NCBI GenBank assembly: GCA_022414725.1
Contig: CM039462.1
Coordinates: forward strand, 10,791,177 to 10,855,176
Direction of reading: 5' to 3'
Length of the DNA stretch: 64,000 bases
From: Microglena sp. YARC
Taxonomy: Eukaryota; Chlorophyta; Chlorophyceae; Chlamydomonadales; Chlamydomonadaceae
Below the pieces are notes generated by a model. It had not been told where the DNA came from and ran no database searches. It saw nothing but the letters and a program-made list of their open reading frames with translations. The translations under genes and the position numbers were made by a program. Positions 1 to 64,000 of the stretch are shown one piece after another (the first letter of the stretch is position 1; every line of letters begins with the position of its first letter).

Positions 1-906
1 NNNNNNNNNNNNNNNNNNNNNNNNNNNNNNNNNNNNNNNNNNNNNNNNNNNNNNNNNNNNNNNNNNNNNNNNNNNNNNNNNNNNNNNNNNNNNNNNNNNN
101 NNNNNNNNNNNNNNNNNNNNNNNNNNNNNNNNNNNNNNNNNNNNNNNNNNNNNNNNNNNNNNNNNNNNNNNNNNNNNNNNNNNNNNNNNNNNNNNNNNNN
201 NNNNNNNNNNNNNNNNNNNNNNNNNNNNNNNNNNNNNNNNNNNNNNNNNNNNNNNNNNNNNNNNNNNNNNNNNNNNNNNNNNNNNNNNNNNNNNNNNNNN
301 NNNNNNNNNNNNNNNNNNNNNNNNNNNNNNNNNNNNNNNNNNNNNNNNNNNNNNNNNNNNNNNNNNNNNNNNNNNNNNNNNNNNNNNNNNNNNNNNNNNN
401 NNNNNNNNNNNNNNNNNNNNNNNNNNNNNNNNNNNNNNNNNNNNNNNNNNNNNNNNNNNNNNNNNNNNNNNNNNNNNNNNNNNNNNNNNNNNNNNNNNNN
501 NNNNNNNNNNNNNNNNNNNNNNNNNNNNNNNNNNNNNNNNNNNNNNNNNNNNNNNNNNNNNNNNNNNNNNNNNNNNNNNNNNNNNNNNNNNNNNNNNNNN
601 NNNNNNNNNNNNNNNNNNNNNNNNNNNNNNNNNNNNNNNNNNNNNNNNNNNNNNNNNNNNNNNNNNNNNNNNNNNNNNNNNNNNNNNNNNNNNNNNNNNN
701 NNNNNNNNNNNNNNNNNNNNNNNNNNNNNNNNNNNNNNNNNNNNNNNNNNNNNNNNNNNNNNNNNNNNNNNNNNNNNNNNNNNNNNNNNNNNNNNNNNNN
801 NNNNNNNNNNNNNNNNNNNNNNNNNNNNNNNNNNNNNNNNNNNNNNNNNNNNNNNNNNNNNNNNNNNNNNNNNNNNNNNNNNNNNNNNNNNNNNNNNNNN
901 NNNNNN
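1..906. other. Assembly gap (N run)
   Basis: All bases are N. The gap abuts a noisy satellite array, as expected where an assembler could not cross a long tandem repeat. Confidence 0.99.
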
Positions 907-3900
907 TGTACAAACGGAAGATCTGTTTACACACGGAGATCTATTGTACGCATAGACATCTGTTGTACGCATAGACATCTGTTTTACAACACGAGTCAGT
1001 CGTAAGCATAGACATCTGTTGTACGCAAGAGACCATCTGTCTGTTCGCATAGACATCTGTTGTACGCATAACAACTAGTATATTAACAACACAGCGAAGA
1101 ATACTGTTTTACACACAGACATCGCTATGTACGACTAAGACATCTAGATTGTACGACATAGAACATACTGAATATGACACGCATAGAAAACATCATGTGT
1201 ACGATAAGCTTTATAGTACAGACAATCAGAACATCTGATTGTAACGCATAGAAATCTGTTGTACGCAATAGGACATCTGTTGATACGACATAAGACACTG
1301 TGTAACGCAATAGAACATCTGTTGTACAAAAATAAGACATTCTGTTTAACAGCATAGACATCTGTTGTACGCCACCGGGACATCTGTTTGATACACACGG
1401 AGATACTGTTTTACACCGGAGAATCTATGTACGCATAGACATCTATTGTCAACGCATGACGATCTGTTAGTAAACGCATAAGACATCTTGTTCAACGCAA
1501 GAGACAATCTGTTGTACGCGATAACAGACACGTTGTACGTCAATATACATTTCGTTGTACGCATAACAATCTGTGATACATACGACATCTGTTGTCCATA
1601 CAATCTGTTTGTACGCAAAGACATCTGATGTAAGCCATAGACATACTTGTTGTACGCATAGAATCATGTATTACGAATGGACATCTGTTGTCCATTTAGA
1701 TATCTGTGTACGCAAAGGACATCTGTTGACACATGGACATCTGTTGTACGCCAATAAGACATTCTGTTGTACGCATAGACATCTGTTTGTACGCATAAAA
1801 CTAGTTGTTACGCATAGACATCTGCTGTTGACGCATAGACATCTGTATTGTACACGCATAGACATCTGAAAATTGTACGCATAACATCCTCGTTGTCCAT
1901 TACACATATGCTCGTACGCATAGACAGTTTTCACATAACATCGTTATTGCACTACAGAATCTTTTACAGACATCTGTTGTCGCATAGACCCCATCTGTTG
2001 TACGATAAAATCTGTGGTAGACATGCATCTGTTGTACGCACGACATCCTGTTGTACGCACACCCCGCCGGAGATCTGTACACCACGGAGATCTCTTGTAC
2101 GCTGTTAATCTGTTGACGCATAGAATCTGTTGTACGCATTAGACATCTGTTTGTACGCATAGACATCTGTTTACGCTAGACATTCCGTTTGTAGAATCCG
2201 TTTACCATAGAGATCTGTTTTACACACAGGATCTATTGTACGCCTTACACATCTGTTTGTACGCATACACATCTGTTGTATGCCATAGACATCTGTTTGT
2301 ACGCATAGACATCTGTTGTACGCATAGACATCTGTTTTACACACGAGATCTATTTACGCATAGACATCTGTTGTACGCATAGACATCTGTTGTACGCGCA
2401 TAAGACATCTGTGTAACGCATAGACATCTGTTGTACGGCATAGACATCTGTTGTACGCATAGACATCTGTTGTTACACCATCTGAGATCTGTTTTACCAG
2501 GAGATCTATTGTACGCATAGACATCTGTTGTACGCATAGAACATCTGTTGCACCCATAGTAGAATCTGTTGACGCATAGAGATCTGTTTGTACGCATAGA
2601 CATCTGTTTACGCATAGATATGGTGTCTGAAATCTTATTGTACGCAATTGGACCACTCTGTTGACACTGTTGTACACACTCTGACATCTCCGCAGACATA
2701 TGTGCTGTTGTCCGCATAGACATCTGTTGTACGCATAGACATTATTGGCGCATGGAATCTGTTGCACTAAGACACTCCTCGCATATGGACACTCTTGTTT
2801 TGCATGAATCTTGTTGTACGCAGACATTGTTGTACGCTGACATTTGTACGCAGGACATCTGCTTACACACGAGATCTTTTACACCCGGATATCATGTACG
2901 CATAGACATCTGTTGTACGCATAGAATCGTTGTACGCATATGATCTGGTATTACACACAAATCTATTACATATATACGCATAGAAATCTGTTGTTTGCAA
3001 TAGCATCTGTTTTACGCATAACATCTTGTACGCATAGACATCATGTACGCAAGAATCTTGGCAACTAAACATCTGTTGTACGCTAGATATTGTTTTACCA
3101 TCAGGATTCTTTTTAACACAGAACATTGTTACTCTTACAACATCTGTGTAGCAATACAATCTTTGATCAAACTGTTGCATAGATTCTGTTTACGCATAGA
3201 CATCTGTTTACACAGACATCTATGTACGCCAAGACATCTGTTTACGCATACACATCTGTTGTGTAAACACTCTGTTGTACGCTTAAATCGTTGTACGCAG
3301 ACATCTGTTGTACGCATTATCTGTTGTTACACACGGAATCTATTTACAACCCGGAGACTATTCGTACGCATAGACATCTGTTTACGCATAAGACATCTTG
3401 TTGTACGCATAGACATCTGTATTACAACAGAGAATCTATTGTACGCATTAGACATCTGTTGTAACGCATAGAAATCTGTTGTACGCGAACATCTGTTGTT
3501 ACGCATAGACATCTGTGTACGCATGACATCTGTTGTACGCATAAGACATCTTTGTCGCAATAGACATACTGTTGTCGCATAGACCATCTGTGTACGCATA
3601 GAGGATCTGTTTTTACACATTCAGAGATCTATTGTACGCTTACACCATCTGTTATAACTCTGTTGCATACATAACATCGTGTACGCTTAGACATCTGTGT
3701 TGACGCACTCAGACATCTGTTGTACGATAGAGCATACGGACATCTGTTTACATCGCAGACATCTATTGTACGCATAGACATCTGATTACACATAGACATC
3801 AGGTGATTTGAGCGGCATAGACACTCTTGTCACAGACGCATAAATCTCTATGTAATTAGACATCTCAGTGCATAGTACGCATAGTACATACTGTATTCTT

Positions 3901-6900
3901 ACACACTGTGTACATCACGGACATCTGTTGTATCTGTTGTACACATAGAGAATGGTAATAATACTGTTAAAGCAGGGGTTTAATATTGTAACGTAACGGA
4001 GTAGATCACCTTTATAGTACATTGACTGAGACAACTGTTGCATACGACATAGAAAACACGAAGAGCAAACAAACAGTACGCAAAGACTTAATTGGACGTA
4101 CGAAACGAAGACTTACTTGCGGAGATGTACGCACATTTTCTATAAATATTGTTGATTAACACTTTGAATTCCACCCCTAAGTTCAACACATTAGGAGGTC
4201 AACATATAAGATTTCTAGACTTTGATGACCGCCTGTCTATATTAGTTGTACGCGCTAGATCAACACGGGTGAAGTGTTAGATCTGCAGTGTTAAGCTTTA
4301 TTCGGGTCAAGCGTGCACAGTGATCCTACCCCACACATACACAAAGCAGCTGCACGAGCACTAGACCATACATCACACGATCAATGTAGGCGCATTGCGT
4401 CTTTGTTAGACCAGCACAACCTGTATAGGCTCATATTGTACGCATAGCAATATAACAATCTGTGGTGTAGACCTTGCGAGAGTACAGCGGGTGTCACACA
4501 GTACTATACTTAACGTGGCAGGGTAACCCTCACGCATTTATAATGGTTGTAGGTAGGCAGCACTATAGAGACTGTTGAATCGACATCCCTTGTGGGGCAA
4601 TCTATGTGCCGCCTTATATCTTCCCGCATCATCTGCGTACCTATCGCAGCCGCCAAGATCATACACGCCGCATCTGTTGTACCTGCCAACCATAGACATC
4701 TCTGTGGCTACGCTTTGTCTGTACCCGCATAATGAGACATCTGTTGAATTACGCCATATAGACAGGCCAATGTATGGCGTCTTGTGTACGTGCATGGACG
4801 ACAACTGCTCTGAAATATGTACACAATATAAGAAATATCTGCAATAAGTCACACCGGACTGATATATATAGAGGCTATCACAGAACACTTGAATGTACGC
4901 GCTAAGGCATCACGCACATATCTGTATGTAACCGCATACCGACATCCTCATAGTCTGTTCACAATTACGCTATTTACGCATAATTGGGTCGCAGATCAGA
5001 TCCTCACACCTCCTAGACCGAGGCTGATGTAAGTACGCATAGTCTATTAAACTGCTCTGCATAGTAACAGATAGTATCTATCTAGTATCACCCACATAAC
5101 CTAATAAGATCTGTGACAGGTATACTTGTAATAATATAGACCGCCTCGCATAAGGATAAATTACTAATTGTGATAACGGTCCACAGCATTATAGATCAAT
5201 CCATCATATGAACGTCTACTGAGAGTATTGCGTATTAATATTCTTCGTCATATGACACATAAAAGATTATAATCGACATCTGATCATCTGTACGCATAGA
5301 CATCTGTTAATACGTAAGCTAGAGACTATAATCCTGTCTGTGTCTCACTCATCACACGCACATGCACAAAGATTATTGTATAGACATCTGTGTTGCATAG
5401 CACGCTGGTAATCTGTTCTGTTGTATGACATCTTGTTTTTAGGCATGATCCTCTGTGTTCTGATACATACCACGGAGATCTATTCGCTCACCCTAGACAT
5501 AAACGATCTATTGTTACGCACATCGTTGGACCGCGATAGATCATCTGTTGTACGCATAGACATCTGTGTACCGCAATAGACACCTGTCTTACACACGAAG
5601 ATCTAATTTGTTACCCACATAGACATCTGATGCTACGTCATCTGTGTATATAACATAATCTGTTGTGGACGCTATTGACGACCATTTTCTGTTGACAATA
5701 TCTGAGGGCTACATAAGACTGTCGTACGCATAGGGACATCTGTTGTTATCGCATAGACATCTTGTTGTACGGATAGACATCTGTTTGTACGCATTAGATT
5801 CACCGTGTTGTACACACGGCTCGAGTCTATTGTGCGACGCAATCTGTTGTACGCATAGACATCTGTGTACGCATAGACATCTGTTGTACGCATAGACATC
5901 TGTTGTATTCGCATAGACATCTGTTACGCACACAGGAGATATTTTTGTACGCATAGACATCTGTTTTTATCGCTAGACATCGTTGTATCTGGGTGTGTGT
6001 CGGCATAGAATCTGTTGTACGCATAGACATCTTACATCTGTTGTACGCATAGACATTTCTGTTTCTGTTGTACGCATAGAGTTTTACACTATAATAGACG
6101 CATAAAATCTGTTGTACGATAGTGCATTAGACATCTGTTGTATGCACGCTAATAGGACTTGTTGTATCGTGATGACGCTATTGTACATTTTGTACGCATT
6201 AGATAGGACATACGCATAGAATGACATCTGTTGCATAGCATCGCCACAGCATAGACATCTGTTGATTACTACCATAGACATCCGTACGCATAGGACATCT
6301 GTTTTACGGCATAGTATCTTTTACGCATAGAACACCTGTTTAACACATATACATCTGTCTATCTAAGTACGCATATCACGATTCTGTTGTACTCATAAGC
6401 TACGCGTCTTACAACACATCTGTTGTATGCATAGATGACGCACACATATGTTGTACGCATCTGTCTGTACGCAACCATCTGTTTACACACGGAGATCTAT
6501 TGTACGCATACATCTGTTGTACGCATAGACATCTGTTGTACGCATAGACATCTGTACGCACTAGACATACACTATACGCATATACATCTGTTACGCAAAT
6601 AGACATCTGTTGTACGCAAGACAATTTGTTACACACGATGGACATCTATTTGTAGAATCTGTTGTACGCATAGACATTCTGTGACATTCTGTATGCTAGA
6701 CATCTGTTGTACGCATAAGACATCTGTTGTACGCATAGACATCTTTTTACCTGTTGTACGCATAGACAGTATAGTGTTGTACGCATAGACATCGTTGTAC
6801 GCATAGACATCTGTTTTACCCAACGAAATCTATTGTACGCATAGACATCTGTTGTACGCATAGACATCTGTTGTACGCATAGACATCTGTTACGTACGTA

Positions 6901-8790
6901 TGACATCTGTTTTTACACACGGAGATCTTATTGGTTACGCATAGACATCTGTTGTGCATAGACATCTGTTGTACGCATAGACATCTGTTTTACCACACGG
7001 AGATCGTTGTTTATTGTTACGCATGAGACATCTGTTGTACGCGATAGACATCTGTTTGTACGCATAGACATCTGTTGTACGCATAGACATCTGTTGTAGC
7101 AAAGACAGATCTATTGTACGCATAGACATCTGTTGTACGTAACATAGACATCTGTTGTACGCATAGACATCTGTTTTACACACCGGAGATCTATCTATTT
7201 ACGCTAGACGCATAGACATCTGTAGATCTTTGTTAGCGATTAGACATCTGTTTGTACGCATAGACATCTGTTGTACGCATAGACATCTGTTGTACCCGCA
7301 TAGATAGATTCTGTTGTACGCATAGACATCTGTTGTACGCATAGACATCTGTTGTACGCATAGACACTCTGTTTTAACTATTGTACGTACTGTTGCATAG
7401 ACATCTGTTGTACGCATAGACATCTGTTCTATGTTTTATACACACGGAGATCTGTTTGTACGCATTAGACATCTGTTGTACGTCATAGACATCTGTTGTA
7501 CGCATAGGACATCTGTTTTACACACGGAGATCTATTGTACGCCCATAGAGCATTAACATCATTCGTTGTACGCATAGACATCTGTTGTACGCATAGACAT
7601 CTGTTGTTGTAATCGCATTAGCATAAAACATCTGTTGTACGCATAGACAATCTGCTTGTACGCATATGACATCCATATGTTTTACACACGGAGTTGTTTT
7701 TAGACATCTGTTTCACGGGCGCATTGTTACGCATAGTTTACACATCTGGTTGTACGCATAGACATGACATCTGTTGTACGTACCATTAGACATCTGTTTT
7801 ACACACGGAAGATTCTGCATACACACTATAGTTTTACGCATAGACATCTGTCGTACATAGACATCTGTTGTAGACATCTGTTGTTCGCATACACACGGAG
7901 ATAATTCTATGTGCGCGCATAGACATCTGTTTGTACACGCATAGACATCTGTTGTACGCCATAGACATCTGTTTGTACGCATAGACATCTTTGTACGCAT
8001 AGACATCTGTTGTAGGCGCATAGACATCTGTTTTTACACACGGAGATCTACGCACAGACATCTGTTGTACGCATAGACATCTGTTGTACGCATAGACATC
8101 TGTTGTACTATACATCTGTTGTGTGACATCTATTGTACGCTAGCATAGACATCTGTTGTAACGCATAGACATCTGTTGTACGCATAGACATCTGTTGTAC
8201 AACGGAGCATTTAGACATCTGTTCTACCGCATAGACATCTGTTCTACGCATCAGACCTACGCATTAGATCTATTGTACGCATAGACATTCTGTGTACGCA
8301 TAGACATCTGTTCTACGCCATAGACATCTGTTGTACGCATAGACATCTGTTTGTACGCATAGAATCCCTGTACGAATAGAACATTTTGACATCTGTTGTA
8401 CGCATAGACATCTGTTGACATCTGTTTAGCGCATAGACATCTGTTGTACGCATAGATCTATTGTACGCATAGAATATCTGTGCACGCATAGACATCTGTT
8501 GTACGCATGGACATCTGTTTGTACGCACGCATAGACACCTGTTTTACATCACGGAGACATCATCTATTGTACGCATAGAACTATCTGTTGTACGCATAGA
8601 CATCTGTTGTAACGCAATAGACATCTGTTGTACGCATAGACACGCTGTTACGCATAGACACCTGTTCTGTTGTACGCATAGACATCTGTTGTACGCATAG
8701 ACATTCTGCATTGTACGCATAGACATCTGTAGACATCTGTTATCGCATAGACATCTGTATTGTACGCATAGGCATTAGACATCTATGTGA
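907..8790. repeat. 19-bp satellite A, low-quality stretch
   Basis: The unit is gtacgcatagacatctgtt (19 bp). A variant unit, ttacacacggagatctatt, recurs every few units. Here nearly every unit carries small insertions or deletions, unlike the clean array after about 10800. Between roughly 3950 and 5300 the unit is barely recognisable. The many short reverse-strand reading frames rich in MSMRTTDVYAYN-like words are only the repeat read in its three frames (19 is not a multiple of 3). I see no gene in this stretch. The indel pattern suggests uncorrected long-read sequence beside the N gap. Confidence 0.93.
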
Positions 8791-11700
8791 AATCTACACA
8801 CAGAGATCTATTGTACGCATAGACATCTGTTGTACGCATAGATATCTGTTGTACGCATAGATATCTGTTGTACGCATAGACATCTGTTGTACGCATAAAC
8901 CTCTATTTAACACCTGGAGACTTATTGTACGCATAGACATCTGTTGTACGCATAGACATATGTTGTACGCATAGACATATGTTTTACACACGGAGATCTG
9001 TTTTACACACGGAGATCTATTGTACGCATAGACATCTGTTGTACGCATAGACATCTGTTGTACGCATAGACATCTGTTGTACGCATAGACATCTGTTGTA
9101 CGCATAGTATCTGTTGTACGCATAGACATCTGTTGTACGCATAGACATCTGTTGTACGCATAGACATCTGTTGTACACACGGAGATCTATTGTACGCATA
9201 GACATCTGTTGTACGCATAGACATCTGTTGTACGCATAGACATCTGTTGTACTCACAGACATTTGTTGAACACATGGAAATCTATTGTGCGCATGGACAT
9301 CTGTTGTACGCATAGACATCTGTTGTACTTATAGACATCTGTTGTACGCATAGACATCTGTTGTACGCATAGACATCTGTTGTACGCATAGACATCTGTT
9401 ATACGCATAGACATCTGTTTTACACACGGAGATCTATTGTACGCATGGACATCTGTTGCACGCATAGACATCTGTTGTACGCATAGACAACTGTTGTACG
9501 CATAGACATCTGTTGTACTCACAGACATTTGTTGAACACATGGACATCTATTGTGCGCATGGACATCTGTTGTACGCTTAGACATCTGTTGTACGCATAG
9601 ACATCTGTTGTACGCATAGACATCTGTTGTACGCATAGACATCTGTTGTACGCATAGACATCTGTTGTACGCATAGACATCTGTTTTACACACGGAGATC
9701 TATTGTACGCATGGACATCTGTTGCACGCATAGAGATCTGTTGTACGCATAGACATCTGTTGTACGCATAGACATCTGTTGTACTCACAGACATTTGTTG
9801 AACACATGGACATCTATTGTGCGCGACATCTGTTGTACTTAGACATCTGTTGTACGCATAGACATCTGTTGTACGCATAGACATCTGTGTAGGCAAAGAC
9901 ATCTGTTTTGTACGCATAGACATCTGTGTTGTACGCATAGACATCTGCTTTAACACACGGAGATCTATGTGCGCATAGACATTGTTGTACGCATAGACAT
10001 CTGTTGTACGCATAGAATCTGTTTTACACCGGAGATCTATTGTACGCATAGACATCTGTTGTACGCATAGACATCTGTTGTTTGCATAGACATCTGTTGT
10101 ACGCACAGACATTGTTGTACACACGGAGATCTGATTTTACCACACGGAGCTATTGTACGCATACATCTGTTGTACGCATAGACATCTGTTGTACGCATAG
10201 ACATCTGCTTTACACACGGAGATCTATTGTACGCATAGACATCTGTTGTACGCATAGACATCTGTTGTACGCATAGACATCTGTTTGTACGCATAGACAT
10301 CTGTTATACACGGAGATTTATTGTACGCATAGACATCTGTTGTACGCATAGACATCTGTTTGTACGCATAGACATCTGTTTTACACACGGAGATCTATTG
10401 TACGCATAGACATCTGTTGTACGATTAGACATCTGTTGTACGCATAGACATCTGTTTGTATCTGTTGTACGCATAGACATCTGTTGTACGCGCATAGACA
10501 TCTGTTGTACGCATAGACATCTGTTTTACACACGGAGATCTATTGTACGCATAGACATCTGTTGTACGCATAGACATCTGTGTACGCATAGACATCTGAC
10601 ATAGGAGATCTGTTGTACGGACATCTGTTGTACGCATAGACATCTGTTGTACGCATAGACATCTGTTTTACAACACGGAGATCTATTGTACGCATAGACA
10701 TCTGTTGTACGCATCTGTTGTACGCATAGACATCTGTTGTACGCACGACATCTGTTGTACGCATTAGACACGGAGATCTGTTTTACACACGGAGATCTAT
10801 TGTACGCATAGACATCTGTTGTACGCATAGACATCTGTTGTACGCATAGATATCTGTTGTACGCATAGACATCTGTTGTACGCATAGACATCTGTTGTAC
10901 GCATAGACATCTGTTGTACGCATAGACATCTGTTTTACACACGGAGATCTATTGTACGCATAGACATCTGTTGTACGCATAGACATCTGTTGTACGCATA
11001 GACATCTGTTGTACTCATAGACATCTGTTGTACGCATAGACATCTGTTGTACGCATAGACATCTGTTTTACACACGGAGATCTATTGTACGCATAGACAT
11101 CTGTTGTACGCATAGACATCTGTTGTACGCACGGACATCTGTTGTACACACGGAGATCTGTTTTACACACGGAGATCTATTGTACGCATAGACATCTGTT
11201 GTACGCATAGACATCTGTTGTACGCATAGACATCTGTTGTACGCATAGCATCTGTTTTACACACGGAGATCTATTGTACGCATAGACATCTGTTGTACGC
11301 ATAGACATCTGTTGTACGCATAGACATCTGTTGTACGCATAGAACATCTGTTGTTACACACGGAGAATATTGTACGCATAGACATCTGTTGTACGCATAG
11401 ACATCTGTTGTACGCATAGACATCTGTTGTATGCATAGACATCTGTTGTACTCACAGACATTTGTTGAACACATGGACATCTATTGTGCGCATGGACATC
11501 TGTTGTACGCATAGACATCTGTTGTACGCATAGACATCTGTTGTACGCATAGACATCTGTTGTACTCACAGATATTTGTTGAACACATGGACATCTATTG
11601 TGCGCATGGACATCTGTTTTACACACGGAGATCTGTTTTACACAAGGAGATCTATTGTACGCATAGACATCTGTTGTACGCATAGACATCTGTTGTACGC

Positions 11701-13103
11701 ATAGACATCTGTTGCACGCATAGAGATCAGTTGTACGCATAGACATCTGTTGTACGCATAGATATCTGTTGTACGCATAGACATCTGTTGTACACATGGA
11801 CATCTATTGTGCGCATGGACATCTGTTGTACGCATAGACATCTGTTGTACGCATAGACATCTATTGTACGCATAGACATCTGTTGTACGCATAGACATCT
11901 GTTGTACGCATAGACATCTGTTGTACGCATAGACATCTGTTGTACACACGGAGATATATTGTACGCATAGACATCTGTTGTACGCATAGACATCTGTTGT
12001 ACGCATAGACATCTGTTGTATGCATAGACATCTGTTGTACTCACAGACATTTGTTGAACACATGGACATCTATTGTGCGCATGGACATCTGTTGTACGCA
12101 TAGACATCTGTTGTACGCATAGACATCTGTTGTACGCATAGACATCTGTTGTACTCACAGATATTTGTTGAACACATGGACATCTATTGTGCGCATGGAC
12201 ATCTGTTTTACACACGGAGAACTGTTTTACACAAGGAGATCTATTGTACGCATAGACATCTGTTGTACGCATAGAAATCTGTTGTACGCATAGACATCTG
12301 TTGCACGCATAGAGATCAGTTGTACGCATAGACATCTGTTGTACGCATAGATATCTGTTGTACGCATAGACATCTGTTGTACACATGGACATCTATTGTG
12401 CGCATGGACATCTGTTGTACGCATAGACATCTGTTGTACGCATAGACATCTATTGTACGCATAGACATCTGTTGTACGCACGGACATCCGTTGTACACAC
12501 GGAGATCTGTTTTACACACGGAGATCTATTGTACGCATAGACATCTATTGTACGCATAGACATCTGTTGTACGCATAGACATCTGTTGTACGCATAGACA
12601 TCTGTTGTACACACGGAGATCTGTTTTACACACGGAGATCTATTGTAAACATAGACATCTGTTGTACGCATAGACATCTGTTGTACGCATAGACATCTGT
12701 TGGACGCATAGACATCTGTTGTACGCATAGACATCTGTTGTACGCATAGACATCTGTTGTACACACGAAGATCTGTTTTACACACGGAGATCTATTGTAC
12801 GCATAGACATCTGTTGTACGTATAGACATCTGTTGTACGCATAGACATCTGTTGTACGCATAGACATCTGTTGTACGCATAGACATCTTTTTTACACACA
12901 GAGATCTATTGTACGCATAGACATCTGTTGTACGCATACACATCTGTTGTACGCATAGACATCTGTTGCACGCATAGAGATCTGTTGTACGCATAGACAT
13001 CTGTTGTACGCATAGATATCTGTTGTACGCATAGACATCTGTTGCACGCATAGAGATCTGTTGTACGCATAGACATCTGTTGTACGCATAGATATCTGTT
13101 GTA
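8791..13103. repeat. 19-bp satellite A, left block
   Basis: This is the same 19-bp satellite, mostly clean, with a second noisy block at about 9820-10790. Variant units (acacacggagatct, actcacagacatttgttgaa, acacatggacatct) divide the array into longer higher-order units. A 589-bp shift (31 units) superimposes 11271-11803 on about 11860-12392. The stretch 9253-9693 has the same variant-unit order as 20230-20670 on the far side of the insertion. No gene is present. Confidence 0.95.
11271..12392. repeat. 589-bp higher-order duplication in satellite A
   Basis: Rare variant units recur in the same order after 589 bp, exactly 31 x 19. For example, the markers at 11480 and 11803 reappear at 12069 and 12392. 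This indicates a recent unequal exchange or amplification of a 31-unit block. Confidence 0.8.
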
Positions 13104-13170
13104 CTTGAAGGGGGCGGAATAGCTTACCCATAGACATAAGCAGACTAGCTAGTGGGCCCCCTACCCCCCA

Positions 13171-13317
13171 AGTATTACCATCCATAGGCAGCTAAAGTAA
13201 AAGAAAAGAGGGCTGCCTCATTCTCATTCATACTTGCCTAGTATTACCATAGGCAGCTTTTCTTTCTTTCCTTTCTTTCCTTTCTTTCCTTTAGCTGCCT
13301 ATGGATGGTAATACTCG
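13171..13317. repeat. 27-bp perfect inverted repeat pair
   Basis: The arm agtattaccatccataggc continues into agctaaag on the left and is exactly reverse-complemented at 13291-13317. The arms are separated by about 93 bp that include a CTTT-rich run. Confidence 0.85.
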
Positions 13318-13399
13318 CGGGAACCTTAATTTAATGCCCTAAGCTAGTGCCGCCGTAGACATAGACATAGGCATAGGCGGTACTAGCTAGTGGGCCCCC

Positions 13400-13442
13400 A
13401 AAAGACAAAAGACAAAAGACAAAAGACAAAAGACAAAAGACA
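13400..13442. repeat. (aaaagac)n microsatellite
   Basis: About six uninterrupted copies of the 7-bp unit aaaagac. Confidence 0.95.
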
Positions 13443-13526
13443 AGGGGCCCTTTGGTTTGGGGGGGGCCCACTAGCTAGTCCGCCTATGTATATGGTCGGT
13501 ACTAGCTAACCCAGAGGTATAGGTAC

Positions 13527-13877
13527 TTAGTGCCAATAAGGCACTCGTGTCCTAGTAGTACAGCTGACATAAACACCAGACGTGGTGGCTGGAACAGTCC
13601 AAAGAGTTCTAGACCCTCTGGTGGCAATACAACGATCTGCATCAAAACTAATGATACAACCCTGGGACCTAGCCGTAGCATTTACACTGAGAAGGTTAAC
13701 AGGACAATTAGGTATGTAGAGCACATTGTCTATGGTAATGGGGGCCTCAAGCCACTCATTACATAGTTCAATGGTTCCAATACCAACTGCCTGCTGAACA
13801 ACACCATCTCCAAATCTAACAGAGGGGCAATTTGCCTGATATCTGATGGATTTAAAGAGGGTGACGTCCCCAGTCAA
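13527..13877 (-). pseudogene. Inverted duplicate of copia protease region
   Basis: The minus-strand translation repeats the plus-strand protease-region peptide at 14283-14765. It starts at the LTGDVTLFKSI segment and ends at TRTRVPYWH, with a few differences. It has no upstream gag and no downstream integrase, so it is the left fold-back arm rather than a second element. Confidence 0.88.
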
Positions 13878-14748
13878 ACTCCGACTAGCCCCACTGTCTA
13901 AGTACCAGGTAGCTTCGACACAATCATCAGCCTGAGCAGGCGCCCAGGCTGTTTCAACACTAATGAGAACGGGTAAGGGGGGGTTTGCATCTCACTTCTT
14001 TGCAAGTAGAGCCATCTGAGCCATCAATCCGGTATATTCAGCAATGGCTGCTGCAGGATTACCTCAGGGCAGTGGAGTGCCGCAGTGCATCTATTGCCCT
14101 CGCCCTGGACACGCTTCGGAAACTTGCTGGACGCAGTTCCCGAAGCTTCGCCCTCGTGGTGCTGCTCGTGGAGGTCGTGGCGGTCAGAAGAAGCCACCAC
14201 CACGAGGTGGAGGAGGAGCTGCACCAGTCAGCCGTGCTGAATATACCGCATTGATGGCTCAGATGGCTCTACTTGCAAAGAAGTGAGATGCAAACCCCCC
14301 TTACCCGTTCTCATTAGTGTTGAAACAGCCTGGGCGCCTGCTCAGGCTGATGATTGTGTCGAAGCTACCTGGTACTTAGACAGTGGGGCTAGTCGGAGTT
14401 TGACTGGGGACGTCACCCTCTTTAAATCCATCAGATATCAGGCAAATTGCCCCTCTGTTAGATTTGGAGATGGTGTTGTTCAGCAGGCAGTTGGTATTGG
14501 AACCATTGAACTATGTAATGAGTGGCTTGAGGCCCCGATTACCATAGACAATGTGCTCTACATACCTAATTGTCCTGTTAACCTTCTCAGTGTAAATGCT
14601 ACGGCTAGGTCCCAGGGTTGTATCATTAGTTTTGATGCAGATCGTTGTAATTACCACAGAGGGTCTAGAACTCTTTGGACTGTTCCAGCCACCACGTCTG
14701 GTGTTTATGTCAGCTGTACTACTAGGACACGAGTGCCTTATTGGCATC
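13531..14748. repeat. Fold-back: 513-bp inverted arms around a 192-bp spacer
   Basis: The left arm 13531-14043 is the near-exact reverse complement of the right arm 14236-14748. Both carry the copia protease-region coding sequence, read on the minus strand on the left and the plus strand on the right. The spacer 14044-14235 holds the gag zinc knuckle. This is either a real inverted duplication within the element or a long-read fold-back artefact. Confidence 0.9.
14044..14286 (+). pseudogene. Copia gag C-terminus with CCHC zinc knuckle
   Basis: An 80-residue open stretch carries a CX2CX4HX4C knuckle at residues 15-28 (C15, C18, H23, C28), followed by an Arg/Gly-rich tail (GGRGGQKKPPPRGGGG). 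This is the nucleic-acid-binding end of a copia Gag. The frame closes just as the protease frame opens at about 14283, so a frameshift separates the two. The N-terminal Gag is missing because the fold-back replaces it. Confidence 0.85.
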
Positions 14749-14765
14749 TGATCAGATGCCAATAA
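14283..14765 (+). pseudogene. Copia aspartic protease region
   Basis: The frame contains TWYLDSGASRSLTGD, where DSGA is the active-site motif of a retroelement aspartic protease. It continues through the conserved VLYIPNCPVNLLSV segment that links protease to the pre-integrase region. The frame stops in the palindrome at 14708-14795, and the next conserved copia segment starts only at about 15095. The polyprotein is therefore interrupted here. Confidence 0.88.
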
Positions 14766-14795
14766 GGCACTCGTGTCCTAGTAGTACAGCTGACA
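14708..14795. repeat. 88-bp perfect palindrome
   Basis: Two 44-bp arms meet at ctgatcag (centre 14751/14752) with no mismatch. The arm sequence is the end of the protease region. Confidence 0.95.
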
Positions 14796-14979
14796 ATAAT
14801 GCATGTCCCAGGAGGAGAACAGATTACCCAGAGGTTCCACAAATCCACAGCCAAGCTCTCGGCTATGGTCTTACGATTGGGGGCAACTTAGTACTGATTA
14901 GACCCGCAACCCGCCTGTGTACCGCGACCTTCTGGGGAGGATCGAACCCCCCCGTTTTCCTCCCGAGTCAGGCATTATT
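14796..14979. other. Spacer between the two palindromes
   Basis: There is no copia homology that I can read. On the minus strand, gggggggttcgatcctcccc (about 14931-14951) resembles a tRNA T-arm or pol III B box, but no full cloverleaf could be drawn. It may be a fragment of a tRNA-derived element. Confidence 0.35.
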
Positions 14980-15065
14980 GTCAGCTGTACTACTAGGACA
15001 CGAGTGCCTTATAGGCATCTGATCAGATGCCATTAAGGCACTCGTGTCCTAGTAGTACAGCTGAC
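14980..15065. repeat. 86-bp near-perfect palindrome, second copy
   Basis: Same arm sequence as the palindrome at 14708, again centred on gatc (15022/15023), with two mismatched positions between arms. It is followed at once by a 25-bp T run (15067-15091). Confidence 0.93.
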
Positions 15066-15066
15066 A

Positions 15067-15091
15067 TTTTTTTTTTTTTTTTTTTTTTTTT
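15067..15091. repeat. 25-bp poly-T tract
   Basis: An uninterrupted T run directly after the second palindrome. It could be the poly-A tail of a retroposed segment in reverse orientation. Confidence 0.95.
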
Positions 15092-15094
15092 CCA

Positions 15095-15436
15095 CTTCGG
15101 AATCGGTACACTGCCCAATCCCTGATTCTCATCCACGGGCGTCGCGAGTTCGACCTCTCCTGCGGCGTTTCTGCTGAAACTGTTACTCCTGGTCAAGGCG
15201 ATCCTACAGTTACTTGTCGTGACAGTGCGAAACTATGGCACCGCAGATTTGGCCATCCTGGTCAACCTGCTATGCACATGTTGTCGCACTCCGGCACTGT
15301 TACTGGCGGACCCAACTTTACCAGGGCTGCACTTCAAAAGTTCTCACAGGACCCTTGTGATGCATGTTGTTTGGGTAAGGCCATACGCAAACCATACCCA
15401 AATCGTACTAGGAATACTCACGCGCGCTCGAATTGA
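15095..15436 (+). pseudogene. Copia GAG-pre-integrase (HHCC) segment
   Basis: One frame reads through KLWHRRFGHPG and, about 40 residues later, DPCDACCLGKA. This is the His-His...Cys-Cys zinc-binding N-terminal module of copia integrases (HxxxxH...CxxC). The frame ends at TGA 15434-15436, immediately before the catalytic core appears in another frame. Confidence 0.87.
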
Positions 15437-15442
15437 TACATA

Positions 15443-16072
15443 TTGATATCATGGGCCGTTCAGTGCTGGGTTGAGAGGGAACTTTATCTTCTTGTCATAG
15501 TTGATGATTTTTCTAGGTGGAGTGCGGTTATTCCGATTAGACTGAAATCGGATGCTGCATGGCAGATCCAATTTACGATTAAGAAGTGGAGGTGCGGAAC
15601 TTTTAGGGTAGCATTTCGAACGCTTAGGGGGGACCAAGCAAAAGAGTTTTTGGTCAAATGGTTTGTTGACTGGCTTCATGAGGTAAATGCGACGTACGAA
15701 CATAGTAGCGTGTATTGCCCACAGCCAAAACGGGGTTGCTGAGAGGTTCAATGGGGTAGTTGCTGCTATGGCTCGTACGATGCTGATAGAATCAGGGATG
15801 AGCAAGGGTTTCTGGCCCTATGCCTTCTTGACTGCTTCGTACCTTCGAAATCGGTTACCCACAAAGACGAAAGATGGAAAGACTCCGTATGAGCTTTTCT
15901 ATCAGCGCGTCCCCGAGGTGTCCCACCTCCGCGTCTTTGGGTGTATAGCCTATGTAACCTACTAGATGGGAAGAAGCGGGGGAAATTAGATCCTAAGAGT
16001 ATCCAGGGTAGACTGGTGGGGTATAGTGTGGTGTCGAAGGCCTACCAGGTCTGGATTCCAAAGTTGCACTAA
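15443..16072 (+). pseudogene. Copia integrase catalytic core, frameshifted
   Basis: The D,D-35-E core is spread over three frames. Frame one holds VIVDDFSRWS (first Asp) and LRGDQAKEF (second Asp) and ends at about 15742. Frame two (15687-15965) has SQNGVAERFNG with the catalytic Glu, then GFWPYAFLTASYLRNRLPT and LRVFGCIAYV. Frame three (about 15959-16072) continues GRLVGYSVVSKAYQVW. At least two indels break the protein, so this integrase cannot be made intact. Confidence 0.9.
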
Positions 16073-16769
16073 GTGATTGAGGCTCGTGACGTGACCTTTT
16101 TTGAGGGCACCGGCCCAGTGCCCGTCGATGGGCAATTGGTGTATGATGGGAGTTCTTTTGCTTCTGGTTCTCCCTTGGCCGTCACTGAGGGCGTACTGAA
16201 CCGGCAGCATTAGAATATCTTCTACAGGACTCAGGGCAGATGGAAACAGATGTGGGAGCAGTTTTCCATATGAACCTACGTTCTCGGCAGGCTGCTGCCC
16301 CAATGTCTCCCCTGTTTTTGTGCCTGACACTAAGACTGCGGATATTATTCCGACTCGCTGCCTTCCATTCTCTATCCTCCCACCCTCTGTCCTGGCTGTT
16401 AGTGATTTAAGGGGAGAAGGTGGAGCTAGCGGCCTAGATAAAAATTGTAGAGACTCCTTTCCTTGTTAGTGGTAACCCATTGTTCGAGCCTGAGGTTCTG
16501 CAGCTTCCTATTGCTCGGGATGAGCAACTGCCTAGTGACTAATGTAATGTTGACTCTAGTGATACAGCCAGTGATTCTACTCTAGCGTCTGCTATGAGCA
16601 TGCCAGCCCAGGTTTGGATTGGGTTAGGTGATGTGGGAGATGCGCCGGACGTTCGACGTCCAGAGCTACCTCCTGGGAGAGTGATACAATCACTGCTCTC
16701 AAAGGTTACACCTCGGGAGCCTCGTCCACCCCTCTTCCTTCTGCTCTTGGAGTTAGATCAAGTGGGAGG
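16073..16769 (+). other. Copia linker between integrase and reverse transcriptase
   Basis: This stretch starts IEARDVTFFEG-like in one frame, a conserved step after integrase. It then becomes a low-conservation Ser/Pro-rich linker with several stops. Copia polyproteins normally vary most here. Confidence 0.6.
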
Positions 16770-17772
16770 ATGCGTGGGGAGGTTCCTGAGTTTGGTTTAT
16801 TAGATGAATCGGTATTGAAGCGATACCCTTCAGTGCCAGATGTTACGGTTCCTGATGTTTTAGTTCCTTCCCCTTCTCCTTCTATTGCTGGTGATACTTC
16901 TGATGAGGTGGAGCGATCCCCTCCATCCCCGTCTGTTGATGGTTCTGCAGAAGAGGTACCAGAACCAGTTGGTGCTGCTTTTATCTCCATCCAGTGTGAG
17001 CTTTCTTATGCTCAAGCTATAGCGCTCGATAACCCTGAGAGGGAAGAGTGGCAGCTAGCAATGAGAGATGAAATCGCTTCCCTCGAGGGTCATGGTACTT
17101 GGATTCTGGAGCCTCATCCTGGGGATGAGTACAGACTTATGTCTGCCAGATGGTTATTTACTAAAAAGTTGGGTAAGGATGGAAAGAGTGGAGCGCTACA
17201 AAGCGCGTTTTGTGGCTAGATGTTACATGCAGCGTCCTGGTATTGAGTACGACCAGACTTTTGCTCCGGTCACCTCTAAAGCGACTTTGAGGGTGTTACT
17301 TGCAGGTGTTGTTCATCGTAAGATGTTCTCCAGGCAAATTGATGTGAAGACTGCATTCCTTCATGGAGTGATAGATCCCAACCTCAAATTTGTACTTGAG
17401 GCAGCCTGACGGCTTCATCAAGGTTGGGCCTAATGGAAAACCCTGGTTTGTCGCATTGTGAAGAGCTTGTATGGATTGAAGCAGGCCCCTAGAGCTTGGC
17501 ATGACAATGTCCTGCAGGTTCTTCGCCTTGCAGGTTTCCGACCGACGCTCTCTGATCCAGCACTTTTTGTGCGCCTGGATGCTGATGGCCTGTGGTCCTG
17601 GGTCCTGACATATGTCGACGATTTTTGGATTGCTGTTGATGAGCTCGTGCTCTATGATGCACTTATTACCATCTTGCGTAATAACGGGTGGGTTATTACA
17701 GAAATGGGAGTACCTGAACAGTTCCTCTCTTTGGACTGTAATGTTACCTTGATGATGAGGGGCGGTGTGTGA
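16770..17772 (+). pseudogene. Copia reverse transcriptase, frameshifted
   Basis: The copia RT opens with LSYAQAIALDNPEREEWQLAM and WLFTKKLGKDG in one frame (to 17219). It shifts frame to ARFVARCYMQRPGIEYDQTFAPV and QIDVKTAFLHG (to about 17409). It shifts again to VKSLYGLKQAPRAW and TYVDDFWIA, where YVDD is the polymerase active site (to 17772). Domain order and spacing are typical of Ty1/copia, but two or more frameshifts disable it. Confidence 0.93.
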
Positions 17773-18624
17773 AGATTGTACTCAGTCAGCATAATGCTAT
17801 TAATGGGATGGTTGAGCGGTTCAAGCTTAATGCAGGGGAAGAGAAGTTGAAGGCTACGTCTGAGGTGCCCATGGTGTCTAAGTCAGTTACAGTTCATGCC
17901 ATTGGCAGTCCTGTTCTACCTAACAACACTTTGTACGCATCTCTGGTTGGTAGCCTCATCCACTTGTCCACGTGCACAAGACCTGATATTGCTTTTGCTG
18001 TTAGTCAACTTTCTAGATTCACAGCAGCACCTACTCAGGCTCACTGGAATGCAGCTCTGAGGGTTCTGGTGTACCTTCGCAAGCATACTTATATTGGTAT
18101 TGCCTACACTCATGACCCAAAATTTGAGCTCCTTGCTTACAGTGATGCATCTTTTGGTGAGGATCCGGAGGACAGGAGATCTCAAACTGGTCTTGCTTTT
18201 CTAGCTTCTGGTGGAATTGTCAATTGGGTATCCAAGCGACAAATCACCCCTGCAGTTAGTACTGGGGAAGCTGAGTATCAAGCTTTGGCTGGTTGTGCGA
18301 GGGAAGTTCAGTGGCTCAAGCATCTTAGGGTAGACCTGGGATTGCTTGTTCACTTGATTACTATCAAATGTGATGCCACGGTACCTCTGTCCTGGACAGA
18401 GGACTACAAGCTTGAAAGCAAGGCTAAACACATAGATATAATGCATCACTACATCAAGGATTTGGTTCTAAGCCAGCGCATCGGTGTTACTAAGGTGCAT
18501 ACCTCCTTGCAGTTGGCTGATACTTTCACTAAGCCTCTCCCCGCAGAGGTTTTTTTGGAGTAATGAATGGTATGCTTGGTTTGGTCAAGTACAAGCTTCG
18601 CCCTAGGTTTATTGATTTACAGTG
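17769..18624 (+). pseudogene. Copia RNase H and polyprotein end
   Basis: A 264-residue open frame continues from RT into RNase H. It contains LVGSLIHLSTCTRPDIAFAV, YSDASFGEDPEDRRS (catalytic Asp), STGEAEYQAL (Glu) and the terminal KHIDIMHHYIKD...LADTFTKPLP signature. It stops at 18561-18563 beside a T run. The last residues, GMLGLVKYKLRPRF, continue to TGA at 18624 in another frame, consistent with slippage in that T run. Confidence 0.92.
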
Positions 18625-19320
18625 ATTTTTCTGCAGTTCAGGTTTGTGCTCTCTGCGGGAGTCGCGGTTTCGATGCCCACCTGCGGTGATTTCAGAAATA
18701 TTAATTTGCTTCAGGTCTACTGCCCCTTGCTTCACCTCGAGTGTTGTACGACTCCAATCCTGTAGCGATGGTGAATGGGTATGTAGTTTGTATAGACCTG
18801 TCGCACTGGATTTTGGGGGTTGATTTTACCTCGAGTCTCTGGTCATGACTACCTCGCTGGTAGATCTGTTTGGAATTATTATTATTTTTGTTTGATTTCC
18901 CCTCTTTTGGGTAGAAATTGCACCTGGTTTTGGGATTGTTACACCTGCGGTCCAAGGATGGAGCCTGCAAGGTCTGAGTAACTGTTTTACCTCTTTTAGC
19001 CCTGATTGGCGTAAATAGAGTTTGCTTCAGTTAGGTGGAGTGTAGAACTATTCTGCGCTCTTTCCCCTCCTTAAATGAACATTTAGGTTGGTTAAATCTT
19101 AGAATGATATTGGAAGTATCGGTGTCGCCCTTGAGGATGTCTCTCTCTATTAGATTTATTTTCTGCTTGTTTTTTTAGTTTCAGATTTCTTTTTCGAAGT
19201 TTATTGTTAAAGGTTTGAAGGTATAATTTTCTTGACAGTTAGAACAGGTGGAGTGTCAGCTTTAGCTGTTCATTGGTTCTACCTGGCCTATTGGCTACGC
19301 AACCTATCGCGTCTGTCCTG
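18625..19320. other. 3' untranslated and possible LTR part of the copia copy
   Basis: No open frame of note. Two similar ggtggagtgt motifs (about 19034 and 19247) could be polypurine-like or repeated 3' signals. No matching 5' LTR exists upstream of the gag remains, so no LTR boundary can be called. The segment ends at the return of satellite A. Confidence 0.5.
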
Positions 19321-22300
19321 TTAGACATCTGTTATACGCACGGACATCTGTTGAACATATGGACATATATTGTGCGCATGGACATCTGTTGTACGCATAG
19401 ACATCTGTTGTACGCATAGACATCTGTTGTACGCATAGACATCTGTTTTACGCATAGACATCTGTTGTACGCACGGACATCTGTTGTACACACGGAGATC
19501 TGTTTTACACACGGAGATCTATTGTACGCATAGACATCTGTTGTACGCATAGACATCTGTTGTACGCATAGACATCTGTTGTACGCATAGACATCTGTTG
19601 TACGCAAAGACATCTGTTGTACGCATAGACATCTGTTGTACGATTAGACATCTGTTTTACACACGGAGATCTATTGTACGCATAGACATCTGTTGTACGT
19701 ATAGACATCCGTTGTACGCATAGACATCTGTTGTACGCATAGACATCTGTTGTACGCATAGACATCTTTTTACACACAGAGATCTATTGTACGCATAGAC
19801 ATCTGTTGTACGCATACATATCTGTTGTACGCATAGACATCTGTTGTACGCATAGACATCTGTTGTACACACGGAGATCTGTTATACACACGGAGATCTA
19901 TTGTACGCATAGACATCTGTTGTACGCATAGACATCTGTTGTACGCATAGACATCCGTTGTACGCATAGACATCTGTTTTACACACGGAGATCTATTGTA
20001 CGCAAAGACATCTGTTCTACGCATACACATCTGTTGTACGCATAGACATCTGTTGTACGCATAGACATCTGTTGTACGCATAGACATCTGTTGTACGCAT
20101 AGACATCTGTTGTACGCATAGACATCTGTTGTACGCATAGACATCTGTTGTACACACGGAGATCTATTGTACGCATAGACATCTGTTGTACGCATAGACA
20201 TCTGTTGTACGCATAGACATCTGTTGTACTCACAGACATTTGTTGAAAACATGGAAATCTATTGTGCGCATGGACATCTGTTGTACGCATAGACATCTGT
20301 TGTACTTATAGACATCTGTTGTACGCATAGACATCTGTTGTACGCATAGACATCTGTTGTACGCATAGACATCTGTTATACGCATAGACATCTGTTTTAC
20401 ACACGGAGATCTATTGTACGCATGGACATCTGTTGCACGCATAGACATCTGTTGTACGCATAGACAACTGTTGTACGCATAGACATCTGTTGTACTCACA
20501 GACATTTGTTGAACACATGGACATCTATTGTGCGCATGGACATCTGTTGTACGCTTAGACATCTGTTGTACGCATAGACATCTGTTGTACGCATAGATAT
20601 CTGTTGTACGCATAGACATCTGTTGTATACATGGACATCTATTGTGCGCATGGACACCTGTTTTACACACGGAGATCTATTGTACACATAGACATCTGTT
20701 GTACGCATAGACATCTGTTGTACGCATAGACATCTGTTGTACGCATAGACATCTGTTGTACGCATACATATCTGTTGTACGCATAGACATCTGTTATACA
20801 CACGGAGATCTATTGTACGCATAGACATCTGTTGTACGCATAGACATCTGTTGTACGCATAGACACCTGTTTTACACACGGAGATCTATTGTACGCATAG
20901 ACATCTGTTTCACGATTAAACATCTGTTGTACGCATAGACATCTGTTGTACGCATAGACATCTGTTCTACGCATAGACATCTGTCGTAAGCATAGACATC
21001 TGTTGTACGCATAGACATCTGTTGTACGCATAGACATCTGTTGTACGCATAGACATCTGTTGTACGCATAGACATCTGTTTTACACACGGAGATCTATTG
21101 TACGCATAGACATCTGTTGTACGCATAGACATCTTTTGTATGCATAGACATCTGTTGTACGCATAGACATCTGTTGTACGCATAGACATCTGTTGTACGC
21201 ATAGACATCTGTTGTACGCATAGACATCTGTTTTACACACGGAGATCTATTGTACGCATAGACATCTGTTGTACGCATAGACATCTGTTGTACGCATAGA
21301 CATCTGTTGTACGCATAGACACCTGTTTTACACACGGAGATCTATTGTACGCATAGACATCTGTTGTACGCATAGACATCTGTTGTACGCATAGACATCT
21401 GTTGTACGCATAGACATCTGTTGTACGCATAGACATCTGTTGTACGCATAGACATCTGTTTTACGCATAGACATCTGTTGTACGCACGGACATCTGTTGT
21501 ACACACGGAGATCTGTTTTACACACGGAGATCTATTGTACGCATAGACATCTGTTGTACGCATAGACATCTGTTGTACGCATAGACATCTGTTGTACGCA
21601 TAGACATCTGTTGTACGCAAAGACATCTGTTGTACGCATAGACATCTGTTGTACGATTAGACATCTGTTTTACATACGGAGATCTATTGTACGCATAGAC
21701 ATCTGTTGTACGTATAGACATCCGTTGTACGCATAGACATCTGTTGTACGCATAGACATCTGTTGTACGCATAGACATCTTTTTTACACACAGAGATCTA
21801 TTGTACGCATAGACATCTGTTGTACGCATACATATCTGTTGTACGCATAGACATCTGTTGTACGCATAGACATCTGTTGTACACACGGAGATCTGTTTTA
21901 CACACGGAGATCTATTGTACGCATAGACATCTGTTGTACGCATAGACATCTGTTGTACGCATAGACATCCGTTGTACGCATAGACATCTGTTTTACACAC
22001 GGAGATCTATTGTACGCAAAGACATCTGTTGTACGCATACACATCTGTTGTACGCATAGACATCTGTTGTACGCATAGACATCTGTTGTACGCATAGACA
22101 TCTGTTGTACGCATAGACATCTGTTGTACGCATAGACATCTGTTGTACGCATAGACATCTGTTGTACACACGGAGATCTATTGTACGCATAGACATCTGT
22201 TGTACGCATAGACATCTGTTGTACGCATAGACATCTGTTGTACTCACAGACATTTGTTGAACACATGGAAATCTATTGTGCGCATGGACATCTGTTGTAC

Positions 22301-23330
22301 GCATAGACATCTGTTGTACTTATAGACATCTGTTGTACGCATAGACATCTGTTGTACGCATAGACATCTGTTATACGCATAGACATCTGTTTTACACACG
22401 GAGATCTATTGTACGCATGGACATCTGTTGCACGCATAGACATCTGTTGTACGCATAGACAACTGTTGTACGCATAGACATCTGTTGTACTCACAGACAT
22501 TTGTTGAACACATGGACATCTATTGTGCGCATGGACATCTGTTGTACGCTTAGACATCTGTTGTACGCATAGACATCTGTTGTACGCATAGATATCTGTT
22601 GTACGCATAGACATCTGTTGTATACATGGACATCTATTGTGCGCATGGACACCTGTTTTACACACGGAGATCTATTGTACACATAGACATCTGTTGTACG
22701 CATAGACATCTGTTGTACGCATAGACATCTGTTGTACCCATAGACATCTGTTGTACGCATACATATCTGTTGTACGCATAGACATCTGTTATACACACGG
22801 AGATCTATTGTACGCATAGACATCTGTTGTACGCATAGACATCTGTTGTACGCATAGACACCTGTTTTACACACGGAGATCTATTGTACGCATAGACATC
22901 TGTTTCACGATTAAACATCTGTTGTACGCATAGACATCTGTTGTACGCATAGACATCTGTTCTACGCATAGACATCTGTCGTAAGCATAGACATCTGTTG
23001 TACGCATAGACATCTGTTGTACGCATAGACATCTGTTGTACGCATAGACATCTGTTGTACGCATAGACATCTGTTTTACACACGGAGATCTATTGTACGC
23101 ATAGACATCTGTTGTACGCATAGACATCTGTTGTATGCATAGACATCTGTTGTACGCATAGACATCTGTTGTACGCATAGACATCTGTTGTACGCATAGA
23201 CATCTGTTGTACGCATAGACATCTGTTTTACACACGGAGATCTATTGTACGCATAGACATCTGTTGTACGCATAGACATCTGTTGTACGCATAGACATCT
23301 GTTGTACGCATAGACACCTGTTTTACACAC
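19321..23330. repeat. About 2-kb higher-order duplication (105-106 satellite units)
   Basis: Marker variants recur at a constant offset. From 20496, 20810, 20872 and 21081 the offset is 1995 bp (105 x 19). Before about 20300 it is 2013-2014 bp (106 units, with one 1-bp difference near 19768), because the second copy lost one unit near 22350. The copies are nearly identical. Confidence 0.88.
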
Positions 23331-23605
23331 GGAGATCTATTGTACGCATAGACATCTGTTGTACGCATAGACATCTGTTGTACGCATAGACATCTGTTGT
23401 ACGCATAGACATCTGTTGTACGCATAGACATCTGTTTTACACACGGAGATCTATTGTACGCATGGACATCTGTTGCACGCATAGACATCTGTTGTACGCA
23501 TAGACATCTGTTGTACGCATAGACATCTGTTGTACGCATAGACATCTGTTGTACGCATAGACATCTGTTGTACGCATAGACATCTGTTGTACGCATAGAC
23601 ATCTG

Positions 23606-24774
23606 TTATACACACGGAGATCTATTGTACGCATAGACATCTGTTGTACGCATAGACATCTGTTGTACACACGGAGATCTATTGTACGCATGGACATCTG
23701 TTTCATGATTAGACATCTGTTGTACGCATAGACATCTGTTGTACGCATAGACATCTGTTGTACGCATAGACATCTGTTGTACGCATAGACATCTGTTGTA
23801 CGCATAGACATTTGTTGTACGCATAGACATCTGTTTTACACACGGAGATCTATTGTACGCATAGACATCTGTTGTAAACATAGACATCTGTTATACGCAT
23901 AGACATCTGTTGTATGCATAGACATCTGTTTTACATACGGAGATCTATTGTGCGCATAGACATCTGTTGTACGCATAGACATCTGTTGTACGCATAGACA
24001 TCTGTTGTATGCATAGACATCTGTTGTACGCATAGACATCTGTTGTACGCATAGACATCTGTTGTACGCATAGACATCTGTTGTACGCATAGACATCTGT
24101 TTTACACACGGAGATCTATTGTACGCATAGACATCTGTTGTACGCATAGACATCTGTTGTACGCATAGACATCTGTTGTACGCATAGACATCTGTTGTAC
24201 GCATAGACATCTGTTGTACGCATAGACATCTGTTATACACACGGAGATCTATTGTACGCATAGACATCTGTTGTACGCATAGACATCTGTTGTACGCATA
24301 GACACCTGTTTTACACACGGAGATCTATTGTACGCATGGACATCTGTTTCATGATTAGACATCTGTTGTACGCATAGACATCTGTTGTACGCATAGACAT
24401 CTGTTGTACGCATAGACATCTGTCGTAAGCATAGACATCTGTTGTACGCATAGACATCTGTTGTACGCATAGACATCTGTTGTACGCATAGACATTTGTT
24501 GTACGCATAGACATCTGTTTTACACACGGAGATCTATTGTACGCATAGACATCTGTTGTAAACATAGACATCTGTTATACGCATAGACATCTGTTGTATG
24601 CATAGACATCTGTTTTACATACGGAGATCTATTGTACGCATAGACATCTGCTGTACGCATAGACATCTGTTGTACGCATAGACATCTGTTGTATGCATAG
24701 ACATCTGTTGTACGCATAGACATCTGTTGTACGCATAGACATCTGTTGTACGCATAGACATCTGTTTTACACAC
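23606..24774. repeat. 684-bp higher-order duplication (36 units)
   Basis: Marker variants at 23836 and 23887 reappear at 24520 and 24571, an exact 684-bp (36 x 19) offset. Confidence 0.8.
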
Positions 24775-25249
24775 GGAGATCTATTGTACGCATAGACATC
24801 TGTTGTACGCATAGACATCTGTTGTACGCATAGACATCTGTTGTACGCATAGACACCTGTTTTACACACGGAGATCTATTGTACGCATAGACATCTGTTG
24901 TACGATTAGACATCTGTTGTACGCATAGACATCTGTTGTACGCATAGACATCTGTTGTACGCATAGACATCTGTTTTACACACGGAGATCTATTGTACGC
25001 ATGGACATCTGTTGCCCGCATAGACATCTGTTGTACGCATAGACATCTGTTGTACGCATAGACATCTGTTGTACGCATAGACATCTGTTGTACGCATAGA
25101 CATCTGTTGTACGCATAGACATCTGTTGTACGCATAGACATCTGTAGTACGCATAGACATCTGTTGTATGCACGGACATCTGTTGAACACATGGACATCT
25201 ATTGTGCGCATGGGCATCTGTTGTACGCATAGACATCTGTTTTACGCTG

Positions 25250-25335
25250 CAGGTGGCGAATGAATTGCTTCTTAGTGACCCTGTCTGCATTCTTACTTTG
25301 TGGGTTTGTGCTTAGATTTAAACGGAATATCATTT
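25250..25335 (+). pseudogene. Degenerate copy of the BUD23 exon start at the satellite edge
   Basis: The stretch gctgcag then gtggcgaatgaattgcttctt parallels the true acceptor and exon start at 25460-25490 (gctgcag then gcgccgaatgaaggccttctt). The similarity continues: MNCFLVTLSAFLLCG against MKAFFSTLYASLVRG. It lacks a plausible donor and is diverged, so it is an old partial duplicate of the exon, 217 bp upstream. Confidence 0.7.
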
Positions 25336-25466
25336 CAAATCTGGAGTCAGTAACTTCTGCAGGTGCCGGTATAATATATATATTATGTATACCAATAGTG
25401 CCTATATATGTATGGTGTTGTCAAATACTGAAAATGCAGCTCAATCTGAAATCATTCATGCTGCAG

Positions 25467-25590
25467 GCGCCGAATGAAGGCCTTCTTTTCGACCTTGTAC
25501 GCATCTTTAGTTCGTGGGGCTCGTGCTGTGCTTCAAATCTACCCCGAAAACTTAACTCAAGCTGAAATGTTGGTAGGATCTGCTATGAAG
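25467..25590 (+). CDS. BUD23: BUD23 internal exon A
   Basis: The acceptor is ctgcag (25461-25466) and the donor gtaagc (25591). After one carried-over base the frame gives RRMKAFFSTLYASLVRGARA, then VLQIYPENLTQAEMLVGSAMK, the helix preceding the VGFSGG block in BUD23. The exon end (gatctgctatgaag) is the seed of the 44-bp array that follows. Confidence 0.92.
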
Positions 25591-28500
25591 GTAAGCTTTG
25601 CTGTTCACCCTGAAAAATATTGATCTGCTATGAACCCTGATGTGCTGTTCATCCTAAAACCTATTGATCTGCTGTGGTCCCTGATGTGCTGCACATCCTA
25701 AAACCTATCAATCTTCTATGGACCCTGATGTGCTATTGATCCTAAAACCTCTTAATCTGCTATGAAGACTGATGTGCTGTTCATCCTAAAACCTATTGAT
25801 CTGCTATGAACCCTGATGTGCTGTTGATCCTAAAACCTATTGATCTGCTAAGAACCCTGATGTGCTGTTCGTCCTAAAACCTCTTAATCTGCTATGAACC
25901 CTGATGTGCTGTTGATCCTAAAACCGATTGATCTGCTATGAACCCTGGTGAGCTGTTGATCCTGAAACCTATTGATCTGCTATGGACCCTGATGTGCTAC
26001 TGACCCTGATAAATATAGCGTATTGACCCCCCCCTGAGAAGGTGTGATGTGCAGTTGGCCCTGAAAGCTATTGATATGCTACTGGCCCTGATAAATAAAC
26101 AGTCTTGACCCCCCCCCCCCCCCCCCCCCCACCCCCCCCACACACACACACTGAGAAGGTGATGTGCAGTTGGCCCTGAAAGCTATTGATATTCTACTGG
26201 CCCTGATACTTCAACAGTCTTGACCCCCCCACCCCCACCCCCACCCCTCTGAGAAGGTGTGATGTGCAGTTGGCCCTGAAAGCTTTTGATATGCTACTGG
26301 CCCTGATACTTCAGCAGTCTTGACCCTTCCACCCCCCCACCCCACCCCCACCCCTCTGAGAAGGTGTGATGTGCAGTTGGCCCTGAAAGATATTGATGTG
26401 CTACTGACCCTGATAAATAAACAGTATATACCCCCCTATGAAGAGAATTAAATGATCACTGTAGTACGAACTCAGGGCCCCCGTAGGTAAAACGATTGTT
26501 TGGGGTTCACTTTATCAATGTTTTTTTCTTTTGAAGCCCCTGCTACCACGGTTGGGAAAGTCCCTTAAGCCTGTTTGGCCTACCCCTGGACTGTAACATG
26601 CGTACATACATACATACGTACATACAAACATTCCCTCCTATGAGCATGAAATGTCCAAAAGAGCATAGGCATTTTCTTTGGGGGTTTTCTTTGCAGCTTC
26701 TAGGCAGCTCCCTAAGCCAGCCACTGGGATAAGCCCCAAGATGTTAGTAGTGCTGTATCTGGCTGTACAGCTGATAATTCGAAGAACACCAGGGTGCTTG
26801 TTCTCTGGCTGTATAGCAAACCAGAGGAGCTGCCTAGAAGCTGCTGCTCAAAGTCAAAAAGAAAACCACTTAAGCACCTTCTCAGCTGCCTCATAAATAA
26901 ATAAATAGTGCGCCTTATTACGAGGTGGGAGGTTGGGGAGGCCAGCTCGTTTGCTTGCACTGGAGCCAGCCACCAATAGGGTGGTGTGTGTGTGGGGGGG
27001 GGGGGGGGGGGGGGGTCATCATCACCTCCTTGGCTTCAATTTCTCATCTGCCTCTTCCCTGCCTTCAAGTATGCTTGCAGGTTGGATTTTCAGGTGGCTT
27101 GGTTGTTGACTTCCCCAACTGCCCATTCCTCGGCTTCAATATCTCATTTTCCCCGTCCCTGCCTTCATTTGTGTTGTCCAGGTTGGATTCTCAGGTGGCT
27201 TGGTTGTTGACTTCCCCAACTGCCCATTCCTTGGCTTCAATATCTCATCTCACTCTTCCCTGCCTTCATTTGTGTTGTCCAGGTTGGATTCTCAGGTGGC
27301 TTGGTTGTTGACTTCCCCAACTGCCCATTCCTTGGCTTCAATATCTCATCTCACTCTTCCCTGCCTTCATTTGTGTTGTCCAGGTTGGATTCTCAGGTGG
27401 CTTGGTTGTTGATTTCCCCAACAGTACACGTGCCAAGAAGTACTTCCTCACTCTGATGGTTGGCACTAGCTCGTGCATGCCGCAAGCAAGGGGCCTCAAC
27501 GGATCGGATTCTGAGGATGATGGGCCCAGAGGAGAAGTAAAGGTGGGAAGTTGTTTACATTACGTTCATTGCCATAGACAGGCTATAGTTGACCCAATAC
27601 AAGCCCAGTTGAGCACTCAATCTATCAAGATCAGGCTTGGTTGGTACAGTAGTACAGTAGCTTTGCTTGCCGCAAGCAAGGGGCCTCGAGGGATCTGATT
27701 CTGAGGTTGATGGGCCCAGAGGAGAGGTCAAAAGTGTGAATTTGTCATATTAGTCAGACGAGCCGTCTGACCAGAATTTTGAATATATTTGAAGACTTAT
27801 ATTATTTTGACACTATAATAATATTAGTTAATATTAGTTTTCCAAACACTTATATTAGTTGCCATACCCTACTTACTCAGCATCCCTGCAGGGTTTAAGG
27901 GGGTTGCCTGCACCCGCCTCACTACTTCCCCTCAGAGTTTAAGGGAGTTGCCTGCACCCGCCTCACGACTTCCCCTCAGGTGCAAGCTAGAGAGTGGAAG
28001 CACTACGAGAAAGGCTACACGGATCGGCCCAGCAGCAATGTGATGAAAACAACTATTTTGCTTGGTTGCCTAGCTCTTTGTTTACCACCTTGCTGTTTTC
28101 TCTCATGTGCAAGATCGAGAGCGTAAGCACCCTAAGAAGGGCTACAAGGATCTGCTCAGCAGCAATGTGAAGAAAACAGCTATTTCGCTTGGTTGCCTAG
28201 CTCTTTGTTTACCACCTCACTGCCAACTGGGCTGGTCCTGCCGTGCTGGGCTGGTCCTTCCAGCCCGTCTGATGGCAGTAAGGATCAGCCCAGCATGTAC
28301 GTCCTAACAAGCATCCCCTTCAATTAGTTGAAAGTCGCTAACACCCGCCTCACCGCTTCTTCTCATGTGCAAGGGCGAGAGTGTAAGCACCATATCCTGG
28401 GCTGGCCCCCTCTACCTCATGCCCCTTAATAGGGCGTACTGTTCATTTATTTTAAAGTTGCTAACACCCGCCTCACCGCTTCTCCTCGTGTGCAAGGGCA

Positions 28501-28828
28501 AGAGCGCCGGAAGAAGGGCTGCAAGGATCTGCCCAGCAGTTATGTGATGACAAACAACTCTTTCGCTTGGTTCAAAAATTACCGAAACCTTTTTTTACCA
28601 CCTTGCTGATTTTGCACCACTTACACCTTTTTTTACCACCTTACTGATTTCTCTCAGGTGCAAGGGCGCGAGCGTAAGCGCCGCAAGAATGGCAAAGGAG
28701 GCTCTGGGAAGGCCGTTGGCAAGGATTGGGTATTTAAGAAGAAGGATCAAATGAGGAAACGTGGGTATGCGGATATCCCAACGGACACCAAGTACACGGG
28801 GCGCAAGAGGAAGCATGTCAGCACATAA
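25467..28828 (+). CDS. BUD23: BUD23, 18S rRNA (guanine-N7)-methyltransferase, C-terminal exons
   Basis: Three exons join in phase 0: 25467-25590, 27384-27542 and 28658-28828 (stop TAA). The joined protein reads FFSTLYASLVRGARAVLQIY, then the VGFSGGLVVDFPNSTRAKKY block, then a Lys/Arg-rich tail with KDWVFKKKDQMRKRG and DTKYTGRKRK. These blocks match the C-terminal half of BUD23/WBSCR22 (known from the family). That enzyme methylates one guanine of 18S rRNA with its activator Trm112 and helps small-subunit maturation in the nucleus. The SAM-binding N-terminal half is not in the window and must lie upstream, so satellite A probably occupies an intron of at least 24 kb. The exons themselves are intact. 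Confidence 0.9.
25575..26035. repeat. 44-bp intron minisatellite echoing the exon A donor end
   Basis: The unit tgatctgctatgaaccctga, then tgtgctgttnatcctaaaacctat, repeats about ten times at 44-bp spacing (25621, 25665 and so on). The first unit overlaps the real exon end and donor (ggatctgctatgaag then gtaagctttgctgtt), so the array appears to grow from the splice junction. Confidence 0.85.
26036..26430. repeat. About 118-bp tandem repeat with poly-C tracts
   Basis: Four copies of a unit containing gagaaggtgtgatgtgcagt and tggccctgaaagctattgat, separated by C-rich tracts. One of these (26109-26130) is a near-pure C run. The unit shares ctgatgtgct/gatatgctac words with the 44-bp array and may derive from it. 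Confidence 0.8.
26455..26605 (-). repeat. Dispersed repeat (gtccaggggtaggcc family) with neighbour segment
   Basis: In reverse complement, 26545-26600 reads gtccaggggtaggccaaaca then ggcttaagggact. Relatives lie at 30427-30470, 44510-44560 and 63318-63368. The preceding piece cgaactcagggcccccgt (about 26470) also has a relative at 30595, so two or more copies share a longer element. Confidence 0.65.
26693..26844. mobile_element. MITE-like element with gcagcttctaggcagctcc inverted ends
   Basis: Perfect 19-bp terminal inverted repeats (26693-26711 and 26826-26844) bound about 114 bp without coding sequence. Related ends occur at 29157-29312, 37590-37735 and, as a single end, about 62468-62483. 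Confidence 0.7.
26891..26983 (+). repeat. Dispersed repeat D85, copy 1
   Basis: It begins with an aaataaataaata run, then ccttattacgaggtgggagg and a ggccagctcgtttgcttgca segment. Five copies occur in the window (26891 +, 28389 -, 28847 -, 29717 +, 35865 +). It is non-coding and resembles a short retroposon. Confidence 0.75.
26993..27015. repeat. Poly-G tract
   Basis: A run of about 20 G within the BUD23 intron, immediately before the 101-bp echo array. Confidence 0.95.
27081..27383 (+). repeat. Three 101-bp echoes of the BUD23 exon B acceptor and start
   Basis: At 27081, 27182 and 27283, exactly 101 bp apart, the sequence cag then gttggatt(t/c)tcaggtggc recurs, continuing to ttccccaact. The fourth copy, 27384, is the functional exon. 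Each echo holds a polypyrimidine stretch, an AG and about 43 exon bases (VGFSGGLVVDFPN), then falls into intron sequence instead of the STRAKKY codons. Spliced inclusion would have no obvious donor. Confidence 0.95.
27384..27542 (+). CDS. BUD23: BUD23 internal exon B
   Basis: The 159-bp exon encodes VGFSGGLVVDFPNSTRAKKY, then FLTLMVGTSSCMPQ and an acidic SDSEDDGPRGEVK end. The acceptor is tccag before 27384. The donor is probably gtgggaag at 27543, or gtaaag at 27537; both keep phase 0. The VGFSGGxxVDFPNSxxAKK block is a BUD23 family hallmark. Confidence 0.93.
27666..27738 (+). repeat. Echo of the BUD23 exon B 3' end
   Basis: The stretch ttgccgcaagcaaggggcct, running to gagaggtcaaaagtg, copies the exon end at 27477-27549 with several substitutions. 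It is a donor-side echo 189 bp downstream. Confidence 0.88.
27740..27978. other. AT-rich intron segment and duplicated acceptor tract
   Basis: The first 120 bp are AT-rich with no recognised feature. At about 27893-27978 a unit of about 47 bp (tttaagggggttgcctgcac, then ccgcctcactacttcccctcag) occurs twice. It is an acceptor-like tract related to those before the terminal-exon echoes. Confidence 0.7.
27979..28545 (+). repeat. Four echoes of the BUD23 terminal exon start
   Basis: At 27979, 28108, 28368 and 28490 a stretch beginning gtgcaag(g/a)(g/t)cgagag follows a pyrimidine-rich tct(c)atg/cag tract and continues agcgtaagc...aagaagggctacaaggatc. Each is a diverged copy of the true exon start at 28658. 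Only the fifth, at 28658, continues into the conserved tail. A D85 copy lies between the third and fourth echoes. Confidence 0.85.
28389..28455 (-). repeat. Dispersed repeat D85, copy 2
   Basis: In reverse complement it has aaataaatga, gtacgccctattaag, then ggcatgaggtagagggggcc. It is a partial copy of the D85 family. Confidence 0.65.
28658..28828 (+). CDS. BUD23: BUD23 terminal exon
   Basis: The acceptor is tctctcag (28650-28657). The exon encodes VQGRERKRRKNGKGGSGKAV, then GKDWVFKKKDQMRKRGYADI, then PTDTKYTGRKRKHVST and TAA. The W-V-x-K-K-(D/E)-x-M-R-R and DTKYTGRKRK ends are the conserved basic tail of BUD23. It is the only copy with both halves intact. Confidence 0.94.
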   Translation: MQGRERKRRKNGKGGSGKAVGKDWVFKKKDQMRKRGYADIPTDTKYTGRKRKHVST

Positions 28829-28846
28829 GCTATTTCCCTGGACTGG

Positions 28847-28920
28847 TGGTTGGTTCCAGTGCAAGGAAACGGGCTGCCCCCTCAACCTCTCGCCTCATAA
28901 GAAGGTGTATTATTTATTTG
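28847..28920 (-). repeat. Dispersed repeat D85, copy 3
   Basis: In reverse complement it reads caaataaataatacacctt, then aggcgagaggttgaggg and gcccgtttccttgcactgga. It lies 18 bp after the BUD23 stop, between the stop and the first downstream echo. Confidence 0.75.
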
Positions 28921-28947
28921 TATATAGCTCTGGACTGTCAGACAACA

Positions 28948-29143
28948 GGGAGTGGCTTGAAGGAGTGGGATCGAATGAGGAGACGTGGGTATGCAGATAT
29001 TCCTACGGACACCAAGTATACTGGGTGCGAGAGGAAGCATGTCAGCACATAAGCTTTAGCTCTAGACAGTCAGGCAGCAGGGATTGGATGTTGAAGAATA
29101 AGGATCGAATGAGGAGACGTGGGTATGGAGATACTGTTTTTTA
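28948..29143 (+). repeat. Two echoes of the BUD23 terminal exon after the stop codon
   Basis: Echo 1 (28948-29053) reads REWL then WDRMRRRGYADIPTDTKYTG, CERKHVST and a TAA, copying the exon's last 28 or so codons. Echo 2 (about 29068-29143) reads SRDWMLKNKDRMRRRGYGD and then diverges to a stop. Both keep the coding reading but have no splice acceptor adjoining them, so they are probably non-coding duplicates in the 3' region. Confidence 0.88.
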
Positions 29144-29146
29144 ATG

Positions 29147-29312
29147 GCTATGCGTAGCAGCTTCTAGGCAGCTCCATTCCCCTGCCATTCGGCCTAACCA
29201 GAAGCTAGCTAGTGTGTCTGAAAGCTGAAATGATGGGCATTCCAATGCAGCTGAAAGCTTTTGTCTTCACCCAGTGCCTGGCTAATGGAACTGGCTGGAA
29301 GCTGCATAGCCC
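29147..29312. mobile_element. MITE-like element, second copy
   Basis: The left end ggctatgcgtagcagcttct then aggcagctcc faces an inverted right end (aactggctggaagctgcata then gccc). The ends share about 20 of 25 positions and belong to the family seen at 26693. Confidence 0.55.
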
Positions 29313-29317
29313 CCAAA

Positions 29318-29512
29318 AGAAAGTAATGAGAACTCCTGGTGGAGCGTGGTATTAAGGGAGCCCCATCTTTCGGCGGTAGAGAACGGGCTGCTACTTTACC
29401 TGGGCAAAGCTGCCATGCCATGGGGGTTGACAGCGACCACGAACACTTAAGCGCACCCGTGGGGATTCAAACACCGCACCTTGTTTCTCCGAGCTCCACC
29501 TTTGAGCAATTC
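29318..29512 (-). mobile_element. tRNA-derived SINE-like element, copy 1
   Basis: On the minus strand an A-box-like ttgctcaaaggtgg (about 29500-29510) is followed by a B-box-like ggtgtttgaatcccc (29461-29475). The body contains gctactttacctgggcaaag in plus orientation and ends ctcattac at 29318. Homologous copies are at 45695-45883 and 63745-63870, so this is a dispersed family with a pol III-type head. Confidence 0.6.
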
Positions 29513-29539
29513 ATCAAAACGTACTGTGCATGGAGATGT

Positions 29540-29645
29540 ACCAACAGACAGTCCCACCCACATACCCACCTACCCGTCCACCAACCCACATACCCACTCA
29601 TCTACCCATCAATCCATCCACCACCCATCCACCCACAAGTACCCT
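29540..29645. repeat. Degenerate (ccca/ccac)n tract
   Basis: A run of cccac, caccc and atccacc words with about 4-bp periodicity. Confidence 0.8.
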
Positions 29646-29669
29646 GGGCGCACGAGGAAGCATTTATGA
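29627..29669 (+). repeat. Third downstream echo of the BUD23 terminal exon
   Basis: The stretch cacaagtaccctgggcgcac then gaggaagca reads HKYPGRTRKHL, copying the last codons (TKYTGRKRKHV) of the terminal exon. Confidence 0.65.
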
Positions 29670-29716
29670 CTACAGGTCTGGAAAGTCTTGCAGCATACTC
29701 TGGCAACCATTTACAG

Positions 29717-29806
29717 AAATAAATAAATAGTACTCCTTATTACAAGGCGTGAGGTTGAGGGGGCCAGCCCGTTTGCTTGCTCGAGGGCCAACCACCAACC
29801 ATATCT
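29717..29806 (+). repeat. Dispersed repeat D85, copy 4
   Basis: It has aaataaataaatagtactcc, then aaggcgtgaggttgaggggg and ccagcccgtttgcttgct. It is close to copy 1. Confidence 0.78.
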
Positions 29807-30426
29807 TATATTTATTTATTTTGATATACCGTTAAATTGGATTGAGTATATCAGTATATGGTCTATCAGCCCTCAGGCTGCTCGTCTGCAGGCGGAGTTA
29901 ACATGGGTATTATGAACACGACCACACGGCACTCTTGAGTACAGAATGCAATCACACGGGTGCTCTTAGTCTGATGCATAACGTCATAAAAGATGAATCG
30001 TAATTGTTACAAGGTTCTATACGCCGGCAATTCGGCGTCTAACAGTCAGCAACACACACACACACACAAGATGGGTGCTCGTAGTCCGATGCTGCTTAGC
30101 AGGTCTTGACTTAAGTAGCTTCTTGTACCGTATTGAATTAATGATCGTGTGGAATTGCTTCCATTGTTCAGCGTTGCGCATGTCCCTATAGCCGAATTGG
30201 CTGCCCCTGGACTGAAGCATATCAACCTACATAGAATTTACATGGCAACTTACCTAAAAGAAGTGCTGAAGCACTGTAGTCCCGTAATGTACAGGAGTGT
30301 TTTCAAGGGTTTTCAGTTCCCTGTACTTGCAGTCCGTTGGAACATGCAATCTGGTGCATGGAGAACTGTAAATGATTAAGGAATCGGGAGTTTCGTGTAC
30401 ATGAAGTTGTGTGTGCTGTTGCATTC

Positions 30427-30470
30427 CAGGGGTAGACCAAATAGGCTAAAGGGAAGTGCCCAACTATAAA
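30427..30470 (+). repeat. Dispersed repeat (gtaggccaaataggct family), plus copy
   Basis: The stretch ccaggggtagaccaaatagg then ctaaagggaagtgcccaa matches 63320-63360 and the reverse-oriented copy at 26545. Confidence 0.7.
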
Positions 30471-30935
30471 AAGAAGGGATATAATGCGAAATTACTAGTG
30501 GACTGCACCCCAAACAATTTTTTACCGGGGGGGCTCATCAACTGCTGCAGTAATAATATTTTAATTATGTTAAGTTCAATAATCTACATTGCACGAACTC
30601 TGGGCCCCCGTTGTTTACGATGTGTTGGAGTTCGGTTCACCAGTGCTTGTTTTGCATACAGCTCTTCCCAATATTTATGTTGGTCAAGTCAATTTAGACT
30701 ATTTGGCTACGCCTGAACCGTCTATACTTTTAAGACAAAATTCTATGAAAACCTACATATACACGGGGAGGGGAGTTATGCAAAAGGAACACGGTGAAAA
30801 TAGTAGGGGGCCCTGGCGGGTCCCCTGGAGGTCGGCCCCGGGGGTGGGGTATGGAACACGGTGGCTTCTGGGTTTGTAGTTCAGTTTAGGTTTTTCAGTC
30901 TCAAACACTCTCGCGGTGTCAAGTAGACTTTAACA

Positions 30936-30963
30936 TGTAATGTAATGTAATGTAATGTAATGT
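30936..30963. repeat. (taatg)n microsatellite
   Basis: Five uninterrupted copies of a 5-bp unit, taatg. Confidence 0.95.
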
Positions 30964-31863
30964 AAGTTGTCTAAAATTGTTACATTTCTTGTTGAATGTT
31001 GAAAAATATGACAAAGTTGTCCACTTGGGTATGCCAAGGTGAAACGACGTGCAGCGGGATACATTTGCTAGTTGCAATCGCCAACAACTTGATCGTTTGA
31101 GACGTTTAACGTAGATTGTCATGTTATGTTTTATGTCTAGGCTTGGCATCCAATGGTATGCTTTTACTTTTAAAACTGTGAGGGAGCCGTCATGTATATC
31201 AGTATATGTCATTTATTGTACCAGGAGTGTGAATGCAGTTGAGGCGGATGCCTTCTTTCTTTGGCTGTTTCTGATGGATGTGGAACGTGGTTTCCGTGTG
31301 TCTACGATAAGAGCTTGTTAGTCGGCTGTTGTGTTGGACATGCTCCAGGTGACCAGGTCCCTATATTGAGTCCACAGGGCAGGAGGGAAACGACAAATGA
31401 AAACATGGTAGGGGGCCCTGGCGGGTCCCCTGGAGGTCGGCCCCGGGGTTCGTGTGATGTTCGTCAAGCAGCAGTGGCAGCCTCCTTGGTGATGGATGCA
31501 CAAGCAGTTGCTTACTTATCCGTACAATTTAATATTGGGGGGGTCAAGAATCAATGTAGCATGGCATGGCATTATTATTCAACTTGGTGGCATGTAAGAA
31601 TAATGGACTTATTAGCTCACTGACTTCCCGAAGTTCCATGGAGGCAGGTGCAGCAACTCCCGAGGCTACAGTTGCTACTTCGCAACCTGCAGGAACTAGT
31701 GCGAAAGAGCAGATTTCCTTGTCAAGCACAATGCGCTGATGCAATGAGCTAGGAGAGTCACGAAGAAGCGAATTCTTCAGGGGGAAATCGTAGACATGCT
31801 CCTGGTCCCTAGACTGAGTCCACAGGACAGGAGGGAAACGACAAATGAAAACGCCGCGTCCAC

Positions 31864-32545
31864 AGTCCGCAACCCTGAGATACGTACGCGAAAAAGTGCC
31901 CTCAGAGGTAATCCGCCCCCGACGGGAATCGAACACGAGCCGGTAAGATTTCAGGCCAGTCAGATTAACAGGCAATTTTGACCGGCGTTCTTGGGAATAT
32001 TTGAAGATGTGAAGATGTGACGATGTGAGGACTTGACCAATTCGCATTGATTTTTGCTGAGCATGTAACTTTATCCTCACTCTCCTCTCTCTCACGATTT
32101 CGCGGGACTATCGCATAGGTCTGTCTCCCTTAGGGGGCCGACCAACCGCACTACAGTCCGCAACCCTGAGATCCGTATGCGAAGAAGTGCTCTCCGGGGC
32201 AAGCTTTCGACAGCAGGTTGGTTTCGCAAAGTGCACCATTTTGCCGCAGGTACAGCAACTCCCAAGGAAGTTGAAAAGCGAAGTTGCTCTTCGACCATTG
32301 GAGTTGCTTTGCGGATATCGAACTTGCTTTCAGACTATCCAAACTGCTTTGCGACTATTGGACGTGTGAGGCTTTGCATATACTGGTGTTGCGACTATTC
32401 AACTTGCTTTGCGGCTTTCGAAATCCGCAGCCCTGAGATCTGGACGCGAATAAGTGCCCTCAGAGAAATTAACACGGGTCGATTCCATGCGAAAGAAGTC
32501 GGTTTAACCGTTTCTTGGGAAGATTTGAAGATGTGAGAAACAGCC
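31864..32545. repeat. Three-copy repeat of about 280 bp
   Basis: The motif cgcaaccctgagat(a/c)cgta followed by a gaa.aagtgc(c/t)ctc segment occurs at 31868, 32155 and 32431. A second shared piece (cttgggaa(t)atttgaagatgtga then cgatttcgc) follows copies 1 and 3. On the minus strand of copy 1, gctcgtgttcgattcccgtc (about 31918-31937) matches a pol III B box, so the unit may be tRNA-derived. Confidence 0.65.
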
Positions 32546-33998
32546 CGATTTCGCTAAAGTATCGCCTAGGTGTGTCTCCCGACCAACTTGGACAGAGAAC
32601 CATTTGATTTAGAAGCTCGGGCGAAGGGAATTCAGGCACGAGACAGCCTGGCAGCGGCAAGCTCTTCTAATCAACAAAACAATTCATTGTTGTGATAGTA
32701 TAGGGCGCGCAGGGCTTAGGCGCATGGCGCCACTTTTATGTAAGCCTAACGACGCTTTAGGCGAATTTCATCTTCCATACTGCATCATAGCAAGAGTACT
32801 TGGGCTCAACTTTGATTCTGTCTTCTCAGGCAGATCCATGTCTAAGGCCAAGCTCGGTGGTGGAGCCCGGCTGGTGATCTATTCCCGGTATTCGACGTTC
32901 AAATTCAAGTCATCGGACCAAGTTGCAAGCTTTTAGGTAGCCACGAAGCATACTTGGGGAGTGCATAGGGTACACCTACATGTTTGGGGGGAGGTCTGGC
33001 TATGCCTCATGGGCACCATGAGCATTCATAGGCAAGCCTTAATGGGGGTGCCTAGGCAGTGTCATGTGGCATATATATTCAAGTTCATGGCACATGGTGA
33101 CATGGTGCACACCTACCAGCTCTACCTCCTATGGATGTATATACAATGCATCCCCAAAACATGCCACATGGGGACTCAAACATAGCTTGGAACTTGGCCT
33201 GCTCACTTATATGTTTTAAAGTTCCACCCTTGGTGTGTGTGTGTAACGCGAATAGCCTATTTGCATCAAATTTGGGGCATGGGAATACAAGGAGCACGTA
33301 GCAAAAGAATGGCCACGCACCACATACTTAAATTACTTGTAAAAGGGCCCAACTGCAACCCATACCCAATGTCATGATTCCATCTTCACATGATATTTTA
33401 AAAATAGGCATACATGGGCAAACAAACCTTGGGGGCCCTAGTAGGACGAGGCATGATGTCGAGGGCGCAATCCCCTTCGCATGGGCCAACGTTACAAGCC
33501 CTCCAACCGTATTCAAGTCTGCCAAGCTGTCATCAATATTCTATATACATTCCAACTTCCGTAGAACCGTGCCTGCAAAGTTTTAACTTCAAAATCTATG
33601 ATATTGCTTATACTGTAATTATGTTTAGGCACATGCGCAAGCTACTTGCACCGAATCCATGTACCACTCGCCATGCGACAGCATGTTCGAACCGTAGGCC
33701 CCTCCATACATTCACCGATCGAAATTCCTGGGTAAAAGCAATAAAGCGACCAGGCAAAGATACAAGAAGGCAAGAAAGTGGAGCAGATTGGCAGTGCAAA
33801 TAATGATCTAGACCTCTCCCTCTAGAACCTACTTGGAAATTAGAAACAAGGGTTCGGGAGCGGGGGTTTCCTTTCTCTAGAAGCTACTGTCATCGGCGTC
33901 AGATTCATAACGCGCGCGAAGGTTACAGCTACAGCAACTCTACATCGCAAGGAACCTAGCACGACTCAACTCACTTCACCTCGCCGCAAGCAGCAACA

Positions 33999-34029
33999 AT
34001 GGTGGACGACGAGGCAACTTCACCTGCTC
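33999..34029 (+). CDS. FKBP62: FKBP exon 1, start codon
   Basis: ATG in cagcaacaATGg with donor gtgagt at 34030. It encodes [10 protein letters not shown] plus one base. I chose this start because the next exon (acidic [13 protein letters not shown]) joins in frame and no upstream exon is needed to complete FKBP domain 1. The start has only short-range support. Confidence 0.72.
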
Positions 34030-34626
34030 GTGAGTGGCGGTAGCGTAGATCTAAGCTGTGATCTAAGGCTCGGGGGGCTTGGGTTGCGATCTTTCGACGC
34101 TTCTGTCGACTGAGACCTATCTTAGTGCTAATAGTCGAGATGCTTTAAGAGGGTTAAGAAGACAAGGGATGGATGCATGGTTCTGGACGCCTTCATGCGC
34201 CTAACCGTCTGCAGAATATTCTTCGTCCCCCAGTGCGATACCCACGGAAAGTAGCCAGGACTTTCACCAGGATCCTAACCCATTATGCGTTAAGCAAAAG
34301 CAATGGTCGACTCTCATTTTCGTTTGCCGAAGGCGGGATGGGTGTAGCAGGCAACCTGGGAGACATGGGCTTGTATGTATGTGTGTGTGTGTGTGTGTGT
34401 GTGTGAGAGTGTGTGTGTGCGTGTGTGTGTGGGGGGGTTCTGTTTGTGCTTCTGTTTGTGGGTGGGTGGGTGGGTGGGGCGGCATGTGCACTTCACTTTC
34501 TGCTTTGATTCTGCCACTAACATAGTTCCACTGATCCTCTTGGCTGCAGAGGAGAGCCCTGATCTTAAAGATGATGATGATGATGACGAGGTGGACGTGG
34601 AAAAAAACGTCACGGTAAGCACTGCC

Positions 34627-34657
<31 letters not shown>

Positions 34658-37600
34658 ACACAAACACAAACAGAAGCAAGAACCCCCCCCCCCCCCCCCC
34701 CAGCACACACACACACACATATATACCACCACCACCGCACCTCCCCCTCCTCCCCTCCACACTCTCAAAACCGTCCTTGCAAGCACATTTTGTCATGTTC
34801 CTTTTATTATATTTTATGGGCACCTCACGCTGGTAGTGACACATTTATGCAAGGCCATACTCGAATATTGGTGTTGCCTCACTCCTTGCTCATATACCAC
34901 CTCAAATCATTAATCTGTCATGGCAGAATTGCAGTGAGCCCCATGCCCTCCATAATCCCATCCCTGTCTTGTTTCTTTGTATAGCAGACAAGATTCTAAC
35001 ATACATAGCTCTTCCATATTTTCTGTCCTGGCAGAATTGCCATGGGCTCGATGCCCTCCACTTTCTCTTACCTTATTGCTTTGCATGGAAGGCAAGATTC
35101 TAACAGACACCGCCCTCCCTTATGACAGGATGATGTTGGCTTGAAGAAAAAAATCATCACTGTCGGAACTGGATGGGAAAGACCTGCCAAGGGAGACAGT
35201 GTGACAGGTAAGAAACCAGGGAATGTTTGGTAATGGGTCAGGGGAGCCGAGGTGAACACAAGACGTTGATCCTCAAATTTCCAATTGGCTGATTGGACAG
35301 GGATTGTATGTCTGGAGGGCAAAGAATTGAAGAACCAGGTCCTCAGCCTTAGAAGTGGATTGGAAAAGGTGTCAGGAAGCCAGGGAGGTCCCAAGGGAAT
35401 GTGTGGTAATGGGTCAGGGCGGCAGGGGTGCACATTGGACAGTGATCCTCAGACTTCAAATGGGTGGATCAGACATGGATTGTATGTCTGGAGCATGGAG
35501 GATTGAAGAAGCAGATGCTCAACAGATGGGTGAGGGCAGCAGGGGGGGGACTCTAGACAGTGATCCTCAGACTCCAAATGGGTTGATTGGACAGGGATTG
35601 TATGTCTATAGGGCAAAAGATTGAAGAAGGAGATGCCCAATGATCGATTTTGACATGGTAATTGATTTTGAGGATGGTTGGAAGACCCCCCGGATGTTGT
35701 GGAGAGGGCTTGTCTTGGGAAAACTATGGTCTGTATATAGCGGAATGTAATGTAAAAAATTCAGTGGCTAACCCGGCAATTCATGTTTCTCTACAGCGCC
35801 TGGGTGAACCGTGTACCACAGCTAAGTTGTGGTCCAGCCTCACCGAAAACATACACGCCTAATAAGTAAATAGTATGCCTTATTACCAGGCGTGAGGTTG
35901 AGGGGGCCAGCCACCAATCCGACCTGTAGCCCTGTAAAATCCAAAGAGTCGGCTGAATTCCTATAATCAGAACTCTCCCTCCCTATGCACCTTAACTACT
36001 CCCAGGGCATGCTCCGCGCAGTTTGGGGGGCCATTTCTGACTACTTTAGCCAGGCCCTTGCGTCGCCATTCCTTCATTCCGTTGCAGCATGGCAAGGCGT
36101 TGTTGAAAAAAAACAGTGTGCCACTCTTGTTTTCTGCCTGGCCTGCAAACTCTGCACCTCACTTCCTCCCCCACTCTTGCCCTCCTCCACCACTTCCTCC
36201 CTCCCCCCATAGCCTTCTCCCCCCACTGGTGTGGTCCGAGGACCCCCTCTGGATAGCTTCCTGAAGACACGCTGACTTGGCGTACTGCTTTCTTTCTTTC
36301 TTTCCACCTCGCCTCTCCCCACTTGCCTCAGTTCCTCACAATCTTGGGGATGGGGGTGGGGGTGGGTGTGGGGGGGGGGGGGGTCAAGTAAAACAACTCT
36401 GAGCGTAGGGTATAAAAAAACTTTCTAGGTCCCCCAACCCCCCTGCTGCCACCTCCCACTCTTTCTTCTCTGCTGACCTGCAAAACCTGCCCCTCGCTTT
36501 CTTCAATCTCGCCTCTCCCCCATTTGTCGCAGTTCACTACACCGGCACTCTTTTGTCTGATGGCTCTAAGTTTGACTCCAGCCGGGACCGAGATGAACCC
36601 TTCACTTTTACGCTGGGACAAGGTTAGTCTGTGTAGTGTGAGTGTGTGTGTAGTGTCTTAGTAGTGTGTGTGTAGTTTGTTTGTAGTGTGAGTGTGTGTG
36701 TAGTGTCTTAGTAGTGTGTGTGTAGTTTGTTTGTAGTGTGAGTGTGTGTTTTTAGTGTGTAGGTAGTGTTTGTGTATTGTCTTTGCAGTGTGCGTGCAGT
36801 GTGTTTTTAGTGTTTAGTTAGTGTGTTTGTAGTGTGTAGAGTGTAGTGTTTCTGTAGTTCCAGTGAGAGAGGGAACTAAGGCGGTACTTGGCAGTACTCA
36901 GACTAGGCCATATGGGACAAGGTTAGTCTGTGCCCTTTTAAAGTATTATCAGCTAAAGCAATTCTTAGTGCTAGTCAAGTAAACGTTAAGCAAGTTTTAT
37001 CACTAAAACAACTTCTTACAATCTTACCAGCATTAAAACGATTCTTTAGCATCTCAAAAACAAGATTAGTTCAAAGTGTTGATATTTTCATGAGAACAAT
37101 TATTCATCTTCAATTTAAACGTTATTTTAAACGAATCTTAAATCTTGTTACAAAACTATATCTTAAGTAACTCTAAAAAATAGCTTACTCTTGTAAGAAA
37201 AAATGGCGATGTTAAGAAAACATCTTGGTGGTATTTCAAATACGATTAGGTGAAGTAGAAAACTTTGCTTGCTGTGTTATCAGCTGTCTTGCCCAGTAGT
37301 GCACAACAGGCTAGCAGCACACTTCCTTTGAACGGCTTATCATGAGTTGAAGCCTTTAGTACGTTTGTAGTACAGCTAAATCACTAGGAGTAAAGCAAAA
37401 TCGTCTTGAGATTTTACATCAAGCCAATTCAAGCCTATTCAAGTCGATTCAATTTAATTCAAGTCAAATCAAGTCAAGTCGAGTCAAGTTAATTCAAGTC
37501 ATTGAATGGAAATGGATGGTAGTTGGTGCCCCTCAGACAACCTTGCTTGCTGTCTTGTTAGCGGATAGCTTTTCTTTTCAGCCACGAGCAGCAGCTTCTA

Positions 37601-40600
37601 GGTACCCCCCCCCCGGATTCCCTCTTATCCAAAGCTGAAGCTACCTAGTGAACCTGGAAGCTCATATCGTCAGCTTGCCAGTACTCCTGGAATCTTTGGA
37701 TTTGGCCCAGTGGAAGTATCAGGGAGCTGCCTAGCGGAAAATATAAGCCCTGTTGTCCAGTAGAGTGCAATATATGTACTTCCACACCCTTCTATTCCCC
37801 TCCCTGACCCGGCAACACCATTCCACACCCTTACGCACCCTCATTTCCCTCCCAACAGTCCACAACCTTCCATTCCCCTCCCCGACCTGGCAACAATCCT
37901 CTACACCCTTATTTTTCTTTATGATTTGATATATTACAAGACAACACAGCAGGACATGCGTAATTGCTTAACTCACCGAGGCATAATATGTACTGGCAGG
38001 TGTACATATTTTGATATTTATTAGTATTAACCCGGTATTAACATTTTATTATTTGTCAATATTGATTTATAATATCATTAATATATATGTTATTATTTTT
38101 ATTATTTATTAATATTTATTTGGAGTGCAGACTTGTACTGGCAGATGTCCAGCCAGTAAAGTAGTATTCAGGAAATTTCCTGAGCACTACATTCCGAGTT
38201 CTTTGTCTGAATGCACTGCATTGCAATACCTCTTTCATGAATCCTTTTTCAGAATGATCCGCATCCTGATCTCTCTCACCCTCCCCACTTCTTTGTCTGA
38301 ATGCACTGCATTATAATATCTCGGCCATTAATTATTTGTCTGAATGATCTGCATCCTGATCTCTCTCTCTTTCTCCACTTATTTGTTTGAATGCACTGCT
38401 TTCTAATACATCTTTCATTACTCCTTTTTCTGAATGTTCAGCACTCAGATGTCTCACCCTCACTTCTTTGTCTGAATGCACTGCAGCATAATATCTTGTT
38501 CATGAATGATTAGTCTGAATGGACTGCATCCTTATGTGTCATCCATGAATGATTTGTCTGAATGCACTGCAGCATAATATCTTGTTCATGAATGATTTGT
38601 CTGAACGCACTGTGTTCTGATATCTCATCCATGAATGATTTGTCTGAACGCACTGTGTTCTGATATCTCATCCATGAATGATTTGTCTGAACGCACTGTG
38701 TTCTGATATCTCACCCATGAATGATTTGTCTGAACGCACTGTGTTCTGATATCTCACCCATGAATGATTTGTCTGAACGCACTGTGTTCTGATATCTCAC
38801 CCATGAATGATTTGTCTGAACGCACTGTATTCTGATATCTCTCTCCTCACCTCTTTGTTAGAACACTCTGCATGCATTCTAACATCTCTCTCCCCAATTA
38901 TTTGTCCGACTGTAGCTTTTTTCATCTAGGGTTGGGACGTGGGCGTTGGCACCATGAGGAGAATCTATCTCCCAAAATCTCTCTCACTTGTTTGCCTGAA
39001 TGCACTGCATTCTAACATCTCTCTCCCCAATTCTTTGTCTCACAGTAGGTTCTCCTATCAAGGGTTGCGATGTGGTTGTTGCCACCATGGGGAGAATCTC
39101 TCTCCCAAATTCTCCCTCACTTGTTTGCCTGAATGCACTGCATTCTAACATCTCTCTCCCCAATTCTTTATCTGACTGTAGGTTCTGTAATCAAGGGTTG
39201 GGACGTGGGTGTTGCCACCATGAGGAAGGGTGAGAAGAGCATGCTTACATGCAAGGCAGACTATGCCTACGGGGCCCAAGGCTCTCCTCCCAAGATTCCT
39301 GCAAATGCAACGCTGTGCTTCGAAGTGGAGTTGATCAGCTGGCAGAGCGTGAGCGACATCTGTGGCAATGGTGGCGTCATTAAGACCACCATTGTGGACT
39401 CCAATGGATGGCAGAAGCCTGGAGATATTGATGAATGCTTGGGTAAGTAATAGAGAAACAACATGAAGTCCAAACTTTAACTGTAATTGAAAGAGTCAAA
39501 CATGTAATCCGAACTGTCACTGTCACTGTACCTGGTAACTTAAAGTGTCATACATGAAGTGCTAACTGTAACTGCCACTGTAACTGGTCACTTAAAGAGT
39601 CATACATAGAGTTATAAGTCCAAACTGTAAATGTAAGTGTAACTGGTAACTTAATGATTCATGCATGGATGTGAAAAAGGGCATTTCTTTAAGGGCTATG
39701 GCTACTGCTTGGGTAAGTCTACTGCACGTGCTGCTATTGGTGTTGGTGGTCCCTACCCTTCTGTACAATGATTCTAAGCTATAGGCAGTCGTCGCTTTTT
39801 ATTACCAATAGGCGCCGACTGCCTATAGCTTAGACTGCCTAAACTTAGGTGGTTTTGCCGTCTTATGTCTGTGCCTTGTGCCTTGTGAGGTCTGCCTTGT
39901 GCCGTGAGGTCTGCCTTGTGCCTGCCGTGAGGCCTGCCTTGCGCCGTGAGGTCTGCCTTGTGCCTAGTGAGATGACTTAATACCACCATCGTGAACTCCA
40001 CTGGATGGCAGGAGCCTGGAGATATTGACGAAGGCTTGGATGGAGTCTGCTGCATGTGATGCTGTTGGTCCCTTCCCTTCCCTTTAAAAGAGTTTTCAGC
40101 ACTGTTGAAATCTTGGGGTCTCAGCCCAGAGGCTGGCTCAGGGATCCTCCTAAAAACAGCTCCTCGAACAGCTCAGCAACAGAACCGGATGTAGGCAGCT
40201 GTCGGGTGTGTGACCTGTTGGAAAAGTTTGCAACTAGGTTGGCACTCGTTTGTCATTTTCATTCTTGACAAATCTCTCCAGAAATTAAAAATCTCTCTCC
40301 ACCTCCCTCTCACCCACTGCCCTCACTGATTTGTTTGATTATTTCTGTACGATCGAATAATCCCCTACCCACTACCTATCACCCTCTGCCTTTATCTCTT
40401 TATTTAGATATTATGATATTCCTGAAAAATCTCTGCAGCCCACTGCCTATCTCATATATTTATTTATTTATTTATTTATTTATTCATGCATTTATTCATG
40501 CATTTATTTATTTATTTATTTGTTTATGTATATGTTCTTGAAAATCCACTGCCTCTGCTGCAGTCACCTTCTCAATCCATCACGTGGAGCGGAATGGCCC

Positions 40601-41390
40601 AGTTAAGGAAATACAATACAATAAAATAAATAAAATACGAGATACGATTTATATAATAAAATACATTCAATTATGCCGCAGTCAGCTTTGCCATCTATGA
40701 GCACGTGGAGCAGAAGGGCCCAGTCAAGGAAATAAAATATAATACGTAAAGCGAAGTAAAATGAAATATGAGATACACTATTTCATAAAATTAATAAAAT
40801 ACAAGTATGATGCAGTTACCTTTGCCATGTAAGAGCACGTGGAGCAGAAGGGCCCAGTCAAGGAAATACAATACAATATTTAAAATTAGTTAAAATGAAG
40901 TATGAGGTTCAATTTATAAAATAAAATAAATACAATTATGCCGCAGTTACCTTTGCCATCTACGAGCATGTGGAGCAGAAGGGCCCAGTCAAGGAAATAC
41001 AAGACAATATTTAAAATTAATTAAAATGAAATATGAGGTTCAATTTATAAAATAAAATAAATACACTTATGCCGCAGTTACCTTTGCCATCTATGAGCAC
41101 GTGGAGCAGAAGAGCTCAGGCAAGGAGGCAGGCCCCCCTTTTGGAAAGCTGATCTTCGAGACTGGACAGGAGGGCGCCAGATTCTGCGTCTTGGAAGCTG
41201 AGGCGGCCCTGGCTAAGGGTGGCAAGCCCACCATCCTGAAGGGAATCATTGAGGCTGTGAAGACGATGAAGAAAGGAGAAGTGGCACGCCTCACTCTCAA
41301 GCCTGAATGCAAGTTATCTCAGTCCATTGGTGGTGGTGATGGTGCCCCCCCCCCCCCCCCCCCCCCGCCCCCTCTCCATGCACAAACACT

Positions 41391-41428
<38 letters not shown>

Positions 41429-44400
41429 AACACATTTCTTCCCAACAGGCAACCCACCCACGCACACATAAACACACTGCCCCCCCCCCCCGCCCTCACA
41501 CACACACACACCACAACCACCCCCGAACACAAACACACAAGCACACATTAACACCCACCCACCCACCCACACCAAACTAAGACACATTCCACTATAAAGC
41601 AAGCGTGCTTTGTACCCGTAGATGCATACGGCTAAGAGGGCAATGCTCCTGACGTCCCTGCCGATGCAACTGTCAATGTAAATCTTGAGCTTGTACTGTA
41701 GAGCAAGAGCGCACACCCACCCACCTGCCCACCCACTCACACAAAGCCTCCCAAATGCATACGGCTCTGAGGGCAATGCTCCTGATGTCCCTGCCGATGC
41801 AACTGCCTATGTAAATTTTGAGCTTGTACTATAGAGCAAGAGCCCACACCGTCCCACCCACCCATCCACCCACACCAACCCACCTACCCACCCACCTTCA
41901 CACCCACCCACACACAGCCGCCCAGATGCCTACGGCTCTGAGGGCAATGCCCCTGACGTCCCTGTCGATGCAACTGTTTAAGTAAATCGTGCGCTTGTAC
42001 AATGGAGCAAGAGCCCACACCCACACACCCACACCAAAACAACCCACACCAAAACACCCACACCAACACACCCATCCACCCACAGCTGACTAGATGCCTG
42101 CAGCTCTGAGGGCAATGCTCCTGACGTCCCTGTCGATGTAACTGTCTAAGTAAATCGTGAGCCTGTACAATGGAGCAATAGCCCACACCCACACACCCAC
42201 ACCAAAACAACCCACACCAAAACACCCACCCACCCACAGCCGACTAGATGCCTGCAGCTCTGAGGGAAATACCCCTGATGTGCTGGCCGATGCAACTGTC
42301 AAGTATATCTTGAGCTTGTACATAGAACAAGAGGCCACACCCACCTACCCACCCACCCACCCACCCATCCACCCACACCAAACCACCTACCCACCCACCT
42401 TCCCACCCACCCACATACAGCCGCCCAGATGCCTACAGCTCTGAGGGCAACGCTCCTGATGTCCCTGCCGATGCAACTGTCGATTTAAATCTTGAGCTTG
42501 TACAATGGAGCAAGAGCCCACACCCACACACCCACACCAAAACAACCCACACCAAAACACCCAACACCAACACACCCACCCACCCACAGCTAACTAGATG
42601 CCTACAGCTCTGAGGGAAATACCCTGGATGTGCCGGCCAATAAAAACTGTCGAAATACTTCTTGAGCTTGTACGAAGGAGCAAGAGCCCCCATCCACCCC
42701 ACCCACCCAAGTACACCCACCTAAGTGCCCACCTACCCACACAGACCCCCCCCCACCACACCATCAACACCACCACCACCACCACCACCACTCACCAACA
42801 CACACCCTCACCCACAGATGCCTACAGCTCTTGAGGGCAATGCTCCTAATTTCCATGTGCGTGCCACTGTCAACGGATATATTGAGCTTGTGTGGTGGAG
42901 CAGGGCGATGGAGCAACAGCCCCCCCCCCCCACCACCACCACCACTACCACCACCACCACACACACATACACACACACACAAAACACACACACAAAACAC
43001 ACACACACACAAATACACCCACCTACCTACCCCTCTACCCACCCATCCACCCACCCACCCACAGATGCCCACGGCTATTTTTTTATATCTTTGACCGGCT
43101 AACTCCAGGTACCGGCCCCCTGCCTGTGGTCGGTACTCCAGGTACCGTCCCTCTAAGTACCGCCCCCCTGGGCGGTACTCCCAAGTGAGGGCAATGCCCC
43201 TGATGTCCAAGTACATGCAACTGTCATATACATACTTATTGAGCTGGTGTGGTAGAGCAGGGCGATGGAGCAACAGCCCCCACCCACCCACCCACCCACC
43301 CACCCTCCCACCCAACCCCCCACCCTAATACAACCACCTACCTACCCCTCTCCCCCCCCCCCCCCCCCCCCCTCCCCCCCCCCACCCCCCCCCCCACACA
43401 CACACACAGATGCCTACAGCTCTTGAGGGCAATGCCCCTAATGTCCACGTGCATACCACTCTTGACGTACATCTTGAGATTGTGCAGTGGAGCAGGGCGA
43501 TGGAGCAAGAGCACACACACACGCACACCAACCCATCCACACTGACCCCACCACCACCACCACCACCACCACCCACACACACACACACACCTGCACCCAC
43601 ACACCTACCCCCCACCCACCCACCCACCCACACCTACCCCACCCACACCCACCCCACCCACCCACTACACCCATCCAGATGCCTACGGCTCAGAGGGCAA
43701 TGCTCCTGACGTTCCTCCCGATGCAACTGTCGACGTCCATCTTGAGCTTGTGCGATGGAACAGGATGGAGGATGTCAGTGAAGATGGTGGAGTGGTGAAG
43801 AAGACAATCCATGAGGATGAGAGCAACAGCTACAATTACGCAAACGAAGGTGCCAAGGTGACAGTGCGCTACACAGGGCGTCTATCTGACGGCTCCATCT
43901 TCGATCAGCATGGCGAGGGCGATGAGTTCACATTCACCACTGATGAAGGTGAGGAGGGGCCTGCAGTGTGTACGTACATGTGTATGTTGGTGTGTATGTG
44001 TATAGGTGTGTGTATTTGTGTCAGTAGTGTGGGTGTGTATAGGTGTGTGTGTATTTGTGTTCGTAGTGTGGGTGTAGGTGTGTGTGTGGGTGTGTGGGTG
44101 TGTATATATGTGTGTGTATTTGTGTCAGTTGTGTGTGTGTGGGTGTGCATAGGTGTGTATGTGTATAGGTGCGTGTGTATTTGTGTTAGTAGTGTGTGTG
44201 TGTGTGTGTGTGTGTATAGGTGTGTGTGTATTTGTGTTAGTAGTGTGTGTGTGTGACAGTCCAGGGGTTGACAAGTTCACCAAGGATGAAGGTGAGGAGG
44301 GGCCTGCAGTGTGTACGTACATGTGTATGTTGGTGTGTATGTGTATAGGTGTTTGTATTTGTGTTAGTAATGTGTGTGTGGATGTGGGTGTGACAGTCCA

Positions 44401-47400
44401 AGGGTTGACAAGTTCACCAAGGATGAAGGTGGTGAGGGGCCTGTAGTGTGTATTTGCCAGTGTATGTTAATATGTATGTTTTCATGTGCGTGTTTGCGTG
44501 TGTCACTTTCCAGGGGTTGATAACTATGGTTAAAGGGACTTGCCCAACCTTGAGCAATTATAGCGTTTTGTAGTCATGATGGCCACCCGTGTATAAAAAA
44601 GGTAGCAGCTCTCGAGGTGTCTATAGGTGCCTCTTAGTGCTTAGAAGCTGCTACGCATAGTCCGTAAACCGGAAGTCTCGAAACGTAAGTCCCGCCAATT
44701 CAAACATGGAAGCGCTGGGGATTATTTCTACACGCTTTTGTCAGCTATACTGCGCCAGTGCTCTTAATCATCATCTGATCAGAGAAACAGTGTTGCTCAA
44801 ATATTTTTTCCCCCCAGGGCTTTTTTGTATACAGCGATCGCTTTTTTGACCCTGTGTACAGCTGTGTAGGCAAAATTATCGTTGTAAAAAAGCGAGCAGT
44901 TTATTGTTTGCCTTAGATGGCCTGAAAAAGCTGTTAAGGCTATAAAAGCTTTAAAAATGCTGTTGAAGCACTACGACGCTGTCTCTGGAGGAGACCTTCA
45001 ACCATAAAGCTAGAAAGAAAAAACTTTCAGATTTGAAAAATAAAAAACTGAATCCCTCATGCTACTTTCTTGTGCAGGGGAGGTGCCTGAGGGTCTGGAG
45101 CTGGTCTTGGTGATGATGACCAAGTGATCAAAACAACTTCAAGATCCCACCACCATTGTTTTTTTTTGTTTTTACTTCTGGATCTCCCAACCGTTATCCT
45201 AAGCAAAGTTGTACAGTGTTTGCATGAAAGCAGTTTTGCTCTGAGCTGGCAAGTTCGCAACTATGAAGCATAAAGAATTGTTCAGCATAGGCAAGAATTA
45301 CCTAATATTATTTATTATAATTATTAATTAAGTCCTATGCAGCATCGCAAGCGGCGCGGAAAATTTGCGGAGTGTGTTGGCAACGGCTTGACAGGTGGTA
45401 ACGAACTAGGGCTGACTGAAGCCAGTTAGTTAGACAGTTTGCTGACGTGTCAGGTTTCAATTTTTTCAGGCGGACGGTCAAACAGTCAAAGGGTAACCCT
45501 GGGGGCTCCCGCCCCCCAGAAGGGGGGGCTTCGCCGAAAACATCCATGTTCCCCTCTGGTGCAGGGGAGGTACCTGGCTATGGAGCCCCAGGCTCTCCCC
45601 CCATGGGGAGGTCTAGGGCGCGACCCCGGGCTCTCCCCACAAGATCCCCGCTATTCTTAACACTCTCAACATCATATGCCAACATATCCCCATTCCGACG
45701 AATGGCTCAATGGTTGAGCTCCTAGAAAGAACGAACGAACGAATCCCCACAGGTGCGATGTATTGTTTGCGGTCGATGTCAACCGCCATGGTAGCTTTGT
45801 CCAGGTAAAGTAGCAGCCCGTTCCCAACCGCAATAAGACGGGGCTCCCTTAATACCAAGCCCCACCAAGTGTTATCATTACTTGTTATACCAACATACCA
45901 ACATCATATCCCAACATACCAACATCATATCTAAACATACCAACATCATATCTAAACATACCAACATCATATACCAACATACCAACATCATATATAAACA
46001 TACCAACATCACATACCAACATACCAACATCATATACCAACATACCAACATACCAACATACCAACATCATATCTAAACATACCAACATCATATACCAACA
46101 TACCATCATCATATCTAAACATACCAACGTCATATATAGCCATACCAACATCATATCTAAACAGACCAACATCATATACCAACATACCAACATCATATCT
46201 AAACATACCAACATCATATCTAAACATAACAACATCATATCTAAATATACCAACATCATATACCAACATACCAACACCATATCCAAACATACCAACATCA
46301 TATACCAACATACCAACATCATATCTAAACATACCAACATCATATATCAACATACCAACATCATATCTAAACATACCAACATCATATCTGAACATACCAA
46401 CATCATATCTAAACATACCAACATTATATCTAAACATACCAACATCATATATAAACATGCCAGCATCATATAAAAACATACCAACATCATATCTAAACAA
46501 ACCAACATCATATCTAAACATACCAACATCATATCTAAATATACCAACATCATATACCAACATACCAACATCATATCTAAACATACCAACATCATATACC
46601 AGCAAACCAACATCATATCTAAACATACCAACATCATATCTAAACATACCAACATCATATCTAAACATACCAACATCATATCTAAACATACCAACATCAT
46701 ATCTAAACATACCAACATCATATCTATAATACCAACATCATATCTAAACATACTAACATCATATATCAACATACCAACATCAAATACCAACAAACCATCA
46801 TCATATCTAAACATACCAACGTCATATATAGCCATACCAACATCATATCTAAACAGACCAACATCATATACCAACATACCAACATCATATCTAAACATAC
46901 CAACATCATATCTAAACATAACAACATCATATACCAACATACCAACACCATATCCAAACATACCAACATCATATACCAACATACCAACATCATATCTAAA
47001 CATACCAACATCATATCTAAACATACCAACATCATATCTAAACATACCAACATCATATACCAACATACCAACATCATATCTAAACATACCAACATCATAT
47101 CTGAACATACCAACATCATATCTAAACATACCAACATTATATCTAAACACACCAACATCATATATAAACATGCCAGCATCATATAAAAACATACCAACAT
47201 CATATCTAAACAAACCAACATCATATCTAAACATACCAACATCATATCTAAATATACCAACATCATATACCAACATACCAACATCATATCTAAACATACC
47301 AACATCATATACCAGCAAACCAACATCATATCTAAACATACCAACATCATATCTAAACATACCAACATCATATCTAAACATACCAACATCTTATCTAAAC

Positions 47401-50400
47401 ATACCAACATCATATCTATAATACCAACATCATATCTAAACATACTAACATCATATATCAACATACCAACATCATATACCAACATACCAACATCATATCT
47501 AAACATACCAACATCATATCTTAACATACCAACATCATATACCAACATACCAACATCATATCTAAATATACCAACATCATATCTAAACATACCAACATCA
47601 TATCTAAATATACCAACATCATATACCAACATACCAACATCATATCTAAACATACCAACATCATATCTAAATATACCAACATCATATACCAACATACCAA
47701 CACCATATCCAAACATACCAACATCATATACCAACATACCAACATGATATCTAAAGATACCAACATCATATCTAAACATACCAACATCATATCTAAACAT
47801 ACCAACATCATATCTTAATATACCAACATCATATACCAACATACCAACATCATATGTAGCCATACCAACATACCAACATCATATCTAAGCATACCAACAT
47901 TATATCCCAACAGAACAACTTAATATAAAAACATACCAACATCATATCTAAACATACCAACATCATATACCCAACATACCAACATCATATCTAAACATAC
48001 CAACATCATACCTAAACATACCAACATCATATACCAACATACCAACACCACATCTAAATAAAACCAACATCATATACCAACATACCAACATCATATCTAA
48101 ACATACCAACATCATATACCAACATACCAACATCATATCTAAACATACCAACATCATATCTGAACATACCAACATCATATCTAAACATACCAACATCATA
48201 TCTAAACATACCAACATCATATCTAAACATACCAACATCATATATCAACATACCAACATCATATACCAACCTACCAACATCATATCTAAGCAAACCAACA
48301 TCATATCTGAACATACCAACATCATATCTAAACATACCAACATCATATCTAAACATACCAACATCATATCTAAACATACCAACATCATATATCAACATAC
48401 CAACATCATATACCAACCTACCAACATCATATCTAAGCAAACCAACATCAAATCTAAACATACCAACATCATATCTAAATATACCAACATCATATACCAA
48501 CATACCAAAACCATATCCAAACATACCAACATCATATCTAAATATACCAACATCATATACCAACATACCAACATCATATCTAAACATACCAACATCATAT
48601 ACCAACATACCAACATCATATTTAAACATACCAACATCATATCTAAACATACCAACATCATATACCAACATACCAACATCATATATAAACATACCAACAT
48701 CATATATAAACATGCCAGCATCAAATATAAACATACCAACATCATATCTAAACATGCCAGCATCATATAAAAACATACCAACATCATATCTAAACATACC
48801 AACATCATATACCAGCGAACCAACATCATATCTAAACATATCAACATCATATCTAAACATACCAACATCATATATAAACATACCAACATCATATACCAAC
48901 ATACCAACATCATATGTAAACATACCAACATCATATCTAAACATACCAACATCATATATAAACATGCCAGCATCATATAAAAACATGCCAGCATCATATC
49001 TAAACATAACAACATCATATACCTGCAAACAAACATCATATCTAAACATACCACACATATCATACCAACATCATATCTAACATACCAACATCATATCTAA
49101 ACATACCAACATCATATCTAAACATACCAACATCATATCTAAACATACCAACATCATATCTAAACATCCAACATGCATCATATATAAAACATACCAACAA
49201 TATCATTATATAAAACATACCAACCATATACCAACATCATATCTAAAACATACCAACATCATATACCATGCTATACCAACATCATATCTAAACATACCAA
49301 CATCATATCATATAAACATACCAACATCATATCTAAACATACCAACATCATATACCAACATACCAACATGCCAACATCATATAAACATCATGATATCTAA
49401 ACATACCACATGATATCAACATACCATACCACATCAATATACCAACATACCAACATCATATCTAAACATACCAACATCATATAAACATACCAACATCATA
49501 TCTAAACATACCAACATCATATCTATACCAACATCATATAACATACCAACATCATATCTAAACATACCAACATCATATACCAACATACCAACACATACTA
49601 ACATCATATCTAAACATAAACATCAACATCATATCCATACCAACATCATATCTAAACATACCAACATCATAACCAACATCATATCTTAACATACCAACAT
49701 CATATCAACATACCAACATCATATACCTAAACATACCAACATCATATCTAAACATACCAACATTCATATAACATACCAACATCATATCTAAACATACCAA
49801 CATCATATCTAAACATACCAACATCATATCTAACATACCAACATCATATCAACATACCAACATCATCTAAACATACCAACATCATATTAACATACCAACA
49901 TCATATCTAAACATACCAACATCATATCTAAAACATACCAACATCATATACCTAAACATACCAACATGATATCTAAACATACCAACATCAATATAAACAT
50001 CTAAACATACCAACATCATCATACCAACATACATGATATCAACATACCAACATCATATCTAAGCATACCAACATCATATCTAAACATACCAACATCATAT
50101 CTAAACATACCAACATCATATACCAACATACCAACATCATATCTAACATACCAACATCATATCTAACATACCAACATCATATACCAACATCAACATGACC
50201 ATACCAACATCATATCTAAACATACCAACATCATATCTAAACATACCAACATCATATACCAACATACCAAGCATCATATACCAACATATGCATATACCAA
50301 CATACCAACATCATATCTAAACATACCAACATCATATACCAACATACCAACATCATATCATAAACATAACATACCAACATCATATCTAAACATACCAACA

Positions 50401-53400
50401 TCATATCCAATATACCAACATCAATATAAACATACCAACATCATATATAAACATACCAACATCATATCATACCAAATATACCAACATCATATAGAACATA
50501 CCAACATCATATCTAAACATACCAACATCATATAAAAAACATACCAACATCATATACCTAAACATACCAACATCAGATATCTAAACATACCAAACATATA
50601 CCAACATACCAACATCATATACCAACATATCATATACCAACATCATATATCTAAACATACCAACATCATATAAACATACCAAATCATCATACAAACATAC
50701 AAACATCATAATATACCAACATACCACACATATCATATCATATACCAACATACCAACATCATATACCAACATACCAACATCATATCTAAACATACCAACA
50801 TCATATACCAACATCCTAACATACCAACATCATATCTAAACATACCAACATACCATATCATACCAACATACCAACCAACATCATATACCAAATCATACCA
50901 ACATCATATCATAACATACCAACATCATATCTAAACATACCAACATCATATATCAACATAAACCAACATCATATCTATAAAAACATACCAACATCATATC
51001 TAAAACATATACCAACATACCAATACCAACATCATATCTAAACATACCAACATCATATATAAACATACCAACATCATATCTAAACATACCAACATCATAT
51101 AAACATACCAACATCATAATATACATGCCAGCATCATATAAAAACATACCAACATCATATCTAAACATACCAAATCATATCTCATACCAACATCATAATA
51201 CCTGCACATACCAACATCATATCTAAACATACGCAACATCATATCTAAACATACCAACATCATATCTAAACATACCACATCATATACCAACATCATATCT
51301 CATATCATATAACCATCATATCATCATATCTATACATACCCATCATATCTTAACAATACATCATATACCAACATATGATAAACATATCATCGATAAACAC
51401 AACATCATATCTAAACATACAAACATCATCATCTTAATACCAACATCATATCCATACCGATATCCAAACATAACATCAATATACCAACATACCAACATGA
51501 TATCTAAACATACCAACATCATATCTAAACATACCAACATCATATACCAACATACCAACATCATATCTAAACATACCAACATCATATCTAATATAAACAT
51601 AACCACATATATACCAACATACCAACATCATATCTAAACATACCAACATCATATCTTAAACATAACCAACGATCATATACCAACATACCAACATGATATC
51701 TAAACATACCAACATCATATAAAACATACCAACATCATATCTAAACATACCAAACAGCATATCTCATACCAGCATATCTAAACATACCAACATCATATCT
51801 TAATATACCAACATCATATATTAACATACCAACATCATATGTAGCCATACCAACATACCAACATCATATCTAAGCATACCAACATCATATACCAACATAC
51901 CAACATCATATCTCAACATCATAGTAAACATACCAACATCATATCAACATACCAACATCATATATCTAAACATACCAACATCATATCTAAACATACCAAC
52001 ATCATATACCAACATACCAACATCATATATACCCATAAACATACCAACATCATATCTAAACATACCAAACATCATATCTAAACATACCATAACATCATAT
52101 CTATACCAACATCATATACCTAACATACCAACATCATATCTAAACATACCAACATCATATCTAAAACATACCAACATCATATACCAACATACCAACATCA
52201 TATCTTAAACATACCAACATCATATCTAACCACAACTACCAACATGATACTAAACATACCAACATCATATCTAAACATACCTAACATCATATATACCAAC
52301 ATACCAACATATCCTAAACATACCAACATGATCTCTAACCAAATAGCATCTAAAACTTATCATCATATACCAACATACCAACATCATATACCTAAACATA
52401 CCAACATCATATGAGCCATATCATATCAACATACCAACATCATATCTACAGCATATACCAACATACCAACATCATATCTAAATATACCAAAACATCATAA
52501 TAACATACCACATCATATCTAAACATACCAACATATCATAACATAACTCCATATGATACCAACATCATATACCACATAAACATACCAACACATATCATAA
52601 ATATACAACAACCAACATCATATATAAACATACCCAACATCATATATAAAACACATACCAACATCCTAAATATCTACAACACATACCAACATCATATATA
52701 TACCAACATCATATCTAAACATAGCGCAACATCATATATCATATACGATACCAACATCATATCTAACACATAAATCATATACATACCACATCAATATATC
52801 AATCATACCAACATCATACTATACCAGCATACCATACATACCAACATCATACTAAGCAAGAATACCAACATCATAATACAACATACCAAACAGCTTCATA
52901 TTACAACATACCAACATCAATATCTATAACAATACCCAAAAAAAAAAAAAAAAAACATCATATAAACATACCAACATCATACCTAAGAACACCACATCAT
53001 ATAAAAAACCATACCAACACTATCTCATAGCATCTAAAAACATACCAACATCATATTAGCATCGATCACCAACATCCGAAACATCATCATAAACATACCA
53101 ACATCATATCTAATACATACCAACATCATATATAAACATATACCAACATCATATTACGCAACTAAACATACCAACATCATATATAGAAAAACATATATAT
53201 GCCTAAAACATTACCCAGCATCATATAAACATAACCATGCACATCATATATAAAAATTACCAAACATAACCAACATCATATCTAAACATACCAACATCAT
53301 ATCTAAACATGCAAAACCAACATCATCATATAAACAATACCAACATCATATCTAAAACATACCAACATCATATATAAAGCATACCAAATCATATAAAAAC

Positions 53401-56400
53401 ATACCCAAACATCAATATCTAACCAACATCCAAATATGTAATATGTAAACATACCAACATCATATCAAAACATACCAACATGAATATCCTATAAAACATA
53501 CCAACATCATATCTAAACATACCAACATCATATCTAAACATACAACATCATATATACCTGCCAACATAAACATCATATCTAAACATAATAAGGCATCATA
53601 CCAACATATCATATACGCAACATAACGATAAGTCTAATATACCCAACATACCAACATCATATAAACATACCAACAAAATATATGATACTAAACATAACCA
53701 ACAACATATCATATATAAACATACAACATACCAAAACTAAACGCACCAACATCTTAATATCAACTAACATACCAACATCATGATATCTATCAATCAAGCA
53801 TACCAACTCTACAACATCATATACCAACAGTACAACACATAATCAACATCAATATCTAAACATACCAACATCAGTGAATACATTCACAATACCCACATCA
53901 TACCCTTCACAACATACCAACATCATATACAACATACCAACACCAATTTAAATATACCACATACATATACCAACATCATATACTATAACATACCACATCA
54001 TATCTGAACATATACCACATCATATCTAAACATACCAACTAAAGATAGCCAACACATATCTAAACATACCAACATCATATCTCTAAACTCATACTATCTA
54101 AACAATACCTACATACCCACAACATATCATACCCACATCATACTCTAAGCAAACCAACATACCAACATGATATCTAAACATACCAACATCATATCTAAAC
54201 ATACCAACATCATCTAAAACAATACCAACATCTTAATATCACCAACGTTCATATACCAAACATACCAACATTCAATTAGCCATACCAAACATACCAAACA
54301 TCATATACTAAGCATTCTAAACATAACCAACATACCAAACAGCATAAACATTACCTAAACATACCAACATCATATAATAAAACATACCAACCAAATATAA
54401 CATCATCTAAATATCCAAAACAGATACCAACATCATATATCTACAACAACAATACCAAATACCTGACATCATATCTAAACATACCAACATCATATCTGAA
54501 CATACCAACATCATATCTAAACATACCAACATCATATCTAAACATACCAACATCATAACTAAAACATACCAACATCATATCGTATACCAACATACCAACA
54601 TAACAAACCAACATATTCTCTAAACTAAACATACCAACATCATATCTAAACATAACCAACATCTAAATATATCTAACATACCAACCATCGATAAAAACAT
54701 ATTAACAATATCCAACATACCAACATATATCTTAATATACAATACATACCAACGATCATATCTAAACATACCCACATCATATCTAAAACATACCAACATC
54801 ATATACCAACATACCAACATGAATATCTAAACATACCAACATCATATACAACATCACGCAACATGATATCTAGAACATACAACATCATATCTAAACATAC
54901 CAATATCATATCCTAAACATACCAACATCATATCTAATAATAGACCAACATCATATACCAACATACCAACATCATATGTAGAAGCATACCAACATAACCA
55001 TATATATCTAAGCATACCAACATTATATCCCAACAGAACAACTAAATATACCAACATACCAACATCATATCTAAGCATACCAACATCATATACCAACATA
55101 CCAACATCATATCTATACATACCAACATCATACCTAAACATACCAACATCATATACCAACATACCAACATCATATACCAACATACCAACATCATATTTAA
55201 AATTTACGCAACATCATATACCAACATACCGTAAACATCATATCTATAATACCAACATCATGTCTAAATAATACCAACCTCATATACCAACATACCAACT
55301 AATCAATCTAAATACCAAACATCATATCTAAATATCCACATCATATACCAACTGGATACCAACACCATATCCAAACATTCCCAACATCATTATAATATAT
55401 ACCAAAACATCAATATACCCAACATACCAACATCATATCCCCAACCGAAACTTCCATATAACCAACATACCAACACAACATCATATCTAAACATACCAAC
55501 ATCATATACCAACATACTAACATAAATATATAAACAGATTCGTGGTGCAGGGGAGGTTACCCTGGCCTTTTGGAGCCCCAGGCTCTCCCCCTAAGATCCC
55601 TGCTATTTTCCTTCAACACTCTCAACATCATACCCCAACATGCAAAGATCATATCTCAACATACCAACATCAAACCTATACATTGGTGGTGCAGGGGAGG
55701 TGCCTGAGGGTCTGGAGCTTGCTGTGGTGAAGATGAGAATCTAAGGGTGAGTAATTGCGCTCAGTCACCATTCAAAGCCTGAGTACGCGTTCGGAGAGAA
55801 AGGGCTTTGATGCGCCTCAAGCGAACGGTGCCCCCCGGGAAGAGACAGTTTTGCTATGAGGTGGAGGTGGTGGAGATCGTGAAGAGCAAAGACGCTTGGG
55901 AAATGAATGATGAGGATAAGGTTAGTGTGTGTTTCTGTGTTTATTTCTGTGTGCGTGTATGTGAGTGTGTAGAAGGTCTGCTAGGAGGGGGAGGTGGGTG
56001 AAGAATCGTGAAAGAGCAAAGACGCTTGGGAAATGAATGATGAGGAGGTGAGTTTGTGTGTGTGTGTCTGTTTCTGTGTGCGTATGTGTGTGTGTGTGTG
56101 TAGACAGTCTGCTACGAGGGGGAGGTGGTGGAGATAGAGAAGAGCCAAGACACTTGGGAAATTAATGATGAGGAGAAGGTTGGTATGTGTGTAAGTGTTT
56201 CTGTGTGTGCGTGTGTATGCTTCTGTGTGCGTATGTGTGTGTGTGTAGACGGGTTCTACGAGGGGGAGGTGGTGGAGATTGTGAAGAGCAAAGATGCTTG
56301 GGAAATGAATGATGAGGAGGTGAGTGTGTGTGTTTGTGTGCGTAAGTGTTTCTGTGTGTGTGTGCGCGCATGTTTGTATGTGTTTCTGTGTGTGTGAGTG

Positions 56401-57829
56401 TGTGTGTGTAAACGGTCTTCTACGAGGGGGGGTGTGAGGGTGGGGAGGGGGGGGAGATGAATGATGAGGAAAAGATTAGTGTGTGTGTGTCTCTGTTTCT
56501 GTGTGCGTATGAGTGTGTGTGCAGACGGTCTGCTACGAGGGGTGGGGGTGGGAGATAGAGAAGATGACTGCCCAGATTTGGGCCGAGAATTGCTCCAGTT
56601 TGAAAATTGCTGCAAAAATTTGTACACCAGGCGATACGCGATCCTGCAGGATATATTCGGGTGGGGCGGGTGGGGGGAGGCATTACGTAATTTGGCGCAG
56701 GAGAATGCTCCCGAGAACTCCAGGTAGGAAGAACTTAGATTACGCGTGGGAAACGATTGGGATGAGGAGAAAGTGAGACAAGGGAGTCCAGGGTGGGGAT
56801 GGCTGGGTCGGGTGGAGGGTAGGGGGTGGAGGGAAGAGAGAGAGATTGCGAGTGGAGGGGTGGGGGCAGGTGAGGGGGCAGGAAGAGGACGGGGAAAGCA
56901 AGGGTTATGTGGTAAAGGTGGGTGGAGTGGGGCAGGGAGAGGATTGGTATGCTTGTGTGGTAAAGGGGGGTGGGTGGGGATCAGAGAAGGGTCACCTGAC
57001 TTCCTTGAGGTGGAATGAAAGCAGTCGGGTTTGTCAGGCACGAGTTACTTAGTTCAAGAGAAGTGGCACTACAAGTGTACTGTTCTGCTTCACGTACATA
57101 GAACAGAATCATTATTTCCCTTTCACTCGTTTGTGTAAGATGTGTAGTGTAGTATTCATCCTTTGTCCCCTGAGTCCTATTAGTCACGGTTTGCGCCAAC
57201 AGCACCACCAACTCCACCAATACCAACACCAACTGCTGACAGGTTGCAGTGTCTGAAAAGAAGATAGAAGAGGGTGGCAAGGCGTTGAAGGGCGGCAACC
57301 TAGGCATGCATTGACTGGCTACCTGAAGGCCACCAACACCATCAACGCCACCAACAACGCCACCAACATCAACAACATCAACAACACCAACAACACCGAC
57401 AACACCGACAGCACCACCACCAACAACAACAACAATGACAACAACAACAACAACAACCACCGCACCACCTACAACAACAACAACAACCGCACCACCAACA
57501 CCAACAACACCGACAACAACAACAACAACATCAACACCAACAACAACTACTGTCAGGTTGCAGTGTCACAGAATAAGGTTTAAGAGGGTGGCAAGGCGGT
57601 GAGGGGCGGCAACTTGAAGCATGCATTGACTGGCTACCAGAAGGCCACACACACAATCAACACTACCACAACGCCACCAACAACACACCAACGCCACCAC
57701 ACCACCACCAACGCCACCAACACCACCAATAACAACAGCAACAACTCCTGGCAGGTTGCAGTGTCTGAAAAGAAGAAGGAGAAGGGTAACAAGGCGTTGA
57801 AGGGCGGCAACCTAAAGTGTGCCACGACC

Positions 57830-57861
<32 letters not shown>

Positions 57862-58530
57862 CAACTCAGTCAACAACAACTACAACAACATCAATAACTT
57901 CACTACCAACACCACCAACACAAAGAGCACAAGCAACTCAAACAACAACAGCACCAACAACAACACGAACAACAACAACAACAGCACCACTTCCACCACC
58001 AACAACAACAACAATAGCACCAACAACAACAACACGACAATACCATCACCAACAACAACAACAACAATTACAAGAGCACCAACAGCAGCAGCACCACCAC
58101 CACCAACAACTTCAACACCAATACCACCAACAACAACACCAACAACTACTGTTAGCTTGCAACTGCTGAAAAGAAGAATGAGAAGGGTAACAAGACGATC
58201 AAGGAGGGCAACCTGAAGCGTGCATACATTTACTATCAGAAGGCCGACAACACCGACACCAACAACACCAACTACTGGTTAACGGTGTTACACAATTATA
58301 TTGCAGTCCAGCCGCACATTAAAAAAATATATCTTAATTTAGATCCAACAAATAATTAGCCAGCCAGCCAGAAAACAACTTCAATGTATCAAATACAGTA
58401 AGTCATCTAGTTAGGGACTTGCCCTCGCATCACATAACATTTGCTATGCTAGGTGTGTCATTAAGCTGATCACTTCTATCTATACCCTTTGGGCTAGTAG
58501 CCAAGTTGCTGCTGGAGGGGGAGGGGGGGG

Positions 58531-58566
<36 letters not shown>

Positions 58567-61500
58567 GAGATAGGTGGCTCTAGTTGGCCCTAGGTGGAGG
58601 GGAGGAGATATGGAGAGGAGGAGGGGGGGACATACTACCGTGGGCTTCTAAGTCTTGGGCTATCCAAGCTAAGCTAACCAACTACTGTTAGGTTGCTTTG
58701 CTGAAAAGAAGAAGGGGAAGGGTAACAAGGCGTGCAAGGAGGGCTACCTTAAGCGTGCATACATTAACCATCAGAAGGCCACCAACACCAACAACACCAA
58801 CTACTGTTAGGTTGCATCTGCTGAAAAGAAGAAGGAGAAGGGTAACAAGGCGTTCAAGGAGGGCAACCTTAAGCGAGCATCATCGTGCTACCAGAAGGCA
58901 AGCGCCGCCATCAGCATTGACAAGAACTTTAGTGAGGAGTTGAAAGCGTCAGTCACAGGTTTGTGAAGAAAGTCGTGCTTCTTGAACTTGGCGGCTGTTG
59001 GATTGAAGCTGAAGGACTACAAGGAGGTGAAGAGCAACTGCGCTAAGGTAAGCATCAAATTTCACTTTTTGTGTGGCGGTGTGTGTGTGTGGGGGGGGGG
59101 GGGGGGGGGGGGGGGGTAGCCTGGCCTCGTGGTCTCGGTACGCTAGCCCTAGGACTGGCTGTTTGTTGAATCTAATTTGACTGTTTTGTTGCTGTAATTT
59201 GAATGTTTGTCGGCTGTAATTTGGCTGTAATTTGACTTTTCTCTGGCTGTAATTTGACTGTTTTTTGGCGTAATTTGACTGTTTGTTGCTGTTATTTGAC
59301 TGTTCTGTTGTGTAGGTGATTCGAGACGGAGGCTAGCATTTTGAAGGCCTTGTACCTTCCAGATATCATATATCAGACACTTTGCTGAGTTGACTCATAT
59401 TTGTCTGTTTCTTGACTGTAACGTGACTGTTTGTTGACTGTAACGTGACTGTTTGTTGACTGTAACGTGACTATTTGTTGACTGTAACGTGACTGTTTGT
59501 TGACTGTAACGTGACTATTTGTTGACTGTAACGTGACTGTTTGTTGACTGTAACGTGACTATTTGTTGACTGTAACGTGACTGTTTGTTGACTGTGACGT
59601 GACTATTTGTTGACTGTAACGTGACTGTTTGTTGACTGTAACGTGACTATTTGTTGACTGTAACGTGACTGTTTGTTGACTGTAACATGACTGTTTCTTG
59701 ACTGTGACGTGACTGTTTCTTGCCTGCTTGTTGACTGTGATTAGACTGTTTGTTGTGCAGGTGCTTGAGATGGAGCCTAGCAACATGAAGGCCTTGTACC
59801 GTCGTGCGCAAGCCTACCATGCAACGCAGGACTATCAGGAGGCTGAAGCAGATGTCAAGAAGGGTCTGTTGGATGAGCCTACTGACAAAGACCTACTGAT
59901 TTTGTCCAAGAGGATCAAGGTATGTTAATGCTTCCCTTTTTTCTTTTTTACCACGGATCTTTTTTTCTCAGCTACAAGCACCAGCTTCAAGGTGGCTCCC
60001 CTACTTGGTTAGTCTGCCAAATCTGAACACAGGACTTCCAGGAAGCTGAGACAGATGTCAAGAAGGGTCTGTTGGATGAGCCTACTGACATGGACACACT
60101 GACTTTGCCATCAAGGAGGATCAAGGCAGGTCAATGAATGAATGAATGACTCAATGACTGAATGAACGTAACCCTACGCGTGACCCTACACGTACACACA
60201 AGCATAACACTGCACATACAATTTAAGTGTAAAGAAGGGTCGGCTGGATGAGCCAACTGACGTGGACATATTGACTTTGTTGAAGAGGATGAAGGTACGT
60301 CAAGGCTTGGCTATCACAATCAATTTCAACTGCTGATGCAGTCGACTTTGTTCTTGTAATTGAAGCAGACATCTCATCAAACTGGAGTGCAGGACACTGA
60401 TAATTATACCTTATGTACGTGGTAATGCCGGGCATGAACTATTTCCCCCCTCCCTCCCACACGCACACCACCGCCACCTTACACACCTTCACCCTCCCTA
60501 CCACCCCACTTCCTTCTCAACACCTCCAACCCTAGGGCCGGCATGAACTATCTTCCCCCTCCCTCCCGCACACACACCACCGCCACCTTACACACCTTGA
60601 CCCTCCCTACCACCCCACTTCCTTCGCAACACCTCCAACCCTGTGGCCGGCATGAACTATCTCCCCCCTCCCTCCCACACGCACACCACCGCCACCTTAC
60701 TCACCTTCACCCTCCCTACCACCCCACTTCCTTCGCAACACCTCCAACCCTGTGGCCGGCATGACCTATCTTCCCCCTCCCTCCCACACGCACACCACCG
60801 CCACCTTACACACCTTCACCCTCCCTACCACCCCACTTCCTTCTCAACACCTCCGACCCTGTGGCCGGCATGAACTATCTCCCCCCCCCCCTTCCACACG
60901 CACACCACCGCCACCTTACACACCTTCACCCTCCCTACCACCCACTTCCTTCTCAACACCTCCAACCCTGTGGCCGGCATGAACTATCTCCCCCCTCCCT
61001 CCCACACGCACACCACCGCCACCTTACACACCTTCACCCTCCCTACCACCCCACTTCCTTCTCAACACCTCCAACCCTGTGGCCGGCATGAACTATCTCC
61101 CCCCCCCCCCTCCCACACGCACACCACCGCCACCTTACACACCTTCACCCTCCCTACCACCCCACTTCCTTCGCAACACCTCCAACCCTGTGGCCGGCAT
61201 GAACTATCTCCCCCCTCCCTCCCGCACACACACCACCGCCACCTTACACACCTTCACCCTCCCTACCACCCCACTTCCTTCTCAACACCTCCAACCCAAC
61301 CCTTGGCCACAGGTGTCCCAGAAGGATTCCAATGCGAAGGCAGCTAAGATGTACAGCAAGATGTTTGCTTCCAGTATTGGGGGTGGCGGGGATGGGGTGG
61401 GGGGTTCGAGGGGTGGGGTGGGCGGGGTACATGGGTGGTCGGCAGGTGAAGGGATGGGGTCGCTCAACTGCATCTCAACACCAACCCCTTGGCCACAGGT

Positions 61501-61729
61501 GTCCCAGAAGGAATCCGATGCTAAGGCGGCTAAGATGTACAGCAAGATGTTTGCTCCCAGTAAGAGCAAGCCTGCTGATGAGAAAGCCGACAAGGACGGT
61601 GTTGCCGACGGTGGGCAGGTGGCGGAAGGTGAAGAAGCCAAGCAGGGTGGGGCTGATGCTACTACTGACATGAGCGGTGTTCTAGATGTGAAAGCCACAA
61701 TTGCTAGTGGTAAGGCAGTGATGCATTGA
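33999..61729 (+). CDS. FKBP62: FKBP62/ROF1-like peptidyl-prolyl isomerase with TPR domain
   Basis: Eleven exons: 33999-34029, 34550-34614, 35129-35207, 36533-36622, 39182-39442, 41078-41308, 43679-43948, 55695-55920, 58811-59047, 59761-59919, 61499-61729 (about 620 codons; Arabidopsis ROF1 is about 550). After an acidic N-terminus come FKBP domain 1 with the full active-site set (VHYTG Tyr, KFDSS Phe-Asp, VIKGWD Trp, YAYG Tyr), a degenerate FKBP domain 2, FKBP domain 3 with Leu instead of the active-site Trp, and a TPR domain with the HSP90 carboxylate-clamp residues (KEKGN, LNLAA, KALYRR). In plants such proteins are HSP90 co-chaperones in heat acclimation. Exon phases agree throughout. Exon 8 has indels and exon 9 one in-frame TGA; both may be sequence errors. 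Confidence 0.93.
34030..34549. other. FKBP intron 1
   Basis: Contains a (gt)n run at 34376-34429 and a g-rich tggg tract. No exon echo was recognised here. Confidence 0.7.
34550..34614 (+). CDS. FKBP62: FKBP exon 2, acidic linker
   Basis: Acceptor ttggctgcag, donor gtaagc. Encodes [20 protein letters not shown], an acidic stretch like the N-terminus of plant FKBP62/65. Confidence 0.82.
34615..35128. other. FKBP intron 2 with poly-C, (ac)n and a tandem repeat of about 110 bp
   Basis: Two poly-C runs (34625-34642, 34683-34700) with adjoining (ac)n tracts. A unit of about 110 bp (tggcagaattgc, catgccctcca, ttctttgtatagcagacaag or its relative) occurs at 34917 and 35027, running up to the exon 3 acceptor. 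Confidence 0.75.
35129..35207 (+). CDS. FKBP62: FKBP exon 3
   Basis: Acceptor tatgacag, donor gtaaga. Encodes [20 protein letters not shown] then KGDSVT, the strand before the VHYTG motif of FKBP domain 1. Confidence 0.92.
35208..36532. repeat. FKBP intron 3 with donor-side tandem echoes
   Basis: Copies of a unit of about 170 bp (35210-35640) carry aatgtttggtaatgggtcag, gatcctcagact and gattgtatgtctggag words. One contains gtggattggaaaaggtgtcag then gaagccaggga, resembling the exon 3 end with its donor. A D85 copy lies at 35865. At 36028-36115 a segment (ggggccatttctgactactt and following) is related to 62298-62385. A poly-G run is at 36370-36384. Confidence 0.72.
35865..35926 (+). repeat. 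Dispersed repeat D85, copy 5 (shortened)
   Basis: It has aagtaaatagtatgccttat, then ggcgtgaggttgaggg and ggccagccaccaatccg. The gtttgcttgca segment is missing. Confidence 0.72.
36533..36622 (+). CDS. FKBP62: FKBP exon 4, domain 1 core
   Basis: Acceptor tttgtcgcag, donor gttagt. Encodes [20 protein letters not shown] then [10 protein letters not shown], with the active-site Tyr, Phe, Asp and Arg of FKBP12-type domains. Confidence 0.95.
37590..37735. mobile_element. MITE-like element, third copy
   Basis: gcagcttctaggtacc at the left faces gggagctgcctagc at the right. These are the same terminal motif as at 26693, with about 115 bp of non-coding interior. Confidence 0.5.
38929..39181 (+). repeat. 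Two 133-bp echoes of FKBP exon 5 acceptor and start
   Basis: The word gttg(g/c)ga(c/t)gtgg...gttg(c/g)caccatg appears at 38931, 39064 and 39197, exactly 133 bp apart. Only the third is the true exon. Each echo has a ctctctccccaatt tract, a tag acceptor-like end and an exon stretch up to caccatg(a/g)gga. The second echo keeps an agtag then gttctcctatcaagggttg junction. Confidence 0.93.
39182..39442 (+). CDS. FKBP62: FKBP exon 5, domain 1 end and linker
   Basis: Acceptor gactgtag, donor gtaagt. Encodes [20 protein letters not shown], then [20 protein letters not shown], then [11 protein letters not shown], completing FKBP domain 1. A linker follows with [20 protein letters not shown]. Confidence 0.96.
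39443..41077. repeat. FKBP intron 5 with exon 5 and exon 6 echoes
   Basis: A unit of about 60 bp (aactgtaactg...taacttaaagagtcatacat) repeats at 39470-39660. The exon 5 donor end gcttgggtaagt recurs at 39709. A larger exon 5 end echo (accaccatcgtgaactccac through gatattgacgaaggcttgga) lies at 39970-40042. A hairpin (ctataggcagtcg against cgactgcctatag) is at 39779-39833. 40440-40520 is attt-rich. Four exon 6 acceptor echoes end the intron. Confidence 0.88.
40559..41077 (+). repeat. Four echoes of FKBP exon 6 acceptor and start
   Basis: A gccgcag-type acceptor followed by t(t/c)accttt(g)ccatctatgag and cacgtggagc(a/g)gaa(g/t)ggccca occurs near 40562, 40681, 40810 and 40944, then as the real exon at 41078. 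Units are about 120-135 bp. Each echo runs about 60 bp into exon sequence (…[12 protein letters not shown]) and then into an aaaataaaat tract. Confidence 0.93.
41078..41308 (+). CDS. FKBP62: FKBP exon 6, degenerate FKBP domain 2
   Basis: Encodes [20 protein letters not shown], a [20 protein letters not shown] stretch, then [20 protein letters not shown] and LKPE. It has an FKBP-like end ([11 protein letters not shown]...LKPEYAYG) but lacks the YTG and FDSS active-site residues, so domain 2 is probably inactive. The exon ends in GAAT followed by GCAAGT, a GC donor. Only that cut restores the Tyr of YAYG with exon 7. Confidence 0.93.
41309..43678. repeat. FKBP intron 6: ten echoes of exon 7 acceptor and start
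   Basis: Exon-like stretches starting atgc(c/a)ta/tg/ca...gagggcaatgc(t/c)cctga and ending gagcttgta/gtgg...agcaag begin at 41622, 41755, 41926, 42094, 42248, 42429, 42598, 42818, 43065 and 43410. The real exon is at 43679. Units are about 130-270 bp, joined by cccacccaccc and (ac)n tracts, and poly-C runs (41344-41366, 43350-43398). Echo 9 is split by an insertion of about 108 bp. The intron opens with GC, not GT. Confidence 0.95.
43078..43185. other. About 108-bp insertion splitting an exon 7 echo
   Basis: Echo 9 is interrupted between cccacggct and gagggcaatgcccctg by a segment rich in ggtaccg and ggtact words (ctccaggtaccggccccctg and similar), which form internal inverted repeats. It may be a small mobile insertion; no target duplication is certain. 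Confidence 0.5.
43679..43948 (+). CDS. FKBP62: FKBP exon 7, domain 2 end and domain 3 start
   Basis: Acceptor cccatccag, donor gtgagg. Encodes [20 protein letters not shown], then [20 protein letters not shown], then [20 protein letters not shown] and DEFTFTTDE. The second half starts FKBP domain 3, which keeps YTG and IFD. Confidence 0.96.
44256..44470 (+). repeat. Two donor-side echoes of FKBP exon 7
   Basis: gacaagttcaccaaggatga then ag, followed by gtgaggaggggcctgcagtg and gtgtacgtacatgtg, repeats the true exon end and donor region (43925-43995). A second copy at about 44407 has gtggtgaggggcctgtagtg. Confidence 0.9.
45079..45130 (+). repeat. Echo of FKBP exon 8 start with in-frame stop
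   Basis: cttgtgcag then gggaggtgcctgagggtctg and gagctggtcttggtgatgat gaccaag tga copies the exon 8 start at 55695. It ends in TGA after [11 protein letters not shown], and no donor follows. Confidence 0.85.
45340..45545 (+). repeat. Dispersed repeat of about 190 bp (pair with 63440-63630)
   Basis: Shared words include gcagcatcgcaagcggcgcg/gcagcgttgcaagcgaagcg, gtgtgttggcaac, aggtgg(t/c)aacga, agttagtta, gtcagg and gggggct(t)c(c)gccgaaaacat. The two copies are collinear and in the same orientation. Confidence 0.75.
45565..45690 (+). pseudogene. Fused FKBP exon fragment left of satellite B
   Basis: After ggtgcag the sequence reads [13 protein letters not shown] and then [11 protein letters not shown], the FKBP motif AYGxxGSPPKIPxNATL seen in exon 5. 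It has an inserted stretch and no donor. A second copy lies at 55545-55640, on the other side of the satellite. It ends cactctcaacatcatatgcc, the first hint of the satellite unit. Confidence 0.7.
45695..45883 (+). mobile_element. tRNA-derived SINE-like element, copy 2
   Basis: An A-box-like tggctcaatgg (45703-45713) and a B-box-like gaacgaatccc (45737-45747) precede a body with tcaaccgccatggtagcttt and caggtaaagtagcagcccgt, ending ccccaccaagtgttatcatt then actt. Spacing of about 24 bp between boxes suits a tRNA-type head. It abuts the start of satellite B. Confidence 0.65.
45887..49050. repeat. 21-bp satellite B, clean part
   Basis: The unit accaacatcatatctaaac(at) is 21 bp, with frequent variants in which tctaaacat is replaced by accaacat. 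Because 21 is a multiple of 3, several frames stay open for over 1 kb on the minus strand ([14 protein letters not shown] repeats) and some on the plus (IPTSYLN). They have no codon-use or domain evidence and are not genes. Confidence 0.97.
46030..47863. repeat. Higher-order duplication of about 0.7 kb in satellite B
   Basis: A block with marker variants (atataaacatgccagcatca, caaaccaacatc, tctataataccaac) at about 46380-46800 recurs at about 47090-47460 with the same order of variants, an offset of about 713 bp. Confidence 0.75.
49051..55540. repeat. 21-bp satellite B, low-quality part
   Basis: Same unit, but indels occur in most copies from about 49051 onward and the array turns nearly unreadable around 52500-54500. 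The sharp change in quality inside one array suggests unpolished long-read fill. No gene is present. Confidence 0.93.
55541..55690 (+). pseudogene. Fused FKBP exon fragment right of satellite B
   Basis: ggtgcag then gggaggttaccctggccttt, followed by [13 protein letters not shown], repeats the fragment at 45565 with indels. It ends cactctcaacatcatacccc. The pair of copies brackets satellite B. Confidence 0.7.
55695..55920 (+). CDS. FKBP62: FKBP exon 8, domain 3 end (frame broken by indels)
   Basis: Acceptor ggtggtgcag, donor gttagt. It starts [14 protein letters not shown] in frame. Recognisable FKBP words then appear in other frames: KPEYAFGEK (about 55775-55801), then [20 protein letters not shown] and [11 protein letters not shown] (from about 55820). 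At least five small indels and an apparent TAA at 55742 interrupt it. The exon lies at the end of the error-rich stretch and its neighbours are intact, so I read the breaks as sequencing errors. Confidence 0.88.
56003..56565 (+). repeat. Five donor-side echoes of FKBP exon 8
   Basis: The exon end (tgctacgagggggaggtggtg, then gagat and gaagagcaaagacgcttggg, then aaatgaatgatgaggag) recurs, ending at 56047, 56178, 56319, 56474 and, incomplete, about 56560. Most are followed by g(t)gagtgtgtgt-like donors. Four of the five keep a plausible GT donor. Confidence 0.92.
57320..58150. repeat. (aac)n/(acc)n trinucleotide tracts
   Basis: Long mixed runs of aac, acc and caa triplets between exon 9 echoes. 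The open frames here (poly-Asn, poly-Thr) reflect the repeat only. Confidence 0.95.
58507..58564. repeat. Poly-G tract
   Basis: About 50 bases of nearly pure G in intron 8, ending ggggttgagat. Confidence 0.95.
58811..59047 (+). CDS. FKBP62: FKBP exon 9, TPR 1 and 2
   Basis: Acceptor actgttag, donor gtaagc. Encodes [20 protein letters not shown], then [20 protein letters not shown] and [20 protein letters not shown], with carboxylate-clamp K-N and N residues. An in-frame TGA at 58964-58966 separates ELKASVTGL from [10 protein letters not shown]. The reading continues on both sides, so a substitution, a compensating indel pair or an error is likely. Confidence 0.9.
59048..59760. repeat. FKBP intron 9: poly-G, exon 10 echo and 22-bp array
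   Basis: Poly-G at 59091-59116. An echo of exon 10 (tgtag then gtgattcgagacggaggcta, then attttgaaggccttgtacc) at 59316-59360. About 15 copies of a 22-bp unit (tgactgtaacgtgactgttt + gt) fill 59405-59750 and run into the exon 10 polypyrimidine/acceptor, ttgactgtgattagactgtt then tgttgtgcag. Confidence 0.92.
59761..59919 (+). CDS. FKBP62: FKBP exon 10, TPR 3
   Basis: Acceptor tgttgtgcag, donor gtatgt. The 53 codons begin [20 protein letters not shown] and continue [20 protein letters not shown]. Lys and Arg of KALYRR complete the HSP90-binding clamp. Phase 0 at both ends. Confidence 0.96.
60430..61300. repeat. 109-bp minisatellite, eight copies
   Basis: The marker catgaactat recurs at 109-bp steps from about 60433 to 61197 (one copy is 108). 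Copies differ by few bases. The unit end (ctcaacacctccaaccc) is also the tract before the exon 11 acceptor, so the array extends from the intron end. Confidence 0.95.
61313..61378 (+). repeat. Echo of FKBP exon 11 start
   Basis: cttggccacag then gtgtcccagaaggattccaa reads [20 protein letters not shown], nearly the same as the true exon start 186 bp downstream, and then breaks into a gggtggcgggg tract. Confidence 0.95.
61499..61729 (+). CDS. FKBP62: FKBP exon 11, C-terminus
   Basis: Acceptor cttggccacag. Encodes [20 protein letters not shown], then a Lys/Asp/Glu/Ala-rich tail, ending [17 protein letters not shown] and TGA. The [10 protein letters not shown] end matches the FKBP62/FKBP51 C-terminal KxxKFYGNMF segment. 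Confidence 0.95.
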   Translation: MSQKESDAKAAKMYSKMFAPSKSKPADEKADKDGVADGGQVAEGEEAKQGGADATTDMSGVLDVKATIASGKAVMH

Positions 61730-62450
61730 GGTGAGATTGGAAGTGGGTCAACAGTGGACAGATGGAGGGAAGTGGAGACGCCTAGCTAAAAAGAAAAGCT
61801 ATTAAGCAAAGGAGGCTGGTGGGACTTGGTATGCTATTTCTGGTCAGGGTTGTTTAGAGCGTCCTCCGTCACAGACACAACAATGAAGGGCCCGTTGCGT
61901 CGCAAGAAGCAAAGTGGGGAAGGTCCGTTGACTAGAAGGAAGGGCCCGTTGCGTCGCAGGATGTAGGCTATACAATTGGTTTGCTTTCTCGGGCAAGCAG
62001 AGCTGGGGGTCGTCCTGTACTCTGCTACTGGCATGAGCGGTGCCCTCTATGTGCAAGCTGCTGCTTGAATTTTAATTCGAATTATTACATCAGCTTTGTC
62101 CTCAATGTGCAGGCTGCAGCTTGAATTCGAATTCGAATTGTAACATGAGCGTTGTCCTTGGCAATGTGCAAGCTGCTGCCAGTTGTTTTTTTGTGCGCCG
62201 CATCGCAAATTGAGCGACTCGGTGCGACCCCAGTGCAACGCGCTGCCCCCTGAACCTACGAAGTGCGGAGCCTGGGGTGTGTGTGGGGTGTGTATGGGGG
62301 GGGACATTTCTGACTAGTTTAGACAGACCCATGCGTTGCCATGCATCGACAGACCTGCGACGGAATGCGAGGCGTCTTCAAAAACATACAGTGGCTGGTG
62401 CTTGAATTTGAATTGTTACATGAGTGGTGTCCCCAGCATGCAAGCTGCAG
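61730..62450. repeat. 3' flank with four echoes of the FKBP terminal exon
   Basis: actggcatgagcggtgccct then ctatgtgcaagctgctg (62028) copies actgacatgagcggtgttct then agatgtgaaagcc of exon 11. Further, more worn copies lie at about 62090, 62140 and 62415, spaced by ttgaattcgaatt words. A 27-bp word (agggcccgttgcgtcgca...) occurs twice at 61888 and 61942. At 62298-62385 there is a relative of 36028-36115. No second gene was seen. Confidence 0.75.
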
Positions 62451-63317
62451 CAGGCCTGACGATGCTATTCTTCTCGGTTTCGATCGGGTGCTTCTAGGCA
62501 GCTTCCCTGGCTACCCATCTGAACATTCATGATGCAGTTTCTGCCCAAGAGAAGGTGCATGTGCTCCATATATATATATATATATATAGTAAGTGTACAG
62601 AACTCACACCGTGAGCTCAAGATATATAAGGGTTTATATTACCCATGTCTACTCCGCCTGCAGAAGGTGAGCAGTCTGAAGGCTGATAGACCGTGTAATC
62701 AATCCAATGCACTCCTGAGATATCTGGGTACAGTGCAAGTGTTATAATTCGAGTTCAGGGCTAGCATTGGGAGACCCATTTTTTAGGGGGAAAAGTAAGA
62801 AATGTTACACTGGACCAACAGACTAGGCTGCATATCAAACGCTAGTTGTGGGACTGGGCGTAGGATGCTCTATCTATTATTCCGCCGATGAAAAGTGTAT
62901 CGCTTTTGACGAAGTAGACACCATAGCTGGCAATGAGCCCTCAAGATGATGATATAGATATTGTTCGTGACAAAATGAAAGGAACCATTTGTTGCCGTGT
63001 TGTAATGTTGCCGAGCTCAAGTTTAATCCAGATCTGCTTGTCTGAGCAGATTGATTCCGCTTGAAGATTTTCTGTTAAAGAAGTTGTTGCCTTGGTTTCG
63101 ATTATAAGAAGATACCGGTAGTGGGAGACTGGATACCGGTAGTTTTACGCATTGTTTTATCCGAAGAATGCAGTGGAACAAATTTAATGTTGTCGTTGCT
63201 TCCGAAGACGGCGAGCAGCCGAATTGCAGGCTGGAGCCATCACATGTAACAAAGTTCAAGTTCAAGAAGACAGCAGGTTTCTTACAGGCTAGAGCCAAAT
63301 ATCATATATGTATGTTA

Positions 63318-63368
63318 CAGCCCAGGGGTAGGCCAAATAGGCTCAAGGGACTTGCCCAAGCATGACAG
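63318..63368 (+). repeat. Dispersed repeat (gtaggccaaataggct family), plus copy
   Basis: cccaggggtaggccaaatag then gctcaagggacttgcccaag matches 30427-30470 and, reversed, 26545-26600. Confidence 0.75.
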
Positions 63369-63439
63369 GAAGGGCTGAAAATAAAAGCATGGCTCCAGGG
63401 CAAAAATTGGAAGCATTGCTCGATGGCAAAAATTGAAAC

Positions 63440-63630
63440 ATGTCATACGCAGCGTTGCAAGCGAAGCGGACAATTGGCGGTGTGTGTTGGCAACAGAACG
63501 AAAGGTGGCAACGATGGAGCTGATCAAAGCGAGTTAGTTACTGGCTGATGTAATGATGTGTCAGGCTTTAATTTATTTTTCGGTCAAACTGGTAAACATG
63601 GGGGCTCCGCCAAAAATCAAAACATTCTGT
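63440..63630 (+). repeat. Dispersed repeat of about 190 bp, second copy
   Basis: Collinear with 45340-45545 (cgcagcgttgcaagcgaagc, gtgtgttggcaacagaa, gggggctccgccaaaaatca). In both places a SINE-like body follows 115-210 bp later, so they may be parts of one larger element. Confidence 0.75.
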
Positions 63631-63744
63631 ACTTTTCAACTGCTTTTCAAGAACTTGTCTTCTAGCCCACACAATGACATGGGGTGTTCCTGTACTGAAT
63701 ACCAGTCCGTAGATACTATATGGGAGAGATCCCCCCTTTGGTCG

Positions 63745-63870
63745 CTCTTAGCGTTGCAGGTCGTTGTCAACCGCGATGGTAGCTTGTCCAGTTGAGGTAG
63801 GAGACCGCTCTCCACCCGCGTATGACGGGCTCCCTTAACGGCACGCCCCACCAGGCGTTATCATTACTTT
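63745..63870 (+). mobile_element. tRNA-derived SINE-like element, copy 3 (5'-worn)
   Basis: The body gtcgttgtcaaccgcgatgg then tagcttgtccagttgagg and gggctcccttaacgg, ending caccaggcgttatcattact, matches copies 1 and 2. The A/B-box head is not recognisable. Confidence 0.65.
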
Positions 63871-63900
63871 GGAGATAGATCCACCACAATATTCTGCTCA

Positions 63901-63902
<2 letters not shown>

Positions 63903-63941
<39 letters not shown>

Positions 63942-63955
63942 CCAGGGATCTCCCC

Positions 63956-63972
<17 letters not shown>
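63903..63972. repeat. Poly-G then poly-C tract
   Basis: A G run of about 37 bases, a short tccagggatct spacer and a C run of about 20 bases. The two tracts could pair as a hairpin. Confidence 0.93.
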
Positions 63973-63986
<14 letters not shown>

Positions 63987-64000
63987 CACTATCACCCCCA

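Follow-up and report, generated by a model that had tools for sequence, protein, structure and literature searches.

Exon edges in this genome are repeated, together with their splice sites, as diverged head-to-tail copies inside the exons' own introns. These copies, here termed echoes, are probably the product of pervasive small tandem duplication filtered by selection, in which units that clip an exon edge are tolerated. It is directly observed that the copies are local and direct, that they originate only from the near half of the exon, that they decay almost neutrally, and that the genome is rich in tandem repeats. The 64,000-nt stretch analysed here (the window) was the subject of a preliminary description, whose central observation of exon edges and splice sites repeated in their own introns is confirmed, also outside the window. 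Its interpretation fares unevenly: a genome-wide process that lengthens introns is supported by sampling, a bias toward junctions is not, and the statement that no named class covers the pattern stands only in part.

Two genes on the plus strand of the window carry echoes. The BUD23-like gene (Pfam WBS_methylT) has only its last three exons in the window, at 25467-28828, and the FKBP62-like gene (Pfam FKBP_C) comprises 11 exons at 33999-61729. The exons, with the evidence for each, are as follows.

25467-25590, plus strand: BUD23-like exon A; splice sites and open frame, partly in the EukProt model P0001
27384-27542, plus strand: BUD23-like exon B; gene model, P0001
28658-28828, plus strand: BUD23-like exon C, the last exon, through the stop; Pfam WBS_methylT
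33999-34029, plus strand: FKBP62-like exon 1; gene model
34550-34614, plus strand: FKBP62-like exon 2; gene model
35129-35207, plus strand: FKBP62-like exon 3; gene model, P0001
36533-36622, plus strand: FKBP62-like exon 4; gene model, P0001
39182-39442, plus strand: FKBP62-like exon 5; gene model, P0001, P0002 comparison
41078-41308, plus strand: FKBP62-like exon 6, with a putative GC donor; gene model
43679-43948, plus strand: FKBP62-like exon 7; gene model, P0002 comparison
55695-55920, plus strand: FKBP62-like exon 8, reading frame broken in the assembly; gene model, P0002 comparison
58811-59047, plus strand: FKBP62-like exon 9, with one in-frame stop; gene model, P0002 comparison
59761-59919, plus strand: FKBP62-like exon 10; gene model, P0002 comparison
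61499-61729, plus strand: FKBP62-like exon 11, through the stop; gene model, P0002 comparison

FKBP exons 1-7 form a single open frame. The donor of exon 6 is apparently GC (gcaagt, 41309-41314), judging from the reading frame into exon 7, while the frameshift in exon 8 (55695-55920) and the in-frame stop in exon 9 (58811-59047) represent either assembly errors or a decaying gene. Wherever both an FKBP exon and its echoes are matched by P0002, from a relative, the outermost copy is matched best: 120 bits vs. 29-37 for exon 7, 40.4 vs. 29.6 and 33.9 for exon 8, 99.8 vs. 39.7 and 30.4 for exon 9, 77 vs. 40.4 for exon 10, and 40.8 vs. 36.6 for exon 11. The public EukProt gene model P0001 shows zero substitutions relative to the window over FKBP exons 3-6. 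It joins the BUD23-like gene to the FKBP-like one and includes at least four echoes among its exons (27977-28042, 41917-41979, 42818-42889, and 45077-45124), so that at the present locus echoes mislead gene prediction into a fused model with false exons. The nearest match that bears an organism name is Micractinium, a green alga. Rfam and tRNA scans gave no matches, and viral contig scans found no relatives.

A comparison of the exons with all introns and 3′ flanks (E ≤ 0.1) returned 47 matches, every one on the same strand and 43 of them in an intron or 3′ flank adjoining the exon in question; the remaining four come from the interior of FKBP exon 5 and land in introns 6 and 7. When exon-edge queries of up to 120 bp were compared with their own introns, 43 copies were obtained at 14 of 24 junctions. 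In 39 of these 43 the copy starts 0-4 bp from the exon end, and at none of the 24 junctions did the reverse-complement score rise above the shuffle maximum. Queries spanning the splice site by 30 bp on either side (with the exon C acceptor placed one base off within its 60-bp query) detected a local copy at 19 of 24 junctions at a score of ≥36, at 15 at ≥44, and at 12 at ≥52. The echoes in the window are listed below.

25241-25295, plus strand: acceptor edge of exon A echoed where a 19-bp satellite ends; score 50
25599-25998, plus strand: 44-bp tandem array directly past the exon A donor; weak junction match, 43 vs. 26.5
27057-27321, plus strand: three echoes of the exon B acceptor edge in 101-bp units; alignment across the junction, spacing
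27655-27745, plus strand: one echo of the exon B donor edge; exon-edge query, alignment
27958-28527, plus strand: acceptor edge of exon C echoed four times, the weakest copy scoring 30; exon-edge query, alignment
28927-29133, plus strand: two copies of exon C coding sequence past the stop codon; 79% and 77% identity
35327-35383, plus strand: weak echo of the exon 3 donor edge; score 36 vs. null 31
36912-36932, plus strand: short echo of the exon 4 donor, TGGGACAAG followed at the splice site by gttagtctgtg; found by eye, junction score 45.5 vs. 33
38891-39093, plus strand: two echoes of the exon 5 acceptor edge in 133-bp units; alignment, spacing
39977-40039, plus strand: donor edge of exon 5 echoed once, without its GT; 89% over 63 bp
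40542-40995, plus strand: acceptor edge of exon 6 echoed four times at intervals of 118-134 bp, each copy reaching 49 bp into the exon
41614-43505, plus strand: acceptor edge of exon 7 echoed ten times at intervals of 133-355 bp, the copies reaching 84-92 bp into the exon
44267-44452, plus strand: two echoes of the exon 7 donor edge; alignment
45072-45119, plus strand: one echo of the exon 8 acceptor edge; exon-edge query, alignment
55971-56564, plus strand: five echoes of the exon 8 donor edge (three strong, two partial), spacing 125-152 bp
Further on, to 56917, plus strand: two weaker echoes of the exon 8 donor edge
57215-58796, plus strand: five echoes of the exon 9 acceptor edge; exon-edge query, alignment, spacing
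59290-59359, plus strand: one echo of the exon 10 acceptor edge; alignment
60026-60308, plus strand: two echoes of the exon 10 donor edge; exon-edge query, alignment
61281-61376, plus strand: one echo of the exon 11 acceptor edge; exon-edge query, alignment
62007-62058, plus strand: copy of an exon 11 segment past the stop, stop codon excluded; 75% over 52 bp, E 5e-5

All ten copy numbers given in the preliminary description are reproduced, with weaker scores included at some junctions: three at the acceptor of BUD23 exon B and four at that of exon C (lowest score 30); 2, 4, 10, 5, 1, and 1 at the acceptors of FKBP exons 5, 6, 7, 9, 10, and 11; five at the exon 8 donor at a score of ≥36 (three of them strong, and seven counting weaker ones); and two at the exon 10 donor. 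Its statement that introns 3-10 and both BUD23 introns carry copies holds generally, intron 3 having weak ones only (42 and 39). Splice-site-spanning queries found no copy at the E1 donor, the E2 acceptor, the E3 acceptor, the E6 donor, or the E9 donor. The acceptor-side tract described for intron 2 stops short of the junction (26 vs. 23 for shuffles), and the donor of that intron scores 40 vs. 36 in simple sequence. Copies had been described after both stop codons; the BUD23 stop is indeed followed by copies (62 vs. 29) but the FKBP stop itself is not (20 vs. 23), although a piece of exon 11 recurs past it at 62007-62058. The exon A acceptor echo (25241-25295) belongs to a 25th junction outside the 24-junction counts, and no upstream copy was found on the start-codon side of FKBP exon 1. 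Across the 12 introns, echoed junctions are commoner in longer ones (Spearman 0.58, p = 0.046).

The arrays consist of head-to-tail direct units of more than 10 bp, as in boundary minisatellites or internal tandem repeats, and the units straddle the exon-intron boundary, with 39 echoes (30 acceptor and 9 donor) aligning across the junction into intron sequence. Spacing is constant in some window arrays (133/133, 131/131, and 101/101/101) and irregular in others. Likewise, the depth to which the unit reaches into the exon is nearly constant in four arrays (45 and 45; 49 four times; 84-92 over ten echoes; 78 in four of five) and varies in others (97 and 67; 39, 71, and 71; 50 and 26). The simplest reading of the regular arrays is that one founding duplication was followed by amplification. 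Any two echoes share an identity of between 0.60 and 1.00. Those of the exon 5 array are less similar to one another than to the exon (0.75 vs. 0.85), while in the exon 6 array they are closer to one another than to the exon (0.95 vs. 0.91), which points to later amplification.

The copies decay close to neutrally, like debris. Codon and gap counts, for which the 38 of 43 copies scoring ≥38 were taken, gave 448 substitutions and 47 gap events, and in 12 of the 38 copies the gap bases are not a multiple of three. Substitutions fall on the three codon positions in the proportion 133/141/174 over the 38 copies, of which six belong to exon 8 with its broken frame and two to exon C, and 122/118/160 (p = 0.017) over the 30 copies with a reliable frame (exons 8 and C excluded), a mild third-position excess that could be attributed to constraint in the exon lineage. 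At the splice sites, the AG of acceptor echoes is kept at 57 of 60 positions, compared with 81-85% in flanking columns, and the GT of donor echoes at 16 of 18; because the copies share descent, the counts are not independent, and the AG retention is a small, weak excess over pure drift.

The window also contains repeats of other kinds. Three arrays of a 19-bp satellite (921-3800, 6458-13104, and 19322-25247) have indel rates of 20%, 10%, and 0%, and such different rates suggest uneven assembly polishing. Pieces of a Copia-like retrotransposon lie between two satellite arrays at 13527-18563, perhaps within a BUD23 intron. A palindrome in a Copia-like fragment (13531-14746), with two 455-bp arms that are 98% complementary and 306 bp apart, may be a read artefact or head-to-head copies. 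Intron 7 of the FKBP gene holds a 9.6-kb array of a 21-bp unit (45892-55536) with a GC skew of about -0.9 over most of its length. A dispersed repeat occurs at 26681-26865, 29130-29296, and 37564-37770, with 62-64% identity and a common 'cttctaggcagctcc' motif. A 40-bp inverted repeat (78% complementary) makes the first copy resemble a small DNA transposon, and no inverted repeat was found in the other two.

Sampling of the same genome (an assembly of 568 Mb in 2390 contigs) supports the earlier proposal of a genome-wide process that lengthens introns. In twenty 10-kb stretches taken at round positions, tandem repeat makes up 38.7% of the 192,557 bases examined, with periods of 30-300 bp accounting for 26.3% of the bases, and a local copy accompanies 190 of 382 random 60-bp points (only points and segments free of N were used). 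Gene regions of the window, at 38-47% tandem repeat with the 21-bp satellite excluded, are therefore ordinary for this genome, while the intergenic stretch of the window (29300-33990) is unusually clean, with 2% vs. 39% in the genome samples.

The exons sampled beyond the window behave like those within it. Copies accompany 8 of 17 further FKBP-family matches, which are all the matches outside the present gene (one pair, L004 and L037, is separated by 3 kb, and the peptides of L005 and L006 are nearly identical), and the alignments there cross donor or acceptor sites. The same is true of 11 of 20 chaperonin exons, which are those of three genes on three contigs, taken from among 64 matches once the pattern was defined; one chaperonin-gene array has a spacing of 158 bp. 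In the window, 10 of 14 exons have copies. Flanks were 1.5 kb for the window, the FKBP matches, and the random segments and limited to the intron for chaperonin exons, and the ends of genome-sampled exons are HMM match ends as opposed to mapped splice sites. Altogether, 29 of 51 exons, which form three gene groups in a single assembly and are in part not independent, have copies, compared with 178 of 310 random segments. Where exons differ from random DNA is in the part that is copied. Among the matches listed, about 10-12 a side at most for exons and random segments alike, the half of the exon facing the copy is the source of 123 of 124 copies (42/42 for the further FKBP-family matches, 49/49 for chaperonin exons, and 32/33 in the window), compared with 517 of 1290 for random segments of matching lengths. 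Among the same listed matches, copies spanning more than 80% of the exon number 0/124, against 740/1290 for random segments; thus, tandem duplication of a whole exon with both its splice sites was not found. That exons are copied at the rate of random DNA, but as pieces of the facing edge, is what uniform duplication combined with coding selection predicts.

The proposed mechanism would begin with frequent small tandem duplications throughout the genome, with units of about 25 to 300 bp and not just at splice junctions, presumably copied by slippage or unequal exchange, and many of these duplications would grow into minisatellite arrays. A unit that falls entirely within an exon, or that covers one completely, would alter the protein and would probably be removed by selection. 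If the unit lies in an intron, or extends from it over one edge of an exon, an intact exon would remain, as would the outermost splice site. Such edge-clipping units would be tolerated, since splicing, which is likely to occur at the outermost site, presumably removes the additional copy. Exon definition is a natural candidate here because an echo has one splice site and a truncated exon; an echo acceptor followed only by a truncated exon may thus be ignored by the spliceosome. A persisting copy would then decay with little constraint and could be amplified further, the outcome being longer introns bearing echoes of the adjacent exon edges.

An alternative is that duplication is aimed at splice junctions, for example through break repair at R-loops or at paused transcription or splicing complexes. 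This we regard as unlikely, and the junction bias in the preliminary description is not supported. At the lenient score, junctions are covered slightly more often than intron-interior points (19/24 vs. 215/339, p = 0.09, Fisher; 0.79 at the junction vs. 0.64-0.73 further in), but the difference is not significant, and the two stricter scores give equal rates (15/24 vs. 192/339, p = 0.37; 12/24 vs. 179/339, p = 0.68, Fisher). Coverage is also roughly flat with distance, at 0.62 at the junction vs. 0.57-0.70 for the middle score and 0.50 vs. 0.53-0.64 for the strict score, in a profile from which 90 points lying within dispersed repeats, 6 of which had a copy, were left out. Exons echo at the random-segment rate (29/51 vs. 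178/310), and about half of random genome points have copies. Of 48 exon-interior points, 14 have a copy, and these lie at depths reached by edge copies or near 3′ ends. Window introns do exceed the window intergenic stretch in local copies (215/339 vs. 19/106, p = 6e-17), as targeting would have it. The idea that introns are special relative to intergenic DNA was dropped, however, because random genome sampling (190/382 points) showed that this intergenic stretch is unusually clean.

Growth simulations, whose results are mixed, lend targeting some support. Without decay and with ancestral introns of 100-400 bp, single-copy events covered on average 14-18 of 24 junctions and bursts covered 7-11. 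A short ancestral intron is plausible because median intron lengths of 198-343 bp are reported for six Chlamydomonas relatives (PMC8226300). With decay and an interior coverage of 0.63, the means were 9-12 of 24 for single-copy events and 4-6 for bursts, vs. 15-19 seen; single-copy events attained a mean of 15 only at an interior coverage of about 0.85-0.95 and reached 19 in at most 30% of runs, and bursts with decay never gave a mean of 15 covered junctions. Decay thus lowers simulated junction coverage, so that random growth is not a clean fit, and because the simulations mostly predict fewer covered junctions than are seen, there is room for a modest junction excess.

It is also conceivable, if distinctly unlikely, that redundant or decoy splice sites are useful to this lineage and that boundary-crossing duplications are favored for this reason, so that echoes are partly maintained and are not pure debris. 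This reading is motivated by the AG being kept slightly above drift and by junction coverage above most random-growth models; such sites might, for instance, allow very long introns to be removed in steps or cushion the effect of splice-site mutations. That echoes are outright functional as alternative exons, decoy splice sites, or recursive splice sites is highly unlikely. The retention of AG (57/60 vs. 0.81-0.845 in flanking columns) and GT (16/18) and the use of at least four echoes as exons by a gene predictor would agree with function, but the AG counts are not independent, owing to shared descent, codon positions change almost evenly (122/118/160 in 30 copies), gap bases break the frame in 12 of 38 copies, and the far splice site is missing, as 0/124 copies among the matches listed cover more than 80% of the exon.

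An assembly artefact, through noisy long reads or mis-joined repeats, is very improbable. The window is partly rich in indels (satellites 921-3800 and 45892-55536), exon 8 is frameshifted, and there is a 455-bp palindrome at 13531-14746, but the echoes differ by substitutions (448) far more than by gap events (47), their pairwise identity spans 0.60 to 1.00, and the pattern recurs on several contigs. Dispersed elements carrying exon pieces, whether retrocopies, introner-like, or other mobile elements, can practically be dismissed despite the Copia-like pieces and dispersed repeats in the window and the 4 of 47 exon matches in non-flanking introns, since the copies include contiguous intron flank and 43 of 47 sit next to the exon they match, in the same orientation. 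The remaining four all trace to a single FKBP-domain stretch of exon 5 and are taken for domain similarity.

Tandem duplication inside genes is reportedly a common source of intron sequence, in an earlier study that concerned internal duplications and new introns, unlike the decaying exon-edge arrays seen here. The view that no named class covers the pattern has to be qualified: tandem repeats and duplications that cross exon-intron boundaries are described (PMC2812944, PMC4974935), while the density found here is unusual, and no account of the pattern at such density was found among titles and the openings of abstracts, most subscription papers being outside that scope. In human segmental duplications, minisatellites at exon-intron boundaries are reported to modify introns, with 27 intron modifications, about 7% of genes in segmental duplications, an average unit of 30 bp repeated four times, and RNA support (De Grassi and Ciccarelli, 2009, PMC2812944). 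Both cases have boundary-straddling tandem units that make introns longer, whereas the present arrays concern 29 of 51 exons tested and often have units of 100-300 bp. In potato, a boundary-crossing tandem duplication is described as having created a new intron (PMC4974935). There, too, the duplicated segment runs through an intron into the edge of the following exon and carries the splice signals with it, but it was a single event that yielded a new intron, while here existing introns gain many copies; tandem genomic duplication is listed as one route of intron gain in a review (PMC3443670). Introners, described as repeated sequences that are copied to many genes and create introns (PMC9860276), likewise shape introns at large scale, but echoes are local and derive from the adjacent exon. 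In the window, similar copies at unrelated sites, as expected of introners, were not found, with 43 of 47 matches in own flanks and four from exon 5. The present case is thus a variant of boundary tandem duplication that is notable for its density and unit length.

With their own edges repeated in the flanks of 29 of 51 sampled exons, introns of this genome preserve many traces of their growth. Since only the edges of exons are copied, the genome maps which small duplications are tolerated. Each array is also a natural test of splicing, in which up to ten similar acceptors precede the true one, and RNA-seq could therefore reveal how the spliceosome chooses among them.
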